64,000 nucleotides of DNA from an uncultured Ruminococcus sp. (GTDB lineage Bacteria > Bacillota > Clostridia > Oscillospirales > Acutalibacteraceae): assembly GCA_902765855.1 (NCBI GenBank), contig CACXBF010000002.1, forward strand, positions 62,001-126,000, given 5' to 3'. Positions within the stretch are counted from its first letter, which is position 1. Each line of letters begins with the position of its first letter. Shown here piece by piece: positions 1 to 64,000 of this stretch. The translations under genes were made by a program, and so were the position numbers. The notes under the pieces were generated by a model, which saw only the letters and a program-made list of their open reading frames with translations, was not told the origin of the DNA and searched no databases.

Positions 1-236
1 TCATAGATAATCAACTTTTATAAAAGGCAAATTAGTTGAAAAGTGCAGAATATGTATTAGCAAATTAGACAGAATTAGGAAATAAATTTAAAATGAGTAG
101 GAAATTAGCTGAAATTCCTATATATATATTGACAAATGCCCAAAAAACAATAGAATAAATAGTGCATGGTAAATTGAAAAAGTATGGGTTTCAATATATG
201 TTGAAGACGCAGTAAATAATCATTCGGCAGTTATTT
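1..236. other. AT-rich non-coding stretch
   Basis: No credible coding region or structured RNA was recognised. The stretch is very AT-rich and contains one promoter-like sequence, listed separately. It leads into the first repeat cluster. Confidence 0.5.
129..156 (+). promoter_or_regulatory. Candidate sigma-A promoter upstream of the export/LicD operon
   Basis: TTGACA (129-134), a 16-nt spacer and TAGAAT (151-156). It would drive the operon starting at 520, through the repeat cluster at 237-455. The -10 is imperfect and the distance is long, so this is tentative. Confidence 0.35.
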
Positions 237-455
237 TTTCACAGCAATCGGCTTACCTTATCAATGTCGAAGTTTCGCAGTGCAAAACTGATTCCGCGTC
301 TTGTCTGCGGCGGCTCGCCGCAAAGTTTCGCTCGAACCTTTTCTACACCAGCTTTGCTGGTGAAATCTGTTCGCAGTGTTGAGGGACGGAGTCACTCATG
401 GGGTTTAAGGGTAACGCCCTTAAAATCTCTTACCCTCTAAGTGCGAACGAGGTTC
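237..455. repeat. Palindromic repeat cluster 1
   Basis: First instance of the modular repeat family. It contains a degenerate copy of the 'nnCGAnGTTTnGCnnGCAAAAC...CCGCGTCTTG' module, a GGCGGCTCGCCGC palindrome near 308-321, CCAGCTTTGCTGG near 349-361, a GAGGGACGGAGTCACTC module at 381-397, TAAGGGTAACGCCCTTA near 405-421 and GCGAACGAGGTTCGT near 441-455. The same modules recur in other orders through the window. It fills the gap before the permease gene. Confidence 0.85.
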
Positions 456-519
456 GTATTTTATATAAAATAAGTTTTATCTGTATTTTTTATTTAAAAA
501 TTTAAGGCGGTGTTATAAT

Positions 520-1329
520 TTGGGAATGATTTGGAATGACCATAAAGGTTTTGGAAAGCAAATCTTTATTCTTGCAAAAAATGAACTTATTAAAACTTAT
601 AAGGGTGCGGTAATCGGACCGCTTTGGGCAGTTGTTAAACCGGTATTTACATTGTTTGTTTATTGGTTTGCGTTTGCTATTGGTGTTCGCGGAGGTGCGG
701 CTCGTGACGAGCTTGGTAACGGAACTCCATACTTCATATTCCTTATGGTTGGATTTGTGCCGTGGTTCTTTATAAATGATGCAATTCTTATGGGTTCTAA
801 ATCAATTCGAACCAATAGTCAGTTTGTCACAAAGGTTTCGTTTCCTGTTTCCACAATAATGTCTTATGTCACTCTTTCAAGACTATTTGTACATTTCTTC
901 TTGTCTGTTTTGATGTATTTATATATGCTTCTTGCAGGAATACATCCGATGTGGTCTAATCTTGAATTTTTCTATTATTGTCCGCTGATGTTTATGTTCT
1001 TCTTGGCACTTTCGTGGTCTACGGCTCCGATGTGTGCGTTCAGCCGAGATTTTGAAAATATGATAGTTTCCTTTATGTCAGGTCTTTTCTGGCTTTCAGG
1101 AATTATCTACAATTCATATACGATAGAATACGACTGGCTTAGAAAGATAATGTACTTCAATCCTATTAACTATTTTGTAAACGGTTATAGAAAAGCCTTC
1201 CTTACAGGAGCACCGCTTTTCGATAATTCAACGGAAACAATTATATTCTTTGCAGAATTTGTAGTGATAGTATTCTTAGGAATCTTTAACTTTACAAGAC
1301 TAAGAAAGAGATTACCTGATGTACTGTAA
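520..1329 (+). CDS. ABC-2 type polysaccharide/teichoic acid export permease
   Basis: 269-residue integral membrane protein of the ABC-2 transporter permease family (TagG/RfbA/KpsM type), which exports lipid-linked polysaccharide or teichoic acid across the plasma membrane. An N-terminal amphipathic segment ending 'ELIKTYKGAVIGPLWAVVKP' is typical of the family, followed by about six hydrophobic segments. The start is a TTG with AAGGCGG at 504-510; the ATG at 526 is possible but worse spaced. No partner ATPase is visible here, so the TagH/RfbB-like subunit must lie upstream or elsewhere. Only 12 nt separate it from the next gene, so it is co-transcribed with the SDR and LicD genes, which fits a surface-polymer locus. 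Confidence 0.85.
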   Translation: MGMIWNDHKGFGKQIFILAKNELIKTYKGAVIGPLWAVVKPVFTLFVYWFAFAIGVRGGAARDELGNGTPYFIFLMVGFVPWFFINDAILMGSKSIRTNSQFVTKVSFPVSTIMSYVTLSRLFVHFFLSVLMYLYMLLAGIHPMWSNLEFFYYCPLMFMFFLALSWSTAPMCAFSRDFENMIVSFMSGLFWLSGIIYNSYTIEYDWLRKIMYFNPINYFVNGYRKAFLTGAPLFDNSTETIIFFAEFVVIVFLGIFNFTRLRKRLPDVL

Positions 1330-1341
1330 TGGAGATGTAGC

Positions 1342-2370
1342 ATGATAAAAATTGAAAGCCTTTTTGGCGATAACAAATATAGCTATATGCTTGATGATTT
1401 CAAATATATAGCAAATTCAAATTTAAACTTTGATAAGCTGAAGAATAAAACGGTTCTCATAGTTGGTGAAAATGACGCTGTAAATGAAAGTACAGCGTTT
1501 TCGCTTTTATTGAGAAATGACCTTTTTGGCGATAATATAAAGGTAATATCTGTCGGAAAGCTTAATCAACAGGATAGAAGTGATTTCACAGCTATTAATG
1601 ATTTATTTGAAAATTTTGATAAAATAGCAGAAAGTACGCTTGATTATATAATCTTTATTTCTACAAATGAATATGATATAGCTAAATCAAAGACAAGTAT
1701 AGGCACACTTCTTGCAAAAAGCAAGACGATGATTTCATCTGTTATGGCTCTTGCCGCAAGAAAAAAAGCTCGACTTGTATTCGTTTCTCCTATGGATATT
1801 TATGGCTCAGTACATAACGGTTTTGAGCCTATAAAAGAAGATGAAGTCGGATATATTTCTCTTACAGATTCAAAAAATCTCAGTGGAGCAGATGCAAGAT
1901 TTTCTGAAACCTTAGTAAGTAGCTTTGCTAAGGAAAGAGGCATATCCGTAAGCTTTGCGAGATTACCTATTATGTACGGCTATGGCAGAGGACTTTGCTC
2001 AAAAAATAGCAAGAAAATTTTCAAGCTTATTCAGGATTCTAAAACCAATATAGCAATTTTGCCAAAGCTTGCTGACGAAAAAATGAGCGTAGTTTATCTT
2101 GCGGATTGTGTAAGGGCAATATTGTTTATCTTACTAAATGGTAAAGATAATGAGGCTTATAATATAGCTTTCAAGAATAATACAGCTACTCTCCGTATGA
2201 TACTTACTACCGCAGAAAAACTTCAAAAGAAAAATCTCACAGCAGAAGAACCACAGGAAAGCTCATTTATGACGCCTTGCTTAATTCTTGATGGTGAAAA
2301 ACTTTCAAATCTTGGTTTTAAAGAACACCTCACTCTTGAAGAGGGTGTACAAAAGGTTCTTAATTTATAA
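1342..2370 (+). CDS. Degenerate SDR/NAD-dependent epimerase-like protein
   Basis: 342 residues resembling extended short-chain dehydrogenases (nucleotide-sugar epimerase/dehydratase). The Rossmann strand 'KNKTVLIVG' near residues 34-42 is followed by ENDAVNES where the family has the GxxGxxG NAD motif, so the glycine signature is missing. The region that should carry YxxxK reads 'SGADARFSETLVSSF', also without the catalytic pair. The later 'RLPIMYGYGRG' segment fits the family. By sequence it is probably catalytically inactive or strongly diverged. It is a paralogue of the N-terminal half of the next protein (same length of lead-in and strand order), suggesting tandem duplication. Role unknown; it may bind or scaffold in surface-polymer synthesis. 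Confidence 0.65.
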   Translation: MIKIESLFGDNKYSYMLDDFKYIANSNLNFDKLKNKTVLIVGENDAVNESTAFSLLLRNDLFGDNIKVISVGKLNQQDRSDFTAINDLFENFDKIAESTLDYIIFISTNEYDIAKSKTSIGTLLAKSKTMISSVMALAARKKARLVFVSPMDIYGSVHNGFEPIKEDEVGYISLTDSKNLSGADARFSETLVSSFAKERGISVSFARLPIMYGYGRGLCSKNSKKIFKLIQDSKTNIAILPKLADEKMSVVYLADCVRAILFILLNGKDNEAYNIAFKNNTATLRMILTTAEKLQKKNLTAEEPQESSFMTPCLILDGEKLSNLGFKEHLTLEEGVQKVLNL

Positions 2371-2388
2371 AGAAGGGCGAATTGCTTA

Positions 2389-4251
2389 ATGAATATATCT
2401 GAAATATTGGGTGAATATGAAAGAGATTACGCTCTTGCAATGCTCGGAGTAGAGGATTTCCCATACAAGAAATTGAGCGGAAAGACGATTGTTGTTGACG
2501 GCGAGTCTGAATATATGAAGCTTACTGTATGTATGAGCTTGCTTGCTCTTAATGACAAAGAAAATCTTTCTATCAAGGTTCTTATGCTTGGTAATGGCAA
2601 TGAACTTTCTGAAAAGCTTACAGAAAGAAATGATTTTTCACTTTGCAGTTATGAACAAGCTGCCGCTACTGAATATACTTTCTTTATCTCAACTGGTATA
2701 TGCGGTTTAGAGCTTGACGGAACATCTGCGGAGTATTGCAGAATAACAAACAATTTTGCAAGAGCTATTTCAACAGCAAAAAATTGTCTTGAAAGATGTA
2801 TTTTGCTTTCAGATTATCGTGTATATGGCGAGCTTGAGCGTGGTTTGGTAATTTCTGAAAACGAAGCAGGCTTTGTTCCATTCTCAAATAACGGCGATAT
2901 GTCGCAAACCACAGCTGTTTCAATAGAAACATATTTTTCTGCATATGCAAAGCAGTTTAATTTGCCAACAGTAATTTTGCGTTCAGGAATTTTACTTGGT
3001 GCAAAGGCTGAACTTCCGAAAAATTTCACAGATGAGCTTTTTAATGCAGTTGCAGAGGGTAAACAAATTTCTTTGCCTAATACACGCAAAAAATATTCAT
3101 TCACATATCTGAATGAAGTAATTCACGCATTGCTTTATGCTTTCTATGAATTTAAGGAAAATTCTGTATTTAATGTTATAAGCAGAAATGCTACAGTTTC
3201 AGTCGGTATGCTTGCAAGTATGATTTATGACATTTACCCAGACCTTGCAAAAATAGAACTTACAGCTTGTGAAAATGACCCTTATTATGGCACTGCAATG
3301 AATAATGCTATGATAGTTAATTCCGGTTGTGAGCCTCTCCTTGAGCTTAGTGAAATAATTCAGCTTTGCGTAAAAAGCAGACAGACTGATGAGCCTTTCG
3401 GTTATGACGCTTCTCACGAAGGAAAGATGGTCGATATACAGAATGTTTTGGTTGGTTATCTTCTTGAGTTCGATAGAATTTGCCGAAAGCATAATATAAA
3501 ATATTTTCTTGGCGGAGGAACTTTGCTCGGTGCGGTAAGACACGGAGGTTTTATCCCTTGGGACGATGATGCAGATATTATGATGCTAAGAGAGGATTAC
3601 GATAAATTCCTCGAAATTGCCCAAAGTGAGTTGCCGGAAGGTTTGACCTTGCAAACCTCTAAAACAGATAAATATTGCCACTATCCATTTGCAAAAATCA
3701 GGCTTGATAATACTATGTTCGCAACAAAGTATTCAAAGACGCACGGCAAAATGAATAACGGTATGGCGTTTGACATATTTGCTCACGATAATACCGCAAA
3801 TTCTGCACTGGGACAAAAGCTCCATTTGCAGTTTACACTTTTGATTCGTGCTATGATATTCAATAAGTGGAATCACCGAAAGATTAACAATAAGAAAAAA
3901 GTACAGTCTTTCGTTGCGAATATTTTGAAAGCGATTTTCCCGATAAGAGTTTCACAGTGGATACAGTATAGAATATTTAAAATATTCAAGCATAAGAAAA
4001 ATGCGAAGTATCTTTATGATGGAATGGGCAGAAATGTTTATCATGGAGCATTCCCGAAATCATATCTTGATGAAGTTATTTATGTAAAGATTCATGGCCA
4101 CGATTTTCCGATTCCAAAGGAATATGATAAGTATTTGACTTATCTTTACGGAGATTATATGAAGTTGCCGCCTGCAAGTCAGCGACAAACGAGTCATAGC
4201 ATAGTGCAGCTTGATATGAGCGAGTACTCAAAATTTGAAGTTAATAAATAA
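2389..4251 (+). CDS. Fusion of degenerate SDR-like domain and LicD-family phosphotransferase domain
   Basis: 620 residues in two parts. Residues ~1-330 form an SDR/epimerase-like domain whose Rossmann motif is degraded ('[13 protein letters not shown]') and whose YxxxK region ('[15 protein letters not shown]') lacks the catalytic residues. Residues ~345-615 are a LicD domain: '[20 protein letters not shown]' followed by 'IPWDDDADI' (the acidic metal/nucleotide motif) and 'YDKFLEIA'. LicD proteins transfer phosphocholine or similar phospho-substituents onto teichoic acids or glycans. It sits 18 nt after the SDR paralogue and ends an operon with the exporter; a terminator follows at 4355. Substrate is unknown. 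The LicD assignment is firm; the N-terminal role is open. Confidence 0.85.
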
Positions 4252-4254
4252 TGT

Positions 4255-4820
4255 AAGTTTGGTGAAACTTAAAAGTTTTGCGTGAGCCTTTGGTCGCTCT
4301 CCGCAGAAAGCGAAAAACTTTTGGGCGAAACTCAACATTTCATTGCTCTTTGAGCGGCGGATTTTATCCGCCGTTTTTTTGTTATCAACATTAGCCATTA
4401 AGGGCGAACTCTGTTTGCCTACTTGGTAGTATGTTAGCAACAGGGCGGACGAAATCCGCCCTTACAGGGGCAAGAGATGTTAAGGGCTTCGCCCTTAAGC
4501 GGCTCGCCGCAAATAAAGAAATTACCAATTAACTACCAAAGGATCTGCCGTAGGTGACTACCTTTGGAAACCGCAGGCCTTTAAAAAGGCTTGACATAAA
4601 CTTTAATTTTCTTAGAGAAGTGAATAAGCCAATCGTAGGGGCGAACTGAGTTCGCCCGCTCGGTAGTTTAGTCCTCTGCGTGGATAAACTTCCCTCACTC
4701 ACTACGAGCGAGGCAAAGCCGAGCGATTCCGCGTCTTGGGGGCGGAGGCACTCCGCCGCGTCTTGGGAGCGGAGGCACTCCGCTGCGCCTTGTCCTGTGC
4801 GGTCACGCACCGCCTTTTTA
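4255..4820. repeat. Palindromic repeat cluster 2
   Basis: Fills the 637-bp gap between the LicD fusion and the sipL-like gene. Modules in order: a degenerate ACTTAAAAGTTTTGCG end, CTCTCCGCAGAAAGCG, the CGGCGGAT/ATCCGCCG terminator module, GGGCGGACGAAATCCGCCC, TTAAGGGCTTCGCCCTTAA, CCAAAGG...CCTTTGG, GGCCTTTAAAAAGGCT, a right end (AACTTTAATTTTCTTAGAGAAGTG), GGGCGAACTGAGTTCGCCC, then inverted 'ACTACGAGCGAGGC...CGATTCCGCGTCTTGGG' with GGCGGAGGCACTCCGCC present twice in tandem. Confidence 0.9.
4355..4380 (+). terminator. Intrinsic terminator after the LicD operon (repeat module)
   Basis: Stem CGGCGGAT/ATCCGCCG (4355-4362 with 4366-4373), 3-nt loop, then seven T residues. This is the same module that appears elsewhere as 'GCGGTGGACnnnGTCCACCGC', here with a strong T tract, so this repeat module probably works as a rho-independent terminator. 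Confidence 0.8.
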
Positions 4821-4827
4821 TATATTG

Positions 4828-4857
4828 GTTATATTCTCTGCTTTTGTTGCATATAAA
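4828..4857 (+). promoter_or_regulatory. Sigma-E-like sporulation promoter for sipL-spoIVA
   Basis: GTTATATT (4828-4835), a 14-nt spacer and CATATAAA (4850-4857) match the sigma-E consensus (-35 KMATATT, -10 CATACANT at 14-15 nt) well. It lies about 30 nt before the sipL-like start. Mother-cell sigma-E expression is what is known for spoIVA-class coat genes. Confidence 0.65.
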
Positions 4858-4888
4858 TTTTTAGAACTAAAAAAGGAGAGGATATTGT

Positions 4889-6427
4889 ATGGAATATGTT
4901 CTGTTGAAAAAGGCATTGAGTGTGTGCGAAGCTGTGTTTGAGGGCAGCAGTGAACAGCCTGTCGATATAGACTTCACTTTGCCTGATTATTGTCCCGATA
5001 TAGAGAAAATTCTGAAGTGTACGGCAACTCCGTACATATCAATGAAAAATCTTTCGGGAGGAAACCTCGAAACTGACGGTGTAGTTAATATTAAAGTTTT
5101 GTATCTCGATTCTAAAAATAAAACTATAAGGTGCTGTGAGCATACTTCGCCGTTCTCTTGCTCATTTACTATCAAGGGAGATTCTGAAAACGCTGTTGCA
5201 AGCGTTTCTTTAAAGACGGAATATGTCAACTGCCGAGCCTTGACACCAAGAAGACTTGATATTCATGGTGCGTTTACCGTTTCTGCGAGGGTGCTTAAAG
5301 AATCTCAGCAGGAAATTCCGGAAACTGTTCAAGGGGACGATGTTGAACAGAAAAGCAGTACAGTTCCAATAAGTTCTCTTGTGGGAATTTCAAGCGGAAT
5401 TATCAACATCAATGAAACTCTTGATATTGGAAAAAATCGTCCCGCTCCGCAGACAATTATCCGAACTGAACTTACAGTCAGCCATTCCGAGCCGAAAATT
5501 GCTGCCGAAAAGCTGATTGTTAAGGGCGAGGCAGTTCTGAAAATATTATATGTTACAGACCTCGAAACAGGCGAGCTTGATACAGCAGAATTTAGTATTC
5601 CGATAAATGAAATGCTTGATGCATCGGGAATAAGTGATTCTGATACTTGCGATATGGAGCTTACTGTTCAAAGCTATGAGGCTGGTTTGAAATCTGATTT
5701 TGATGATGACAGCACCCTTATAAGCTTTGAAGCAAAGCTTTGTGTAGTGGCGACTGTATATAACGAAGATACAGTCAAGATTATAGATGACGCTTATTCA
5801 AGAGCTTATGAGCTTGATTTAACCTATAAGCAAATTTCTTGCAGACACATTGCAACAGTTATAGATGACGAAATCAGTGAAAAGAGCGACATAAATCTTG
5901 ATTCCGCTATCTCACGAATAATTGATATTTATGGAGATTCTCCACAGTGTTCGTGCGAATTTCAGCAAGCAGAGGGTAAGCTGATGGTTAAATGCAAACT
6001 TACCTGCTGTATACTTGGCTGTGACGAGAATGACGCAGTATTCTATACAGAAAAACCGATTGAATTCAATCGTGAATATGATATTGGAAAGGTGATAAAT
6101 CCTTCCTGCAAACCGATTGTTGCCCCACTTAGTATAAGCTACCGTATCTCAGGAGAAAACAGCCTTGAAGCTCGTGCAGGAATTTCATTGCATATGGCTG
6201 TTTCTGAAAGTATCTCAAAGCGAATAGTCAATGAGATTACGGCAGATGAGGAACAGAAGCGTGAGCGTGATAAAACAGCGGCTCTTACGATTTATTATGC
6301 AGACGCAGGAGAAAATCTCTGGAGTATAGCAAGAAACTATTGCACAAGTGTTGAAGCTATAAAAATGCAAAATGATTTAGCTGATGATGTTATATCTGCT
6401 CGCGGAATGATTCTTATACCGATGTAA
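4889..6427 (+). CDS. sipL: SipL-like spore coat morphogenesis protein (SPOCS/DUF3794 and LysM)
   Basis: 512 residues. The N-terminal two-thirds consists of SPOCS (DUF3794) modules; the opening 'DFTLPDYCPDIEKILKC' is the characteristic signature, and further copies follow around residues 170-290 and 310-420. The C-terminus (residues ~465-512, 'YYADAGENLWSIARNY...') is a LysM domain. This architecture is that of SipL, the clostridial partner that tethers SpoIVA and the coat to the forespore membrane through its LysM domain. It is encoded 15 nt before spoIVA and behind a sigma-E-like promoter, so both partners appear to share one transcript. RBS AAAGGAGAGG precedes the ATG. The sipL name rests on architecture and neighbour, not an alignment. 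Confidence 0.85.
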   Translation: MEYVLLKKALSVCEAVFEGSSEQPVDIDFTLPDYCPDIEKILKCTATPYISMKNLSGGNLETDGVVNIKVLYLDSKNKTIRCCEHTSPFSCSFTIKGDSENAVASVSLKTEYVNCRALTPRRLDIHGAFTVSARVLKESQQEIPETVQGDDVEQKSSTVPISSLVGISSGIININETLDIGKNRPAPQTIIRTELTVSHSEPKIAAEKLIVKGEAVLKILYVTDLETGELDTAEFSIPINEMLDASGISDSDTCDMELTVQSYEAGLKSDFDDDSTLISFEAKLCVVATVYNEDTVKIIDDAYSRAYELDLTYKQISCRHIATVIDDEISEKSDINLDSAISRIIDIYGDSPQCSCEFQQAEGKLMVKCKLTCCILGCDENDAVFYTEKPIEFNREYDIGKVINPSCKPIVAPLSISYRISGENSLEARAGISLHMAVSESISKRIVNEITADEEQKRERDKTAALTIYYADAGENLWSIARNYCTSVEAIKMQNDLADDVISARGMILIPM

Positions 6428-6442
6428 GGGGAGGAAAACACA

Positions 6443-7921
6443 ATGGAAGAGAGAAATATATACAGCGACATTGCACAGCGTACCAACGGCGATATTTATA
6501 TTGGCGTTGTAGGACCTGTCAGAACGGGTAAATCCACTTTTATCAAGCGTTTTATGGATACGCTCGTTATTCCGAATATCGAAAATGAGCAAACTCGTGG
6601 CAGGGCAACAGATGAACTTCCACAATCAGCGGCAGGCAGAACAATTATGACTACCGAGCCGAAGTTTATTCCTGAAGAGGCTGTCGAGGTTAATATTGGC
6701 GGAAACGCAACCTTTCGTGTAAGAATGATTGATTGCGTTGGGTATATCGTTCCGAGTGCGATAGGCTATATCGAGGACGAACAGCCACGAATGGTAAAAA
6801 CACCGTGGTTTGAGGAGGCTATTCCATTTAATATGGCTGCCGAAATCGGCACGAAAAAGGTTATTACAGACCATTCAACGATTGGTTTAGTGATTACAAC
6901 CGATGGCTCTATCAGCGATATTGAGCGTGGAGAGTATGAGGAAGCCGAGGAACGAGTTGTAAATGAGCTTAAAGAGATAAATAAGCCGTTTATTATGCTT
7001 CTTAACTCAATGTATCCGAATGCGGCAGAAACAAGAAATCTTGCGAAAATGCTTTCGGAAAAGTATAATGTTCCTGTTGAGCCTGTAAGTTGTCCTGAAC
7101 TTGATGAGGAGGAAATCAAGAGGATTCTTGCCCATGTACTTTTTGAATTTCCGATAAAGGAAATCAAGGTTGATATGCCGAAGTGGGTTACTTCTCTTGA
7201 AAAGGATCATTGGCTCAGAAGTTCTGTTTTCAAGTGCATACAGGATTCATCGAGAGAGGCAAAGCGTATTCGTCAGATTAAAGAAATAACCGACGGCATA
7301 CAGCAATGCGAATATGTAACATCTGCGGTCGCAACAGCCTTAGACCTTGGTACAGGTCACGCAAGAATGGAGGTAAGGCTCGCCCCTGAATTATTCTATA
7401 AGGTACTTGGAGAAAAGACAGGACTTGAGATTGAGGACGAGGGAGCATTGCTTGATACTCTTATGGAGCTTTCTGCAATGCGAGCGGATTTTGAGAAGGT
7501 TCGCAAGGCATACGAAGATGTAAACGAAACAGGCTACGGAATTGTTATGCCGACAATGGAAGAGCTTACCCTTGAAGAACCTGAAATCATCAAACAGGGC
7601 GGAAAGTATGGTATTCGTTTGAGAGCCTGCGCACCATCAGTGCATATGCTCAAGACAGAAATTAAGACGGAAATTACACCGATAGTCGGTTCGGAACAGC
7701 AATCTGAGGAGCTTGTGACATATCTGCTCAAAGAATTTGAGGAGGCCCCGTCAAAGATTTGGGAATCGAATATTTTTGGAAAATCTCTGCACGAGCTTGT
7801 CAACGAAGGTCTGCACAATAAGCTTTATCGTATGCCTGCCGACGCAAGAAATAAACTCAAGGAAACTATTGAACGCATTATCAATGAGGGCTGTAACGGT
7901 TTGATTTGCATTATACTTTGA
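6443..7921 (+). CDS. spoIVA: Stage IV sporulation protein A
   Basis: 492 residues, the normal SpoIVA length. This is the cytoskeleton-like ATPase that polymerises around the forespore as the basement layer of the spore coat. The N-terminus 'MEERNIYSDIAQRTNGDIYIG' region is highly conserved, and the Walker A motif GPVRTGKST spans residues 24-32. The C-terminus 'INEGCNGLICIIL' matches the conserved membrane-targeting end. RBS GGGGAGG lies 8 nt upstream. The stop codon TGA at 7919-7921 directly abuts a repeat cluster. Confidence 0.97.
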   Translation: MEERNIYSDIAQRTNGDIYIGVVGPVRTGKSTFIKRFMDTLVIPNIENEQTRGRATDELPQSAAGRTIMTTEPKFIPEEAVEVNIGGNATFRVRMIDCVGYIVPSAIGYIEDEQPRMVKTPWFEEAIPFNMAAEIGTKKVITDHSTIGLVITTDGSISDIERGEYEEAEERVVNELKEINKPFIMLLNSMYPNAAETRNLAKMLSEKYNVPVEPVSCPELDEEEIKRILAHVLFEFPIKEIKVDMPKWVTSLEKDHWLRSSVFKCIQDSSREAKRIRQIKEITDGIQQCEYVTSAVATALDLGTGHARMEVRLAPELFYKVLGEKTGLEIEDEGALLDTLMELSAMRADFEKVRKAYEDVNETGYGIVMPTMEELTLEEPEIIKQGGKYGIRLRACAPSVHMLKTEIKTEITPIVGSEQQSEELVTYLLKEFEEAPSKIWESNIFGKSLHELVNEGLHNKLYRMPADARNKLKETIERIINEGCNGLICIIL

Positions 7922-8215
7922 GCGGCGAGCCGCCGCACCCAAGACGCGGAATCGCTCGGCAAGCCTCGCTCGTAGTGGATTAGGGAAAATAGTTGCCGCG
8001 GTTTGGAAAACTACCGAGCGGGCGAACACAGTTCGCCCCTACGATTAGCTAACAGGTTTTCCCAAGACAATTAAAAGTTTTGCTCAAGCTTTTTCAAAAG
8101 CTTGCAGGGTCGAGGGACGGAGTCCCTCGTGGGGTTTTAAGGGCAACGCCCTTAACATCTCTTGCTCCTTAAATGGCGAACTTCGTCCGCCATTTTTAAA
8201 CTAATGTTGTCAACA
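7922..8215. repeat. Palindromic repeat cluster 3
   Basis: Begins at the base after the spoIVA stop codon. Order: GCGGCGAGCCGCCGC, module A (CCCAAGACGCGGAATCGCTCGG...CTCGCTCGTAGTG...CTACCGAGCGGGCGAACACAGTTCGCCCCTACG), the junction TTAGCTAA at 8045-8052, the left core end (CAAGACAATTAAAAGTTTTGC), AAGCTTTTTCAAAAGCTT, GAGGGACGGAGTCCCTC, TTAAGGGCAACGCCCTTAA, and a weak ATGGCG/CGCCAT hairpin with TTTTT at 8173-8197 that could terminate spoIVA transcription. Confidence 0.9.
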
Positions 8216-8361
8216 AAAGAAAAAACAGCAAATAAAATTCTATATTTGTTCTTTGTTATGACTTATAAGTTCATTTTGTATATAAAATACTAACTTGGTT
8301 ATTAAGCTTAGTTATAAATGCACGAAGTTCCAAAAATTCGACAAAAAATGCAAATTACCCC

Positions 8362-8390
8362 TTGCAATTTCAAAAACGGAGTGCTATACT
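8362..8390 (+). promoter_or_regulatory. Sigma-A promoter of the amino-acid transporter operon
   Basis: TTGCAA (8362-8367), exactly 17 nt, TATACT (8385-8390). Predicted start near 8397, giving a leader of about 300 nt before the binding-protein gene. Confidence 0.75.
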
Positions 8391-8396
8391 ACAAAC

Positions 8397-8698
8397 ATAC
8401 CAAGTGAGATAAACCACTTGATGAAATTTAAGTAAGACAATGAGGTCACTTCAGTGAGTACGCAACAAAGATGTGCGGAAACCTGAAAGTGACCTTTTTC
8501 AGTTTAGTCGGTTCAGGAGGAGTTTCCGATGAGTAAAGTTTGCTTTTAAGGTAACAGTTTTCATTATGTAATTATAATGAAAACAAAAATTCACATAGGG
8601 ACAAAGGCGTCGCTTCGATGTGCTGAAAAGAGGGATTCAGCAAATTATGAAGTGACGCCTTTCTTTATAATCATTTATATTGATAGGAGAGGGTAAGT
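8397..8698 (+). promoter_or_regulatory. Structured leader RNA with competing hairpins (attenuator-like)
   Basis: Five elements are visible. (1) Hairpin CAAGTG/CACTTG, 8401-8420. (2) Terminator-like stem GGTCACTTCAG (8444-8454) with CTGAAAGTGACC (8483-8494, one bulged A), then TTTTT; its large loop holds AGTA opposite GAA (loop-E-like) and an upper CGCAaCA/TGTGCG stem. (3) A competing stem CGGAAAC+CTGAA (8476-8487) with TTCAG+GTTTCCG (8512-8516, 8522-8528), whose bulge GAGGA is the Shine-Dalgarno of a six-codon ORF. (4) A perfect 11-bp hairpin at 8557-8584. (5) A 14-bp stem 8603-8616/8649-8662 with an internal TGCTGAA/TTCAGCA hairpin and a weak T tract. No known riboswitch or T-box consensus was recognised. 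Regulation by attenuation is inferred. Confidence 0.6.
8529..8549 (+). CDS. Possible six-codon leader peptide MSKVCF
   Basis: ATG at 8529 with a near-perfect Shine-Dalgarno AGGAGGAG at 8515-8522, 6 nt upstream, and a TAA at 8547. The peptide MSKVCF is too short to judge by composition. Its RBS lies inside the alternative stem of the leader, so translation could influence folding. It may be a leader peptide or chance; the SD strength and position argue for the former. Confidence 0.4.
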   Translation: MSKVCF

Positions 8699-9607
8699 AT
8701 GAAAAACAGGTTTAAGAAAGTATTGGCAATCGCAATGGCAAGCTGTATGACGATGGCAATTTTTGCAGGTTGCGGAGGTTCAGAAACAGCAACCTCATCT
8801 GCAAGCAATACGGCAGGCTCAACAGGTTCAAGCGATAAAAAGGTTCTTCGTGTCGGTATGGAATGTACATATGCACCGTTTAACTGGACACAGTCTTCGG
8901 AAACAGCTAGTGACGGTGGAAAAGCTGTAAAGATTTACGGACAGAACACATATGCTTATGGCTATGATGTTATGGTAGCACAGAAGATTGCAAAGGAACT
9001 TGATATGGAGGTTGAAGTTCATAAGGTTGAATGGGATTCAATCGGACTTGGACTTGATTCTCAGGAGTATGATTGCGTTATCGCTGGTATGGGTAAGACG
9101 GCTGTCAGAGCAAAATCCTATTCTTTCACAGAACCGTATTATTACAGAGATAACTGCATTGTTGTAAAGGCTGATTCAGATATTGCTTCGGTTACAGGTT
9201 TATCACAGCTCAAGGGTAAGAATGTAAAGGTTACAACACAGCTTGGTACAGGTTGGGTTGACTTGCTCGATCAGATTCCTGATGGTGTACTTGGTTCTAA
9301 TTACGAAACAACCGGTGAAGTATTTATGGCGGTTTCAAATGGTGTTGCTGATGTTGCAGTTATTGATGTACCGACAGCTGAATCTGCATTGCTTACAAAT
9401 AAGGACTTGAAGATTATCAAGCTTGATAAAAACGATACTTTCAAGAATGACCAGGAAATGACAAATGTTTGTATCGCAACAAGAAAGAATGATACAGAGC
9501 TAAGAGATAAGATTCAGGGCGCTATGGATAAGATTGGCTGGAACGATAAGTCAAAGATGGACGAGCTTATGGAAAAGGCAATCGCAGCTCAGCCGGCAGC
9601 TAACTAA
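8699..9607 (+). CDS. Amino-acid ABC transporter substrate-binding lipoprotein
   Basis: 302 residues, solute-binding protein family 3. A signal peptide ends in the lipobox FAGC (Cys25), followed by a Ser/Thr/Gly linker, so it is anchored outside the membrane. The family signature 'VGMECTYAPFNW' lies near residues 52-63 and 'YDCVIAGMGKT' near 121-131, with the second lobe from ~160. It delivers a polar amino acid to the permease encoded downstream. The substrate is not determinable from sequence alone. RBS AGGAGAGGG. First gene of a transporter operon preceded by the structured leader at 8397. Confidence 0.92.
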   Translation: MKNRFKKVLAIAMASCMTMAIFAGCGGSETATSSASNTAGSTGSSDKKVLRVGMECTYAPFNWTQSSETASDGGKAVKIYGQNTYAYGYDVMVAQKIAKELDMEVEVHKVEWDSIGLGLDSQEYDCVIAGMGKTAVRAKSYSFTEPYYYRDNCIVVKADSDIASVTGLSQLKGKNVKVTTQLGTGWVDLLDQIPDGVLGSNYETTGEVFMAVSNGVADVAVIDVPTAESALLTNKDLKIIKLDKNDTFKNDQEMTNVCIATRKNDTELRDKIQGAMDKIGWNDKSKMDELMEKAIAAQPAAN

Positions 9608-9686
9608 GTGTAGTATCGCAGATTAAGAAATTAGCAATAAGTTAAATAGGAATTTTAGTTAAACACACAGGTGTAAATAATTGATA

Positions 9687-9714
9687 CTGTGGCTGCTGTA
9701 AAAGGCAGCCACAG
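9687..9714 (+). promoter_or_regulatory. Intra-operon hairpin after the binding-protein gene
   Basis: Perfect 10-bp stem CTGTGGCTGC/GCAGCCACAG with an 8-nt loop and no T tract, in the 146-nt gap between binding protein and permease. Such hairpins commonly protect the 3' end of the binding-protein mRNA and raise its level over the permease; that function is inferred. Confidence 0.55.
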
Positions 9715-9753
9715 ATATTATAAGAATAGCAATGAATAAGGGGAGAACATTTT

Positions 9754-10512
9754 ATGAATTTTTCCGATCCTAGTAATATGTTTGAATGGATAGTGTATAT
9801 AGCGAACGAATATAAATATATGTTCCTTGAAGGTCTTTGGATAACACTTTATATCGCCGTAATAGGTACATTGGTAGGCTTTATAGTTGGTTATCTTGTT
9901 GGTATGGTTCAGGATATTAAAATCAACAAGCAGGATAATTTAATTAAGCGCATACTTATGAGAACCCTGAAAATTATCTGCCTTGTTTATGTTGAGATTT
10001 TCAGAGGCACACCAATGATAGTACAGGGTATGATCGTTTACTACGGTTTACTTCAGGCAAATGTTAAGATATCCCCAATATTCGCAGGTATTCTTGTTAC
10101 TGTTCTTAATACAGGTGCTTATATGGCAGAAACAGTCAGAGGCGGTATCAATTCTGTTGATAAGGGACAAAAAGAGGGCGCTTGGTCGCTCGGTATGTCA
10201 CCAATGCTTACAATGTTCCGAGTAGTTCTTCCACAGGCTTTCAAGAATGTTGTTCCTGAAATGGTAAACACATTCCTTACAAACCTTAAGATGACATCTG
10301 TTTTGAATGTTATCGGCGTTTCCGAGCTGTTTCTTGTTGCAAAGACAGCCGGTGGTACATACTACAAGTATTTCGAATCATACCTCGTAATTGCAGTTAT
10401 TTATTTTGTACTTTGCTTCGTACTGAATCGTCTTTTCCTCTTGCTCGAAAAGAAGCTTGCAAAGAAGAAGGATTATGTGCTTGCAGTTGAGTATATGAAA
10501 GAATCAGCATAA
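9754..10512 (+). CDS. Amino-acid ABC transporter permease (HisM/GlnP family)
   Basis: 252 residues, inner-membrane permease of a polar amino-acid uptake system. Several transmembrane helices; the conserved cytoplasmic EAA loop is visible as 'VDKGQKEGAWSLGMSPMLTMFRVVLPQA' region (~residues 132-160), which docks to the ATPase. 'EIFRGTPMIVQ' (~residues 86-96) is the typical family signature. Preceded by AAGGGGAG. Encoded 14 nt before the ATP-binding subunit. Confidence 0.93.
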   Translation: MNFSDPSNMFEWIVYIANEYKYMFLEGLWITLYIAVIGTLVGFIVGYLVGMVQDIKINKQDNLIKRILMRTLKIICLVYVEIFRGTPMIVQGMIVYYGLLQANVKISPIFAGILVTVLNTGAYMAETVRGGINSVDKGQKEGAWSLGMSPMLTMFRVVLPQAFKNVVPEMVNTFLTNLKMTSVLNVIGVSELFLVAKTAGGTYYKYFESYLVIAVIYFVLCFVLNRLFLLLEKKLAKKKDYVLAVEYMKESA

Positions 10513-10526
10513 GGAGAGATTAAACT

Positions 10527-11318
10527 ATGTCAGAAAAAACAGCAAAAAAGGTTATTGCTATTGAAAATTTAAGCAAGTCCTTTGGCGACCATCAGGTTCT
10601 CCGAAAAATAGACTTTGCTGTCGAGAAGGGCGAGGTTATCTGTATAGTTGGTTCGTCAGGCTCAGGTAAATCTACACTGCTCCGTTGCATCAATAAACTT
10701 GAACAGCAGACAGACGGCAAGATTTACTTCAACGGCAAGGAAGTTGCAGACAGACAAAAAGAAATCAATGAATACCGCTCAAAGGTAGGTATGGTTTTCC
10801 AGTCATTCAATCTTTTTGAAAATATGACTGTTCTCAAGAATTGTATGATTGCGGTTACAAGTGTTTTGCACGAATCAAAGCAGGAAGCTTTTGAGAGAGC
10901 TATTAAGCATCTCAAAGCAGTCGGTATGGCGCCTTATATAAACGCATATCCATCTCAGCTTTCCGGTGGTCAGAAACAGCGTGTCGCTATTGCGAGAGCT
11001 TTGTGTATGAATCCAGAGGTTCTGCTCTTTGATGAACCGACTTCCGCTCTTGACCCTGAAATGGTCGGTGGTGTTCTTAATGTAATGAAAGATCTTGCAC
11101 ACACAGGTCTTACAATGATTATCGTTACTCACGAAATGGCATTCGCAAGAGATGTATCTACAAGAACAATATTTATGGATAGAGGTTATATTGTCGAGGA
11201 CGCACCTCCGAAGGAACTTTTCTATAATCCTAAGAATCCGAGAACAAGAGAGTTCCTCTCAAGATTCCTTAATGACCAGAAGAACAAGGCTGAAACGGAG
11301 GCTGTAGCAAATGGATAA
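10527..11318 (+). CDS. Amino-acid ABC transporter ATP-binding protein (GlnQ type)
   Basis: 263 residues. Walker [10 protein letters not shown] (~residues 42-50), Q-loop '[13 protein letters not shown]', ABC signature LSGGQKQR, Walker B '[13 protein letters not shown]' and H-loop '[10 protein letters not shown]' are all present, with the spacing of polar amino-acid importers. It energises the permease encoded just upstream. Its last codons overlap the next gene by 8 nt, indicating translational coupling with the kinase-like gene. Confidence 0.95.
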
Positions 11319-11955
11319 TATTGTTATTACAGTTGCTCGTGGTTTCGGTAGTGGTGGTAAGGAAATTGCCTCAAAGGTCGCAAAGGATTTGGGAATATCC
11401 TGCTACGAAAACAGAATTCTTACGCTTGCATCTCAGCTCAGCGGTCTTGATGAGGAGCTTTTTAATGAGGTTAATGAGCGTGTTCGAGAAAAAGGTGGCT
11501 TTGCGGCATTTATGAAAGGCTTGCCGAGAGCAAGAAACTATATCACAAAAGGAAAATTCGTTTCTGATGATACGCTTTTCGAATATCAGAAAAAAATTAT
11601 TGAGGAGCTTGCGGCAACGCAATCTTGCGTAATAGTCGGTAAGTGTGCCGACTGGATACTCAGAGGCAGAGATAATGTAATCAGTCTTTATATTGAAGCA
11701 CCTCGTGACTTCTGCTTAAAGAGAACGATGGAGCATATGCAGGTTAATGAAGCCGTTGCAGAAAGAAACATCGTTCAGACCGATAAATATCGTGCTAATT
11801 ACTACAAGTATTACACGAAGGGCAACTACTGGACAAATCCAATCAACTATGACCTTACTCTTAACAGCGAAAAGGTTGGCATAGAGCAGTGCGTACAGCT
11901 GATTGAAAGCTATGTAAAAATCAAGATGGATTATCTTGGTATCAAAAAGCTATAA
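11311..11955 (+). CDS. Cytidylate kinase-like family protein
   Basis: 214 residues of the AAA_26/cytidylate-kinase-like family. P-loop variant '[12 protein letters not shown]' near residues 9-20; '[11 protein letters not shown]' and 'ISLYIEAP' segments are typical. It is distinct from canonical Cmk, and its physiological substrate is not known. The start codon lies inside the end of the ABC ATPase gene (8-nt overlap), tying it to the amino-acid transport operon; the link to transport or to the aminotransferase downstream is unexplained. Confidence 0.8.
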
Positions 11956-11986
11956 AATAATTTATAAAATTTTGGAGGAATTTGTT

Positions 11987-13207
11987 ATGAAACTCAGCGA
12001 AACAGGACTTACTGCCGAAGAACTAAAGGGCTTGGTTAAGAAGTATATGATTGAAACCTATGAGCGTTTCGATTTCATCGCAGAAACAGCCAAGGATATG
12101 TATATCTATGACGAAAAGGGCAACGCTTACCTCGATTTCTATGCAGGTATTGCCGTAAACAGTGCTGGTAACTGCAACGAAAAGGTTGTCAAGGCTATTC
12201 AGTCACAGGCTGCTGACCTTATTCATACATTTAACTATCCTTATACAATTCCTCAGGCATTGCTTGCTAAGAAGATTTGCGATACTATCGGTATGGATAA
12301 GATTTATTATCAGAACTCAGGTACTGAAGCTAACGAGGCTATGATTAAGCTTGCAAGAAAGTATGGCGTAGATAAGTATGGTCCTGAAAAGTATGAAATC
12401 GTTACTGCAAAGATGGGCTTCCACGGCAGAAGCTTTGGTTCAATGTCAGCAACAGGTCAACCTGATTCAGCTATTCAGCAAGGTTTCGGCCCTATGACAC
12501 CTGGCTTTAAGTATGCAGAGTATAACAACCTCAAGGCTTTTGAAGACGCAATCACTGATAAGACAATCGCTATTATGATTGAGCCTGTACAGGGCGAGGG
12601 CGGTGTTCACCCAGCTACTAAGGAATTTATGACAGGTCTTAGAAAGCTTTGTGATGAGCGTGGCTTGTTACTTTGCCTTGATGAGGTTCAGTCTGGCTGG
12701 TGCAGAACTGGTGAAGTTATGGCATATATGCACTATGGCATTAAGCCTGATATCGTATCAATGGCTAAGGCTATGGGCGGCGGACTTCCAATCGGTGCAA
12801 TTTGTGCAAAGGACGAGGTTGCAAAGCATTTCACAAGCGGTTCACACGGAAGTACATATAGTGGTAACCCTGTTGCTTGTGCTGCATCACTTGCTCAGAT
12901 TGGAGAGCTTCTCGACAGAGATTTAGCAGGCAATGCAAAGAAGATGGGCGAATACTTCATGAATAAGCTCAGAGAAGTTGTTCCTCATGTCAAGGAAGTT
13001 CGTGGACTTGGACTTTTCGTTGGTGTTGAGTTTGAGGACGGCTTTAATTCAGTAGATATTAAGCATGGATGCTTTGATAGAAAGCTTATTGTTACAGCCA
13101 TCGGTTCTAATATTATCCGTATGGTTCCACCGCTTATTCTTACAGAAGAGCATTGCGATAAGGCGGCTGAAATTATTGCTGAATCTGTAAAGGCTCTTGA
13201 AAAATAA
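11987..13207 (+). CDS. Class III aminotransferase, acetylornithine/ornithine type
   Basis: 406 residues, PLP-dependent fold-type I, class III. The 'NSGTEANEAMIKLARKYG' stretch near 110-127, 'FHGRSFGSMSATGQ', 'IEPVQGEGG', 'LCLDEVQSGWCRTG' (PLP-binding Asp) and 'SMAKAMGGGLPIGA' (Schiff-base Lys) are all seen. Closest in look to acetylornithine/ornithine aminotransferases, but 4-aminobutyrate or other omega-amino acid activity cannot be excluded. An upstream in-frame ATG at 11936 lies inside the previous gene; the ATG at 11987 has GGAGGA 7 nt before it and gives the usual N-terminus. Sits between the transporter/kinase genes and an iron ADH, suggesting amino-acid catabolism. Confidence 0.85.
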   Translation: MKLSETGLTAEELKGLVKKYMIETYERFDFIAETAKDMYIYDEKGNAYLDFYAGIAVNSAGNCNEKVVKAIQSQAADLIHTFNYPYTIPQALLAKKICDTIGMDKIYYQNSGTEANEAMIKLARKYGVDKYGPEKYEIVTAKMGFHGRSFGSMSATGQPDSAIQQGFGPMTPGFKYAEYNNLKAFEDAITDKTIAIMIEPVQGEGGVHPATKEFMTGLRKLCDERGLLLCLDEVQSGWCRTGEVMAYMHYGIKPDIVSMAKAMGGGLPIGAICAKDEVAKHFTSGSHGSTYSGNPVACAASLAQIGELLDRDLAGNAKKMGEYFMNKLREVVPHVKEVRGLGLFVGVEFEDGFNSVDIKHGCFDRKLIVTAIGSNIIRMVPPLILTEEHCDKAAEIIAESVKALEK

Positions 13208-13212
13208 TAGAA

Positions 13213-13286
13213 CAGTTTAAAGTGGCTTTGCTATTCGGACAACTGGGAAAAATATTTCTCAAATGTTTGTGGCAAAGCCCAAACTG
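13213..13286 (+). promoter_or_regulatory. Long inverted repeat between aminotransferase and ADH
   Basis: CAGTTT (13213-13218) with AAACTG (13281-13286) and, nested, GGCTTTGC (13224-13231) with GCAAAGCC (13272-13279); the loop is about 40 nt. No T tract follows, so it may be a processing, stability or protein-binding site rather than a terminator. Confidence 0.4.
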
Positions 13287-13319
13287 ATTTTAGAACAGTA
13301 ATTCGTTGAGGTGTTGATT

Positions 13320-14453
13320 ATGATGAATTTTAATTATTCGCTTCCTGTAAATCTTATGTTCGGAAAAGGCAAATCGGAGCTTGTCGGCGAGGTTTGCAAG
13401 GATTATGGCAGAAAGGCTCTCGTTGTAACAGGCGGAAACAGCACAAAGAAATCTGGTTTGCTTGGCAGAGTTACTGCAAGCCTTGAAAAAAACGGTGTTG
13501 GTGCGGTGATTTTTGATAAGGTTACACAGAATCCGTTGACAACAACTGTTTATGAGGGCGTTGAGCTTGCCAAAAAAGAAGGCTGTGATATTATTCTTGG
13601 AGTAGGCGGTGGCTCAATTATGGACGCTGCAAAAAGCATAGCTTTCTGTATGAATAATGAGGGCGATATTTCTGATTATATTTTCGGTTTAAAGCAGGGC
13701 AAAAAGGCTATGACAGTTATCCTTATTCCTACAACCTGTGGAACGGGAAGCGAGGGCAACCAGATTGCTGTTTTGACAAATCCTAAAACTAAGGATAAAA
13801 AGGCTCTCTATACTATGAACATTCTGCCAAGCGTTTCTATCATTGACCCGGATGTTATGAAAACTATGCCTAAGCATATACTTTCTTCGGTAGGCTTTGA
13901 TGCTTTTACTCACTCCTTAGAAGCTTATACTTCAAAGAAAGCGAATCCTCTCACAGACGCTCAGGCGTTGCTTGCAATTAAACTCATTGCAAAAAATCTT
14001 CCACTGCTTATGAATGATTATAATAACGATGATGCATGGGAGGCTGTAAGCTTGGCGGCAACACTTGGCGGTATGGTAATCGGTGTTGCCGGAGTTTCGG
14101 CGGCTCATGGTATGGAACACCCTGCTTCAGGTTTGAAAAATATCGTTCATGGCAGAGGTCTTGCGGCACTTACTCCGATTATTGTTGAAAGGCTCGCACC
14201 TGCACTTCCTGAAAAGTTCGCAGAGGTTTCAAAGATACTTGGCGGAAAAGATGAGAAAGATTGTGCAGACAGCATAAGAGGTTTTTTAAAGTCAATCGAC
14301 CTTGAAGTAAAGCTTGGAGATTTAGGCATTACTCAAGATGATGTTGAGTGGATGACCGATAACTGTATGAAAATTTCGATTGGAAATTTGAATAATGCTC
14401 CAAAGGTTTTTGATAGAGCAGAGGTTGCAGAAATTTACAGCAAAGCAATTTAG
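13320..14453 (+). CDS. Iron-containing alcohol dehydrogenase
   Basis: 377 residues, group III Fe-ADH family (NAD(P)H-dependent alcohol/aldehyde oxidoreductase). The dinucleotide motif 'ILGVGGGSIMDAAKSIA' lies near residues 92-108; 'PTTCGTGSEGNQIAVLT' and the metal ligands D and H in 'GFDAFTHSLEAY' (~residues 190-201) and 'AHGMEHP...HGRG' are present. The start at 13320 is chosen because GAGGTG lies 6 nt upstream; a GTG at 13311 would overlap that site. Substrate unknown; beside an aminotransferase it could reduce the aldehyde product of amino-acid breakdown (for example 4-hydroxybutyrate formation), which is inference. Confidence 0.88.
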   Translation: MMNFNYSLPVNLMFGKGKSELVGEVCKDYGRKALVVTGGNSTKKSGLLGRVTASLEKNGVGAVIFDKVTQNPLTTTVYEGVELAKKEGCDIILGVGGGSIMDAAKSIAFCMNNEGDISDYIFGLKQGKKAMTVILIPTTCGTGSEGNQIAVLTNPKTKDKKALYTMNILPSVSIIDPDVMKTMPKHILSSVGFDAFTHSLEAYTSKKANPLTDAQALLAIKLIAKNLPLLMNDYNNDDAWEAVSLAATLGGMVIGVAGVSAAHGMEHPASGLKNIVHGRGLAALTPIIVERLAPALPEKFAEVSKILGGKDEKDCADSIRGFLKSIDLEVKLGDLGITQDDVEWMTDNCMKISIGNLNNAPKVFDRAEVAEIYSKAI

Positions 14454-14454
14454 C

Positions 14455-15010
14455 AGTGCGTGACCGCACAGGACAAGACGCGGGCGGAGTGCCTCCGCCG
14501 TCAAGACGCGGAGTCGGTTTTGCTCGCAAAACCTCGACATTAGTGAGATAAGTTTTTTGCCGCGGTCGAAGAAACTACCGAGCGAACACAGTTCGCCTCT
14601 ACGATTAGCTGGTACACTTATCTAAGACAATTAAAAGTTTTGCTCAAGCTTTTTCAAAAGCTTGCAGTTTCCAAAGGTAGTCCACCTACGTCGGAGCCTT
14701 TGGTGGGTTTTAAGGGCGAAGCCCTTAACATTCTTTACTTCATAAGGTCGGACTTTGTCCGCCCTTATTTACTAATGTTGCTGACAAAAAGAAATTTATC
14801 TCAAGGCACTTAAAGTTTAGGTCGGGCCTTTGGTAGTTCATTGATAATTTCTTTATTTGCGGCAATAAACCGCCCTTCCAGATGTCGGGGTTTTGCTTGC
14901 AAAAACCGATTACGCGACTTGGGGGCGGCGGCTTGCCGCTTAAGGGCAACGCCCTTAATATCTCTTAATCTAAATGGCGGACAAAGTCTGCCATTTTTTC
15001 TTTTGTAAAC
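14455..15010. repeat. Palindromic repeat cluster 4
   Basis: Starts just after the ADH stop codon with GTGCGTGACCGCAC, then module A fragments, GCGAACACAGTTCGC, a left core end (14617-14650, CTAAGACAATTAAAAGTTTTGC), AAGCTTTTTCAAAAGCTT, CCAAAGGTAGTCCACCTACG..CCTTTGG, TTAAGGGCGAAGCCCTTAA, then a second inverted set with 'TCGGGGTTTTGCTTGCAAAAACCGATT', GGCGGCGGCTTGCCGC, TTAAGGGCAACGCCCTTAA and a terminator hairpin at 14974. The following ~150 nt (15010-15145) is AT-rich with one degenerate module. Confidence 0.9.
14974..15000 (+). terminator. Intrinsic terminator (repeat module)
   Basis: ATGGCGGAC (14974-14982) pairs with GTCTGCCAT (14986-14994, one G-U pair) across an AAA loop, followed by TTTTTTC. 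Terminator version of the recurrent 'GGCGGACnnnGTCCGCC' repeat module, placed before the hprK promoter region. Confidence 0.65.
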
Positions 15011-15145
15011 AACAAACTATTGGGTTATAAGTAGGGATAAACTGTATTCGCCTGCTCGGAAGCTTATCGGTAACATTAAAAAGCAGCAAATAAAATCCAC
15101 TTTTAGTTAACAAAAAATATTGGCGAGATTAATTAACTTTGGGGC

Positions 15146-15179
15146 TTTTATTTTTTGAAAATTTATTGTATAATATAAT
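15146..15179 (+). promoter_or_regulatory. Candidate promoter region of hprK
   Basis: Two overlapping TATAAT boxes (15169-15174 and 15174-15179) in a very AT-rich stretch; the best -35 candidates are weak (TTTTAT 15146-15151 for the first). About 80 nt before hprK. Position is plausible but the exact elements are uncertain. Confidence 0.4.
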
Positions 15180-15254
15180 AGAAAGTTTACTGAAATTTTA
15201 TGTTTCAAGAATCGGAATTTTGTAAAATCAGAAGAAAGTAGGTGCTAATTTATT

Positions 15255-16211
15255 ATGGATAATAATTTTTCTGTTTCGCTTACTAAAGTTATAAAGGAAA
15301 TTCAGCTTGATACTGCATATATGCCGGGTAATCCTGATGATATTCTTATCGCTTCAAGAGATGTCATTCGTCCTGGTCTTGAACTTACCGGATTTCTTGA
15401 TTATTTCGATAATACCCGTCTTATGCTTATCGGAAATACTGAAAATGCTTATCTTAATAAATTCAGTTCTGAACAGAGAAAGCATGTAATAGACAGAATA
15501 TTCGCAATGAAACCTCCTGCTGTTATTGTTACGAGAGGAATAACTCCTTATCATGAGCTTATGGATGCTGCTGAAAAGCATCAGATTCCAATTTTGCGTA
15601 CGGCTGACGCTACGAGTGAGGTTTCTGCGGCAATAGTTTCTTATATGAATGTAGAGCTTGCCCCAAGAATTACCAGACATGGCGTTCTTGTTGAAGTTTA
15701 TGGTGAAGGTCTGCTGATTGTCGGTGATAGCGGAGTTGGTAAGAGCGAAACTGCAATAGAGCTTATCAAGCGTGGACACAGACTTATCGCAGATGATGCT
15801 GTTGAGATTCGCAAGGTTTCTAAAAAGTCGCTTGTTGGTGCTGCACCTGAAAATATCCGACACTTTATAGAATTAAGAGGTATCGGAATTATAAATGCAA
15901 GAAGACTTTTCGGTATGGGTGCTGTTAAGCTGACGGAAAATATTGATATGGTTATCAACCTTGAGCTTTGGGATAACCAAAAAGTATATGACCGAATGGG
16001 TATGGATAACGAAATGACGGATATTCTCGGAATAGAAGTTCCGATTCTGACTATACCTGTTAAGCCTGGCCGTAACTTAGCAGTTATTATTGAGGTTGCC
16101 GCAATGAATAACAGACAGAAGAAGATGGGCTATAATGCCGCGCAGGAGTTGCTCGCAAGCTTAGGCTTAGTTTATGATGCAGAGCCTGAAAAGAAATCTG
16201 TTGATTGGTGA
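15255..16211 (+). CDS. hprK: HPr kinase/phosphorylase
   Basis: 318 residues, the usual HprK/P length. A bifunctional enzyme that phosphorylates and dephosphorylates Ser46 of HPr and so controls carbon catabolite repression. The Walker A GDSGVGKSE is near residues 157-165, followed by 'RLIADDAVEI'; 'IELRGIGIINA' matches the family signature around residue 205. N-terminal regulatory domain residues ~1-130. First gene of the conserved hprK-murB-rapZ-whiA run. Confidence 0.96.
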   Translation: MDNNFSVSLTKVIKEIQLDTAYMPGNPDDILIASRDVIRPGLELTGFLDYFDNTRLMLIGNTENAYLNKFSSEQRKHVIDRIFAMKPPAVIVTRGITPYHELMDAAEKHQIPILRTADATSEVSAAIVSYMNVELAPRITRHGVLVEVYGEGLLIVGDSGVGKSETAIELIKRGHRLIADDAVEIRKVSKKSLVGAAPENIRHFIELRGIGIINARRLFGMGAVKLTENIDMVINLELWDNQKVYDRMGMDNEMTDILGIEVPILTIPVKPGRNLAVIIEVAAMNNRQKKMGYNAAQELLASLGLVYDAEPEKKSVDW

Positions 16212-16273
16212 TAGTTTTTTAGATTATCTGAGAGAAAGGAACACATCTCTTTAATAGGAGAATTTGTCTGCTT

Positions 16274-17185
16274 ATGAAATATAATTTTGATTTTTTAAAT
16301 AATTTTACAAAGGAAGATATAGAAATAAGCTTTGATGAGCCGATGAATAAGCATACAAGCTTTAAAATTGGCGGAAAAGCCGATGTATACTGCGAGGTTA
16401 AGACAAAAAAGGCTCTTGCGGAGCTTATTGGCCTATGTAAGGAAAATGAAATTCCATATTTCATTATAGGAAAAGGCTCAAATCTGCTTGTATCCGATAA
16501 CGGTATAAGAGGAATTGTCATAAGGCTTGGCGGAAAATTTTCTGAGATGAACCTTACTGAAGACGGTTTGATTCGCTGCGGTTCGGGAGCGGCTCTTGCG
16601 TCTGTTTGTAGCTATGCACTTAAAAATTCGCTTAGCGGACTGGAATTTGCTTGGGGAATACCCGGCACAGTAGGCGGTGCGGCATATATGAATGCAGGTG
16701 CTTACGGCGGAGAAATGAAAGATGTTGTTGAGGCAGTAAGCTACGTTGATGAAAACGGCGTTTTGAAAAGCTTTAAGCGTGATGAGCTTGATTTTAGCTA
16801 TCGCAAAAGTGTTTTTACTGATAAGGAATATATTGTAACAGATGTACTTTTCAAGCTTGAAAATAAACCGCAAAATGAAATCCGAGAAAAAATGGACGAA
16901 CTGATGGGAAAGAGAAAGAGTAAACAGCCGCTTGAATACCCAAGTGCAGGAAGTACATTTAAGCGACCTGAAGGATACTTTGCGGCGGCGCTTATCGAGG
17001 AATGCGGACTTAAAGGAGCAAGTGTCGGAGGGGCTGAGGTCAGCGAAAAACATTCAGGCTTTATAATAAATAAAAATAATGCTACCTGTGAAGATGTCAA
17101 AAATCTTATTGCTTATGTTAAGAAAGAAGTGTATAAGCAAAAGGGCGTAGAGCTTCACTGTGAGGTAAAATTTATCGGAGCATAA
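16274..17185 (+). CDS. murB: UDP-N-acetylenolpyruvoylglucosamine reductase
   Basis: 303 residues. Catalyses the NADPH-dependent reduction that completes UDP-MurNAc in peptidoglycan precursor synthesis; cytoplasmic flavoprotein. FAD-binding segments 'IIGKGSNLLVSDNGIRG' and 'GIPGTVGGAAYMNAGAYG' are clear, and the catalytic-serine motif 'SAGSTFKRP' lies near residue 225. Length fits the type IIb MurB of Firmicutes. In Firmicutes murB commonly sits beside hprK and rapZ, as here. Confidence 0.96.
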   Translation: MKYNFDFLNNFTKEDIEISFDEPMNKHTSFKIGGKADVYCEVKTKKALAELIGLCKENEIPYFIIGKGSNLLVSDNGIRGIVIRLGGKFSEMNLTEDGLIRCGSGAALASVCSYALKNSLSGLEFAWGIPGTVGGAAYMNAGAYGGEMKDVVEAVSYVDENGVLKSFKRDELDFSYRKSVFTDKEYIVTDVLFKLENKPQNEIREKMDELMGKRKSKQPLEYPSAGSTFKRPEGYFAAALIEECGLKGASVGGAEVSEKHSGFIINKNNATCEDVKNLIAYVKKEVYKQKGVELHCEVKFIGA

Positions 17186-17200
17186 AACGAGGTGTTATAT

Positions 17201-18064
17201 ATGGAATTTATAATTATAACAGGGCTTTCAGGAGCAGGAAAATCCAACGCTATGAGGATTATGGAGGATATTGGCTACTATTGTGTCGATAATATTCCGC
17301 CTGTACTGATACCGACATTCTATTCGCTTTGCGAAAAATCAACCGACAAGCATATGAAAAAAGTTGCTATTGTTACTGATATTCGAGGCGGAGATGTTTT
17401 TGACGCATTGTTTGATGCACTTAACAAGCTCAAAAGCAATAACAATAATTATAAAATCCTCTACCTTGATGCAAAGGACGAGGTAATACTCAGAAGATAT
17501 AAGGAAACAAGGCGTAAGCACCCTCTCGCAGATATTTATCATGGCTCAACCTCAGATGCGGTCAGCTTTGAGAGAGGTTTGCTCGAAACGGTAAGAAATC
17601 GTGCAGACTACATAATAGATACTTCCTTCCTTTCGCCTTCACAGCTAAAGGAGAGAATTTCTGCATTATTTCTTGGCGATTCGTCATTCGGACTTGTTGT
17701 CAACTGTATGTCTTTCGGCTTTAAGTATGGAACACCATCAGAGGCTGATATTATCTTCGATGTAAGATGTTTGCCGAATCCTTTCTATATTCCTGAGCTT
17801 AAAAACTTCACCGGTCTTGATAAAAATGTTTACGACTATGTTATGAAATGGGACCAGACAAAGGGTTTTCTTGAAAGACTTATTTCTCTTATCGAATATA
17901 TGCTTCCGCTCTACTGCGATGAGGGCAAGAGCCAGCTTATGATTGCAATAGGCTGTACAGGAGGTAAGCACCGTTCTGTTGCAACTGCACAATACCTTTA
18001 CGAATACCTTATTAAAAAGGGTTATCGTGCGTCAGTCCACCACAGAGATATAAGAAGAACATAA
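17201..18064 (+). CDS. rapZ: RNase adapter/nucleotide-binding protein RapZ (YvcJ)
   Basis: 287 residues. P-loop GLSGAGKS at residues 8-15, and the C-terminal 'IGCTGGKHRSV' signature that is diagnostic of the RapZ/YvcJ family. In E. coli RapZ guides RNase E to the GlmZ sRNA; in Firmicutes the protein (YvcJ) binds nucleotides and has a less clear role. The ATG at 17201 has GAGGTG 6 nt upstream; the GTG at 17192 lies in that site and is rejected. whiA follows after 13 nt; yvcK, often present between them, is not. Confidence 0.95.
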   Translation: MEFIIITGLSGAGKSNAMRIMEDIGYYCVDNIPPVLIPTFYSLCEKSTDKHMKKVAIVTDIRGGDVFDALFDALNKLKSNNNNYKILYLDAKDEVILRRYKETRRKHPLADIYHGSTSDAVSFERGLLETVRNRADYIIDTSFLSPSQLKERISALFLGDSSFGLVVNCMSFGFKYGTPSEADIIFDVRCLPNPFYIPELKNFTGLDKNVYDYVMKWDQTKGFLERLISLIEYMLPLYCDEGKSQLMIAIGCTGGKHRSVATAQYLYEYLIKKGYRASVHHRDIRRT

Positions 18065-18077
18065 GGCGGTGCAGTAG

Positions 18078-18998
18078 ATGTCATTTTCTCAAGAGGTTAA
18101 GTCTGAGCTTGCTGGAGTGGAGTGCAAAACCATTTCCGAGATGAAGGCTCAGGCTTACGGAATGACTATTTTTTCAAAATTACAGCGTTCGGATAAGGTA
18201 CTTTTTGCAACAGAAAGTCCAACAGTTGCAAGAACATATTCTCAGCTTATGACGCTGATTACGGGCAGTATTTTTGATGTTAATATACCGCTGAACAGAA
18301 AATCTCTTAGAGATAAGCAGATTACTGTTACCTCACCGGATTTTCCAAGTAGAAATATTTTGCTTAAATTTTTCGGTCATAGCGGTGACGAACTTAGTCT
18401 GCATATAAATCGTGCGAACTTTGATTCAGAGGAAAGCTTTCCGTCATTTTTGAGGGGGGCTTTTTTATCATACGGAAATGTTACCGACCCACAAAAGGAT
18501 TATCATTTGGAATTTGTTTCACCTTTTCAGAATCTTGCAAAGGATTTATCTTATCTTATCGAGGAGATAGAACAATTAGCAGTAAAGCCCAAGATTATCA
18601 ATCGCAAGGGTAGTTTTATTGTCTATCTGAAAGACAGCGATGGCATATCCGACCTTCTTACTTTAATAGGTGCTCAGATGTCAGCCTTGCAAATTATTCA
18701 AGAAAAGATGCTTAAATCTGTAAGAAATACTGTTAATCGTAAAATAAATTCAGAAACGGCGAATAGCAATAAGACTGCAAAGGCTTCTGCAAAACAGCTT
18801 TTGGCTATTGATAAGATAAAGAAAAAGAGGGGTTTAGAATCCTTGCCGAATGATTTGTATGAGTTAGCAATTTTGAGGGTAGAAAATCCGGAAAGTAGCT
18901 TGAGGGAATTGGGTGAGATGTTAAGTCCGCCGATAAGCCGTTCTGGAGTTAATCATAGAATTGAGCGAATAATGGAATTAGCCGAAGAATTAGGATAG
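18078..18998 (+). CDS. whiA: DNA-binding protein WhiA
   Basis: 306 residues. WhiA combines an N-terminal LAGLIDADG-like homing-endonuclease fold without nuclease activity and a C-terminal helix-turn-helix; it affects cell division and chromosome segregation in Firmicutes. The C-terminal 'LANPESSLRELGEML'-type HTH ('VENPESSLRELGEML' here, then 'PPISRSGVNHRIERI') is unmistakable. Last gene of the hprK run; a repeat cluster begins at its stop codon. Confidence 0.96.
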   Translation: MSFSQEVKSELAGVECKTISEMKAQAYGMTIFSKLQRSDKVLFATESPTVARTYSQLMTLITGSIFDVNIPLNRKSLRDKQITVTSPDFPSRNILLKFFGHSGDELSLHINRANFDSEESFPSFLRGAFLSYGNVTDPQKDYHLEFVSPFQNLAKDLSYLIEEIEQLAVKPKIINRKGSFIVYLKDSDGISDLLTLIGAQMSALQIIQEKMLKSVRNTVNRKINSETANSNKTAKASAKQLLAIDKIKKKRGLESLPNDLYELAILRVENPESSLRELGEMLSPPISRSGVNHRIERIMELAEELG

Positions 18999-19465
18999 TG
19001 GAGTGCCTCCACCGTCAAGACGCGGAATCGCTCGGCAAGCCTCGCTCGTAGTGAATTAGGGAAGATAGTTGACGCGGTCGATGAAACTACCGATAAGTTA
19101 ACAGATTTCCCAAAGACAATTAAAAGTTTCGCTCGAGCCTTTTCAAAGGCTCGCAGGGTCGAGGGACGGAGTCCCTCGTGGGTTTTAAGGGCAACTCCCT
19201 TAACATTTCTTTCTTCTAAAGCGGTGGACGAAGTCCACCGCTAAATTCTCTCTCGTTAGTAACATTAGTCTTACAGGGAACCCCCTGCGAGGGTTCCCTA
19301 CGAAAAACATTCCACCGGAATGTTTTTCTACCCTCCTGCGCTTAGAGAAGTATAAAGAGTTTCGCTCTCTGCGGAGAGCGACCAAAGGCTCTGCTTTTGG
19401 AAACTGCGAGCCTTTAAAAAGGCTCGACCTAAACCTTAAGTGTCTTCTTAGGAGTTTATTAGCTA
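18999..19465. repeat. Palindromic repeat cluster 5
   Basis: Begins at the whiA stop: GTGGAGTGCCTCCAC, module A, left core end near 19092-19140, TTTTCAAAGGC, GAGGGACGGAGTCCCTC, TTAAGGGCAACTCCCTTAA, GCGGTGGACGAAGTCCACCGC, GGGAACCCCCTGCGAGGGTTCCC, AACATTCCACCGGAATGTT, TTCGCTCTCTGCGGAGAGCGA, CCAAAGGC..GCTTTTGG, GCCTTTAAAAAGGC and a right core end (19430-19462, TAAGTGTCTTCTTAGGAGTTTATTAGCT). One of the fullest copies. Closely matches cluster 11. Confidence 0.9.
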
Positions 19466-19487
19466 TTTTTATTTGTGAGGTGATACC

Positions 19488-22400
19488 ATGAGTTTTGTAC
19501 ATCTTCATGTCCATACTGAATATAGCCTGCTTGACGGTGCTTGCAAAATAAAAAATCTTGTAAAAGCTGCTAAAGAGCTATCTCAACCGGCAATAGCCAT
19601 AACCGACCACGGCTGTATGTATGGCGTTATTGATTTCTATAAAGCCGCTAAAAAAGAGGGAATAAAACCGATTATTGGTTGTGAAGTCTATGTTGCTCCA
19701 AGAAAATATACGGATAAAATCGCTGAACTTGATAGAGAAAATCGCCATATGGTACTTTTGTGCGAAAATAATGTCGGCTATCAAAATCTGATAAAGCTTG
19801 TTTCTATGGCTTGGATAGACGGTTTTTACGGTAAACCGAGAATTGATGAGGAACTCTTGGAAAAATATCACGAGGGAATAATTGCACTTTCCGCTTGTCT
19901 TGCGGGTGAAATTCCTAAAGCACTTATGCGTGGAAATTATGAGCTTGCAAAGGAAAAAGCTTTGAAGTACAAGGGAATTTTCGGCGAAAATAATTTCTTT
20001 CTTGAACTTCAAGACCACGGAATACTTGAACAAAAACGCATAAATCCTGACATAATAAAGCTTTCTAAAGAATGTGATATACCGCTTGTTGTAACGAATG
20101 ACTGCCATTATATCAAGCGTGAAGATAAGGATTTGCATAAAATTTTGCTTTGCATACAGACAAACCATACAATAGAGGACGAAAATTCATTTGAGTTTCC
20201 GACAGATGAATTTTATCTTAAAAATGAAGCAGAAATGCGTGAGCTTTTTCCGAATTTGCCGGAGGCTTACGAAAATACAGTCAAGATTGCAGAACGATGT
20301 AATGTTGAATTTGAGTTCGGTAAGACAAAATTGCCACGCTTTGATGTTCCGGACGGCAAAGACCATATAAAGTATTTCCGTGAGGAATGTTATAAAGGAC
20401 TTCATAGAAGATATGGAGAAAATCCAAGCCAAAGTCTTATTGATAGGCTTGAATATGAGCTTTCTGTAATAATCAAAATGGGTTATGTTGATTATTACCT
20501 TATTGTCAATGACTATGTAAGCTATGCAAAAAAGAACGGAATACCTGTCGGAATGGGCAGAGGTTCTGGTGCGGGAAGTCTTGCGGCGTATTGTATAGGT
20601 ATTACAGGAATAGACCCGATTAAATATAATCTGCTCTTTGAGAGATTTCTCAATCCGGAAAGAGTAAGTATGCCTGATTTTGATGTGGATTTCTGTAAGG
20701 ATAGGCGACAGGAAGTCATAGATTATGTCATAAGAAAATATGGCTCTGACCATGTGGCACAGATAGTTGCATTCGGAACGATGGCGGCAAGAGGTGCTAT
20801 AAGAGATGTCGGAAGAGCTTTGGCAATGCCTTATGCGGAGGTTGATTCCGTTGCAAAGCTTGTGCCGTATGACCTGAAAATGACTATTGAAAAGGCTCTT
20901 ACGATTTCTGATGAGCTTGCACAGAGATATGATAACGAACCGGCAGTCCATAGATTAATTGATATGGCTATGAGACTTGAGGGAACACCTCGTCACGCAA
21001 CAACTCATGCGGCAGGTGTCGTTATAACTGATAAGCCTGTAAGCGAGTATGTCCCACTTTCGAGAAATGATGAGGCTATCGTAACACAGTTTACGATGAC
21101 CACACTTGATGAACTCGGCTTGCTGAAAATGGATTTTCTTGGACTTAGAAACCTCACTGTTCTTGATGATACAGAAAAGATGATTCGTAAAAATGAGCCG
21201 CTCTTTTCGATAAAAAATATTCCCGATGATGATAAAAAAGTTTTTGAAATGCTTTCTAAGGGAGATACCGAGGGCGTTTTTCAATTTGAATCAAGCGGTA
21301 TGAGAAATGTTCTTACACAGCTAAAACCTGAAACTATCGAAGATTTGATTGCGGTTATTTCTCTATATCGCCCAGGACCTATGGATTCTATCCCGAAATA
21401 TATAGAAAACTGTCACAATCCCGAAAAGGTTACCTATAAGCACGAACTTTTAAAGCCTATACTTGAGGTTACTTATGGCTGTATTGTTTATCAGGAACAG
21501 GTTATGCAGATTTTCAGAAGTCTTGCGGGATACTCTCTCGGCAGAGCGGATATTGTGCGAAGGGCGATGTCCAAGAAAAAAGCCGATGTTATGGAACACG
21601 AACGCAAAATATTTATAGAAGGACTTTTGCGAGAAGATGGCAGTGTTGAGGTTGAAGGTTGTATAAGACGAGGTATTCCAAGAAACATTGCCGAGGAAAT
21701 ATTCGCAGAAATGGAAAGCTTTGCGTCCTATGCTTTTAATAAGGCTCATGCGGCCTGCTATGCTATGATTTCATATCAAACGGCATATCTGAAGTGCCAT
21801 TATCCTTGTGAATATAATGCCGCCTTGCTTTCAAGCGTGCTTGATAATTCGGGCAAGGTTGCCGTATATATTGATGATTGTATGAAGCATAATATCAGAG
21901 TTCTTCCGCCTCATGTAAATGAAAGCGATATTGGCTTTACCGTATGCGGAAAGAATATCCGTTTCGGACTTATGGCTATTAAAAATATCGGAAAAGGCTT
22001 TATCACGAATATAATAAATGAACGCAGAAACGGCGAATACACTTCTTTCTATGATTTTTGCAATAGAGTTTATAGCAAGGATATGAATAAGAGAGCGGTT
22101 GAAAGTCTTATAAAATGCGGTGCTTTGGATAAACTCGGTGCAAATCGTCGACAAATGCTTTATTCTCTCGATGGTTTGGTAGATTCTCTTGCGAGGGACC
22201 ATCGTGACAATGTCGCAGGACAGCTTGATTTATTCGGCATGAGTGACGATAATGAAGAACCCACATATCAGCTAAAAAGCATAGATGAATTTGACGAAAA
22301 TGAACGCTTAAAGCTCGAAAAGGAAGTTATTGGTCTTTATTTGTCAGGACACCCTATTGCAGAATATGAAAATGCGTCTAAGGCTCTCAATGCCGACCTT

Positions 22401-23018
22401 ATAAACAATATTCTTGAAGGTTCAGCATATTATAATGACGGCAAGCGTGTAAGGGTTATTGCGTTTATAAATGAGGTCAGAACTAAGATTACAAAAAACG
22501 GTTCTACTATGGCGTTTGTGACTCTTGAAGATAAATTCGGCAGTATAGAAATGCTTGTTTTTCCGAAAACACTTATGGAATACAGTACGCTTATAAGAGA
22601 TGGCAAGGCTATTCTTGCGGAATGTACTGTAAGCATCAAGGAGGACGAAGAAACCAAACTTTTGTGTAACAGAGTTTACCCAGCGCCAAAAACAGATGCC
22701 GAGATTGAACAATTTAAGGCGATGTATAGTTCATCTCAGAAAAAAACTGAGCAGCCCGAAATAAAAACACAAAACAATAATAAAGGCAGTAGCGATAAAT
22801 CAGGGCTTTATCTGAGATTTAAGAATCAGGAATGTAATGAATTTATTCGTGCAAAGCAGGTTTTGAATATATTTGACGGTTCTACTCCTGTATATTTCTA
22901 CTTTGAGGATAGTAAAAAGCTTTTGCGAGTGCCAAGAAATATGTGGGTAGACCTCAATGATGTTATGATAAGAGAACTTAAACGAAGAATCGGCGATAAA
23001 AATGTCGCCCTGAAATAG
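19488..23018 (+). CDS. dnaE: DNA polymerase III alpha subunit DnaE
   Basis: 1176 residues, C-family replicative polymerase of the DnaE type (PolC is the other Firmicutes replicase). N-terminal PHP domain opens with 'FVHLHVHTEYSLLDGACKI'; the polymerase palm shows 'GMGRGSGAGSLAAYC' and 'MPDFDVDF' (catalytic Asp pair) at ~residues 350-410; 'YKHELLKPILEVTYG' and 'HAACYAMISYQTAYLK' are family landmarks; OB-fold region near 990-1070. RBS GAGGTG precedes ATG. Preceded by repeat cluster 5. Confidence 0.97.
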   Translation: MSFVHLHVHTEYSLLDGACKIKNLVKAAKELSQPAIAITDHGCMYGVIDFYKAAKKEGIKPIIGCEVYVAPRKYTDKIAELDRENRHMVLLCENNVGYQNLIKLVSMAWIDGFYGKPRIDEELLEKYHEGIIALSACLAGEIPKALMRGNYELAKEKALKYKGIFGENNFFLELQDHGILEQKRINPDIIKLSKECDIPLVVTNDCHYIKREDKDLHKILLCIQTNHTIEDENSFEFPTDEFYLKNEAEMRELFPNLPEAYENTVKIAERCNVEFEFGKTKLPRFDVPDGKDHIKYFREECYKGLHRRYGENPSQSLIDRLEYELSVIIKMGYVDYYLIVNDYVSYAKKNGIPVGMGRGSGAGSLAAYCIGITGIDPIKYNLLFERFLNPERVSMPDFDVDFCKDRRQEVIDYVIRKYGSDHVAQIVAFGTMAARGAIRDVGRALAMPYAEVDSVAKLVPYDLKMTIEKALTISDELAQRYDNEPAVHRLIDMAMRLEGTPRHATTHAAGVVITDKPVSEYVPLSRNDEAIVTQFTMTTLDELGLLKMDFLGLRNLTVLDDTEKMIRKNEPLFSIKNIPDDDKKVFEMLSKGDTEGVFQFESSGMRNVLTQLKPETIEDLIAVISLYRPGPMDSIPKYIENCHNPEKVTYKHELLKPILEVTYGCIVYQEQVMQIFRSLAGYSLGRADIVRRAMSKKKADVMEHERKIFIEGLLREDGSVEVEGCIRRGIPRNIAEEIFAEMESFASYAFNKAHAACYAMISYQTAYLKCHYPCEYNAALLSSVLDNSGKVAVYIDDCMKHNIRVLPPHVNESDIGFTVCGKNIRFGLMAIKNIGKGFITNIINERRNGEYTSFYDFCNRVYSKDMNKRAVESLIKCGALDKLGANRRQMLYSLDGLVDSLARDHRDNVAGQLDLFGMSDDNEEPTYQLKSIDEFDENERLKLEKEVIGLYLSGHPIAEYENASKALNADLINNILEGSAYYNDGKRVRVIAFINEVRTKITKNGSTMAFVTLEDKFGSIEMLVFPKTLMEYSTLIRDGKAILAECTVSIKEDEETKLLCNRVYPAPKTDAEIEQFKAMYSSSQKKTEQPEIKTQNNNKGSSDKSGLYLRFKNQECNEFIRAKQVLNIFDGSTPVYFYFEDSKKLLRVPRNMWVDLNDVMIRELKRRIGDKNVALK

Positions 23019-23141
23019 CCTTAAAATGTGGATTTCAACTGTTTATTATAGTAAAATAGCCAAAGTTTTTACGTAAACTGCCCTAAAAAAGCTATAATTT
23101 ATACGGTTTTTAAAAAATATATAAAAAATACCAAAAATGCC

Positions 23142-23170
23142 TTGAAAATATCAGCTTAATAGGGTATACT
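23142..23170 (+). promoter_or_regulatory. Sigma-A promoter of mazG
   Basis: TTGAAA (23142-23147), 17-nt spacer, TATACT (23165-23170), 46 nt before the mazG start. Confidence 0.7.
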
Positions 23171-23216
23171 ATTTTAGCACCAAGTATAGCATTTATAGAG
23201 ATTTGGAGATGTTTCT

Positions 23217-23933
23217 ATGGATTTTAATTTTAAGGATAAATACGGAATTGACGACCTGATTAAGATTATGGAAATCCTCCGAAGCGAAAATGGCTGTCCT
23301 TGGGATAGGGAACAAAACCATAAATCTATTCGCCAAAATTTTATTGAGGAAACATATGAAGTTATCGAGGCAATCGACAATGAAGATACTGAGCTTCTTA
23401 AGGAAGAGCTTGGAGATGCTCTTTTGCAAGTTGTTTTCCATTCAAGAATTGAGGAAGAAAAGAATAGTTTTAATTTCTCAGATGTTGCCGATGGAATATG
23501 TAAAAAGTTGATTATCCGTCATCCTCATGTTTTTGGCAATATTACCGCAGATACACCAGAGGAAGTCCTCAAAAATTGGGACGATATTAAGATGAAAACC
23601 AAGTCCCAGACCAAAGCAAGCGAGGCTATGGATAGTGTTGCAAAATCCTTGCCGGCACTTATGAGAGCAGATAAAATTCGCTCTAAGGCTAAAAAAGCAG
23701 GTTATGCACCTAAAAGTTATGATGCTGCATATGAGGATACAGAAGAAAAATTGAAAGCTCTTTCAAAAGCTTCTGATGACAAGGCAGAAAATAACCGCAA
23801 AATCGGAGAATTGCTTTTCTCAGTTATAAATCTTGCTGCTATGGTTGATGTAAACCCGGAAGAATCGCTATATCGTGCCTGTGATGATTTTACAGAGAAC
23901 TTTAGAAAACTCGAAGAAAATTCATCAAAGTAA
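23217..23933 (+). CDS. mazG: Nucleoside triphosphate pyrophosphohydrolase MazG
   Basis: 238 residues, cytoplasmic house-cleaning NTP pyrophosphohydrolase. The first MazG domain shows 'CPWDREQNHKSIRQNFIEETYEV' residues (~26-48) with EExxE-type metal-binding acids ('EEL GDALLQVVFH' region), and the second half has the 'KIGELLFSVINLAAMVDVNPEESL' signature. Normal length for single-chain MazG. Followed after 68 nt by the HU gene, with a small AACTCAT/ATGAGTT hairpin between. Confidence 0.95.
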   Translation: MDFNFKDKYGIDDLIKIMEILRSENGCPWDREQNHKSIRQNFIEETYEVIEAIDNEDTELLKEELGDALLQVVFHSRIEEEKNSFNFSDVADGICKKLIIRHPHVFGNITADTPEEVLKNWDDIKMKTKSQTKASEAMDSVAKSLPALMRADKIRSKAKKAGYAPKSYDAAYEDTEEKLKALSKASDDKAENNRKIGELLFSVINLAAMVDVNPEESLYRACDDFTENFRKLEENSSK

Positions 23934-24001
23934 GGCTTAGATATATATACTCAAAAAGAAACTCATTTCTATGAGTTCAATGAAGTAGGAGGAATATAAT
24001 A

Positions 24002-24277
24002 ATGAACAAGACAGAACTTATTGCTGCTGTTGCAGAAAAAGCAGAACTCTCTAAGAAGGACGCAGAAAAAGCAGTTAACGCACTCCTCGACACAGTTGTA
24101 GAAGAAGTTGCTAAGGGTGAGAAGATTCAGCTCGTAGGCTTCGGTACATTCGAGAGAAGAGAAAGAAAAGAGAGAGAAGGCTGCAATCCACAGACAGGCG
24201 AGAAGATACCGATTCCTGCATCTATGGTTCCAGCATTCAAGGTTGGCAAGGCATTCAAGGACGCTGTCAACAAGTAA
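24002..24277 (+). CDS. hup: DNA-binding protein HU
   Basis: 91 residues. Small basic histone-like nucleoid protein that binds and bends DNA as a dimer. The full HU signature '[21 protein letters not shown]' region (~44-64) and '[25 protein letters not shown]' N-terminus are present. Strong RBS AGGAGGAA. A rho-independent terminator directly follows. Confidence 0.97.
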
Positions 24278-24296
24278 TTTAAAATTTAATTCAGAA

Positions 24297-24332
24297 AATC
24301 CGACTACGCAGTGGCAGTCGGATTTCTTTTTT
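24297..24332 (+). terminator. Intrinsic terminator after hup
   Basis: AATCCGACT (24297-24305) pairs with AGTCGGATT (24316-24324) across a 10-nt loop, followed by a T-rich tract. The rqcP RBS lies immediately after, so some readthrough or an overlapping promoter is likely. Confidence 0.85.
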
Positions 24333-24348
24333 ATGGAGGGATAGATAT

Positions 24349-24591
24349 ATGAGATTGGATAAATATTTAAAAGTTTCAAGAATAATCAAACGCAGAACAG
24401 TTGCTAATGAGGCCTGTGACGCAGGCAGAGTTATAGTTAATGGCAAGCCGGCAAGAGCATCTTATGATGTAAAGGTTGGTGATATATTGGAAATAGCTCT
24501 TGGCACAAAGCCGATAAAAGCAGAGGTCGTCAGCATAAATGAATATGCCAAAAAAGAAGATGCCCCTTTGATGTATAAGATTTTAGAATAA
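24349..24591 (+). CDS. rqcP: S4-domain RNA-binding protein RqcP (YabO)
   Basis: 80 residues, a single S4 domain ('MRLDKYLKVSRIIKRRTVANEACDAG...VNGKPAR'). RqcP/YabO (Hsp15 family) works with RqcH on stalled 50S-nascent chain complexes during ribosome quality control. In Bacillus and clostridia it sits in the hup-rqcP-yabP-yabQ order, exactly as here, which supports the name. Stop codon abuts repeat cluster 6. Confidence 0.92.
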   Translation: MRLDKYLKVSRIIKRRTVANEACDAGRVIVNGKPARASYDVKVGDILEIALGTKPIKAEVVSINEYAKKEDAPLMYKILE

Positions 24592-24745
24592 GCGGCGGCG
24601 AGCCGCCGTCAAGACGCGGAATCGCTCGACAAGTCTCGCTCGTAGTGAGTTAGGGAAGATAGTTGACGCGGTCGGAAAATTTTCCAATGAGCTACCGTTT
24701 AGCTGATGAACTTATTTTAGACACTTAAAAGTTTATTAGCTAATT
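24592..24745. repeat. Palindromic repeat cluster 6 (short)
   Basis: Begins directly after the rqcP stop with GCGGCGGCGAGCCGCCG, then module A (TCAAGACGCGGAATCGCTCG...), GATAGTTGACGCGGTCGG, and a truncated left core end containing TTAGCTGATGAACTTATTTTAGACACTTAAAAGTTT without internal modules. It ends before the yabP leader. Confidence 0.85.
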
Positions 24746-24809
24746 GACAGGACAAGTTATTCTATATCTTGACATCAAAAGTACTTAGCCCCACACATAA
24801 ATTTATGGA

Positions 24810-24848
24810 CGAAATCATATAATTGCTTAAGAGATGATTTCGGGAGGG
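24810..24848 (+). promoter_or_regulatory. Inverted repeat abutting the yabP ribosome-binding site
   Basis: CGAAATCAT (24810-24818) and ATGATTTCG (24834-24842) form a 9-bp stem that ends at the strong Shine-Dalgarno GGGAGGG (24842-24848). It could influence translation of yabP. No clear sigma-E or sigma-A promoter could be fixed here. Confidence 0.45.
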
Positions 24849-24855
24849 CTTAGTT

Positions 24856-25137
24856 ATGCAGGAAAACAGCAAAGTGCTGAAACGCAAACATAACCTTATT
24901 ATGGAAGATAGAAAAACGCTTACTTTAACAGGCATATCCGATGTTGATAGCTTTGATGAGCAAACAGTTGTGCTTATTACGGATATTGGCGAGCTTATTA
25001 TAAAAGGCAATTCTTTACAGATTAAAGGTTTTAGCGTAGAGAGTGGAGAACTTAGCCTTGAAGGAAAAATTGATTCTCTCGGCTATCAGGAAATTAACAA
25101 AAATAATGGCGGATTTTTTTCCAGACTTTTTAGATAG
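24856..25137 (+). CDS. yabP: Sporulation protein YabP
   Basis: 93 residues, YabP/YqfC family ('NLIMEDRKTLTLTGISDVDSFDEQTVVLITDIGELIIKG' region). Expressed in the mother cell during sporulation in Bacillus; needed with YabQ for forespore/cortex development in that organism. It lies in the conserved order rqcP-yabP-yabQ. 12 nt before yabQ. Confidence 0.92.
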   Translation: MQENSKVLKRKHNLIMEDRKTLTLTGISDVDSFDEQTVVLITDIGELIIKGNSLQIKGFSVESGELSLEGKIDSLGYQEINKNNGGFFSRLFR

Positions 25138-25149
25138 GAGAATCTGCCT

Positions 25150-25662
25150 ATGGAGCTTACCTTAGAGGCTCAGACCCAGGCTTTTATATATTCCTGCGTT
25201 TTGGGTGTGATTCTTGCGGTAATATATACCGCTATGGGTATAATTAAAATAATATCTCCGCCAAGTAAAAAATTACTGTTTGTTATGGATATACTATTTA
25301 TGCTTGTATGTACCTTTACAACATTTTTTTATTCAGTAGCGACGACTTGGGGAAGTCTGCGTTATTATGTTGTTTTTGGTGAACTAATAGGCTTTTTCTT
25401 ATTCTATCTTTTTATCGGGGAAATTATTTTAAAATGCTCAAAAGCTATTACTGATTTTTTTGCGAAGATATATTTTTTTATTACGAATCCATTTAGGATT
25501 TTATTTCATAAGCTTTATTCGTTTATATCGGTTTTGTTAACAAAACTATGGAAAAAAATAAAGCCAAAGCGTAAACCAAAGAAGAAAGTTAAAATCAGGG
25601 CAAGTTCTAAAGTGCCTGAAATACCACAAAAGCCAAGGATAATGGCTAAACCAAAGCTTTAA
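25150..25662 (+). CDS. yabQ: Spore cortex biosynthesis protein YabQ
   Basis: 170 residues. Four or so hydrophobic segments in residues ~10-125 followed by a strongly basic tail ('KKIKPKRKPKKKVKIR'). YabQ is a mother-cell membrane protein needed for spore cortex formation in Bacillus. The assignment rests on the N-terminal YabQ pattern and its place after yabP. divIC, common after yabQ, is replaced here by mntP. Confidence 0.88.
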   Translation: MELTLEAQTQAFIYSCVLGVILAVIYTAMGIIKIISPPSKKLLFVMDILFMLVCTFTTFFYSVATTWGSLRYYVVFGELIGFFLFYLFIGEIILKCSKAITDFFAKIYFFITNPFRILFHKLYSFISVLLTKLWKKIKPKRKPKKKVKIRASSKVPEIPQKPRIMAKPKL

Positions 25663-25682
25663 AAATTTGAGGAGTAATTTAT

Positions 25683-26288
25683 ATGGATTATATTGCAGTT
25701 ATAGGCATAGCCGTAGGTCTTGCGATGGACGCATTCGCAGTATCTGTAACAAATGGAGCTATTGTAAAGAACTTTAAACCAAGCTTTGCTATAAAGATTG
25801 CGGCAGCGTTCGGAATCTTTCAGTTTATGATGCCGGTTATCGGTTGGATAGTTGGTAAGGCTGGACAACAGCTCATAGAGAGCGTTGACCACTACATAGC
25901 CTTTATACTTCTTTTGATTATCGGTGGAAATATGCTTATTGAAGCGATTAAGGACAGAATAAAGGAATCTAAGGGCGAAGAAGTTGAGAAAAAGGACAAT
26001 AAAACCGCCACATCGACAAAGACACTTTTGCTTATGGCTGTTGCTACAAGTATAGACGCACTTGCGACAGGAGTTATTTTGCCATCAGCAGTAGGAGCAA
26101 GCACTATAATGCTTATGCTTATAGCTGTCTTGATGATAGGTGCTATAACCTTTGTAATTTCTTTTACTGGAGTATATTTAGGCAAAAAATTCGGTTCATT
26201 GCTTTCAAATAAAGCAGAAATTCTCGGCGGAATAGTTCTCATAGGAATAGGCACAAAGATTTTGATTGAGCATTTGTTCTTTATGTAA
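25683..26288 (+). CDS. mntP: Manganese efflux pump MntP
   Basis: 201 residues, six transmembrane helices, DUF204/MntP family. 'GLAMDAFAVSVTNG' (residues ~12-25) and the repeat 'ATSIDALATGV' in the second half are the paired signature with conserved Asp residues. Exports Mn2+ across the plasma membrane. Only 20 nt follows yabQ, so no yybP-ykoY riboswitch fits upstream. The stop TAA at 26286 is immediately followed by TTAGCTAA of repeat cluster 7. Confidence 0.93.
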   Translation: MDYIAVIGIAVGLAMDAFAVSVTNGAIVKNFKPSFAIKIAAAFGIFQFMMPVIGWIVGKAGQQLIESVDHYIAFILLLIIGGNMLIEAIKDRIKESKGEEVEKKDNKTATSTKTLLLMAVATSIDALATGVILPSAVGASTIMLMLIAVLMIGAITFVISFTGVYLGKKFGSLLSNKAEILGGIVLIGIGTKILIEHLFFM

Positions 26289-26865
26289 TTAGCTAAAACA
26301 CTTCCTATAAGATGTTTAAAAGTTTCGCTTGAGCCTTTTCAAAGCGGCGAGCCGCCGCCCCCAAGATGCGGAATCGGTTTTGCAAGCAAAACCTCGACAT
26401 CTGCAAGGGCAGTTTATTGCCGCAGATAAAGTAATTACCAATGGAACTACCAAAGGCTCCGCCGTAGGTGACTACCTTTGGAAACTGTGAACTTTTAATT
26501 GTCTTAGATAAGTGCGTTAGCTAATCGTATGGGCGAACTGTGTTCGCTCATACGATTTCCTTTTGTCAGTGACATTAGTCATTAAGGGCGGACGAAGTCC
26601 GCCCTCAGGAGTAAAGAATGTTAAGGGCTTTGCCCTTAAGCGGCGAGCCGCCGCCCCCAAGATGCGTAATCGGTTTTGCAAGCAAAACCTCGACATCTGC
26701 AAGGGCGGTTTATTGTCGCGGATAAAGTAATTACCAATGGAACTACCAAAGGCTCCGCCGTAGGTGACTACCTTTGGAAACTGTGAGCTTTTAATTGTCT
26801 TAGATAAGTGCGTTAGCTAATCGTATGGGCGAACTGTGTCCGCCTGCATAGTAGATGACCCATCT
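26289..26865. repeat. Palindromic repeat cluster 7 with a tandem ~200-bp duplication
   Basis: Starts with TTAGCTAA (26289-26296) and a left core end. It then carries nearly the same ~200-bp block twice (26344-26545 and 26640-26841, 296-bp period): GCGGCGAGCCGCCGCC, CAAGATGCG...CGGTTTTGCAAGCAAAACC, CCAAAGGCTCCGCCGTAGGTG..CCTTTGG, right core end with TTAGCTAA and GGGCGAACTGTGT.CGC. GGGCGGACGAAGTCCGCCC and TTAAGGGCTTTGCCCTTAA lie between the two copies. Fills the 647-bp gap before yunB. Confidence 0.9.
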
Positions 26866-26871
26866 TGGAAG

Positions 26872-26900
26872 TATCATTTTACTGCATTGTAACATAAGAC
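26872..26900 (+). promoter_or_regulatory. Weak sigma-E-like promoter candidate for yunB
   Basis: TATCATT (26872-26878), 14-nt spacer, CATAAGAC (26893-26900). The -10 keeps CATA and the spacing fits sigma-E; the -35 is poor. yunB is a sigma-E gene in Bacillus, which is the main reason for listing it. Confidence 0.3.
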
Positions 26901-26910
26901 AAAGCCTCTG

Positions 26911-26935
26911 TGTATAATGGCACAGGGGCTTTTTT
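26911..26935 (+). terminator. Terminator-like hairpin overlapping the yunB translation start
   Basis: AGCCTCTGTG pairs with CACAGGGGCT (10 bp, one G-U) across an 8-nt loop, followed by six T residues, and the yunB ATG starts right after them. The 3' arm carries the only SD-like AGGGG. It may terminate upstream readthrough, sequester the yunB RBS, or both. Confidence 0.6.
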
Positions 26936-27583
26936 ATGACTGTTGCAGCTATTAAAAAAAGACGCAGATTAAAACGCTGGCTTATCATTGTGCTTGTTAT
27001 ATTACTATTGTTTCTTATTTTTCTCGAAATTCGTGTCAGACCAACAGTTTCGGCTATTGCGATTGTTCAAGGGAAAAGACTTTGCACAGAAGTAATAAAT
27101 GAAGCCGTTTCAGAGGTTATGGACGAATTGGAGCTTTCCTATGAAAAGCTTGCCGAAACTACACGAGCGGAAAACGGTTCTGTACTCGAAATCGCAACAA
27201 ATATGGCAAATGTCAACAAGCTAAAAACCGAAGTCAGCCTTAGAGTAGGTGAAAAGCTCGAGGATATAAAAAACCGTAGAATTGATGTTCCAATGGGAAC
27301 TCTTATGGGGCTTAATTTATTATATATGCGTGGACCTGATATTCCTTTGCATATTTCTATGTCGGGCAGTACAGAAACAGACTTTGTTTCTGAATTTGAA
27401 AGTGGTGGCATTAACCAAACCGTACATAAACTTTCACTTACTATAACAACCGATATGACGGTTTTAGTTCCGCCGGCAAGTGAAAATACAAGCGTAACTA
27501 CAACTGTCGTAATTGCAGAAACTATAATTGTCGGTGAAGTTCCGAATTATGCTCTTTATGGAGGTGCAAAAAATATTGCATAA
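26936..27583 (+). CDS. yunB: Sporulation protein YunB
   Basis: 215 residues. A basic start (KKRRRLKR) then one hydrophobic helix (residues ~15-34), and an extracytoplasmic domain with the YunB features 'IAIVQGKRLCTEVINEAV', 'NKLKTEVSLRVGEKL' and 'IDVPMGTLMGLNLL'. YunB is a mother-cell protein needed for full sporulation in Bacillus; molecular role unknown. The ATG at 26936 is the only reasonable start; the hairpin that precedes it covers its RBS. Confidence 0.9.
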   Translation: MTVAAIKKRRRLKRWLIIVLVILLLFLIFLEIRVRPTVSAIAIVQGKRLCTEVINEAVSEVMDELELSYEKLAETTRAENGSVLEIATNMANVNKLKTEVSLRVGEKLEDIKNRRIDVPMGTLMGLNLLYMRGPDIPLHISMSGSTETDFVSEFESGGINQTVHKLSLTITTDMTVLVPPASENTSVTTTVVIAETIIVGEVPNYALYGGAKNIA

Positions 27584-27611
27584 TTATTGTTGGAAATTTA
27601 CATAAAATCAC

Positions 27612-27640
27612 TTGTATTTATTTGTTGCTTGGTGTAAAAT
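27612..27640 (+). promoter_or_regulatory. Sigma-A promoter of the GH13 gene
   Basis: TTGTAT (27612-27617), 17-nt spacer, TAAAAT (27635-27640), 55 nt before the start codon. Confidence 0.6.
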
Positions 27641-27694
27641 ATAAAAAGATGATTTACAAAAATTTTTTATAAAATATTTTGGAGGAATCGACAA

Positions 27695-28978
27695 ATGGCA
27701 AGCAATACAAGCAAATCACTCAAAAATAAGGTTATTTATAGCGTTTATGTCCGTAACCACAGCGAAAGCGGAGATTTTAAAGGAGTTATGAAAGACCTCG
27801 ATAGAATTAAGCTTCTTGGTGTTGATTATATCTGGTTTATGCCTATTCACCCGATAGGTGAAATTAATAAAAAGGGCGAGCTTGGCTGTCCTTATTCTAT
27901 AAGCGATTATCGTGCAGTTAATCCTGAATATGGTACAATGGAAGATTTTAAGGAACTTGTTTCAGCCATTCACGAAAAGGGTATGAAGTGTATGATTGAT
28001 GTTGTTTATAATCATACCTCACACGAATCCGTTCTTAGCAAGGAACACCCTGAGTTTTTCTATAAAAAGCCTGACGGTAATTTCGGCAACAAGGTTGGCG
28101 ATTGGACAGATGTTATAGACCTCGATTATACAAATAAAGACCTTTGGGATTATCAGATTGAAACCCTAAAGATGTGGGCAAAGATTGTAGATGGTTTCCG
28201 CTGTGATGTTGCTTCCTTAGTGCCGATTGAATTTTGGAATCGTGCAAGAAAAGAGGTTGCAGAGGTAAATCCCGATTGCCTGTGGCTTGCTGAATCCGTT
28301 GAATATGGCTTGATTAAATATGCTCGTGATACAGGCTTTAACTGCCTTTCAGACGCAGAGCTTTATCAGGCATTTGATATGCTATATGATTATGACGTTT
28401 ATCCAAAGTATCTTGCATACATTGACGGAGAAATTCCTCTTAGCAATTATATAGACGCACTTAATCAGCAAGAGTATATTTATCCTGAAAATTACATAAA
28501 ACTTCGTTGCCTTGAAAATCACGACAGAGCAAGAGCAAAAAAGCTTTTTGTTACTGAACAGGAGGTTATCAATTATACAGCCTTTATGTATATGCTAAAG
28601 GGTACAGCTTTGCTTTATGCAGGTCAGGAAACAGAAAATACCAATACACCAAGCCTTTTTGATTATGATAAGGTCGATTGGAATACAGGCTTTGACCTTA
28701 CACCGATTCTTCATAATCTTTATCGTGTAAAGCAGAGTGAGGTTATCACAAACGGTACATATGAGCTTAAAGCCTATGATAGCGAAAACGCTGTAACTAT
28801 TACATACAAGTCGGATAAGGGCATTGTTTTCGGTGCATTTAGTATGAAATGCTATGAGTGCATAGTTGAGGCAGAAGTTCCGGACGGCGAATATAAAAAT
28901 AAAATCAATGGCAAGACAGTTTTCGTCAAGAATGGCGAAATTGAACTTGACGGTTTCCCGGTAATTATAGAGTGCTAA
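27695..28978 (+). CDS. Cytoplasmic GH13 alpha-glucosidase/amylase-family enzyme
   Basis: 427 residues, glycoside hydrolase family 13 with the TIM barrel and a short C-terminal beta domain. The conserved regions are all present: 'MIDVVYNHTS', 'DGFRCDVAS' (nucleophile Asp171), 'LWLAESVE' (acid/base Glu200) and 'LENHDRAR' (Asp277). There is no signal peptide, so it acts inside the cell, presumably on imported malto- or related oligosaccharides. Exact specificity (alpha-glucosidase, maltodextrin glucosidase, trehalose-type) is not clear. Single-gene unit with its own promoter and terminator. Confidence 0.9.
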   Translation: MASNTSKSLKNKVIYSVYVRNHSESGDFKGVMKDLDRIKLLGVDYIWFMPIHPIGEINKKGELGCPYSISDYRAVNPEYGTMEDFKELVSAIHEKGMKCMIDVVYNHTSHESVLSKEHPEFFYKKPDGNFGNKVGDWTDVIDLDYTNKDLWDYQIETLKMWAKIVDGFRCDVASLVPIEFWNRARKEVAEVNPDCLWLAESVEYGLIKYARDTGFNCLSDAELYQAFDMLYDYDVYPKYLAYIDGEIPLSNYIDALNQQEYIYPENYIKLRCLENHDRARAKKLFVTEQEVINYTAFMYMLKGTALLYAGQETENTNTPSLFDYDKVDWNTGFDLTPILHNLYRVKQSEVITNGTYELKAYDSENAVTITYKSDKGIVFGAFSMKCYECIVEAEVPDGEYKNKINGKTVFVKNGEIELDGFPVIIEC

Positions 28979-28993
28979 ATTATTTTAAGATTT

Positions 28994-29024
28994 AAGGTAT
29001 TGCTTTCGGGCAATACCTTTTTTT
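28994..29024 (+). terminator. Intrinsic terminator after the GH13 gene
   Basis: AAGGTATTGC (28994-29003) and GCAATACCTT (29010-29019) form a 10-bp stem with loop TTTCGG, followed by a run of seven T residues. Confidence 0.92.
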
Positions 29025-29073
29025 CAGAAATCGACATATAATTCTAATATAGAAAATAACTTATATTAAAATT

Positions 29074-29082
29074 TGGTATAAT
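29074..29082 (+). promoter_or_regulatory. Extended -10 promoter of the trmB operon
   Basis: TGGTATAAT (29074-29082), an extended -10 element, in an AT-rich stretch with no good -35. Lies 54 nt before the trmB ATG and after the GH13 terminator. Confidence 0.55.
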
Positions 29083-29136
29083 ATTATGTGATTTTTTTAT
29101 TTATTTTTTAATTTTTAGAATTTGGTGATAGATTTT

Positions 29137-29853
29137 ATGAGAATAAGACATAAACCTTGGGCAAGACCTGAACTACTTGAATGTGGTTTCTATATAGATA
29201 ATCCTGATGACTATAAGGGCAGATGGGCAGAGCTTTATCCGAAAAAACAGCCGTTTCATATTGAGCTTGGCTGTGGTAAGGGCGGCTTTATGGCTCAAGC
29301 GGCTTATCTCAATCGTGATATAAACTATCTTGCGATTGATATTAAAAACGAAATGCTCGGTCTTGCAAAGCGTAATATCGTAAAAGCTTTTGAAAAAACT
29401 AACGAAAAGCCGGAAAATGTTATATTAACTATTCATAATATTGAGCTTGTTTCTAATATGCTTGGCAAGGAGGATAATGCAGAAAGAATTTACATAAACT
29501 TCTGTAATCCTTGGCCTCGTGGAAAGCATAAGAAACGCCGTCTTACACATACCCGTCAGCTTATACAGTATAGAGATTTTCTTGTTGACGGCGGAGAGAT
29601 TCATTTTAAGACAGACGATGATGAGCTTTTTGAGGAAAGTCTTGAATATTTTGCAGAATCAGGTTTTGAAATAGTATATATAACTCGTGATTTACATAAT
29701 TCAGGCTATGAGCCAAACCTGATGACCGAACACGAAAAGATGTTTTCTGATGAGGGCATAAAAATAAAATTCCTTATAGCGAAAAAAGCTGAGCTAAAGG
29801 AAATGCCTGTTTTGAAGAAGCCTAAGAGCGGAAAGGAAACGATTGAGGTATGA
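29137..29853 (+). CDS. trmB: tRNA (guanine-N7-)-methyltransferase
   Basis: 238 residues. Methylates G46 of tRNAs with SAM; cytoplasmic. '[11 protein letters not shown]' is SAM motif I, and '[18 protein letters not shown]' is the family-specific PWP block. The ATG at 29137 follows GGTGAT at a proper distance; the TTG at 29122 overlaps that site. Its last codons overlap the next gene by 4 nt (ATGA), so trmB heads an operon with the lipoprotein and two-component genes. Confidence 0.95.
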
Positions 29854-31223
29854 AAAAGCGGATTCTCGCTTTAATTATGGTACTGTCGATAGCTGTATTG
29901 TCGGGATGCTCGGCAAACTTTACAGACGGCGGAAATATGATGCGTCCGCCAAGACCGACTGGTGATAAGGCAGAAATTCAAAATATAATAGAAGAAAAAG
30001 CGGGCTCGGGCTTTACTTTTGTGTATCCGCAATCAGGAGAATATCGCTCGGCAGTAACTATGCAAGATTTAGATAATGACGGCTCTGATGAGGCGATTGC
30101 GTTATTTTCATCAGGCAATGAAAACGCAAAGATTAATCTTATGATTATGACAAAGCAAGACGAATCATGGAAAAGTATTGCAACTATACAAAGTAGTGCG
30201 GCAGGCGTTGACAGAATGTTTTTTGCTGATATAAACGGCGATAATAAGCTTGAACTTTTTATAGGTTGGACTTCACTCGGAAGCAACGAAAAACAAATAA
30301 GTGCATATGCCTTTGATGATGAACATAATCAGATTCGTGAGATGCCAATAGATTCAACATATAATGAGCTTGCTTGTGCGGATTTTGATAACGATAATCA
30401 GTCTGAACTAATATTGCTTACTATTGCAAATAAAGATGATGGTTCTCTTGCAAAGTTCTTTAAGTATTCTACAAATGAAAAGCGTCCTATGTTGAGTTCA
30501 TCAGTACCACTTGATTCCGAGCTTACAAGAATTTCTAATGCAAGCGTTGGTATGGTGGATTCTAATACAAGAGCTTTGATTATTGATGGTGAAAGTCATA
30601 GCGGTACAATCTCAACACAGATTATTTATTGGGATAATAAAGAACAGGCTCTAAAAAATCCGCTGAGTACATTACTTCAAACCTCTTCAAATACTAATGT
30701 AACTACAAGAACAACTTCTACTATAAGCAAGGATATAAATAATGATGGTATAATCGAAATTCCGTCAGTAGCTACTATGCCGGCAGGAAATAAAGAAGAT
30801 GCCACAACTATATGCAGTCTTACAACATGGAATCAATATCAGCTAAAGACAAACTCCTTTAAGGTTGTTCTCAATATGGTAATTAACTATAAGGACGGAT
30901 ATTATCTGAAAATACCTGAAAAATGGCTTACAGATAAGAAAAATAGCTGGCCTACCTATGTTACTGCGAGAATTAATAATGAAGATAGAACACTTTCGGT
31001 ATACGAGTGGCTTTCTGACGAAACAAATACAGGCTATATAGGAGATAAATTATTTACAATTTATGTATATTCAAAAAAAGAATGGGATTCCGAAAGCTCA
31101 AGTGAAAAGATTTTGTTGAGAAAAACAGATAATAGCTATTATGCCGTTAAGATAGAAAATTCTAAAAATAAACTTTCTCTTACTGAGGAAGAACTAAATG
31201 AATGTTTTATGCTGATGAGTTAA
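29850..31223 (+). CDS. Lipoprotein with calcium-loop/VCBS-like repeats
   Basis: 457 residues. Signal peptide with lipobox LSGC (Cys20), so it is anchored on the outer face of the membrane. Repeated Asp-rich loops ([36 protein letters not shown]) spaced along residues ~70-310 resemble the Ca-binding loops of FG-GAP/VCBS beta-propeller proteins. No enzymatic motif was seen. It overlaps trmB by 4 nt and precedes the response regulator by 25 nt, so it may be the extracellular sensor or output of the two-component system. Function unknown. Confidence 0.75.
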
Positions 31224-31248
31224 AAAATTACGAAAGGATAGAATAGGT

Positions 31249-31950
31249 ATGAAAAATATTCTTGTTGCAGAAGATGAAACTGCCATAAGAGAATTTGTTG
31301 TAATTAATCTTGAGCGTGCGGGTTATAATGTTACGGAAGCGGACTGCGGAGAAGCCGCACTTGAAAGATATGAACAAAAGGGCGGAGATTTTGATATTGC
31401 CATTCTTGATATTATGATGCCTGGAATGGACGGACTTCAGGTCTGCAAGGAGCTAAGAAAGAGAAACGGCTCTATTGGAATTATTATGCTCACCGCAAGA
31501 ACACAGGAAATGGATAAGGTTTCAGGACTTATGCTTGGTGCTGACGACTATGTGACTAAGCCGTTCAGCCCATCAGAGCTTGTTGCAAGAGTTGACGCAC
31601 TTTATCGCCGAGTTGCTATCGCAGAAATGCGTACAGAAAATAACTTCAAGGAAGAAATCAGGTCAGGCGATTTCGCTCTCAATCTGCGCAATCATACACT
31701 TACAAAGCGTGGTCAGCTTATTGACCTTACACAGGTTGAATTTCAGATTATGGAATATTTCTTCTCAAGTCCGGGAGCGGCTCTCGATAGAGGGGATATT
31801 CTCCGTCATGTATGGGGAGAAAATTATGTTGGTGAAGAAAAAATTGTTGATGTTAATATTCGCCGTTTGCGTATGAAGATAGAGGATAATCCTTCCTCAC
31901 CAAAAAATATAGTCACAGTATGGGGACTTGGCTACAAATGGGAGGCTTAA
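31249..31950 (+). CDS. OmpR-family response regulator
   Basis: 233 residues. Receiver domain 1-120 with acidic pair E8/D9, phosphoacceptor Asp54 in 'ILDIMMPGMDG', and Lys in 'DYVTKPFSP'; C-terminal winged helix ('LTKRGQLIDLTQVEFQIMEYF' region and 'VDVNIRRLRMKIEDN') binds DNA. Partner of the sensor kinase two genes downstream. Sequence alone does not identify which regulon (PhoP/ResD/WalR-like); the split arrangement with a small gene between is unusual. Confidence 0.95.
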   Translation: MKNILVAEDETAIREFVVINLERAGYNVTEADCGEAALERYEQKGGDFDIAILDIMMPGMDGLQVCKELRKRNGSIGIIMLTARTQEMDKVSGLMLGADDYVTKPFSPSELVARVDALYRRVAIAEMRTENNFKEEIRSGDFALNLRNHTLTKRGQLIDLTQVEFQIMEYFFSSPGAALDRGDILRHVWGENYVGEEKIVDVNIRRLRMKIEDNPSSPKNIVTVWGLGYKWEA

Positions 31951-31953
31951 AAT

Positions 31954-32196
31954 ATGGGTAAGATAGTATTTATGCACTGCGATTTGGATAGCAGTGACGG
32001 CAGAACAGTTGAGGGAATAACTCTCGTAGTTGATGGTGATGTTAAGACTGTTCTTGATTATATTCTTATGGAAAAGGGCGATGAATTTAAGAGCCGTACC
32101 GAAATCGTAAACCACGCACTTATGGACGGTCTTAAAATTCTGACCGATGAAATTAAATCAAGCAAGAATGAAAATATTGCACCTAAGAAAAAATGA
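31954..32196 (+). CDS. Small ribbon-helix-helix-like protein
   Basis: 80 residues, encoded 3 nt after the response regulator. Residues ~20-65 read as a strand ('GITLVVDGD'), a helix ('VKTVLDYILMEKGDEF') and a second helix ('SRTEIVNHALMDGLKIL'), the pattern of MetJ/Arc ribbon-helix-helix DNA-binding proteins. The N-terminal 'MGKIVFMHCDLDSSDG' and a Lys-rich tail are unassigned. No toxin gene is near. It may be a third component of the two-component operon. The fold is inferred from pattern, not alignment. Confidence 0.5.
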   Translation: MGKIVFMHCDLDSSDGRTVEGITLVVDGDVKTVLDYILMEKGDEFKSRTEIVNHALMDGLKILTDEIKSSKNENIAPKKK

Positions 32197-32253
32197 CAAT
32201 TACACGCTAAGTCTTTGAAATTGTATTCTTTTTGAATTCGGGAGGTCTGTTTT

Positions 32254-33675
32254 TTGAAAGGTATTACAAAAAGATGGCTTATAAACAGTATGGGCGTAAT
32301 AATGGCAATACTCCTGCTGATTGTAGTTGTCTTTGCACTTTTTGTGCAGTCGTTTTATTACAACGGAATAATGCAGACCATAAGCGGTCGTTCATCAGAG
32401 CTTGCAAATATGTTTAATAAGCCTGATGAATTTATCTCTACTGCGAGAGTTTATGTCGAGAATTTTCCCGATAAAGAGCTTATGGAGCTTATGGTCATAA
32501 ATTCAAATGGTGATGTCGTCATAACTTCTACGGGCTTTGAACCCGATAAAGAACAGGTTATGCCTGATTATGAACAGGCTAAGTCTGAAAAAAGCGAATA
32601 TGCTACTTGGACAGGCAGACTTAATTCGGGCGAGAATGTTATGGCTCTTACAAGAATGATTTATGGCAGTGACGATGAATATGTCGGTGCAGTGCGGTAT
32701 ATAGTTTCTCTTGAAGAGGCAGACAGACGGATATTCATAACAATATCGGGAATTTCGCTTGTTGGACTTTTGGTGCTTTTTTTGATAATTATATCGAGTA
32801 CATATTTTTTGCGTTCAATCGTCAAGCCTGTTCGCGAAATAGGCGATACGGCAAAGCGAATTGCTCAAGGCGATTTTAACGCAAGAATCGGAAAATTCTA
32901 TGATGACGAAATCGGCGAACTTTGCGACACCATAAATTATATGGCAGGCGAACTCGGAAACGCTGAAAAAATGAAAAATGACTTCATTTCCTCGGTTTCT
33001 CACGAACTCAGAACACCGCTTACCGCTATTAAAGGTTGGGCGGAAACTATGCAAATGGGCGGTTCTTGTGATGCTAAGACTATGGAAAAGGGTTTGAAAA
33101 TTATCGTTAACGAATCTGAACGTCTTAGCGGAATAGTCGAGGAACTTCTTGATTTCTCAAGAATACAGAATAACCGAATGGTTCTTAAAATGGATAAGAT
33201 AGATATTCTTGCAGAGATTGATGAAGCTATATATATGCTCAGAGAAAGAGCTTTGAGCGAGAATAAACACCTTATATATGAAGAACCTGAAATATTGCCG
33301 GCTGTACTTGGCGATAAGAACAGACTAAGACAGGTATTTATAAATATAATAGATAATGCTTTAAAATACACACCAGAGGGTGGCATTATCAATATTGAGG
33401 TATCACAGGTTGAAGAAAATATTGTTATCAAGATTTCTGATAATGGTTGTGGTATACCGGCAAGGCATTTGTCTAAGGTTAAGGAAAAGTTCTATAAGGC
33501 AAATCAGACACAGAGAGGTTCAGGTATAGGACTTGCTGTTGCTGATGAGATAGTAAAGCTACATTCAGGAATATTGGATATTGCAAGTACAGAGGGAGTA
33601 GGAACAGTAGTTTCTATTTCGATACCGATTTTAAAGGAAGAACCAGAAGAACCGAAAGAAATAATAGTTAAATAA
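32254..33675 (+). CDS. Membrane sensor histidine kinase
   Basis: 473 residues. Two transmembrane helices (~12-34 and ~158-182) bracket a ~120-residue extracytoplasmic domain; HAMP (~183-235); HisKA with phosphoacceptor His250 in 'SSVSHELRTPLTAIKGW'; HATPase with N box 'INIIDNALKYTP', G1 'DNGCGIP' and G2 'GSGIGLAV'. Cognate kinase of the OmpR-type regulator upstream. Start is a TTG with GGGAGG 8 nt upstream. Ends the operon; a degenerate repeat cluster follows. Confidence 0.95.
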   Translation: MKGITKRWLINSMGVIMAILLLIVVVFALFVQSFYYNGIMQTISGRSSELANMFNKPDEFISTARVYVENFPDKELMELMVINSNGDVVITSTGFEPDKEQVMPDYEQAKSEKSEYATWTGRLNSGENVMALTRMIYGSDDEYVGAVRYIVSLEEADRRIFITISGISLVGLLVLFLIIISSTYFLRSIVKPVREIGDTAKRIAQGDFNARIGKFYDDEIGELCDTINYMAGELGNAEKMKNDFISSVSHELRTPLTAIKGWAETMQMGGSCDAKTMEKGLKIIVNESERLSGIVEELLDFSRIQNNRMVLKMDKIDILAEIDEAIYMLRERALSENKHLIYEEPEILPAVLGDKNRLRQVFINIIDNALKYTPEGGIINIEVSQVEENIVIKISDNGCGIPARHLSKVKEKFYKANQTQRGSGIGLAVADEIVKLHSGILDIASTEGVGTVVSISIPILKEEPEEPKEIIVK

Positions 33676-33830
33676 GCTGCTAACGGAATCGTTTGATAAG
33701 TCTTGCTCGATAATGGAAAAGTAAGTTGATTGCTGCGGAGAATTAAACTACCGATGAACTAGCTGAGTTTGCCCTATCGGTAGTTCATTGGTAATTACTT
33801 CGTTTATGGCAACAAATTGCAAGGAGGGTA
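33676..33830. repeat. Palindromic repeat cluster 8 (degenerate)
   Basis: Eroded copy of module A: 'CGGAATCGTTTGATAAGTCTTGCTCG', 'AAGTTGATTGCTGCGG..AATTAAACTACCGATGAACTAGCT', 'CGGTAGTTCATTGGTAATTACTTCGTTTATGGCAACAAATTGC'. GC-rich palindromes are missing. It runs up to the DUF1385 RBS. Confidence 0.6.
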
Positions 33831-33836
33831 ATAGGA

Positions 33837-34811
33837 TTGGAAAAAAGAGAAAAAACAAAGCTGATAACCTCAATTGGCGGTCAGGCTCTTATGGAAGGTA
33901 TAATGATGAGAGGTCCGAAGAAAACTGCTATTGCAGTCAGAAAGGCTGACGGGGAAATTTTGCTTGAAGAAATGGAACCTCTCGGTCTTGGTAAAAAGGC
34001 TAAAATATTCAGAGTGCCTATTATAAGGGGTATCGTTAATATGATAGACTCTTTCGGAACAGGCTATAAGGCTCTTATGAGGTCGGCAGAATTGGCAGTT
34101 GACGATGTAGAAGAAACGCCCGAAGAAGAAATGAGCAAATTCGAGAAGTGGATTGACGATAAATTCGGAGATAAATTTCTCAAAATCTTTATGGGCATTG
34201 CAATGGTTATTTCTATTGCTTTTTGCGTAGCACTATTCTTTTTTGTACCAACTTGGCTTTTTAACCTCTTGCAGATGATTCCAAATTCAGAATGGCTCGG
34301 AAGCCATATGATTTACCGTTCGGTATTTGAGGGCTTTGTAAGAATACTGCTTTTCCTCGGATATATGGCACTTTGCTTGCTTAATAAAGATGTCAGACGC
34401 CTATACAAATATCACGGTGCAGAGCATAAGACAATTTTTTGTTATGAATACGGTCTTGAACTTACTGTTGAAAATGTTATGAAGCAAAGAAGATTCCACC
34501 CAAGATGCGGAACAAGCTTTATTATAATCATACTCATTCTCGGAATATTTGTCGGTTGTTTCATACCATTTACAAATCCTTTTATAAGAACACTTACAAA
34601 AGTCCTTTGTATTCCGATAGTCGTAGGTTTAGGCTATGAACTTATCAAAGTATGCGGCAGACACGATAATATAATCACTCGTATAATTTCTGCACCGGGT
34701 ATGTGGATGCAACACCTTACCACAAAAGAGCCTGACCCTGATATGGCTGAGGTTGCCATTAAGGCTATGCAGTATGTAATTCCTGAAAACGGAGAGGACA
34801 GAATCGGATGA
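33837..34811 (+). CDS. DUF1385 family membrane protein (YqhQ-like)
   Basis: 324 residues. 'SIGGQALMEGIMMRGPKKTAIAVR' near residues 11-34 and 'YHGAEHKTIFCYEYG...RFHPRCGTSF' near 198-228 are the hallmark blocks of DUF1385. Four to five hydrophobic helices in residues ~115-290. Molecular function is not known; the family often sits before prmC/prfA, as here. TTG start with AAGGAGGG 8 nt upstream. Overlaps prmC by 4 nt. Confidence 0.88.
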   Translation: MEKREKTKLITSIGGQALMEGIMMRGPKKTAIAVRKADGEILLEEMEPLGLGKKAKIFRVPIIRGIVNMIDSFGTGYKALMRSAELAVDDVEETPEEEMSKFEKWIDDKFGDKFLKIFMGIAMVISIAFCVALFFFVPTWLFNLLQMIPNSEWLGSHMIYRSVFEGFVRILLFLGYMALCLLNKDVRRLYKYHGAEHKTIFCYEYGLELTVENVMKQRRFHPRCGTSFIIIILILGIFVGCFIPFTNPFIRTLTKVLCIPIVVGLGYELIKVCGRHDNIITRIISAPGMWMQHLTTKEPDPDMAEVAIKAMQYVIPENGEDRIG

Positions 34812-35656
34812 CATTGTCTGAGCTTTACAGAAAAGCAAGGTCGGATTTCCGCAACGCAGAAATAGATAGCCCGCAATATGATGCAATGTGCCTTATGGAG
34901 CATTTTTTCGGAGTGAATCGTGCAGAGCTTGTAGTTAGTGGCGATAAATCGCCAAAAGCAGAGCTTGAAGCAGAATTTCTTGCAGCTGTTGAAAAGCGTT
35001 CATCAGGCTATCCTTTGCAATATATTCTCGGAGAATGGACATTTATGGATATTCCGCTTTTTGTGGGAGAGGGTGTTCTCGTTCCGAGAGATGATACAGA
35101 GGTTTTAGTGCGAGAGGCAATAGAGCGTATCAAGGGCGTTGAAAATTCTAAAATAATAGACCTTTGCAGTGGAAGTGGAGCGGTGGCTATTGCTCTTGCA
35201 AAGGCTTATCCAAAGGCTGAAATTCTTGCGGTAGAGCTTTCAGATAAGGCTTTTACTTATCTTGAAAAAAATATAAAGTGTAATGCTTGCGAAAATATTA
35301 AAGCCATAAAGGGCGATATGTTCAAGCTTTATGAGGAATTTTCAGACAGTGAGTTTGATGCAGTTCTTTCAAATCCGCCATATATAAAATCAGATGTCAT
35401 AGCAACTCTTGCAAAAGAAGTTCAGCACGAACCTAAGCTTGCACTTGACGGCGGAAAAGACGGAATGATTTTTTATAATTTTATTGCGGAAAATTGGAAA
35501 AACAAAATTAAGAAAAACGGCTTTATTGGTGTTGAGATTGGCGAAGATTTGACAAATGAGGTTGTTGAACTTTTCAAGAAAAATAATCTTGAGGATATTT
35601 ATGTATTGAAAGATATGGCGGATTTGGATAGGGCAGTTTTCGGAACAGTGCGTTAA
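34808..35656 (+). CDS. prmC: Peptide chain release factor N5-glutamine methyltransferase
   Basis: 282 residues. Methylates the GGQ glutamine of release factors RF1 and RF2. SAM-binding 'IDLCSGSGAVAIALA' near residues 118-132 and the catalytic 'SNPPYI' motif near 193-198 are present, with the N-terminal helical domain containing 'YPLQYILGEWTF'. Translationally coupled to DUF1385 by a 4-nt overlap. prfA is not adjacent in this window. Confidence 0.95.
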   Translation: MTLSELYRKARSDFRNAEIDSPQYDAMCLMEHFFGVNRAELVVSGDKSPKAELEAEFLAAVEKRSSGYPLQYILGEWTFMDIPLFVGEGVLVPRDDTEVLVREAIERIKGVENSKIIDLCSGSGAVAIALAKAYPKAEILAVELSDKAFTYLEKNIKCNACENIKAIKGDMFKLYEEFSDSEFDAVLSNPPYIKSDVIATLAKEVQHEPKLALDGGKDGMIFYNFIAENWKNKIKKNGFIGVEIGEDLTNEVVELFKKNNLEDIYVLKDMADLDRAVFGTVR

Positions 35657-35683
35657 AATATCGAAAATTTGTTCTTGAAATGC

Positions 35684-35712
35684 TTGTCATAATTTTGATG
35701 AGATGATATAAT
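35684..35712 (+). promoter_or_regulatory. Strong sigma-A promoter, likely for recA
   Basis: TTGTCA (35684-35689), 17-nt spacer, TATAAT (35707-35712). The next gene on this strand is recA at 36242, so the whole of repeat cluster 9 would be transcribed as a ~520-nt leader unless another promoter lies nearer. Confidence 0.7.
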
Positions 35713-35721
35713 AAATCCACG

Positions 35722-36220
35722 GTAAGTTTACGCACTTCCCCAAGAAACTTAAAAGTTTCGCTCGAGCCTTTTTAAAGGCTCGCAGTTTCCAAAGGCAGAG
35801 CCTTTGGTCGCTCTCCGCAGAGAGCGAAAAACTTTTGGGCGAAGCCCAACACTTGTTTTTTCTTAGGCGAACGCAGTTCGCCTTTATTGACTAATGTTGC
35901 TTACGGAAAAAATTAAGCGGTGGACGAAGTCCACCGCTTTGGAAGCAAAGAAATGTTAAGGGCTTCGCCCTTAACACCCACCAAAGGCTCTGCCTTTGGA
36001 AACCGCAAGCTTTTGAAAAAGCTTAAGCAAAACTTTTAATTGTCTTAGAAAAATTTATTAGCTAATCGGTAGTTTCCCCGACCGCGTCAACAAACTTCCA
36101 TTGTGAATGTCGAGGTTTTGCTTGCAAAACCGATTCCGCGTCTTGACAGCGGAGGAACTCTGCCTTGAGCAAAACTAATTGTCTTAGGAAACTTTTAAGT
36201 TTCGAAGATAAGTGCATAAG
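35722..36220. repeat. Palindromic repeat cluster 9 (recA leader)
   Basis: Left core end (35737-35768, CCCCAAGAAACTTAAAAGTTTCGCTCGAGCC), GCCTTTTTAAAGGC, CCAAAGGCAGAGCCTTTGG, CGCTCTCCGCAGAGAGCG, TTTTGGGCGAAGCCCAAC, GGCGAACGCAGTTCGCC, GCGGTGGACGAAGTCCACCGC, TTAAGGGCTTCGCCCTTAA, AAGCTTTTGAAAAAGCTT, right core end (36028-36066, ending TTAGCTAATC), inverted module A, and a second short right end (36170-36218). Lies between a good promoter and recA. Confidence 0.9.
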
Positions 36221-36241
36221 TGTAGAAAGGAATGAATTATT

Positions 36242-37396
36242 GTGGCATTTGATAAAGAAAAAGCTCTTGAAACGGCACTTCGCCAAATAGAAAAACAATT
36301 CGGTAAGGGAGCAGTTATGCGTCTTGGACAAAACGCAGCTATGCAGATTGACTCTATTTCAACAGGCTCTCTCACTCTCGATATGGCTCTCGGTATAGGT
36401 GGTCTTCCTCGTGGAAGAATTACAGAAATCTATGGTCCGGAATCCAGCGGTAAAACTACACTTGCTCTCCATTGTATTGCAGAGGCTCAGAAAGCCGGCG
36501 GCACAGCGGCGTTTATAGATGTTGAACACGCACTTGACCCTGTCTACGCATCAGCTCTCGGTGTAGATATTGATTCCTTGCTAGTATCACAGCCTGATAC
36601 CGGTGAGGACGCTCTTGAAATTACAGAGGCACTCGTTCGCTCCGGTGCGATTGATATTATAGTCGTTGACTCGGTTGCGGCTCTTGCACCAAAGGCTGAA
36701 ATTGAGGGCGAAATGGGCAGCACTCATGTTGGTGTACAGGCTCGCCTTATGTCACAGGCTCTCAGAAAGCTTACAGGCTCAATTTCAAAGCTTAACTGCG
36801 TTGCAATCTTCATCAACCAACTTCGTGAAAAAGTTGGTGTTGTTTATGGCAGCCCTGAAGTCACTCCGGGCGGTCGTGCATTGAAGTTCTATTCAACAGT
36901 CAGAATTGATGTCCGAAAGGGCGAACCTATCAAAAACGGTAGTGAGATTATAGGTTCAAGAACTAAGGCTAAGGTTGTTAAGAATAAGATTGCACCGCCT
37001 TTTAAGGTTGCTGAATTTGATATTATGTATGGCGAGGGTATTTCTCGTGTAGGTGAACTTCTTGATTTGGCTGTTATGGCTGATGTTGTTAAGAAGAGCG
37101 GTGCGTGGTTCTCGTATAAGGAAACCCGTCTTGGACAGGGCAGAGATAAAGTCAAGGAACTTTTCAAGAACGACCCTGCTCTTGCTAAAGAAATCGAGGA
37201 GGAAACTTTAAAGCATAAGGACGAACTTCTTGGTCAGATAGCTAAAAAGCCAAAGGGCAAGGCTGTTAAATCTAAATCTGCGGAAGATGAGGAAAGCTCA
37301 GAATCAGAAAACACAAAAGATGTTCAGGCGGAAGATACAAAAGAAGAAAAATCCGACCGTATTGATGACGCAGATATAGACATTATGGTTGAATAA
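36242..37396 (+). CDS. recA: Recombinase RecA
   Basis: 384 residues. Strand-exchange ATPase that also activates the SOS response. '[14 protein letters not shown]', Walker [10 protein letters not shown] (~residues 66-74), '[18 protein letters not shown]' and the L2 loop '[17 protein letters not shown]' are diagnostic. The C-terminus is extended and highly charged (Lys/Glu/Ser-rich, ~residues 335-384). GTG start with AAAGG about 11 nt before. Followed by recX after 2 nt. No standard 14-nt SOS box was found upstream. Confidence 0.98.
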
Positions 37397-37398
37397 TT

Positions 37399-38004
37399 AT
37401 GCAGATTACAGCTATTGAGGAAAAGAAAAAGGGCTTGAGTGCCGTCTATATTGACGGCGAATATGCTATGAAGCTTGATACCTTTGCTCTTGCAAAATCC
37501 GGTGTTAAGGTTGGTTCGGAAATTGATGACGACACACTGCACGAAATTGTCATAGAATCAAATCTCAGCCGAGCAAAGGAAAAGGCTCTTTATCTTTTGG
37601 AATATCGAAGTCGTTCAAGAAGTGAGCTTATCGAAAAGATTAAACCGCTTTATGGCGATGATGCCGCAGAGGCAGCCGCCGATAAAATGGTTCAGCTTGG
37701 ACTTGTTGATGATGAAAAATTTGCAAGAGATTTTGCGGAAGAACTTTTCCGCAGAAAAAAATACGCACCTAAGCGTGTAAGCTATGAGCTTTTGCGAAAG
37801 GGAATAGACAGGGAAATCATTGATGAGATTATCGAAGAATTAACCCCAGACCCCGAAGAGCAGATTCGCTCATTGCTTGAAACAAAATTCAGAAATAAAC
37901 TTGGAGATATAAAAGCCCGCCGCAGAACAGCAAATGCTCTTGCGGCATTGGGATACTCCTATTATGATATAAACAGTGTATTATCAGAATATGAAGATGA
38001 ATGA
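37399..38004 (+). CDS. recX: Regulatory protein RecX
   Basis: 201 residues; modulates RecA filament activity. Tandem three-helix repeats of the RecX family are visible: 'ALYLLEYRSRSRSELIEKI', 'FARDFAEELFRRKKYAPKRVSYELLRKGI' and 'ANALAALGYSYYDINSVL'. It follows recA by 2 nt, so the two are co-translated, which is the usual arrangement. A stable hairpin separates it from rimO. Confidence 0.92.
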   Translation: MQITAIEEKKKGLSAVYIDGEYAMKLDTFALAKSGVKVGSEIDDDTLHEIVIESNLSRAKEKALYLLEYRSRSRSELIEKIKPLYGDDAAEAAADKMVQLGLVDDEKFARDFAEELFRRKKYAPKRVSYELLRKGIDREIIDEIIEELTPDPEEQIRSLLETKFRNKLGDIKARRRTANALAALGYSYYDINSVLSEYEDE

Positions 38005-38034
38005 CACTTGAGGGTATAACTATGCCCTCAAGTG
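38005..38034 (+). terminator. Hairpin between recX and rimO
   Basis: CACTTGAGGG (38005-38014) pairs with CCCTCAAGTG (38025-38034), a perfect 10-bp stem with a 10-nt loop. The following CTTCTG is a poor T tract, so it may only partly terminate or may act in mRNA processing. Confidence 0.55.
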
Positions 38035-38061
38035 CTTCTGTGCAGGAGGAATTTTTAAAAT

Positions 38062-39393
38062 ATGGCTACTAAAATCGGTATGGTAAGTCTTGGTTGTGCA
38101 AAAAACAGAGTAGACGCAGAAATGCTTCTTTTTACTTTAAAGCAAGAAGGCTTTGAGATTGTTGCAGACCCGGCTATGAGCGATGTTGCGATTGTCAATA
38201 CTTGTGGCTTTATCGAAGATGCAAAGCAAGAAAGTATTGATGAAATTTTAGAGCTTGCAGAGCTTAAAAAAGAGGGTAGAATCCAAGCTATAATTGTTAC
38301 AGGCTGTCTTGCTGAAAGGTATCAGACTGAAATTCTTAAGGAGCTTTATGAGATTGACGCTGTTGTTGGTATTGGTGCAAACAGCGATATTGCAAATATC
38401 GTAAGAGAAGTTCTCAAGGGCAAAAAGGTTGAGGAATTCCCTGATAAGCTATGTCTTGATATCAATGCACCAAGACTTCGCTCAACACCGTTTTATTATG
38501 CCTATCTTAAAATTGCAGAGGGCTGTGATAACTGCTGTACCTACTGTGCTATTCCAAAAATCAGAGGTAAATTCAGAAGTCGTAAAATTGAGGATATTGT
38601 TGAAGAGGCAACAGGCCTTGTCAATAACGGCGTAAAGGAAATTATTCTTATCGCACAGGATACTTCAAGATATGGCGAAGATTTATACAAAAAGCGTATG
38701 CTTCCTGAACTTTTGAGAGAGCTATGTAAAATCGACAGCGATTTCTATATAAGAGTGCTATACTGTTATCCGGACAGAATGACAGATGAGCTTATAGATA
38801 CCATCGCAAATGAGCCTAAGGTTCTGAAATACATAGACCTACCACTTCAACACGCAAGTGGTAAGTTACTAAAGCGTATGAATCGTCATGGTGACAGAGA
38901 GGTTCTTACAGAGCTTATCAATAAGCTCAGAGCTAAAATTCCGAATCTTACAATCCGTACAACCTTTATAACAGGTTTCCCGGGAGAAACTGAGGAAGAT
39001 TTCACAGAGCTTTCAGAGTTTGTAAGAGATATGCGTTTTGACAGAATGGGTTGTTTTGCATATTCACCTGAGGAAGATACTCCGGCGGCGGAATTTCCAG
39101 ACCAGATTGATGATGATGTCAAGAAGCACCGCAGAGATATTATTATGGAACAGCAGGCAGAGATTATGGCTGAAAAATGTGAGTCTATGATTGGCAAGAC
39201 CATAAAGGTTCTATTTGAAGGCTTTGACAGATACGCTGAATGTTATTATGGCAGAAGTTCCGCAGACGCACCGGAGGTAGACGGTAAGGTTTTCTTTACA
39301 GTAGACGGAAAAAAGCCGGCAGTTGGCGATATTATAGATGTAGAAATTACAGACTATATAGATGTTGACCTTATTGGAGAATATAAAGCATAA
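38062..39393 (+). CDS. rimO: Ribosomal protein S12 methylthiotransferase RimO
   Basis: 443 residues. Radical SAM enzyme that methylthiolates Asp88 of ribosomal protein S12. Three domains are seen: N-terminal MTTase domain with conserved Cys (in 'SLGCAKNRVD', 'VNTCGF', 'VTGCLAERY'), radical SAM core with CDNCCTYC, and a C-terminal TRAM domain ('MIGKTIKVLFEGFD...'). 'SLGCAKNRVDAE' is typical of RimO rather than MiaB. Co-oriented with pgsA, 21 nt downstream. Confidence 0.95.
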   Translation: MATKIGMVSLGCAKNRVDAEMLLFTLKQEGFEIVADPAMSDVAIVNTCGFIEDAKQESIDEILELAELKKEGRIQAIIVTGCLAERYQTEILKELYEIDAVVGIGANSDIANIVREVLKGKKVEEFPDKLCLDINAPRLRSTPFYYAYLKIAEGCDNCCTYCAIPKIRGKFRSRKIEDIVEEATGLVNNGVKEIILIAQDTSRYGEDLYKKRMLPELLRELCKIDSDFYIRVLYCYPDRMTDELIDTIANEPKVLKYIDLPLQHASGKLLKRMNRHGDREVLTELINKLRAKIPNLTIRTTFITGFPGETEEDFTELSEFVRDMRFDRMGCFAYSPEEDTPAAEFPDQIDDDVKKHRRDIIMEQQAEIMAEKCESMIGKTIKVLFEGFDRYAECYYGRSSADAPEVDGKVFFTVDGKKPAVGDIIDVEITDYIDVDLIGEYKA

Positions 39394-39426
39394 TTTTTTA
39401 CAGAACGAAAGGGAGTGGCTTCAAAA

Positions 39427-40020
39427 ATGAATACGCCGAATAAACTTACAGTTTTGCGTATTATACTTGTACCATTTTTTGTAGCAGTATTGCTTTTGCC
39501 GCAGATTCCACATCATTACATAATAGCGGCAATAATTTTTGGAGCTGCTTCATATACAGACCATCTCGATGGAAAAATTGCACGAAAGAATAATCTTATA
39601 ACAGATTTCGGAAAATTTGCCGACCCTTTGGCAGATAAAATAATGGTTACTGCGGCACTTGCTTGTTTTGTACAAGTAGGCTTAACGAATGCAATAATTC
39701 TTATATTGATTCTGACAAGAGAATTTATGGTAACATCAATGCGACTTGTAGCCGCAGGTAAAGGCAAGGTAGTTGCTGCAAATAACTGGGGTAAGGCTAA
39801 GACGGTAAGTCAGATTGTAGCTGTACTTCTTATACTGATTATGCAGTATATACTTGAGCTTAACACGATGGGCTGTATATCGTTTGAAAATATAGGACTT
39901 ATAAGCTCGATATTTTATGTTGCAAGTGATGTTCTGATGTGGATAGTAGTTGCTCTGACCTTGATTTCCGGTATAATATATATGTGGGATAACCGAGAAT
40001 TTGTCAAGAACGCTAAATAA
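39427..40020 (+). CDS. pgsA: CDP-diacylglycerol-glycerol-3-phosphate 3-phosphatidyltransferase
   Basis: 197 residues, integral membrane enzyme making phosphatidylglycerol phosphate. The CDP-alcohol phosphotransferase motif is present as 'DHLDGKIARKNN...GKFADPLADK' (DGxxAR, 8 residues, GxxxDxxxD). Multiple transmembrane helices. The ATG at 39427 gives the usual 'MNTPNKLTVLRI' start and follows AAAGGGAG; the in-frame GTG at 39415 overlaps that site. recA-recX-rimO-pgsA clustering is common in Clostridia. Confidence 0.94.
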   Translation: MNTPNKLTVLRIILVPFFVAVLLLPQIPHHYIIAAIIFGAASYTDHLDGKIARKNNLITDFGKFADPLADKIMVTAALACFVQVGLTNAIILILILTREFMVTSMRLVAAGKGKVVAANNWGKAKTVSQIVAVLLILIMQYILELNTMGCISFENIGLISSIFYVASDVLMWIVVALTLISGIIYMWDNREFVKNAK

Positions 40021-40110
40021 TGACAAACTGTGTTTGCCTCTCGGCAGCTATTTCCTCCGCGTTAATAAACTTCTTTTGTATTAGCTAATTGGCAAAAATC
40101 CACTAAGCAA
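40021..40110. repeat. Palindromic repeat cluster 10 (degenerate)
   Basis: Short eroded remnant between pgsA and the MORN gene: 'AACTGTGTTTGCCTCTCGGCAGCTATTTCCTCCGCGTTAATAAACTTC' resembles an inverted module A, followed by TTAGCTAATTGG. Best read as an old copy. Confidence 0.5.
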
Positions 40111-40132
40111 TTTTAAATAAGGACTGAAGATA

Positions 40133-42955
40133 ATGGATTATGAACTTAAAAATGCTCCAAAGAGCAATGATACTATATTGTCTATATATAACCTTGATAT
40201 TGAAAAGGCTGATTCCTCAGACGGTCTTTATGATATCCGAAAGGAATTTTTTAAAGCAAGGCATAACATAAGGGGCAGACTTACTCTAAAATGTGACGAT
40301 GATACATATAAGCTTTCTTATAATATGGAGCAAGGCAAGGTCCTTAACTGGAGAAAATTTTGCGGAAATAGCCAGTGCGAAAGAACTGTTCCTTGTGAGG
40401 GTGGTTATAGAATAGAGTGTTTTGATAAATCCAAGCACCTCTATAAGAAAATATTCTTCAGTCTTGAACACGAAATCATTCGTGTAGAGTTTTTTGCTGA
40501 TAACAGAGTTGTTCCGACTATGATTCTCACTCCGTCTATTGAAAATAACGAATATATCATTATAAAAACTGTGAATAATCAGGACGAGAAGCTCTATGCC
40601 TTTACTGAACGCACGGGCAAGGATATTACCAAAGAGCTTAACGGACTTACAGGCGAGCCGCAGATATTCTGTAAGACAAGTACAGGTGCATATTATTACT
40701 GCACTAAAGACGAAATTGAGGTTCGTACTGCCGCATTGAAAAAATTACTTGAAGGTCAAAACGATGAAGATGTTGAAACTGTAAAATCAGCATTTACAAT
40801 AGCAGAAAACGGCGAAGGAAAGCATATAAATCTTTCCGAAGCGGAGGTTTATGAAAAAACTGACGCTAAAAAGCCTGAGCCTCAGCATATCGAAACGGCG
40901 AAAAATGCCGAAGATTCAGAAAAAACTGATAAGATTGAAAAAATCGAGAAAACAGAAAAGCATACTATCAAGGTTAAGCCGAAAAAATCTGAAAATAAAA
41001 CTTCTGAAAAGGAAGATAATACTATCGTTTCAGCAGAATCCGATACCGAAATTGCAGATGAAAACGAGGAACTTCCTATCCCAAGCATAGATGACAGCGT
41101 TTTTGAAACTGTTACAAAAGATGAATTTATCGCAGAAATTTCAAAAGAAGACCAAGACAAAGAAGATGAAAATTCCGAAGACGAGGGCTTTGTTTATGAA
41201 CAGGTAATTCCGCAGGAACTCAGAGAAACACTTTGTGCTTTTGCATCAGATTGTCCATATGAAAATCTTCCGAAAAAGGAAATCAAAACCGAGAAGGACA
41301 GATATTTCTATTTTGGAGAGCTTACGGACGATATGCGTGACGGCAGAGGCCGCACCGCTATGGAAAACGGTATAACAGCCTATGAGGGTCATTATAAGGA
41401 CGATAAAAGAAGCGGTTTTGGTGCTTATTATTTCAAATCGGGCAATCTTTGCTATGTTGGTGCGTGGGACGAAAATAAGCGTGAAGGTCTTGGAACGGCG
41501 TATTCCATAGATGGCGCTTGCTATACAGGAAAATGGCATAATGATAAACCATCGGGTTCGGGAGCAAGCTTCAATAGCGAGGGTGAGCTTAAATATTTCG
41601 GTACATACAAGGACGGCAAGCGTGACGGTGCAGGCGTTATGACTATCGGCGAAAATGTTGTCGTAGGAATTTATCAGAATGGTAAATTTACTGGCAGAGG
41701 TACGATTTTTGCACCATCAGGAGCTTTGCTTTATAGCGGTGAAATGAATCGTGGCGAACGCTCCGGCAAGGGTATTGAATACAACGAAGACGGCACAATC
41801 CATTATAATGGCGAATGGCGTGGCGGAAGATATAACGGCAAAGGAATTCTTTATCTCACAGATGGCGGTTTCATCGAGGGTGAATTCAGATACGGTGCTG
41901 CCGAAGGTGAGGGCAAGCAGTACGATAAAAACGGTAAACTTATTTATGAAGGCTTATTTGCAAATAATCTTTCAAGCGGAAACGGCAGAGTTTATAATTC
42001 TGATGGTTCATACTATGAAGGTCGTTTCTCCGATGGTGAGGCAAACGGTCTTATGTCCGAATATACTGCAAAGGGCGAGCTTGTCTATTCAGGTGAATGG
42101 AAAAACGGAAGGCGTTTTGGCAAGGGTACTGAATATATCAAGGGCATAAAGGTATATGACGGTGAATTTTCAGAAGGCGTCTACTGCGGCGAGGGCAGAC
42201 TTTACGAAGATGATTTGCTTATATATGCCGGTTCGTTCAAGGACGGCAAGAAAAACGGCTATGGTTGTGAATACGAAAAAGGTTCTATGATTTATCGTGG
42301 AAAATTCTTCGAAAACGAATATAATGGTTGTGGAATTTGCTATTCTAATGGCGAAATTTCTTGCGTCGGCGTATTCAAAGAAGGCAAAAAAGATGGAAGA
42401 ATAAATGAAATTTCAAACGGAAAAATCATTCGTGAGTGCATTTATTCATCAGGTGAGCTTGTTTATATGAGAGAGTATTCCGAAGAAAACGGTGCATTGA
42501 TATTTGACGGAAATGTCAGAAATGGTGTGCGTGACGGTTTCGGTGCAAGCTTCAATGAATATGGCGAAAAAAGCTTTGAGGGTATCTTTAAGGCTGGTCG
42601 TGAACAAAAGAATATGAGCGTAATTCTCCGTAAAATTGAAAAGCTTCCTAAGTGTGATGAACTTGCCGATGGTGAATACGATATGTATCGCAATGGAACA
42701 GGCTATGTTGTTGAATACGCTTTAGATGGCGGACAGTTTACGGGTAGATTAAAAAATGGGAAACCGGACGGAAAGTGTACAATACTTTATAGCGACCATA
42801 GATTTACCGGAGAATTTGTCGATGGCAGAATTGACGGCAAAGGTGTTATATATATGCTTGACGGCGAGGAAATTAAGGGCGAATTCAGAAGTGTTGAATT
42901 TGAGGGTTCAAAAAAGATAGAGCTTTCAAATAATACATACTATTATTTGAAGTAA
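40133..42955 (+). CDS. Large MORN-repeat protein
   Basis: 940 residues. Residues ~1-230 are a unique N-terminal region with no recognised domain. ~230-395 is a low-complexity Lys/Glu-rich charged linker. From ~395 to ~925 there are about 18-20 MORN repeats of ~22-23 residues (for example 'YEGHYKDDKRSGFGAYYF', 'YTGKWHNDKPSGSGA', 'YSGEWKNGRRFGKGTEY'), interrupted near ~780-800 and ~845-880. No signal peptide or transmembrane helix, so cytoplasmic. MORN repeats often mediate membrane/lipid or protein contacts; bacterial roles are poorly known. It stands alone between pgsA and pdaA. Confidence 0.88.
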   Translation: MDYELKNAPKSNDTILSIYNLDIEKADSSDGLYDIRKEFFKARHNIRGRLTLKCDDDTYKLSYNMEQGKVLNWRKFCGNSQCERTVPCEGGYRIECFDKSKHLYKKIFFSLEHEIIRVEFFADNRVVPTMILTPSIENNEYIIIKTVNNQDEKLYAFTERTGKDITKELNGLTGEPQIFCKTSTGAYYYCTKDEIEVRTAALKKLLEGQNDEDVETVKSAFTIAENGEGKHINLSEAEVYEKTDAKKPEPQHIETAKNAEDSEKTDKIEKIEKTEKHTIKVKPKKSENKTSEKEDNTIVSAESDTEIADENEELPIPSIDDSVFETVTKDEFIAEISKEDQDKEDENSEDEGFVYEQVIPQELRETLCAFASDCPYENLPKKEIKTEKDRYFYFGELTDDMRDGRGRTAMENGITAYEGHYKDDKRSGFGAYYFKSGNLCYVGAWDENKREGLGTAYSIDGACYTGKWHNDKPSGSGASFNSEGELKYFGTYKDGKRDGAGVMTIGENVVVGIYQNGKFTGRGTIFAPSGALLYSGEMNRGERSGKGIEYNEDGTIHYNGEWRGGRYNGKGILYLTDGGFIEGEFRYGAAEGEGKQYDKNGKLIYEGLFANNLSSGNGRVYNSDGSYYEGRFSDGEANGLMSEYTAKGELVYSGEWKNGRRFGKGTEYIKGIKVYDGEFSEGVYCGEGRLYEDDLLIYAGSFKDGKKNGYGCEYEKGSMIYRGKFFENEYNGCGICYSNGEISCVGVFKEGKKDGRINEISNGKIIRECIYSSGELVYMREYSEENGALIFDGNVRNGVRDGFGASFNEYGEKSFEGIFKAGREQKNMSVILRKIEKLPKCDELADGEYDMYRNGTGYVVEYALDGGQFTGRLKNGKPDGKCTILYSDHRFTGEFVDGRIDGKGVIYMLDGEEIKGEFRSVEFEGSKKIELSNNTYYYLK

Positions 42956-43595
42956 TTGTTAGCGGCGGAGCGCCTCCGCCCCCAAGACGCGGCGGAGTGC
43001 CTCCGCAGTCAAGACGCGGAATCGGTTTTGCAAGCAAAACCTCGACATTCGCAATGGAAGTTTGTTGCCGCGGTCGAAGAAATTCCCAATTAACTGCCGA
43101 TTAGCTAATGCACTATCCTAAGACACTTAAAAGTTTTGCTCAAGCTTTTTCAAAAGCTTGCAGGGTTGAGGGACGGAGTCCCTCATAGGTGTTAAGGGCA
43201 ACGCCCTTAACATTTCTTTGATTCCAAAGCGGTGGACTTTGTCCACCGCTTTTTTCTCTATTGTTAGCAATATTAGTCTTACAGGGAACCCCCTGCGAGG
43301 GTTCCCTACGAAAAACATTCCACTGGAATGTTTTTCTACCCTCCTGCGCTTTGAGGAGCATAAAGTGTTTCGCTCTCTGCGGAGAGCGACCAAAGGCTCT
43401 GCCTTTGGAAACTGCGAGCCTTTTAATTGTCTTTTAGAAGGTTAGTTAGTTAATCGGCAGTTTAGTTCTCCGCGTGGATAAACTTCTTAAACTAACTACG
43501 AGCGAGACTTGTCGAGCGATTCCGCGTCTTGGGGGCGGCGGCTCGCCGCCTCGAGCGAAACTTTTGATTGTCTTAGAGCAAGTGCGTTAGATAAA
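42956..43595. repeat. Palindromic repeat cluster 11
   Basis: Just after the MORN stop: GGCGGAGCGCCTCCGCC, GGCGGAGTGCCTCCGC, module with CGGTTTTGCAAGCAAAACC, left core end (43095-43140), AAGCTTTTTCAAAAGCTT, GAGGGACGGAGTCCCTC, TTAAGGGCAACGCCCTTAA, terminator module at 43229, GGGAACCCCCTGCGAGGGTTCCC, AACATTCCACTGGAATGTT, TTCGCTCTCTGCGGAGAGCGA, CCAAAGGCTCTGCCTTTGG, right core end, inverted module A, GGCGGCGGCTCGCCGCC and a second right end (43552-43580). The middle closely matches cluster 5. Confidence 0.9.
43229..43255 (+). terminator. Intrinsic terminator (repeat module)
   Basis: GCGGTGGAC (43229-43237) and GTCCACCGC (43241-43249) form a perfect 9-bp stem with a TTT loop and are followed by six T residues. 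The strongest terminator form of this recurrent module. Confidence 0.8.
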
Positions 43596-43656
43596 CAGAA
43601 TAATTATAAAAGTAGGTGCATATTATTAAACAGACTTATTATAAGGCGGTGGCTGT

Positions 43657-44463
43657 ATGTACTTTATACTTAAAAAAAGAACCGTCATAATCGCAATGAC
43701 GGTTTTGTTATTTGCTTTGTGTATTCCGGCGGTAATAGGGGCTTTTGGCAGTAATGAGGCAGTAGAAACCGTAGCAGAAAATACTAACTGGGGACTTGGC
43801 TTCAAGGAGGACGGAAAACCACCAACAGGCAATGCTTCTGTTGCGGATTTGGCAAAACACAATGCTTATTATATCGGAGATACCTCAAAAAATACCATCT
43901 ATCTGACCTTTGATGCGGGCTTTGAGAACGGTAATACCGAAAAAATTCTTGATGCTTTGAAAAAACATAATGTCAAAGCAACTTTTTTTCTTGTAGGAAA
44001 CTATATTGAAACCTCGCCTGAACTTGTCAAGCGTATGGTAGAGGAGGGGCATACAGTCGGAAATCATACATATTCACACCCTGATATGTCAAAGATTTCT
44101 GATGAGGAGAGCTTCAAAAAGGAATTGCAGTCGCTCGAATCTCTCTATAAAGAAACCACAGGTCAAGAACTTCTGAAAATCTATCGACCACCACAAGGAA
44201 AATATTGTGTCAGCAATCTTGAAATGGCTGATAAGCTCGGATATAAAACAATCTTCTGGAGCCTTGCTTATGTAGATTGGTACGAAAACAAACAGCCAAC
44301 TAAAGAAGAGGCCTTTAATAAGCTTTTGAAAAGAATCCACCCAGGTGCGATTGTACTTTTGCACAGCACCTCGAAAACAAATGGCGATATACTTGATGAA
44401 CTCCTTACAAAATGGGAAGATATGGGATATTCTTTCGGAGAAATCAAGGATTTAATTTCATAA
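43657..44463 (+). CDS. pdaA: Polysaccharide deacetylase PdaA (muramic-delta-lactam synthesis)
   Basis: 268 residues. N-terminal membrane anchor/signal (residues ~9-32), then the PdaA-type NodB domain: 'NWGLGFKEDGKPPTGNAS' (PdaA hallmark), 'LTFDAGFENGNT' in place of the usual TFDDG, 'VGNHTYSHPDMS' (metal His) and 'YRPPQGKYC'. PdaA deacetylates N-acetylmuramic acid so muramic-delta-lactam can form in spore cortex, which is needed for germination. Encoded 15 nt before a superoxide dismutase gene, probably in the same transcript. Confidence 0.93.
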   Translation: MYFILKKRTVIIAMTVLLFALCIPAVIGAFGSNEAVETVAENTNWGLGFKEDGKPPTGNASVADLAKHNAYYIGDTSKNTIYLTFDAGFENGNTEKILDALKKHNVKATFFLVGNYIETSPELVKRMVEEGHTVGNHTYSHPDMSKISDEESFKKELQSLESLYKETTGQELLKIYRPPQGKYCVSNLEMADKLGYKTIFWSLAYVDWYENKQPTKEEAFNKLLKRIHPGAIVLLHSTSKTNGDILDELLTKWEDMGYSFGEIKDLIS

Positions 44464-44478
44464 TGGAGGTTATTTATA

Positions 44479-45099
44479 ATGCTCGACCAGCACTACCCGT
44501 TTACTCTGCCGCCACTGCCTTACGCCTATAATGCACTTGAACCATATATTGATACAGAAACGATGCACATACACCACGATATTATGTTCAAAAAATATGT
44601 TGATAATCTGAATATGATACTTAAAGATAATCCTATTTATCAGGATTGGAGTTTACATAACCTTATTGCTTATAGTTCCGATTTTGAGGATTTAATGGAA
44701 ACTGCCCTAAAAAATAATGGTGGAGGTGTTATGAATCATTATCTGTATTTTGACGGAATGACACCTAATAAGACAGAACCAAGCCAAAACTTACGAACAG
44801 CTATTATAAGAGATTTTGGTTCTATGCAAAGATTGTGCCAAGTGATGAAAGCTGTAGCAATATCACAATTTGGTTCAGGTTATGCTTGGCTTATGTATGA
44901 TAGCACCTCAAAGTTAAGAATAGTAAAAACACCTAATCAAGCCCCCCCGCCACTTCTTATTTTACAGCCATTATTGCTTATAGATGTATGGGAACACGCA
45001 TATTTTCTTAAATACGAGCAACAAAGAGATAAATATTTTGACGCATGGTGTAATGTTATTGATTGGAAAAAAGTTAGTGCGAGGTATCCAGCAGGATAA
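44479..45099 (+). CDS. Divergent Fe/Mn-type superoxide dismutase
   Basis: 206 residues. The opening 'YPFTLPPLPYAYNALEPYID' and 'DVWEHAYFLKYEQQR' (Asp and His ligands) place it in the Fe/Mn SOD family; the other ligands are His32 in 'MHIHHDIMF' and the His in 'VMNHYLYFDG'. Two conserved second-shell features differ: Met36 stands where Fe/Mn SODs have His (E. coli SodA His30), and Phe replaces the Trp of 'HSLFW'. Tyr40 (Tyr34 equivalent) and the 'NQ' Gln are kept. Placement right after pdaA suggests spore-related expression. Activity cannot be assumed. Confidence 0.8.
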   Translation: MLDQHYPFTLPPLPYAYNALEPYIDTETMHIHHDIMFKKYVDNLNMILKDNPIYQDWSLHNLIAYSSDFEDLMETALKNNGGGVMNHYLYFDGMTPNKTEPSQNLRTAIIRDFGSMQRLCQVMKAVAISQFGSGYAWLMYDSTSKLRIVKTPNQAPPPLLILQPLLLIDVWEHAYFLKYEQQRDKYFDAWCNVIDWKKVSARYPAG

Positions 45100-45113
45100 A
45101 TTTTTTCAAAATA

Positions 45114-45142
45114 TTGCTAAGACTTATTGCTTGTGATATAAT
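45114..45142 (+). promoter_or_regulatory. Sigma-A promoter of ruvCA
   Basis: TTGCTA (45114-45119), 17-nt spacer, TATAAT (45137-45142). Transcription would start about where the next hairpin begins (45145-45150). Confidence 0.75.
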
Positions 45143-45144
45143 AA

Positions 45145-45194
45145 AAAGGTGACATAAAGCTGATGTTATGTGAAAAGGCTTCATTGTCACCTTT
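45145..45194 (+). promoter_or_regulatory. 5' leader hairpin of ruvC
   Basis: AAAGGTGACA (45145-45154) pairs with TGTCACCTTT (45185-45194), enclosing an inner CATAA/TTATG hairpin. T-rich sequence follows (GATTATTTTT). Either the terminator of the upstream SOD gene or an attenuator/5' stabiliser for ruvC; both readings fit. Confidence 0.5.
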
Positions 45195-45220
45195 GATTAT
45201 TTTTGGAGAGAAATTTATTT

Positions 45221-45805
45221 ATGAGGATACTTGGAATAGACCCAGGCTATGCAATAATCGGTTATGGAATCATAGATTTTTTCGGTGGAAAATATAAGAC
45301 ACTAAGCTATGGTGCGATAACTACAAGCTCCGATACACCGTTTACGAAAAGGCTTGAGCTTATCTATGATGAGCTTGAACTTATTATTGCAAAGACTAAA
45401 CCACAGGTTGCGGCAATAGAAAGGCTTTATTTTCAGAATAACCAAAAGACAGCCATTGATGTTGCACAGGCGAGAGGTGTAATAATGCTTGCCTTACAAA
45501 AAAGCAAACTGCCTGTTTTTGAGTATACCCCACTTCAGATAAAAACAGCCTTAACGGGTTATGGCAGAGCGAAAAAGCCACAAATGATGGAGATTGTAAG
45601 GCGACATCTCGGTTTAAAGGAGGTCCCGAAACCCGATGATACCGCAGATGCACTTGCAGTGGCACTTTGTCACGCACAGTCAGCCGGCACTAAGCTAAAA
45701 ATGCTTTTAAATCAGAGTGGAAACACTCGTGGAACGCTCTATCCACAGGCTGACGCTTCAAAGTCTATTCTCCCGAAAAATTCACCACCGAAAAGAAAAG
45801 GATAA
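45221..45805 (+). CDS. ruvC: Holliday junction resolvase RuvC
   Basis: 194 residues, endonuclease that cuts Holliday junctions. 'RILGIDPGYAIIGYGI' carries the first catalytic Asp (Asp7 region), 'AIERLYFQNNQKTA' the Glu, and 'KPDDTADALAVALCH' the last acidic pair. The ATG at 45221 with GGAGAG 10 nt before it gives the standard N-terminus; an upstream in-frame TTG at 45203 overlaps this site. ruvA follows by 6 nt. Confidence 0.95.
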   Translation: MRILGIDPGYAIIGYGIIDFFGGKYKTLSYGAITTSSDTPFTKRLELIYDELELIIAKTKPQVAAIERLYFQNNQKTAIDVAQARGVIMLALQKSKLPVFEYTPLQIKTALTGYGRAKKPQMMEIVRRHLGLKEVPKPDDTADALAVALCHAQSAGTKLKMLLNQSGNTRGTLYPQADASKSILPKNSPPKRKG

Positions 45806-45811
45806 TTTGAG

Positions 45812-46414
45812 ATGATATATAGCTTATGCGGAACACTTATCCATGCTGAACCTACTTTTGTAGTTATTGAATGTGCGGGCGTTGGTTATAAGTGTTTGAC
45901 AACCTTAAATACACAAAGGCTTTTGCCAAAAATCGGCGAACGCTGTACAATTTATACGCATATGCTCGTCAGAGATGATGCAATAGAGCTTTGCGGTTTT
46001 GCTGGTCAGGAGGAGCTAAATTGCTTTAAGCTGCTTATGTCAATAAGTGGTGTTGGTGCAAGACTTGCACTTGCCTTGCTTTCAGAGCTTCGCCCCGAAC
46101 AAATTGCTATTGCGGTTTCTGGCGGTGATAGTAAAACGCTTACTCGTGCCAATGGTGTAGGAAAAAAGCTTGCCGAGAGAATTATTCTCGAGCTAAAGGA
46201 CAAGCTTAAACTAATTTCGACAACATCTGCAAGTGCTTCATCAGATTTTGTACCTACTCCGCAAGCTGCTCAAGGAAATATACAAAAAGCTGTTGGAGCA
46301 TTGGCAGTTTTGGGATATGCAAGCGATGATGTTTTGCCGTTTATGGCAGGCATAGACCCAGATTTGTCCGTTGAGGAAATCATAAAGCTGACATTAAAAA
46401 AGATTGGTGCGTGA
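45812..46414 (+). CDS. ruvA: Holliday junction branch migration protein RuvA
   Basis: 200 residues. N-terminal OB domain ('MIYSLCGTLIHAEPTFVVIECAG' region), two helix-hairpin-helix motifs ('MSISGVGARLALALLSE' and 'TRANGVGKKLAERIILELKDK') and a C-terminal RuvB-binding three-helix domain. It binds the four-way junction and loads RuvB. The stop TGA at 46412 lies 4 nt before the TTAGCTAA (46419-46426) of a long repeat cluster that separates it from ruvB. Confidence 0.95.
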   Translation: MIYSLCGTLIHAEPTFVVIECAGVGYKCLTTLNTQRLLPKIGERCTIYTHMLVRDDAIELCGFAGQEELNCFKLLMSISGVGARLALALLSELRPEQIAIAVSGGDSKTLTRANGVGKKLAERIILELKDKLKLISTTSASASSDFVPTPQAAQGNIQKAVGALAVLGYASDDVLPFMAGIDPDLSVEEIIKLTLKKIGA

Positions 46415-47135
46415 CCGCTTAGCTAATGCACTTGCGCTAAGACACTTAAAAGTTTCGCTCGAGGCGGCGTGCCGCCGCTGTCAAGACGCGGAATCGCTCG
46501 GTAAACCTCGCTCGTAGTGGGTATGTGAAGTTTACTCACACGGAGAACTAAACTCCCGTTTAGCTAACATACTTATCTTAGATAATTAAAAGTTTTGCTC
46601 AAGCTTTTTCAAAAGCTTGCAGTTTCCAAAGGTAGTCCTTTGGTCGCCGTCCGCAGACGGCGAAAAACTGTTGGGCGAAGCCCAACATTCTTTTGCCCCC
46701 TAAGGGGCGAACAATGTTCGCCCCTTAAATTCTTTTGTTAGCAACATTAGTAAAAAGTGCGGACAAAGTCCGCACTTAGAGAGCAAAGAATGTTAAGGGC
46801 TTCGCCCTTAAAACCCACGAGGGACTCCGTCCCTCGACCCTGCAAGCCTTTAAAAAGGCTTGACCTAAATTTTAAGAGTCTTTAGGAAATCTGTTAGTTA
46901 ATCGGAAGTTAATTGGTAATTTCTTAGACCGCGTCAACAAACTTCCATTGCGAATGTCGAGGTTTTGCTTGCAAAACCGATTCCGCGTCTTGACTGCGGC
47001 GGCTCGCCGCTTAAGGGCTTCGCCCTTAAAACCCACGAGGGACCCCGTCCCTCGACCCTGCAAGCCTTTAAAAAGGCTCGAGCGAAACTTTTGAGTGTCT
47101 TGGGGAAGTTTGATTAGCTAATAATAATTGATAAC
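46415..47135. repeat. Palindromic repeat cluster 12 (between ruvA and ruvB)
   Basis: Longest cluster. Left core end with TTAGCTAA (46419-46463), GGCGGCGTGCCGCC, module A, a second left end (46556-46606), AAGCTTTTTCAAAAGCTT, CCAAAGG..CCTTTGG, CGCCGTCCGCAGACGGCG, TTGGGCGAAGCCCAA, GGGGCGAACAATGTTCGCCCC, GTGCGGACAAAGTCCGCAC, TTAAGGGCTTCGCCCTTAA, GAGGGACTCCGTCCCTC, GCCTTTAAAAAGGC, right end, inverted module with GGTTTTGCTTGCAAAACC, a repeated TTAAGGGCTTCGCCCTTAA/GAGGGACCCCGTCCCTC pair, and a final right end with TTAGCTAA (47076-47130). Confidence 0.9.
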
Positions 47136-47172
47136 AACTTATTCCGAATAAATAATTTAGAGGAAAACACAA

Positions 47173-48213
47173 ATGGAAGATTTTGATTTTGAAAATAGAA
47201 TATTAGACCCCTCAGAGATAGCCTTGGATAACGAGGGCGAGAATCCTCTCCGCCCAAGAACTATGAACGACTATATCGGTCAGGAAAAGGTCAAGGAAAA
47301 TCTTTCGATTTTTATAGAGGCTGCAAAACGCAGACGAGAAACTCTCGACCATGTTCTCTTATACGGTCCTCCGGGACTTGGTAAGACAACTCTCGCAGGA
47401 ATCATAGCAAATGAAATGAATGTAAATCTTAGAATTACAAGCGGTCCTGCAATCGAGAAACCCGGCGATTTGGCGGCATTGCTAACGAATCTTAATGAGG
47501 GCGATGTACTTTTCATAGACGAAATTCACCGCATTTCCCGTGCGGTAGAGGAAGTTCTCTATCCTTCGATGGAGGACTTTGCGATTGATATTATAACAGG
47601 CAAGGGACAGATGGCAGCATCATATCATCTCCCATTGCCGAAATTTACGCTTGTTGGTGCGACAACCCGTGCCGGACAGCTTACAGCACCACTTCGTGAC
47701 CGTTTTGGTGTTGTGCTAAGACTTGAACTCTATACTCCAGAAGAACTCGCACGAATCATAACAAGAAGTGCGTCAATTCTTGGAATAGAAATTGAAACAG
47801 ACGGAGCATTAGAGATAGCCTCACGCTCAAGAGGTACACCGAGAATAGCTAATAGGCTTTTAAAGCGTGTGCGTGATTTTGCGGAAGTTATTTCAAATGG
47901 TGTGATAACCTGCGAAACAGCACAGATTGCTCTTGATAAGCTTGAGATTGACGAACTGGGACTTGATGCAAATGACCGCAGAATGTTAGAGGCACTTATC
48001 AAGTTTTATCGTGGAGGTCCTGTCGGACTTGAAACCCTTGCCGCCGCAATCGGTGAGGAAGCGGTAACAATAGAAGATGTTTACGAACCATACCTTATGC
48101 AGATAGGATTTTTGAACAGAACTCCGAGAGGTCGCTGTATAACTCGTGCGGCTTGTCAGCATTTAGGCTATGATATTCCTAATGTACAGGACGCACAAAT
48201 ATCGTTTGATTAA
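47173..48213 (+). CDS. ruvB: Holliday junction ATP-dependent helicase RuvB
   Basis: 346 residues, AAA+ motor of branch migration. '[22 protein letters not shown]', Walker [10 protein letters not shown] (~residues 61-69), Walker B '[11 protein letters not shown]', '[18 protein letters not shown]' and the C-terminal winged helix ('[12 protein letters not shown]') are all present. RBS AGAGGA. Separated from ruvCA by a 758-bp gap filled by repeats, so it probably needs its own promoter. Confidence 0.96.
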
Positions 48214-48240
48214 GTATATTCCGTAATAGGAGGAAAACTT

Positions 48241-48582
48241 ATGGCAACTAATCAATTCAGAGTGAATCTTTTTCCGAAAGATGCGGCTAATTATATTTAT
48301 GATTATGTTGTAAATGGAAGTATAACAGGAACTTTGATTGATAATTACACCGTCTATGAAAGTAACGGTGTAGCTTGTATGGTTATGGTCTTTGAAAAAC
48401 ATTATTACAGAGCCGGCAACAGACTTACTCTTACAGTTGTTATTGATAATCTTAATGGCGTAACAAATGTAAGGTCTATTGGTGGCGGTGGTGGAGAGGG
48501 AATTTTCTCTTTCGACTGGGGAGCATCTGAAAGTTTTTCAAATTGTGCAAGAAAAGCACTTGAAGCTTATATTATAAGATAA
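48241..48582 (+). CDS. DUF6054-like small protein
   Basis: 113 residues with strand-rich pattern: an N-terminal helix ('KDAANYIYDYVVNGSITGTL'), then strands 'GVACMVMVFEKHYYRAGNRLTLTVVIDNLNGVTNVRSI', a Gly-rich turn (GGGGGEG) and a C-terminal amphipathic segment ('SFSNCARKALEAYII'). It resembles the DUF6054 family from memory; no function known. No signal peptide. Located 27 nt after ruvB with RBS AGGAGGA; a 9-bp hairpin follows its stop. Confidence 0.65.
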   Translation: MATNQFRVNLFPKDAANYIYDYVVNGSITGTLIDNYTVYESNGVACMVMVFEKHYYRAGNRLTLTVVIDNLNGVTNVRSIGGGGGEGIFSFDWGASESFSNCARKALEAYIIR

Positions 48583-48586
48583 TAAC

Positions 48587-48610
48587 TCTTTGCCAGAAAA
48601 TTGGCAAAGA
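48587..48610 (+). promoter_or_regulatory. Hairpin between DUF6054-like gene and glmM
   Basis: TCTTTGCCA (48587-48595) pairs with TGGCAAAGA (48602-48610) over a 6-nt loop. No T tract follows (ACTTAAAT), so termination is doubtful; it may separate the two messages by processing. Confidence 0.45.
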
Positions 48611-48646
48611 ACTTAAATATATTTATTAAGAGGAGATTTATATATA

Positions 48647-49999
48647 ATGGGCAGATTATTTGGTACAGACGGTGCAAGAGGTGTAGCAAACTCAGAACTT
48701 ACCTGTGAGCTTGCAATGAATATCGGTAAGGCGGCAGCAATGGTTCTGACAGACAGTAAGGATAAGCACCCGAAAATCCTCATAGGAAAGGATACAAGAA
48801 TTTCTTCTGATATGCTCGAAAATGCCCTTGTCGCAGGACTTTGCTCAGTCGGAGCAGATGTTATATTGCTTGGCGTTGTTCCTACGCCAGCGGTTGCATA
48901 TCTTGTAAGAAAGTATAATGCCGATGCAGGAATTATGATTTCAGCATCACACAATCCTTTTGAATTTAACGGAATTAAGATTTTCAGTGGAAGTGGCTAT
49001 AAACTTCCTGACGCTTTAGAAAACGAAATAGAGGCTATCGTACTTGACAGAAGTGAGCCTTATCCTTGCCCAACACACGACGGTATAGGCTCTGTTACCT
49101 GTTCTGAAAAAGGTGCTGAGGATTATATCGAGCATATAAAGTCCACAATTTCCGATTCTCTTTCTGGTATGAAAATTGCATTTGATTGCTCGAATGGTTC
49201 AGCGTCAAGAACAGCGAAAAAGCTTTTCACAGATTTAGGCATAGATTGCGTTATGCTCAATGATACCCCAGACGGCAAGAACATAAACGATAAGTGCGGT
49301 TCAACTCATATGGAAAAGCTCGCTGAGTATGTAAAAACTCATAACGACATTGATGCAGGTATTGCGTTTGATGGTGATGCCGATAGATGCCTTGCAGTTG
49401 ATGAAAACGGCGAAATTCTTGACGGCGATTTTATTATGACAATCTGTGCAATGGATATGCGTTCAAGAGGTACTCTTGCAAAAGAAACTATGGTCGGAAC
49501 AGTTATGGCAAATATGGGCGTAAACCGTTTCTGTGCAGATAATAATATTGGTTTTGTCGCAACAAGTGTTGGCGATAGATATGTTCTTGAGGAAATGCTC
49601 GCAAAAGGCTATAATCTCGGCGGAGAACAATCAGGTCATGTTATATTCCTCGATTACGGTACAACTGGTGATGGTCAGCTTACTGCGGCACAGCTTTTGA
49701 GCATTGTAAACCGCAGAAATGCAAAGCTTTCAAATGTTCGTCATGTTATGAAGAAGTATCCACAGGTACTTATAAATATTAAGGTTTCACCTGAGGGCAG
49801 GGCAAAATTTGCCACAGATTCAGATATTGCAGAGAAGATAGACAGCGTTAAGAATATTCTTGGTGAGAGCGGAAGAATACTTGTAAGAGTTTCTGGTACA
49901 GAACCGCTCGTAAGAGTTATGCTTGAGGGCGAATCTGAGGAGCAAATCCAAAAGCTTGCCCAAGAAACAGCCGACCTTATCAAAAAACGCCTTAGCTAA
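48647..49999 (+). CDS. glmM: Phosphoglucosamine mutase
   Basis: 450 residues. Converts GlcN-6-P to GlcN-1-P for UDP-GlcNAc and cell-wall synthesis. 'LFGTDGARGVANSE', the active serine loop 'MISASHNPFEFNG' (phosphoserine Ser101), the metal loop 'FDGDADRCLAVDE' and the sugar-binding 'GGEQSGHVIF' all match GlmM. The stop codon TAA is the last three bases of a TTAGCTAA (49992-49999) that begins repeat cluster 13. Confidence 0.96.
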   Translation: MGRLFGTDGARGVANSELTCELAMNIGKAAAMVLTDSKDKHPKILIGKDTRISSDMLENALVAGLCSVGADVILLGVVPTPAVAYLVRKYNADAGIMISASHNPFEFNGIKIFSGSGYKLPDALENEIEAIVLDRSEPYPCPTHDGIGSVTCSEKGAEDYIEHIKSTISDSLSGMKIAFDCSNGSASRTAKKLFTDLGIDCVMLNDTPDGKNINDKCGSTHMEKLAEYVKTHNDIDAGIAFDGDADRCLAVDENGEILDGDFIMTICAMDMRSRGTLAKETMVGTVMANMGVNRFCADNNIGFVATSVGDRYVLEEMLAKGYNLGGEQSGHVIFLDYGTTGDGQLTAAQLLSIVNRRNAKLSNVRHVMKKYPQVLINIKVSPEGRAKFATDSDIAEKIDSVKNILGESGRILVRVSGTEPLVRVMLEGESEEQIQKLAQETADLIKKRLS

Positions 50000-50380
50000 G
50001 GAATTTTCCCCAAGACACTTAAAAGTTTCGCTCGAGCCTTTTTAAAGGCTCGCAGTTTCCAAAGGTAGTCACCTACGGCAGAGCCTTTGGTCGCTCTCCG
50101 CAGAGAGCGAAACACTTTATACTTCTCTAAGCGCAGGAGGGTAGAAAAACATCTCGCAGGGGGTTCCCTGTAGAACTAATGTTGCTGACAAGAGAAATTT
50201 AAGCGGTGGACAAAGTCCACCGCTTTAGGAGCAAAAAATGTTAAGGGCGTTGCCCTTAAGCGGCGAGCCGCCGCACCCAAGATGCGAAATCGGTTTTGCA
50301 AGCAAAACCTCGACATTCGTAAGGAAATTTTATTCACGCGGCGGAAGTAACTACCGAATACACTTCCCCAATATGGAGGT
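49992..50380. repeat. Palindromic repeat cluster 13
   Basis: TTAGCTAA overlaps the last codons of glmM. Then left core end (50005-50040), GCCTTTTTAAAGGC, CCAAAGGTAGTCACCTACGG..CCTTTGG, CGCTCTCCGCAGAGAGCG, a truncated GGGTTCCCTG piece, GCGGTGGACAAAGTCCACCGC, TTAAGGGCGTTGCCCTTAA, GCGGCGAGCCGCCGC and CGGTTTTGCAAGCAAAACC, ending in a module-A fragment (TTATTCACGCGGCGGAAG) just before the methyltransferase RBS. No clear right core end, so probably truncated. Confidence 0.88.
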
Positions 50381-50385
50381 ATATA

Positions 50386-51246
50386 ATGAGAGAAGCACAA
50401 TGGAAAGATTATGAGCTTATAGATTGCTCTTGTGGAGAAAGACTTGAAAGATGGGGCGATATTATCCTTATTCGTCCTGACCCTCAGGTCATCTTCAATA
50501 CTGAAAAAACAAATCCGCTTTGGCGACAGGCACACGCAAGATACCACCGCTCAAATACCGGCGGTGGTGCGTGGCAAACCTATAAGCCTATCCCAAAGCA
50601 ATGGGAGATTAAATATAAAAGCCTTATTTTCGGCATAAAACCTATGGGTTTTAAGCATACAGGTATTTTCCCCGAACAGGCTGTAAACTGGGATTTTGCT
50701 ATAAATAAAATCAAATCTGCCAAAAGACCTGTAAAAATTCTGAATATGTTTGCATATACCGGTGCGGCAACTCTTGCTTGCCTTTCGGCTGGTGCGTCCG
50801 TATGCCATGTTGACGCATCTAAGGGTATGGTACAGTGGGCAAAGGAAAATGCTGTGAAAAGTGGTCTTGCGGACAAGCCTGTTCGTTGGCTTGTTGATGA
50901 TTGCGTTAAATTTGTACAGCGTGAGCAAAGGCGTGGAAATAAATATGACGGCATAATTATGGACCCTCCAAGCTATGGCAGAGGTCCGGGCGGAGAGGTA
51001 TGGAAGCTCGAGGAACAGCTTTATTCTCTTGTTGAGCTTTGTATGCCGATTCTGAGTGACGATGCACTTTTCTTTATCCTCAATTCATATACAACAGGTC
51101 TTTCACCTGCGGTTATGGAATATCTTCTCGGTGTAATGCTTAAAAAGCGTTTTGGCGGTAAGGTTTCAAGCTCGGAAATCGGACTTCATGTCACAGAATC
51201 AGGTATGACACTTCCTTGCGGAAGTACAGCTATCTGGGAAAAGTAA
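50386..51246 (+). CDS. Class I SAM-dependent rRNA methyltransferase (RlmI-like)
   Basis: 286 residues. SAM-binding 'LNMFAYTGAATLACLSAGASVCHVD' around residues 118-142, 'DGIIMDPPSYGRGPGGEVW' (DPPxxG catalytic motif) around 187-205 and 'LNSYTTGLSP' later match the RlmI/RlmK-type cytosolic methyltransferase family (PF10672). It is shorter than RlmI, without a recognisable PUA domain. Target base is not known. RBS ATGGAGGTAT; only 3 nt separate it from ecfA1, so it may lead the ECF operon. Confidence 0.82.
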   Translation: MREAQWKDYELIDCSCGERLERWGDIILIRPDPQVIFNTEKTNPLWRQAHARYHRSNTGGGAWQTYKPIPKQWEIKYKSLIFGIKPMGFKHTGIFPEQAVNWDFAINKIKSAKRPVKILNMFAYTGAATLACLSAGASVCHVDASKGMVQWAKENAVKSGLADKPVRWLVDDCVKFVQREQRRGNKYDGIIMDPPSYGRGPGGEVWKLEEQLYSLVELCMPILSDDALFFILNSYTTGLSPAVMEYLLGVMLKKRFGGKVSSSEIGLHVTESGMTLPCGSTAIWEK

Positions 51247-51249
51247 GTT

Positions 51250-52110
51250 ATGAATAAGCTTATCGAAGTAAAAAATGTTTTTTATAAATATCCTGCCGAT
51301 GAGGAAGACACCGAAAAGAAACAGCCAGATGTTTTAAGGGGAGTTTCACTTGATGTAGGCGAGGGAGAATTTATTGCCATTCTCGGACACAATGGTTCGG
51401 GAAAATCCACGCTTGCAAGAATGTTGAACGGACTTATACTTCCCGATAATGGAACTGTACTTGTAGACGGAATGGACACCGCAGACGATGAACATATCTT
51501 TGATATACGGAGCAGAGTTGGACTTGTCTTGCAAAATCCCGATAACCAGCTTGTGACTAGTATTGTTGAAGAAGATGTAGCCTTTGCACCTGAAAATCTT
51601 GGCATAAAGCCAAAGGAAATACGCAGGCGTGTTGATGAGGCTTTGAGGGCGGTTGATATGTATGAGCATAGAAGAAGTGCCGTACACAAGCTTTCGGGCG
51701 GTCAGAAACAGAGAGTTGCCATTGCAGGTATTCTTGCAATGGAGCCTAAGTGCATTGTGCTTGATGAACCGACAGCAATGCTCGACCCAAAGGGCAGAGC
51801 GGAAGTTCTTGAGGCTGTCACAAAGCTAAGAGCCGAGCAGGGAATAAGCATAGTTCTTATAACGCACTATATGCAGGAAGCAACTCTTGCGGATAGAATA
51901 ATCGTTATGGATAGCGGAGAAATTCTCGCACAGGGTACGCCTAAAGAGGTATTTTCCGAAACAGAGCTTTTGCTTTCGCATAGTCTTTCTGTTCCGCAAA
52001 GCAGCGAGTTGATTTATAAATTAAAAAAGGCTGGCTTTGAACTTCCAAACGGAATTGTTTCCGATGATGAATGTGTCGATGCGTTGGTTAAGCTGATTAA
52101 GGGAGTGTAA
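51250..52110 (+). CDS. ecfA1: ECF transporter energizing ATPase EcfA1
   Basis: 286 residues. Walker A GHNGSGKST (~residues 46-54), Q-loop 'LVLQNPDNQLVTSIVEEDVAFAPENLG' typical of EcfA1, signature LSGGQKQR, Walker B 'CIVLDEPTAMLDP' and H-loop 'VLITHYMQEA'. With EcfA2 and EcfT it powers vitamin-specific S components across the plasma membrane. No S component is encoded here, so this is a shared group II module. 1 nt before ecfA2. Confidence 0.93.
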   Translation: MNKLIEVKNVFYKYPADEEDTEKKQPDVLRGVSLDVGEGEFIAILGHNGSGKSTLARMLNGLILPDNGTVLVDGMDTADDEHIFDIRSRVGLVLQNPDNQLVTSIVEEDVAFAPENLGIKPKEIRRRVDEALRAVDMYEHRRSAVHKLSGGQKQRVAIAGILAMEPKCIVLDEPTAMLDPKGRAEVLEAVTKLRAEQGISIVLITHYMQEATLADRIIVMDSGEILAQGTPKEVFSETELLLSHSLSVPQSSELIYKLKKAGFELPNGIVSDDECVDALVKLIKGV

Positions 52111-52111
52111 A

Positions 52112-52972
52112 ATGTCATTACTCGAAGTTAAAAATCTTACCTTTGAATACGGAACGGGCAAATTCAGAAATCCCGCACTTAATGATGTCCGCTTTTCGCT
52201 CGAAAAGGGAGAAATTCTCTCTATAATCGGTCATACAGGTTCTGGAAAATCCACTCTCGTTCAAACTCTCAACGGTTTGCTAAAGCCAAAGTCAGGCACA
52301 GTTTGTCTTGACGGCGAGAATATTTTCAGCAGTTCTGAGCTTTTGAAAAAAGCAAGATTCAGAGTGGGACTTGTATTTCAATATCCTGAATATCAGCTTT
52401 TCGAGGAAAGCGTTTTCAAGGATATTTCGTTCGGCCCTAAGAATATGGGACTTGATAATGAAGAAATCGACAGGAGAGTTTTTGAGGCATCGAGCTTTGT
52501 AGGTTTGCGTGGTGAACTTTTGGATAAATCGCCGTTTGAGCTTTCCGGCGGTGAAAAGAGGAGAACAGCCATTGCAGGTATTCTTGCAATGGAACCTGAA
52601 ATCCTTATTCTTGATGAACCGACCGCAGGTCTTGACCCGGGAAGTGGCAGAAATCTTATAGAAAATCTCATAAAATTAAGAGATAAAAAAGGCACAACAA
52701 TACTTATCGTTTCTCATAGTATGGAAAATACCGCAAGAATTTCTGATAAAATTATGGTTATGAATGCAGGAAGGTGCGAGATATTCGGCACACCAAAAGA
52801 AATTTTCTCACAAGAGAAAAGACTTTCCGAACTTTCTCTTGGTATACCACAGATAACCCGTATAATGAAAAGCTTAAAACAAAGAGGCTGTGCCGTTCGT
52901 GATGATATCCTTACAGTTGATGAGGCTGTCGCTGAGCTTGTGAGTTTACTTTCAAAGGGGGAAAGCTTATGA
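52112..52972 (+). CDS. ecfA2: ECF transporter energizing ATPase EcfA2
   Basis: 286 residues. Walker A GHTGSGKST (~residues 38-46), Q-loop 'GLVFQYPEYQLFEESVFKDISFGPKNMG' diagnostic of EcfA2, signature LSGGEKRR, Walker B 'ILILDEPTAGLDP' and 'LIVSHSME'. Heterodimer partner of EcfA1. Its 3' end overlaps ecfT by 4 nt. Confidence 0.93.
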   Translation: MSLLEVKNLTFEYGTGKFRNPALNDVRFSLEKGEILSIIGHTGSGKSTLVQTLNGLLKPKSGTVCLDGENIFSSSELLKKARFRVGLVFQYPEYQLFEESVFKDISFGPKNMGLDNEEIDRRVFEASSFVGLRGELLDKSPFELSGGEKRRTAIAGILAMEPEILILDEPTAGLDPGSGRNLIENLIKLRDKKGTTILIVSHSMENTARISDKIMVMNAGRCEIFGTPKEIFSQEKRLSELSLGIPQITRIMKSLKQRGCAVRDDILTVDEAVAELVSLLSKGESL

Positions 52973-53781
52973 GTGATATTACGATAGGACAATATGTAGA
53001 GGGCAGGTCGCTTATACACCGCCTTGATGTAAGGGTGAAGCTGATTCTTATGCTTTGCGGTATAACCTTTGTATTTGTAGCCGGAAATTACTTTTCAATG
53101 GCACTTATAACAGCTTTTACGATTTTTATAATGCTACTTACGGGCATAAGTCTTTTCAAATATATAAAAAGCATAAAAGCCGTTATTGTTATAGTTCTTT
53201 TCACAGCAATTCTGAATCTTTTTTATGGCAGTGGAGAACCGATATTCAAATGGGGCTTTATGGAGATAACTAAGGCAGGCATAAATAATGCTGTCTTTGT
53301 TGCTGCAAGAGTCATACTTGTAGTGCTTATGAGTGGAGTTCTTACCTTTACGACCTCTCCGACAGACCTCACAGACGGTTTGGAAAGAATAATGAAACCG
53401 CTGAAAATCTTCCATATAAAAATACACGAAATCGCTATGATGATGTCTATTGCACTGCGATTTATACCTACTCTTTTTGATGAATTCAATAAGATAAGCA
53501 ATGCACAGAAATCAAGGGGTGCTGACCTTGAGAGCGGTAACTTTATTGCAAGGATTAAGGCTTTTGTTCCTATACTTATTCCGCTTTTTATATCGTCATT
53601 CCGCAGAGCAAACGATCTTGCTACTGCTATGGAGTGCCGTTGCTATAACGGCGGTGACGGCAGAACACGAATGAAGGTTCTGAAAATAAAGCCGAGAGAT
53701 ATTATCGCATTAAGCGTTTCAGTATTAGTATTTGTTGGGGTGATACTTTGCAATGTATTCCTACCATCTCCAGTGAGATGA
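52969..53781 (+). CDS. ecfT: ECF transporter transmembrane component EcfT
   Basis: 270 residues with several transmembrane helices. 'IHRLDVRVKLILM' near the N-terminus and the coupling-helix motifs 'AQKSRGADLES' and 'RRANDLATAMECRCYNGG' (the Ala-Arg-Gly type contacts) identify EcfT, the scaffold between the ATPases and the S component. Overlaps ecfA2 and truA by 4 nt each, giving a tightly coupled operon. Confidence 0.94.
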   Translation: MSDITIGQYVEGRSLIHRLDVRVKLILMLCGITFVFVAGNYFSMALITAFTIFIMLLTGISLFKYIKSIKAVIVIVLFTAILNLFYGSGEPIFKWGFMEITKAGINNAVFVAARVILVVLMSGVLTFTTSPTDLTDGLERIMKPLKIFHIKIHEIAMMMSIALRFIPTLFDEFNKISNAQKSRGADLESGNFIARIKAFVPILIPLFISSFRRANDLATAMECRCYNGGDGRTRMKVLKIKPRDIIALSVSVLVFVGVILCNVFLPSPVR

Positions 53782-54575
53782 AGAATATTCTTGTTTCAAT
53801 TTCATATGACGGCAGTGCCTTTCATGGTTGGCAAATCCAGAAAAACGCTGTCACTGTTCAAGAGGAATTTCAGAAAGCTTTATATAAGGTTATCGGAGAG
53901 CGTGTCGATATAAAAGGCTCAAGTCGTACAGATTCAGGCGTTCACGCATATGAATATTGTATAAGCTTTAAGACTACACATTCTATTCCGCCAGAAAGGC
54001 TTGTAGCCGCACTTAATACCTATCTTCCAAAGACCATAGCCGCTAAAAAGGCTTGTTATGTTCCGGAAGATTTTCACGCACGATATTCCTCACTTGGTAA
54101 GGAGTATGTCTATAAGATATATAATGCGAAAATTCGTGACCCGTTTCTTGAGGGCTACGCCTTGCATTATTGGTATCCGCTCGATGAAAAGGTTCTTGAT
54201 AAGGCGGCAAAGGATTTTATCGGCTATCACGATTTCACATCTTTCTGTACGCTCGATTCAAGAGAAATCGGAGATTTTCGCCGTACAGTGCGTAATGCGT
54301 CAGTAACTCGTGACGGCGATATGGTATATTTTACAGTAGAGGCTGACGGCTTTCTGTATAATATGGTTCGCATAATGGTAGGTACTCTCTTGCGAATAGC
54401 ACAGGGTAAATTTCCGCCTGATAGCATACCGGAAATCATACAAGCAAAAGACCGTCACAAAGCTGGTCCTACCGCACCGCCGGAGGGCTTGTATCTTAAT
54501 CATGTAATATATGAAGCTGTGCGTGACCGCACAGGACAAGACGCTGTGCGTGACCGCACAGGACAAGACGCGTAA
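53778..54575 (+). CDS. truA: tRNA pseudouridine synthase A with repeat-encoded C-terminal extension
   Basis: 265 residues. Makes pseudouridine 38-40 in tRNA anticodon stems. 'ISYDGSAFHGWQIQ', catalytic Asp in 'GSSRTDSGVHA', 'FTVEADGFLYNMVRIMVGTLL' and 'PPEGLYLNHVIYE' are family landmarks. ATG at 53778 overlaps the ecfT stop (ATGA). After 'LNHVIYE', where TruA normally ends, the protein continues with two copies of AVRDRTGQD plus Ala, encoded by a tandem 27-bp segment of the intergenic repeat (GTGCGTGACCGCAC...). The tail is probably a non-functional readthrough into the repeat. Confidence 0.93.
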   Translation: MKNILVSISYDGSAFHGWQIQKNAVTVQEEFQKALYKVIGERVDIKGSSRTDSGVHAYEYCISFKTTHSIPPERLVAALNTYLPKTIAAKKACYVPEDFHARYSSLGKEYVYKIYNAKIRDPFLEGYALHYWYPLDEKVLDKAAKDFIGYHDFTSFCTLDSREIGDFRRTVRNASVTRDGDMVYFTVEADGFLYNMVRIMVGTLLRIAQGKFPPDSIPEIIQAKDRHKAGPTAPPEGLYLNHVIYEAVRDRTGQDAVRDRTGQDA

Positions 54576-55062
54576 TCGCTCGGCAAGCCTCGCTCGTAGT
54601 GAATTAGGAAAGATAGTTGACGCGATCGAGGAAATTCCCAATGGACTACCGATAAGTTAACAGATTTCCCTAAAACAATTAAAAGTTTTCTACATCAGCT
54701 TTGCTGGTGAAATCTGCTCGCAGGGTCGAGGGACGGAGTCCGCCCTTAGGGACTAATGTTGCTGACAAAAGAAATTTATCGACGGATAAAATTCGCCGAT
54801 TAGAAAAAAGAAATGTTGGGCAAAGCCCAAAGGTGTTTCGCTCTCTGCGGAGAGCGACCAAAGGCTCTGCCGTAGGTGACTACTTTTGGAAACCGCAAGC
54901 CTTTAAAAAGGCTTGACCTAAACTTTGAGTGTCTTAGAAAAGTGAATTAGCTAATCGGTAGTTCATTGGTAATTACTTTATCCGCGTCAATAAACTGCCC
55001 TTGTAGATGTCGAGTGAGGCTTGCCGAACGATTCCGCGTCTTGGGGGCGGAGGCACTCCGCC
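54519..55062. repeat. Palindromic repeat cluster 14 (overlaps the truA 3' end)
   Basis: A duplicated 27-bp GTGCGTGACCGCAC/CAGGACAAGAC unit inside truA, then module A (CGTAATCGCTCGGCAAGCC...), left core end (54657-54690), CATCAGCTTTGCTGGTG, GAGGGACGGAGTCC, a degenerate GACGGATAAAATTCGCC, TTGGGCAAAGCCCAA, TTCGCTCTCTGCGGAGAGCGA, CCAAAGG..CTTTTGG, right core end with TTAGCTAATCGG (54949-54960) and inverted module A ending CGTCTTGGGGGCGGAGGCACTCCGCC. The final CC(TTGACT) runs into the cysS -35 box. Confidence 0.9.
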
Positions 55063-55091
55063 TTGACTTTTGAAATTCGATGGTATATAAT
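55063..55091 (+). promoter_or_regulatory. Sigma-A promoter of the cysS T-box operon
   Basis: TTGACT (55063-55068), 17-nt spacer, TATAAT (55086-55091). The -35 box abuts the end of repeat cluster 14. Predicted start near 55098. Confidence 0.82.
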
Positions 55092-55097
55092 CTTAAA

Positions 55098-55360
55098 CAT
55101 AAACAATCAAGTAGAATAATTTTAAATATAAAAATGCGTTTAACGGGAGAAGTAACAATATCCGCCTATCACAGAGAGGAGGTCATCGCTGAAAGATCTC
55201 TATATGCGATATTGCGAAATGCACCCGCCAGCACATAGCAGGAAATGGCTGTGCGTATTGTCTGCGTTAAGGACTTTAATGAGGACAGAATTTTCTCTGT
55301 CGAATTAGGGTGGAACAGCGATAATCTCGCCCCTGAAATTTTCAGGAGCGGGATTTTTTA
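55098..55360 (+). promoter_or_regulatory. Cysteine-specific T-box leader
   Basis: Classic T-box: Stem I region with AGAGAG near 55173, specifier loop reading GAAA-TGC-ACC with the Cys codon TGC at 55220-55222, T-box sequence AGGGTGGAACAGCG (55307-55320), and an intrinsic terminator (55326-55352, CTCGCCCCTGAAA with TTTCAGGAGCGGG, then TTTTTT). Uncharged tRNA-Cys would favour antitermination and raise cysS-cdd expression. The T-box element has AACAGCG in place of the common NACCGCG. Confidence 0.93.
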
Positions 55361-55382
55361 TATTATAAAAAGGAGAATTTTT

Positions 55383-56786
55383 ATGAAGATTTTTAATACC
55401 TTGACAAGAACAAAAGAGGAATTTATCCCTATTAAAGAGGGTGAAGCTAAGATTTATGCCTGCGGACCAACAGTTTATAACTATATTCATATTGGTAACG
55501 CAAGACCTATTTGCGTTTTTGATATTCTCAGACGCTACCTTGAATACAGAGGATTTAAAGTCACTTTCGTTCAGAATTTCACAGATATTGATGATAAAAT
55601 TATCAACAAGGCTAATGAAACAGGCTCGGATTATATTTCTGTTTCGGAAAAATTCATCAAGGAATATAAGATTGACGCTAAGGGCTTGAATATTCGTGAA
55701 GCAAGTGTTCACCCAAGAGCTACCGAAAATATGAACGAAATCATTGATATGATTAAAACTCTTATTGATAAGGGTTATGCATATGCTGTTGATAATGGAG
55801 ATGTCTATTTCAGACCTGCAAAATTCAGCGAGTATGGTAAGCTTTCACATCAGCCTTTGGAAGATTTGGAGGCAGGTGCAAGAATAAATATCGGCGAAAG
55901 AAAAGAAAATCCTATGGATTTCGCTCTTTGGAAGGGTGCAAAACCAGGTGAACCATCTTGGGAAACTCCTTGGGGCAACGGTAGACCGGGTTGGCACATT
56001 GAGTGCTCCTCAATGGCAAGAAGATACCTCGGCGAAACTATTGATATTCACTGCGGTGGTCAGGACTTGATTTTCCCACACCACGAAAACGAAATCGCTC
56101 AGAGCGAATGCTGCAACGGCGTTCCTTTTGCACATTACTGGATGCACAACGGCTACATCAATGTTGATAATAAAAAGATGTCTAAATCACTCGGAAATTT
56201 CTTTACAGTAAGAGATGTTGCCGAGAAATACGGCTATGAACCTATCCGTTATCTGATGGTTTCTTCACATTATCGTATGCCGATTAACTATTCTGTTGAG
56301 ATTATCGAGCAGTGCAAGGCATCTCTTGAGCGTCTTTATAACTGCAAAAATAACCTTGAATTTGCTATCGAAAATGCAACAGTTGCTGAAAATGACGGTG
56401 ATAATGCACTTATTGAAGCTTATGACAAGCATCGTCAGAAATTCATATCTGCTATGGACGATGACCTCAATACAGCAGACGCTATAACCGTTATGTTCGA
56501 GCTTGCAAGGGATATAAATACAAATATTGCTAATGCACCTTCGAAGAAGCTTGCTGAGGAATCGCTCAAAATCTTTATGGAGCTTGCAAATGTTCTTGGT
56601 TTGCTTTATGTAGACGAAAAAACTTCTCTCGATGATGAAATTGAAGCACTTATCGCACAAAGAAATGAAGCTCGTAAAAATAAAGATTGGGCAACAGCTG
56701 ATAAGATTCGTGATGAACTTAAAGCAAGAAATATCGTTCTTGAGGATACACCACAAGGTGTTAAATGGAAGATTGTGAATGACTGA
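55383..56786 (+). CDS. cysS: Cysteinyl-tRNA synthetase
   Basis: 467 residues, class I synthetase. 'YACGPTVYNYIHIGNARP' has the Zn-ligand Cys and HIGH-type motif; 'CGGQDLIFPHHENEIAQSE' holds further Zn ligands; KMSKS appears as 'KKMSKSLGNFF'. The true start is the ATG at 55383 with AAAAGGAG upstream; a longer in-frame reading from 55245 would translate the T-box terminator and is rejected. The stop shares one base with the cdd ATG. Confidence 0.97.
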   Translation: MKIFNTLTRTKEEFIPIKEGEAKIYACGPTVYNYIHIGNARPICVFDILRRYLEYRGFKVTFVQNFTDIDDKIINKANETGSDYISVSEKFIKEYKIDAKGLNIREASVHPRATENMNEIIDMIKTLIDKGYAYAVDNGDVYFRPAKFSEYGKLSHQPLEDLEAGARINIGERKENPMDFALWKGAKPGEPSWETPWGNGRPGWHIECSSMARRYLGETIDIHCGGQDLIFPHHENEIAQSECCNGVPFAHYWMHNGYINVDNKKMSKSLGNFFTVRDVAEKYGYEPIRYLMVSSHYRMPINYSVEIIEQCKASLERLYNCKNNLEFAIENATVAENDGDNALIEAYDKHRQKFISAMDDDLNTADAITVMFELARDINTNIANAPSKKLAEESLKIFMELANVLGLLYVDEKTSLDDEIEALIAQRNEARKNKDWATADKIRDELKARNIVLEDTPQGVKWKIVND

Positions 56787-57199
56787 TGTATAGGCTGACT
56801 GATAAAGAAATTTCAGATTTGATTCATACAGCTTTTTCTGTAAGGAAATTGAGCTATTCGCCTTATTCGAGATTTGCGGTTGGTTCAGCATTGCTTTGTG
56901 CTGACGGAGAAATTTATAGTGGCTGTAATATCGAAAATTCATCATATCCTGTCGGAATATGTGCGGAGAGAACAGCTATTTCTAAGGCGATTTCATCAGA
57001 TAAGCGTAATTTTAAGGCTATTGCAATAGTTGGTGGCTTAGTGGATAATTCGGACTTGGAATATTGTCCGCCTTGTGGGATGTGCCGACAGTTTTTGAGT
57101 GAATTTTGCGATAAGGATTTCGTAGTAATCTTAGCAAAATCATTGAATGAATATAAGTTAATTGGCTTTGATGAAATATTGCCATTCCCATTCAGCTAA
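56786..57199 (+). CDS. cdd: Cytidine deaminase
   Basis: 137 residues. Zn-dependent deamination of cytidine and deoxycytidine to uridine in pyrimidine salvage. 'CAERTAISKAI' (catalytic Glu and Cys ligand) and 'PPCGMCRQFLSEF' (two Cys ligands) are present. Its ATG overlaps the cysS stop by one base, so it falls under T-box control, an odd partner for cysS. The stop TAA lies in TTCAGCTAA, a variant of the repeat terminus TTAGCTAA. Confidence 0.94.
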   Translation: MYRLTDKEISDLIHTAFSVRKLSYSPYSRFAVGSALLCADGEIYSGCNIENSSYPVGICAERTAISKAISSDKRNFKAIAIVGGLVDNSDLEYCPPCGMCRQFLSEFCDKDFVVILAKSLNEYKLIGFDEILPFPFS

Positions 57200-57601
57200 T
57201 TATTTTTTAAGATACTTTAAGCTAACCAACTTCCCAAAGACACTTAAAAGTTTTGCTCAAGGCGGCTCGCCGCACCCAAGACACGGAATCGGTTTTGCAA
57301 GCAAAACCTCGACATTTGCAATGGAAGTTTGTTGGCGCGGTCGAAGAAATTACCAATTAACTACCGATAGGGCGGACTCCGTCCCTCAACCCTGCGAGCA
57401 GCTTTCACCAGAAAAGCTGGTGTAGAAAAGGTTCGAGCGAAACTTTTAGTTGTCTTAAAAAAGTGCGTTAGCTAATCGTAGGGGCGAACTGTGTTCGCCC
57501 GCTCGGTAGTTTCCTCGACCGCGTCAACTATCTTCCTTAATTCACTACGAGCGAGACTTGTCGAGCGATTCCGCGTCTTGACAGCGGAGGCACTTCGTCT
57601 T
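57193..57601. repeat. Palindromic repeat cluster 15 with clear inverted ends
   Basis: A compact core copy: left end 57221-57264 (AGCTAACCAACTT...AAGACACTTAAAAGTTTTGCTCAAG), GGCGGCTCGCCGC, CGGTTTTGCAAGCAAAACC, a GGCGGACTCCGTCCCTC hybrid, CACCAGAAAAGCTGGTG, and right end 57432-57477 (TTCGAGCGAAACTTTTAGTTGTCTTAAAAAAGTG..TTAGCTAATC). The ends are imperfect inverted repeats of ~43 bp, defining a ~257-bp unit. An inverted module A (GGGGCGAACTGTGTTCGCCC to CGTCTTGACAGCGG) is attached outside the right end. Confidence 0.9.
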
Positions 57602-57609
57602 TACAAAGT

Positions 57610-57643
57610 AAAAGCAGAAAGGACTGAGTTCCTTTCTGCTTTT
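57610..57643. terminator. Bidirectional intrinsic terminator
   Basis: Perfect 14-bp stem AAAAGCAGAAAGGA (57610-57623) / TCCTTTCTGCTTTT (57630-57643), 6-nt loop, flanked by T-rich sequence. Lies 3' of the minus-strand Asn/Gln-rich gene and also faces the cdd operon and repeat cluster, so it can serve both strands. Confidence 0.85.
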
Positions 57644-57650
57644 GTTTTTA

Positions 57651-57824
57651 TTAGTTATTGAAGTTGTTGTTTTGCTGGTTGTTGAAATTGTTGTTATTCT
57701 TGTGGTTTTGAGACTGATTGTTCTGCTGATTGTTGAAGTTGTTGTTATTGTTCTGGTTTTGAGACTGGTTGTTCTGCTGACGGTTTTGAGACTGGTTGTT
57801 CTGCTGATTTTGTCTGCTCATCAT
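57651..57824 (-). CDS. Small Asn/Gln-rich repetitive protein
   Basis: 57 residues on the minus strand, almost only Asn and Gln with a few Ser, Phe and Arg; repeated units QQNNQSQN and NNNNFNNQQNN. A strong RBS (AAGGGGGTGAG) precedes ATGATG and an intrinsic terminator lies 8 bp beyond the stop, so this is a designed gene unit. Composition resembles gamma-type small acid-soluble spore proteins or prion-like low-complexity spore proteins, but no family motif is present. Function unknown. Confidence 0.7.
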   Translation of the reverse strand: MMSRQNQQNNQSQNRQQNNQSQNQNNNNNFNNQQNNQSQNHKNNNNFNNQQNNNFNN

Positions 57825-57888
57825 CTCACCCCCTTCTGAATTATATTATTGACAGGGATTTGAATTTTATTCAGACAAGAAAAAATAC

Positions 57889-58980
57889 TTAATCGTTAAA
57901 AATTATATTTGGTGTTATTTCTCCGCCTCTTATAAACTTTGGAATATCGTAACTTTTATCTATGGCCACAAGAGCTACACAAATTTCCACCGGAGATGTA
58001 TTTTCGTTTATTTTTCTGTAATCATAATAATTTGTATATACATCATATAAAATGTTTGCTTTTGAACCCTTGAAATAAATTTCTTTTATCTCATTTTTTT
58101 GTATAGGATAGAATGATGAAATATTTACTATTAAAAGATTATTTTTCTTAAAAAAGTTTTCGTCATATTTAGTTTTTGATATGCTTATCATACCTGCTAT
58201 TTTTTCGGACATTCCTTTTGAATCATAAGGAATTATCAGGTTAGTATTTTTTTCTCTTATATCATAAAAAGCACTATACATTTCTTTTTCGTTTGTAATT
58301 ATATTTAAATGGTTTATACAGCCTTTTTCAAACTCTTCTTCAGTGAAAGGAGTTCTTGAGTAATAGTTTGATTGGTCATTAGGGTATTTTGATAATTTTG
58401 AAGATACATAGAAATATTCGGCTGAAAATTCTACTTGATTCTTAAACCAAGAAAGCTGTTCGGAGGCATTTAATATACTTAATAGAAAAAATACTGCTAA
58501 TATAGGTATAAAATATTTTTTTGTTTTTTCCTTAAAAAGATAAACAGTAATTATTGCAAAAATAGATGCGATAATAAAAAGACAAATAAAAAGTATAAAA
58601 GATTTTACATATTGTGTGAAAAATACGCATATTCCGTATAATAAGGCGGATATGGTGAATAAAACCATATTAAATGTTTTAACATTTTTTTGATGTTTCT
58701 TGCAGACTTTAATCATAAGGGCGGCTGAGAAAACAGCTAAAAATGCAGAAAAGCTAAAAGTAATCTCTCGCGATACAAAATTTATAAATATATAAGTAGA
58801 AACTATACCAAGCATTATGCCTGTAAATATGCAGAGAGAAATATTAATCGCTAAAAGTTTTCTATAGGTGCGGTTGGATAAGCCGGGTATCATTTCAACA
58901 TCTTCTGGTTTTGTATAGTCCTCATTTTCATTATAGCCTGTATAGTAAGTATCGTTTAAATTATTTTTTTCTTTAGACAT
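57889..58980 (-). CDS. Hypothetical multi-pass membrane protein
   Basis: 363 residues on the minus strand. N-terminal ~40 cytoplasmic hydrophilic residues, then about five to six transmembrane helices in residues ~42-175, and a ~185-residue C-terminal soluble domain presumably outside the membrane or at its surface. No known motif was recognised. RBS GGAGGTTG precedes ATG. More AT-rich than its neighbours, which hints at different ancestry. The small Asn/Gln gene lies 64 bp downstream on the same strand. Confidence 0.8.
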   Translation of the reverse strand: MSKEKNNLNDTYYTGYNENEDYTKPEDVEMIPGLSNRTYRKLLAINISLCIFTGIMLGIVSTYIFINFVSREITFSFSAFLAVFSAALMIKVCKKHQKNVKTFNMVLFTISALLYGICVFFTQYVKSFILFICLFIIASIFAIITVYLFKEKTKKYFIPILAVFFLLSILNASEQLSWFKNQVEFSAEYFYVSSKLSKYPNDQSNYYSRTPFTEEEFEKGCINHLNIITNEKEMYSAFYDIREKNTNLIIPYDSKGMSEKIAGMISISKTKYDENFFKKNNLLIVNISSFYPIQKNEIKEIYFKGSKANILYDVYTNYYDYRKINENTSPVEICVALVAIDKSYDIPKFIRGGEITPNIIFND

Positions 58981-59049
58981 AAATCAACCTCCATAATATT
59001 ATATTAAAATAATATCATAAATTTATATAAAAGTAAACATATTTTTAAA

Positions 59050-59058
59050 ATTATAGCA
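59050..59058 (-). promoter_or_regulatory. Extended -10 promoter of the minus-strand membrane protein
   Basis: On the minus strand TGCTATAAT (complement of 59050-59058), an extended -10, about 70 bp upstream of the start codon, without a good -35. Confidence 0.45.
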
Positions 59059-59114
59059 TAATATAGAATGTTTTTGAGCTTTTTAAATTCTGAATTTATT
59101 TTGTATTAAAATTA

Positions 59115-59143
59115 TTGAGAACTTGCTTTATCTATGGTATGAT
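59115..59143 (+). promoter_or_regulatory. Sigma-A promoter of the RsmF-like gene
   Basis: TTGAGA (59115-59120), 17-nt spacer, TATGAT (59138-59143), 29 nt before the start codon. Confidence 0.6.
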
Positions 59144-59172
59144 TTAGAAAAAGATTTTTTTGGGTGATTAGA

Positions 59173-60504
59173 TTGAATATAGATTTTTTAAAGAAAGACT
59201 TTCTTGAGGACGCAAAGTCTGTATTTGGCTCAGACTATGACGCATTTCTTGCAACATATGATGAAAAGCCTTATCGTGGGATAAGCGTTAATACTCTTAA
59301 AATTACTGCCGAAAGACTTAAAGAATTATTGCCATATAAGCTTGAAAAAACACCTATGTATAAAAATGGCTACTATATTGATAGTGAAATTGAGGGCTTA
59401 GGAAATAATCCACTGCATCACGCAGGAGCATTTTATGTTCAGGAACCATCAGCTTCTGCACCTGTTTCATTGCTTGAGGTTCAGGAGGGAGAGCGTATAC
59501 TTGATTTATGCTCTGCTCCTGGCGGAAAATCCTCGCAGATACTTGCTTTATTGAATAATACAGGCTTGCTTTGGTCTAATGAATATGTGAAATCCCGTTC
59601 GCAGATTTTGCTTTCTAATCTGGAAAGAATGGGCGCAAGAAACTTTGTTGTTTCAAATTGCAGTGCCGATACGCTTTGTAACGGTCTTGAGGGATTTTTT
59701 GATAAAATTCTTGTGGACGCACCTTGTTCTGGAGAGGGTATGTTCAGGAAAAATCACGATGCCTCAGACGAATGGAACAAAGATAATGTTAAGCTTTGTG
59801 CAGAAAGACAGCTTTTTATACTCGAATCGGCCTCGAAAGCTCTCAGAGCAGGCGGTGTAATGGTTTATTCTACTTGCACATTCTCTTATGAGGAAAATGA
59901 AGGAGTTGTATCGGAATTTCTGAAACGCAATGAAGATTTTTTGATTGATGAGAGGGAATATCCATTTGGCAGAAAATCTGATTTAAAGGGCTGTGTCAGG
60001 ATAAGTCCGCTTGAGGGCGGCGAGGGACAATTTATGGTAAGGCTCAGGAAAAATGGTGATGAACCTGTTTCCGAGAGTGATTATAAGTTTAGCAAAAATG
60101 AAAACAAACTTGTTTCGAGCTTTATTGATGAGGTATTCAGCGTAAAGCCGAACGGAAATATTGAGCTTATCGGCGATAGAATTTACATTTTTCCGGAAAA
60201 TCTTCCTAAGCTTAACGGACTTGGAGTTATTCGTGCAGGAGTTTTTCTTGGAGAAATCAAGAAAAATCGCATAGAACCTGCACACGCATTATTCTCAGCA
60301 TATACATCAAAATATTTTAAAAATGTTCTCGACCTTAAATTAAGCGATGAGCGTGTAGAAAAATTCCTTTGCGGAGAAGAAATTGACTGCGAAAATCAAA
60401 AAGGTTATACACTTCTTGCGGTTGAGGGAGTTTCGCTTGGCTTTGGAAAATGCTCAAACGGCAGAATGAAGAATAAATATCCTAAGGGCTTAAGGCGTAT
60501 ATGA
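59173..60504 (+). CDS. RsmB/NOP-family rRNA (cytosine-C5-)-methyltransferase (RsmF-like)
   Basis: 443 residues. SAM motif 'ILDLCSAPGGKSSQIL', 'VDAPCSGEGMFRK' (one catalytic Cys) and 'YSTCTFSYEENEGVV' (nucleophile Cys) mark an m5C methyltransferase of the RsmB/NSUN family. N-terminal 'PYRGISVNTLK' and a C-terminal extension (~residues 300-443) match the RsmF-like Firmicutes group. TTG at 59173 chosen with GGGTGA 5 nt upstream; GTG at 59164 overlaps that site. Stands alone with promoter and terminator. Confidence 0.9.
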   Translation: MNIDFLKKDFLEDAKSVFGSDYDAFLATYDEKPYRGISVNTLKITAERLKELLPYKLEKTPMYKNGYYIDSEIEGLGNNPLHHAGAFYVQEPSASAPVSLLEVQEGERILDLCSAPGGKSSQILALLNNTGLLWSNEYVKSRSQILLSNLERMGARNFVVSNCSADTLCNGLEGFFDKILVDAPCSGEGMFRKNHDASDEWNKDNVKLCAERQLFILESASKALRAGGVMVYSTCTFSYEENEGVVSEFLKRNEDFLIDEREYPFGRKSDLKGCVRISPLEGGEGQFMVRLRKNGDEPVSESDYKFSKNENKLVSSFIDEVFSVKPNGNIELIGDRIYIFPENLPKLNGLGVIRAGVFLGEIKKNRIEPAHALFSAYTSKYFKNVLDLKLSDERVEKFLCGEEIDCENQKGYTLLAVEGVSLGFGKCSNGRMKNKYPKGLRRI

Positions 60505-60549
60505 GATTCTGATTTTTAATAATTGTAAATAATTTATAAACTTTTTATG

Positions 60550-60580
60550 AAATTTGACCTTTAGAGGTCAAATTTTTTTT
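60550..60580 (+). terminator. Intrinsic terminator after the RsmF-like gene
   Basis: AAATTTGACC (60550-60559) / GGTCAAATTT (60566-60575), loop TTTAGA, followed by a T8 tract. Confidence 0.92.
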
Positions 60581-60634
60581 GTTTGGTAGGGTAAAGTGAA
60601 AGGTTATTTTAAATTATTATAAGGAGTGACGCTT

Positions 60635-61477
60635 ATGGCTCGTCCGCAAACGGAGGGTTTACTTTATTTTCCGCTTGATGTAGATATTTTTGCAGATAGA
60701 AAAATCAAAATCGTTGTCGCAAAATACGGTACAGACGGTTTCGCACTATATGTCTATTTGCTCTGTACGATATTCAAGGAGAGATATTATATCAAAGTTG
60801 ATGAAGATTTTAATTACATAGTATCATCAGATTTGAAGATTGATTTCAAGAAATCATGTGAGATACTCGATTTTCTCATCGAAAAGGAAATGTTTGATAA
60901 AAGGCTTTTCGAGGAAGAGAATGTACTTACCTCAAAGAGTATTCAGGATAGATACCAACAGGCTATTAAAAGTAAGGCAAGAAAAACAGCTGTAAATGTT
61001 GATGAAAAATACTGGTTGCTCGGCGAAAATGAAACCGAGAATTTCATAAATGTTTATAATGGGGAGGAATTATCAAAGAAAAGATATAATTCTTCCAAGA
61101 AAAATGAGGATAATTCCACGAAAAATGACATAAAGGAAAGTAAAGGAAAAGAAAGTAAAATAAATGAAAGTAAAGTAGAGGAAAGTACAGCAGACGAAAA
61201 ATTCCGTCTTCCGACAAGTGATGGGTATTACATTCTCAAAAGGGAATTTTATGATAAGCTTTCATCAGCCTATCCAAGAACTGATATAGACGAATGTTTG
61301 CGTAATTTGCGGATATGGTTAGAGGCTAATCGTGAGCGTTTAAAGCCAAGCTGTAATATGCAAGCCTATATCAACACTTGGATAGCTCGTGACACTGAAC
61401 AGGGCAAGTGTCGCCGTTCTGAAGGCTATGAAGCCACTTACGACCTTGAGGCCTATGAAAATTCATACGATTTTTAG
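60635..61477 (+). CDS. Phage-type replication protein with Lin1244/Lin1753 (DUF4373) domain
   Basis: 280 residues. The N-terminal ~100 residues ('GLLYFPLDVDIFADRKIKIVVAKYGTDGFALYVYLLC') are a winged-helix Lin1244/Lin1753-like domain found in phage and mobile-element replication initiators related to DnaD. A charged low-complexity linker with KESK-type repeats (~150-190) leads to a C-terminal 'DECLRNLRIWLEANRERLKPSCNMQAYINTWI' region resembling DnaD-type C-terminal helices. ATG 60635 with AAGGAG 8 nt upstream. No phage neighbours are present, so it is isolated or domesticated. Confidence 0.82.
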   Translation: MARPQTEGLLYFPLDVDIFADRKIKIVVAKYGTDGFALYVYLLCTIFKERYYIKVDEDFNYIVSSDLKIDFKKSCEILDFLIEKEMFDKRLFEEENVLTSKSIQDRYQQAIKSKARKTAVNVDEKYWLLGENETENFINVYNGEELSKKRYNSSKKNEDNSTKNDIKESKGKESKINESKVEESTADEKFRLPTSDGYYILKREFYDKLSSAYPRTDIDECLRNLRIWLEANRERLKPSCNMQAYINTWIARDTEQGKCRRSEGYEATYDLEAYENSYDF

Positions 61478-61540
61478 CGGCGGCTCGCCGCCTTGAACAA
61501 AACTTTTATCTGTCTTAGGGGAAGTTCATTAGCTAATTAA
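61478..61540. repeat. Palindromic repeat cluster 16 between convergent genes
   Basis: Minimal copy: GGCGGCTCGCCGCC straight after the plus-strand stop, then a right core end (TTGAACAAAACTTTTATCTGTCTTAGGGGAAGTTCATTAGCTAA). TTAGCTAA (61529-61536) contains the TAG stop of the minus-strand GHL10 gene. The only separator between two convergent genes. Confidence 0.85.
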
Positions 61541-62807
61541 ACATCGCAATGGCATTCTTGACTTCGGTTGCGGTCTGGTCAGTGAAAAGATATTCGTATG
61601 AATAGAGCATAAAGCCATCACAATTTATACTCCTGCCATAAAGAATTTGATTTTTCAGAATTTCGTCAGATTCAAGCCATGTTCCGCTATCGCTGTCAGA
61701 GCCAGCCTTGTATACCGCCAAACCAATATAGAATTTTACACCTTTATTGCTGATTATCTTTCGCCATTCATCAGCAGATTTCTTAAAAGGCAAATATGGG
61801 TGTGTATTGCTGACATAAATTTGCGGACAGATATAGTCTACAAAGCCTGAAATACTGCCCCAAGACTTTATATCGGCAGAAATTTTCTCGTCATTTTCTG
61901 TGTTGCACTGCGGAGAAATTCCGAACACAACATCGTCTTTTATTTCGTGAATAGCCGTATATACACCCGAAATAAGTGCATTTATATTCGCCTTACGCCA
62001 TTCTGAATGTGTAAGCGGAGAATAATTCTCGTCAACTGTTGCAAGATATGCTTTATAATCAACTTCATCGCATTTCATATCGCTTTCGGGATAGAAATAA
62101 TCGTCAAAGTGTATGCCGTCTACTGCGTAATTCTCTACGACCTCACGAACACCATTTATAATCAGCTCTCTAACTTCGCTATATGCGGGATTATAGTAAA
62201 TATTCTTTTCGCTTTGAAAGGTATATCGGTCATTTTCTTCGTTATCATCGTTTTGCCAAATGGTATAGGGATTATCTGAGGATAGGGCAGAGGGTGTCTT
62301 TGAAAAGCGTATTCTTAGGGGATTTATCCACGCATGAACCTTGATATTCTTTTTGTGTGAGGCATCTATGATATATTTAAGAGGGTCATAGTTTGGGTTC
62401 TTGCCCTGTGTTCCGCTGATAATATCCGACCACGGAAAATACTTTGATGGATAGAGCGAATCGCCATTCGGGCGAATATGAATTATAATCGTATTGAGCT
62501 TATTTTTTGTGCAGTTTTCGAGAATATCGTCTATACGCTGATGAAAAGCCTTTTCACTTCGGTCTGTACCGCTCATATTCAGCGACATATACGGAATCCA
62601 TACGGCACGCATTTCTTCATCGGTATTTTCTTTGATTACAGCCGTTTCTATGGCTTTAACGGCAGTTTTTGACTCAGTAATACTATTTTCGCCGGTTTCG
62701 TTTATGGAAGGTTTTATGGAAGGGAAAATCATAGAAAGCACCACCGCAGAAATCATCAGAAATACAGAAATAAAAGCAGGAATCAGATTTATAAGATTTT
62801 TTTTCAT
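61533..62807 (-). CDS. Family 10-like glycosyl hydrolase (GHL10/DUF187)
   Basis: 424 residues on the minus strand. An N-terminal membrane anchor or uncleaved signal (residues ~4-30), then a TIM-barrel-like domain with 'EEMRAVWIPYMSLN', 'VHAWINPLR', 'AVDGIHFDDYFYP' (acidic pair) and 'YICPQIYVSN', all typical of the GHL10/FenI-like family (PF02638). Substrate unknown; probably acts on cell-surface glycans. Start ATG 62807 chosen with AAGGTG upstream; a GTG at 62816 lies inside that RBS. Its stop codon TAG falls in TTAGCTAA of the repeat. Confidence 0.88.
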   Translation of the reverse strand: MKKNLINLIPAFISVFLMISAVVLSMIFPSIKPSINETGENSITESKTAVKAIETAVIKENTDEEMRAVWIPYMSLNMSGTDRSEKAFHQRIDDILENCTKNKLNTIIIHIRPNGDSLYPSKYFPWSDIISGTQGKNPNYDPLKYIIDASHKKNIKVHAWINPLRIRFSKTPSALSSDNPYTIWQNDDNEENDRYTFQSEKNIYYNPAYSEVRELIINGVREVVENYAVDGIHFDDYFYPESDMKCDEVDYKAYLATVDENYSPLTHSEWRKANINALISGVYTAIHEIKDDVVFGISPQCNTENDEKISADIKSWGSISGFVDYICPQIYVSNTHPYLPFKKSADEWRKIISNKGVKFYIGLAVYKAGSDSDSGTWLESDEILKNQILYGRSINCDGFMLYSYEYLFTDQTATEVKNAIAMFN

Positions 62808-62883
62808 TTGCCACACACCTTGATTTTTATTTATTATAATTATATAATTATTTCAAGTAAATAATTCTAAGGGTTGTGAAAAA

Positions 62884-63156
62884 GTGGAATGGATTTTAAT
62901 TGCATATTTTGTAATTATAAATATTCTGGCGGTTTATGCGACAATTCACGATAAAAAGAGTGCCATAAAGCATAAATGGAGAGTACCCGAAAGCACGCTC
63001 CTGATATTAGCTGCAATGAGTGGTTGTGTTGTGATGTATATAACTATGCGTATAATTCACCACAAGACCAAAAAGCTCAAATTTATGCTTGGCATACCGG
63101 TGATTTTTGTACTTGAAGTTCTGGCAGTTTTTTGCGTGAAAGTACTTATTAGCTAA
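62884..63156 (+). CDS. DUF1294 family small membrane protein
   Basis: 90 residues with three hydrophobic segments. 'DKKSAIKHKWRVPESTLLILAAMSG' and 'RIIHHKTKKLKFMLGIPVI' are the DUF1294 pattern. Function unknown. GTG start; divergent from the GHL10 gene. The last codons ATT AGC TAA are part of a repeat terminus (TTAGCTAA at 63149-63156), so the native C-terminus may have been altered by the repeat. Confidence 0.85.
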   Translation: MEWILIAYFVIINILAVYATIHDKKSAIKHKWRVPESTLLILAAMSGCVVMYITMRIIHHKTKKLKFMLGIPVIFVLEVLAVFCVKVLIS

Positions 63157-63470
63157 CAGATTTTCTAAAGACAATTAAAAGTTTCGCTTGAGCCTTTTTA
63201 AAGGCTCACAGTTTCCAAAGGTAGTCACCTACGGCAGAGCCTTTGGTCGCTCTCCGCAGAGAGCGAAACACTTTATACTTCTCTAAGCGCAGGAGGGTAG
63301 AAAAACAAGGGCGTTGCCCTTAAGCGGTGAGCCGCCGCCCCCAAGACGCGGAATCGCTCGGCTTTGCCTCGCTCGTAGTGAATTAGTGAAGATAGTTGAC
63401 GCGGTCGGAGAAACTACCGAGCAGGCGAACTGTACTTTTAGATGTCTTAGATAAGTTAGTAAACTAAATT
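63149..63470. repeat. Palindromic repeat cluster 17
   Basis: TTAGCTAA overlaps the DUF1294 stop codon. Left core end (63157-63192), GCCTTTTTAAAGGC, CCAAAGGTAGTCACCTACGG..CCTTTGG, CGCTCTCCGCAGAGAGCG, GCGCAGGAGGGTAGAAAAAC, GGGCGTTGCCC, GCGGTGAGCCGCCGCC, module A, GCAGGCGAACTG and a right end (CTTTTAGATGTCTTAGATAAGTTAGTAAACTAA) running up to the deoD RBS. Confidence 0.9.
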
Positions 63471-63486
63471 GAAAGGTGGACTTAAT

Positions 63487-64000
63487 ATGAATGAAAGTAA
63501 ATTTACACCTACACCACATATCGAGGCGAAATATGGAGATTTCGCCGAAACAGTTATTATGCCTGGTGACCCTCTCAGAGCAAAGCATATAGCCGAGAAT
63601 TTCCTGACAGATGCAAAGCTTATCAATTCTGTAAGAGGAATGTATGCTTATACCGGAAAATATCAAGATAAGAAAGTTTCGGTTATGGCAAGTGGTATGG
63701 GTATGCCGTCTATGGGAATTTATTCCTATGAGCTTTATAATTTCTATGGCGTTCAAAACATAATCCGTACAGGTACGGCTGGTGCAATAAGCGATAAACT
63801 CCATATCAGAGATGTAGTTCTTGCAATGGCATCTTGCTATAATTCAAACTATGCCCAGCAATATAAATTACCGGGAACAGCCGTTCCGACAGCGGATTTT
63901 GGCTTGCTTGATTCTGCATATAATAAAGCAAGAGAAATGAATATGCCAGTGTATGTCGGTACGATACTTTCAACGGATAATTTCTATTACGATGACCCCG
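63487..64000 (+). CDS. deoD: Purine nucleoside phosphorylase DeoD (3' end beyond window)
   Basis: The first 171 codons are present; the gene runs off the window. 'FTPTPHIEAKYGDFAETVIMPGDPLRAK' and 'YSYELYNFYGVQNIIRTGTAGAI' are typical of the trimeric/hexameric PNP family DeoD, which splits purine (deoxy)nucleosides to base and (deoxy)ribose-1-phosphate. RBS GAAAGGTGG precedes ATG 63487. The cdd gene for pyrimidine salvage lies ~6 kb away. Confidence 0.94.
   Translation, partial: MNESKFTPTPHIEAKYGDFAETVIMPGDPLRAKHIAENFLTDAKLINSVRGMYAYTGKYQDKKVSVMASGMGMPSMGIYSYELYNFYGVQNIIRTGTAGAISDKLHIRDVVLAMASCYNSNYAQQYKLPGTAVPTADFGLLDSAYNKAREMNMPVYVGTILSTDNFYYDDP

Follow-up and report, generated by a model that had tools for sequence, protein, structure and literature searches.

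A five-hairpin repeat element of fixed order in the intergenic clusters of an uncultured Ruminococcus sp.

Main finding

The palindromic repeat clusters in a 64-kb stretch of DNA from an uncultured Ruminococcus sp. (hereafter the window) are probably copies, partly arranged as head-to-head pairs, of a widespread mobile element that is non-autonomous and composed of five perfect DNA hairpins. What is new is that one element with five hairpins in a constant order, common to many genera, is among the modules of these clusters.

Results

There are 14 merged repeat clusters in the window, and they occupy 6,104 bp in all between positions 222 and 63430 in a self-comparison of the sequence (Table 1). 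A first-pass annotation of this DNA had described about 17 clusters covering about 6.7 kb, a picture that our count confirms under different merging rules, and the palindromes it named are present. Of the sixteen matches to the core element in the window, eight form overlapping pairs arranged head to head. The imperfect inverted ends TAAGACAATTAAAAGTTTYGCTCRAG, which had been proposed to bound a core unit, are real and represent the two tails where two cores lie head to head. Module A of the cluster at 54530 overlaps the upstream ORF at its 3′ end, and the genes flanking the cluster at 18997 are presumably whiA-like and dnaE-like. As previously noted, no transposase is seen in the window, here by a Pfam scan of 10 window ORFs.

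Table 1. Positions of the repeat clusters and of the best core copy in the window.
Feature	Start	End	Strand	Details
Repeat cluster	222	440		Partial modules: A-type end, TTAAGGG-class hairpin; self-comparison
Repeat cluster	4287	4778		Core matches 4253-4374(-), 4440-4605(+)
Repeat cluster	7918	8222		Module A, then core half; core match 8073-8256(-)
Repeat cluster	14474	14995		Core match 14633-14758(-)
Repeat cluster	18997	19465		Head-to-head core pair 19122-19301(-) + 19273-19438(+)
Five-hairpin core, best copy in window (HP1 to HP5 + tail)	19273	19444	+	187.8 bits; one of the 24 rows of model R1
Short repeat cluster	24589	24734		Module A + tail; self-comparison
Repeat cluster	26289	26854		206-bp direct repeat at 97%: 26342-26547 / 26638-26843
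Repeat cluster	35719	36187		Head-to-head core pair 35751-35885(-) + 35863-36037(+)
Repeat cluster	42983	43594		Head-to-head core pair 43129-43309(-) + 43281-43457(+)
Repeat cluster	46419	47130		Head-to-head core pair 46588-46728(-) + 46700-46874(+); also 46912-47092(+)
Repeat cluster	49992	50367		Core match 50021-50171(-)
Repeat cluster	54530	55069		Core match 54761-54927(+)
Repeat cluster	57220	57604		Module A + tail; no core match at E <= 0.01
Repeat cluster	63140	63430		Core match 63177-63338(-)

Repeats make up about 4.4% of two large stretches of the source genome. The family recurs throughout that genome, in which a 461-bp query gives 141 BLAST matches, many of which are short pieces. 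The source genome belongs to a sister species of Pseudoruminococcus massiliensis. A set of 148 clusters, drawn from about 1.19 Mb of the source genome and the sister species, carries 12.7 perfect hairpins (arm of at least 7) per kb versus 0.90 per kb in repeat-free control stretches, and 671 of the 719 cluster hairpins fall into 17 stem classes. Clusters are located near the 3′ ends of genes in this genus. Their median distance is 29 bp to gene ends versus 89 bp to gene starts, and they number 36 in convergent gaps (82 such gaps), 96 in co-directional gaps (359) and 16 in divergent gaps (96).

The core is a single element of approximately 165 bp with five hairpins in fixed order and covarying stems, and its loops and linkers are preserved in most copies across genera. 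Its tail ends near TTAGCTAA in the genus of the window, and a CGTAG tag was noticed, uncounted, beside some accessory GGGCGAAC hairpins. Model R1 matches 77 of 300 genomes in the family (46 of 135 genera), 69 of 394 in the order and 20 of 391 in the class, and the element is multicopy yet patchily distributed. A 481-bp cluster has no blastn match among 50,697 phage and 72,556 plasmid records, and spread on phages or plasmids was set aside on that basis. A correlation between a linker and HP4 in one genome (G013), apparent by eye, was dropped, there being few haplotypes behind it.

Pairing of the stems is maintained at the DNA level. Two-sided changes affect 33 of the 38 stem pairs in the core alignment, and the stem cells comprise 349 two-sided versus 9 one-sided standard changes, with 36 unpaired. 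One of five covariation measures, the number of pair types, is not above shuffled alignments (40 of 500 as high in one run, 497 of 500 in another). The core stems are almost purely Watson-Crick, with 9 G.T versus 13 A.C pairs in 49 of the 52 rows of alignment A3, three partial or weak matches being left out, and near-palindromes carry 71 G.T versus 69 A.C. Stems of control tRNAs (14 ARAGORN records, duplicates kept) have 22 G.T versus 0 A.C, a soft comparison because ARAGORN scoring itself disfavours A.C. One earlier core alignment, in which 8 of 62 rows with another module order were left out and HP2 was misaligned for G013, gave 57 G.T and 37 A.C with HP2 and 33 and 34 without it. Stems that are nearly all Watson-Crick, with no excess of G.T over A.C, point to a DNA hairpin. 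An Rfam scan of the window at gathering thresholds passes only a T-box at 55130, and a low-threshold scan of one cluster yields three sub-threshold matches that are far below gathering.

Comparison with P. massiliensis indicates extensive shuffling. Among 41 clusters with orthologous sequence, 40 do not lie within one alignment, where a cluster was scored as contained only if it fell within an HSP of 700 bp or more; this rule was used because comparison in the gaps between HSPs, which by design fall where alignments break, overstates rearrangement. The flanks of the sole contained cluster suggest repeated coding sequence. In orthologous gaps the site is often kept while its content is swapped, inverted or duplicated, although an inverted best match may reflect the head-to-head symmetry of the unit itself as well as real inversion. 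For example, the interior of the cluster at 18997 is inverted (259 bp at 84.6%), the cluster at 24589 has a longer, rearranged counterpart, the site of the cluster at 46419 holds three tandem units of about 218 bp, and no repeat is detected in the gap orthologous to the cluster at 222. The cluster at 42983 lies close to one boundary of a segment that has the opposite orientation in P. massiliensis. Comparison of orthologous gaps had been named beforehand as the test that could refute a non-autonomous, recombining family with cassette-like swaps, and the claim survives it: because 40 of 41 clusters fall outside a single alignment and content is reshuffled at the same sites, the description as recombining modules holds.

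Repeats lie near 8 of 14 synteny breaks, a count made without a control. Alignments end exactly at hairpin bases in 10.7% of cases versus 2.8% at random, an enrichment that becomes modest (6.0% versus 2.8%) when each position is counted once. Ten presence/absence locus pairs read in the genus of the window reveal no clean target duplication. Flank repeats of at least 11 bp surround only 2 of the 148 clusters versus 1 of 600 controls, with no hairpin duplication; one of the two is apparently repeated coding sequence and the other a 13-bp AT-rich stretch. Since hairpin duplications are not seen around these clusters, the mechanics of insertion are carried over from another genus.

In that genus, represented by two species with genomes G217 and G287, complete 258-bp units sit flush between copies of one terminator-like hairpin. 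This holds for 19 of the 20 G217 units tested, most of which came from the head of a longer list, and for 10 of 11 tested in G287 (those with both ends among 17 regions). The place L294 in G217 has no long repeat, and L292-L294 lie outside the tested 20, having been at most read by eye. For G217, a script scored hairpin form and gave a stem of at least 5 in 18 of 20; L264, like the G287 units, was assessed by eye. The units, about 258-390 bp long, are bounded in both genomes by the terminal inverted repeats CAGYCTGTCGATAAAC / TCAGCGTGTAGAAAAAG. The duplication in G217 is 19-35 bp long, matches one hairpin and has no fixed short length, and the length of the flanking repeat tracks that of the hairpin (r = 0.87, n = 18). 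Exact direct repeats of at least 12 bp flank 16 of the 20 G217 units versus 2 of 400 swapped flanks. By eye, unit L263 in G217 sits in a hairpin of the HP1 class of the element itself.

Across many genera, exact flank repeats of at least 12 bp are found for 9 of 48 sampled elements (one duplicate left out) versus 2 of 200 controls; the other 39 lack them, and by eye the repeats of two of the nine (L221 and L228) are not terminator hairpins. No empty site was seen at high identity, the nearest, locus L245 of G656, being diverged. No copy of greater length bounded by the terminal inverted repeats appears in 20 regions from 89 such places listed, in draft genomes where several of the places are at contig ends.

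None of the enzyme families tested is common to all carriers tested. A Y1 transposase (PF01797) is present in G000 and G019 and in 15 of 40 relatives overall, G217 and G287 being outside that search, and is not found in the repeat-matching genomes G001, G002, G010, G011, G013 and G022; mobilisation by a RAYT was rejected on this distribution. The source genome has one intact Y1_Tnp, and the flanks of the G000 gene carry no family repeats by eye. PF13751, which we take to be the IS1182/IS1272-type domain, scores above cut-off in 3 of 13 carriers (G001, G231, G278) and 2 of 12 non-carriers, with no match in carriers G000, G013, G019, G142, G152, G172, G217, G287 and G314. Reverse transcriptase (PF00078) is found in 5 of 13 carriers and 2 of 12 non-carriers, with none in carriers G000, G001, G013, G172, G205, G217, G287 and G314. 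An IS1182-type enzyme and a retroelement (group II intron, retron or DGR) were set aside as mobilisers because neither domain is common to carriers.

Discussion

Several known systems share features with this family. IS1272 is reported to target an inverted repeat, a potential stem-loop of variable sequence and size, and two of its three new insertions were found immediately 3′ of genes (PMC5678879). The target in G217 and G287 is also an inverted repeat, but IS1272 is reported to replace its target hairpin without target duplication (PMC5678879), whereas here the hairpin is found on both sides; in addition, units in these two genomes measure 258-390 bp, and PF13751 is not found in either of them. 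The GTAG/CGTC-tagged REPs and BIMEs are likewise reported as short palindromes at high copy, mostly downstream of genes, with frequent G.T pairs, a terminal tag and, for GTAG, an association with RAYTs (PMC3733652), a paper from which the word Firmicutes is absent. Unlike those single tagged palindromes of 20-40 bp, the core here is a five-hairpin unit of about 165 bp in fixed order, without a G.T excess or a Y1 transposase common to carriers.

Yeast mitochondrial GC clusters are also mobile palindromic sequences in which mergers and shuffling occur, and a putative target duplication is mentioned for them, but they are organellar, with a 42-nucleotide unit (GC42), and the text consulted describes no five-hairpin order or terminator targeting (PMC4478555). 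Pneumococcal BOX, RUP and SPRITE are small interspersed structured repeats of a Firmicute that are thought to be parasitic; they are reported to occur almost only in S. pneumoniae and S. mitis, although S. suis has relatives of BOX (PMC3049150), whereas the present family is found in genomes across an order. No account of such repeats in these bacteria, or of terminator-hairpin duplication, was found in the portions of the open-licence literature covered, which is weak evidence.

How might such an element move? That the target duplication is as long as the hairpin it copies suggests strand cuts at both bases of an extruded hairpin. An enzyme acting in trans may recognise the hairpin or cruciform once it is extruded, with cleavage of both strands at its two bases; repair of a stagger this wide would then duplicate the target hairpin. 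Because the element itself consists of hairpins, its copies may double as targets and recombination points. In the genus of the window, self-targeting together with recombination between inverted copies might then generate the nested, inverted and swapped cassettes that differ between sister species.

It is rather unlikely that there is no current transposition and that the mosaic stems solely from old copies that undergo RecA-type recombination or switch templates at hairpins during replication. This would account for the many two-sided changes with few intermediates (349 versus 9, with 36 unpaired), because template switching inside hairpins would perfect the stems, and it fits the tandem array and inversions in P. 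massiliensis, the uncontrolled count of repeats near synteny breaks and the lack of clean target duplications in the genus of the window. However, such a process would not easily leave hairpins duplicated flush around 29 units in another genus, nor would it readily keep loops and linkers in the majority of copies. It is also unlikely that the family is a classical MITE with an ordinary DDE insertion sequence as the source of its transposase, the parent having been lost or missed by the sampling here. The inverted termini and duplicated targets of G217 and G287, and the shortness of the copies examined, are as expected for a MITE, but the duplication equals one hairpin rather than a fixed short length, PF13751 is not found in either genome, and no longer copy appears in the 20 regions.

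The earlier label of BIME/MITE-like consequently stands only in its second half: the family is MITE-like in spirit, given the inverted termini and duplicated targets seen in a related genus, whereas the BIME/RAYT relationship is not supported, the frequent G.T pairs of GTAG REPs being missing and Y1_Tnp not being found in six repeat-matching genomes. REP/BIME-like elements mobilised by a RAYT (a Y1 HUH transposase) are for these reasons very improbable, despite the palindromes, mosaic clusters, 3′-end location, the intact Y1_Tnp in the source genome and the CGTAG tag by some GGGCGAAC hairpins; the flanks of the G000 gene also lack family repeats. IS200/IS605 movement is not known to make a target duplication. 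We regard a structured non-coding or cis-regulatory RNA family, multicopy by chance, as extremely improbable. Its conserved loops, covarying stems and proximity to gene 3′ ends would suit an RNA, but G.T is no commoner than A.C, there is no Rfam match at gathering score and nothing near it at one cluster, presence is patchy and flanks are duplicated.

We therefore prefer the mobile five-hairpin element. It is possible, and we suggest it tentatively, that the family represents a new class of mobile DNA: a non-autonomous perfect-hairpin element, order-wide and moved in trans, that targets terminators, leaves hairpin-spanning duplications and nests into itself to form combinatorial cassettes.

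In practical terms, these repeats disrupt alignments between sister species, and many gene 3′ ends carry them. They also offer a natural case in which palindrome perfection could be attributed either to selection on the DNA hairpin or to hairpin-templated correction during replication, while strand cuts at both hairpin bases would constitute a testable mode of target choice. If the preferred reading is true, many intergenic stretches in gut bacteria of the Oscillospirales type would be one mobile family, whose movement would tie together transcription terminators, DNA hairpin recognition and genome shuffling.

Setting of the repeat clusters

There are 14 repeat clusters in the window after merging, and together they occupy 6.1 kb. 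Across contig C2, of which the window is bases 62001-126000, and the initial 300 kb of contig C1, repeats make up approximately 4.4%. The draft genome is 2.39 Mb in size, and the DnaE-type protein encoded in the window shares 97% identity with the one in Pseudoruminococcus massiliensis Marseille-P3876. Nucleotide identity to the genome of this sister species (taken to be G001) is mostly 92-96% in aligned stretches of the window, with one at 86%. Window genes are named by their sequence or by their Pfam domains.

Among 148 clusters from the window's genome and G001, hairpin density is 14 times higher than in repeat-free control stretches. Most hairpins (671 of 719) belong to 17 stem classes, and their loops are mostly 3 or 4 bases. 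Few cluster bases (4,272 of 56,443) lie within called ORFs, and convergent gaps and gene 3' ends are the preferred locations.

A five-hairpin core and its distribution

The core comprises five hairpins that other genera keep in identical order. In most copies the tail (AAACTTTT) and a number of loops are retained too, as are linkers (e.g. CCTCCTGCGC), with exceptions at the order level (e.g. loci L236 and L240). Unlike the loops and linkers, the stems vary on both sides. A covariance model finds multicopy, mostly full-length core matches in 77 of 300 genomes (46 of 135 genera) of a family sample, in 69 of 394 order-level and in 20 of 391 class-level genomes; these samples overlap and include the window's own genome, and scoring was limited by strict filters and to 7-9 candidates per genome. 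Occurrence is patchy within a genus, wherein G217 and G287 have matches and G116 and G594 have none. One locus of G363 (L232) is identical, flanks included, to one of G192 (L219) though these genomes are listed in different families, and therefore a contig is possibly misbinned or misassigned in one assembly.

There are 16 core matches in the window (E <= 0.01), eight of which form four overlapping head-to-head pairs whose partners have the first hairpin in common. This arrangement accounts for the imperfect inverted ends described in the first-pass annotation, and for the onion-like order of the modules.

Coordinates of the core copy and of other individual features
Sequence	Position	Feature
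Window	19273-19444	Core copy, ~165 bp
Window	43553-60510	Aligned pieces inverted in G001 relative to neighbours; repeat cluster at left breakpoint
Window	53748-54575	ORF (PseudoU_synth_1 domain) upstream of cluster; terminates within the A-module hairpin, so its C-terminal residues come from the repeat
Window	54519-54575	ORF end lying in a duplicated A-module hairpin; G001 alignment interrupted
Window	54.5-59.1 kb	Includes cysteinyl-tRNA synthetase gene; no match of at least 500 bp in the compared G001 stretch
Window	55130-55337	T-box leader (RF00230), beginning ~60 bp past repeat cluster, ahead of cysteinyl-tRNA synthetase gene
L093 (G022)	about 1470-1900	Tandem array of short units, each the core's last hairpin plus tail
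L077 (Anaerotruncus-labelled MAG)	around 9522-9686	Core match flanked by other inverted ends, AGAGCCTGTTTAAA / GAACAGGCTCT; a single core may thus be carried by different ends

Stem pairing

Changes on both sides are present in 33 of 38 pairs among 52 aligned core copies (51 distinct), and the alignment cells include 349 two-sided, 9 one-sided standard and 36 unpaired cases, although this alignment was fitted to the model and is hence biased toward it. Four of five covariation measures exceed all 500 shuffles; the fifth, the number of pair types, shows no excess (40/500, and 497/500 in a separate run). In the transcribed strand of an RNA stem, G.U pairs should be accepted and A.C pairs should not. 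In 49 rows, core pairs comprise 1794 Watson-Crick, 9 G.T, 13 A.C and 18 others. Similarly, 209 near-palindromes from the window's genome and G001 have 71 G.T and 69 A.C pairs, or 40 and 38 when oriented by transcription. A tRNA control of 14 records, which is a soft one, gives 22 G.T and no A.C (Fisher p = 2e-5). The repeats have no match in Rfam at the gathering score. These observations point to hairpins that are kept as DNA, not as RNA.

Probable insertion at hairpins in other genera

The whole unit in the related genus g113 is approximately 258 bp, wherein the core is enclosed by the ends CAGYCTGTCGATAAAC and TCAGCGTGTAGAAAAAG. Among 20 copies from one species (G217), mostly the best of a longer match list, 16 have exact flanking direct repeats of at least 12 bp, versus 2 of 400 swapped flanks. 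With mismatches allowed, 19 are bracketed by two copies of a 19-35 bp sequence that directly abut the unit (0-1 nt on the left), L269 being the exception. By script, the duplicated sequence has a stem of 5 or longer in 18 of the 20, and L264 shows one by eye; hairpin span correlates with repeat length (r = 0.87, n = 18). In 19 units an ORF of 80 codons or more terminates within 120 bp on one side, and in 18 a T-rich run lies past the right copy of the duplicated sequence, both counted without a control. Terminators would show these features. Flush hairpin duplication is also present in a second species, G287, for 10 of the 11 units that have both ends, as scored by eye; L278 lacks it.

Across 48 elements from many genera, 9 likewise carry flank repeats of 12 bp or more, versus 2 of 200 swapped flanks. 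By eye, whole terminator-like hairpins are duplicated at L208, L210, L211, L213, L218 and L230, the L234 repeat is a REP-like hairpin, and those of L221 and L228 are neither. At L263 (G217) the duplicated hairpin belongs to the element's own HP1 class, which is the only direct hint at self-targeting.

Some units are themselves altered. Two in G287 (L275 and L289) carry one or two tandem extra hairpin cassettes within the first hairpin and reach about 320-390 bp. In G217, L292 has an internal inversion resembling that in the dnaE gap of the window's genus, and L294 an internal deletion.

Shuffling between sister species

Among 41 clusters of the window's genome with a compared orthologous region, 40 are not contained within a single alignment of 700 bp or more, and the flanks of the sole contained cluster resemble repeated coding sequence. 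Both genomes have repeats in 27 of the orthologous gaps; in 10 of these, at least 60 bp find their best match in inverted orientation, part of which may reflect the unit's own symmetry. The clearest inversion (259 bp, 84.6%) is in the gap before dnaE, with flanks conserved on either side. Another G001 gap holds a tandem array of three ~218-bp units. Repeats are present only in the window's genome in five gaps, only in G001 in four, and in neither in 14. Local alignments end precisely at a hairpin base in 10.7% of cases, or 6.0% when each position is counted once, versus 2.8% at random.

No terminator-hairpin duplication was found around the 148 clusters, and ten presence/absence pairs in the window's genus are ragged. 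Either the insertions in this genus are old and shuffled, or recombination alone operates there.

Comparison with known systems

The hairpin element lacks defining features of REP/RAYT systems, and the domain searches found no mobilising enzyme. In a search of 40 relatives, the RAYT-type Y1 transposase domain (PF01797) was absent from 6 of 8 carriers. The window's genome has an intact IS200-like Y1 transposase gene (L099, contig C19) whose flanks, as read, lack family repeats, and elsewhere a broken copy and a fragment. Neither a reverse transcriptase (PF00078) nor PF13751, which we take as an IS1182/IS1272-type domain, was found in G217, G287 and several other carriers, and no longer element with the unit's ends was seen in 20 regions. 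IS1272 transposition replaces its target without duplicating it (PMC5678879); here the hairpin is duplicated, not replaced, so that the element lacks a defining feature of IS1272-type replacement of inverted repeats. It also lacks the fixed short target duplication of a normal MITE.

For merger and shuffling, the closest analogue is the GC clusters of yeast mitochondria (PMC4478555). The hairpin element behaves like a MITE with hairpin choice of target. We read the window repeats as a widely shared hairpin element in shuffled form, with some copies head to head; in relatives this element is taken to insert at terminator hairpins and to duplicate them.
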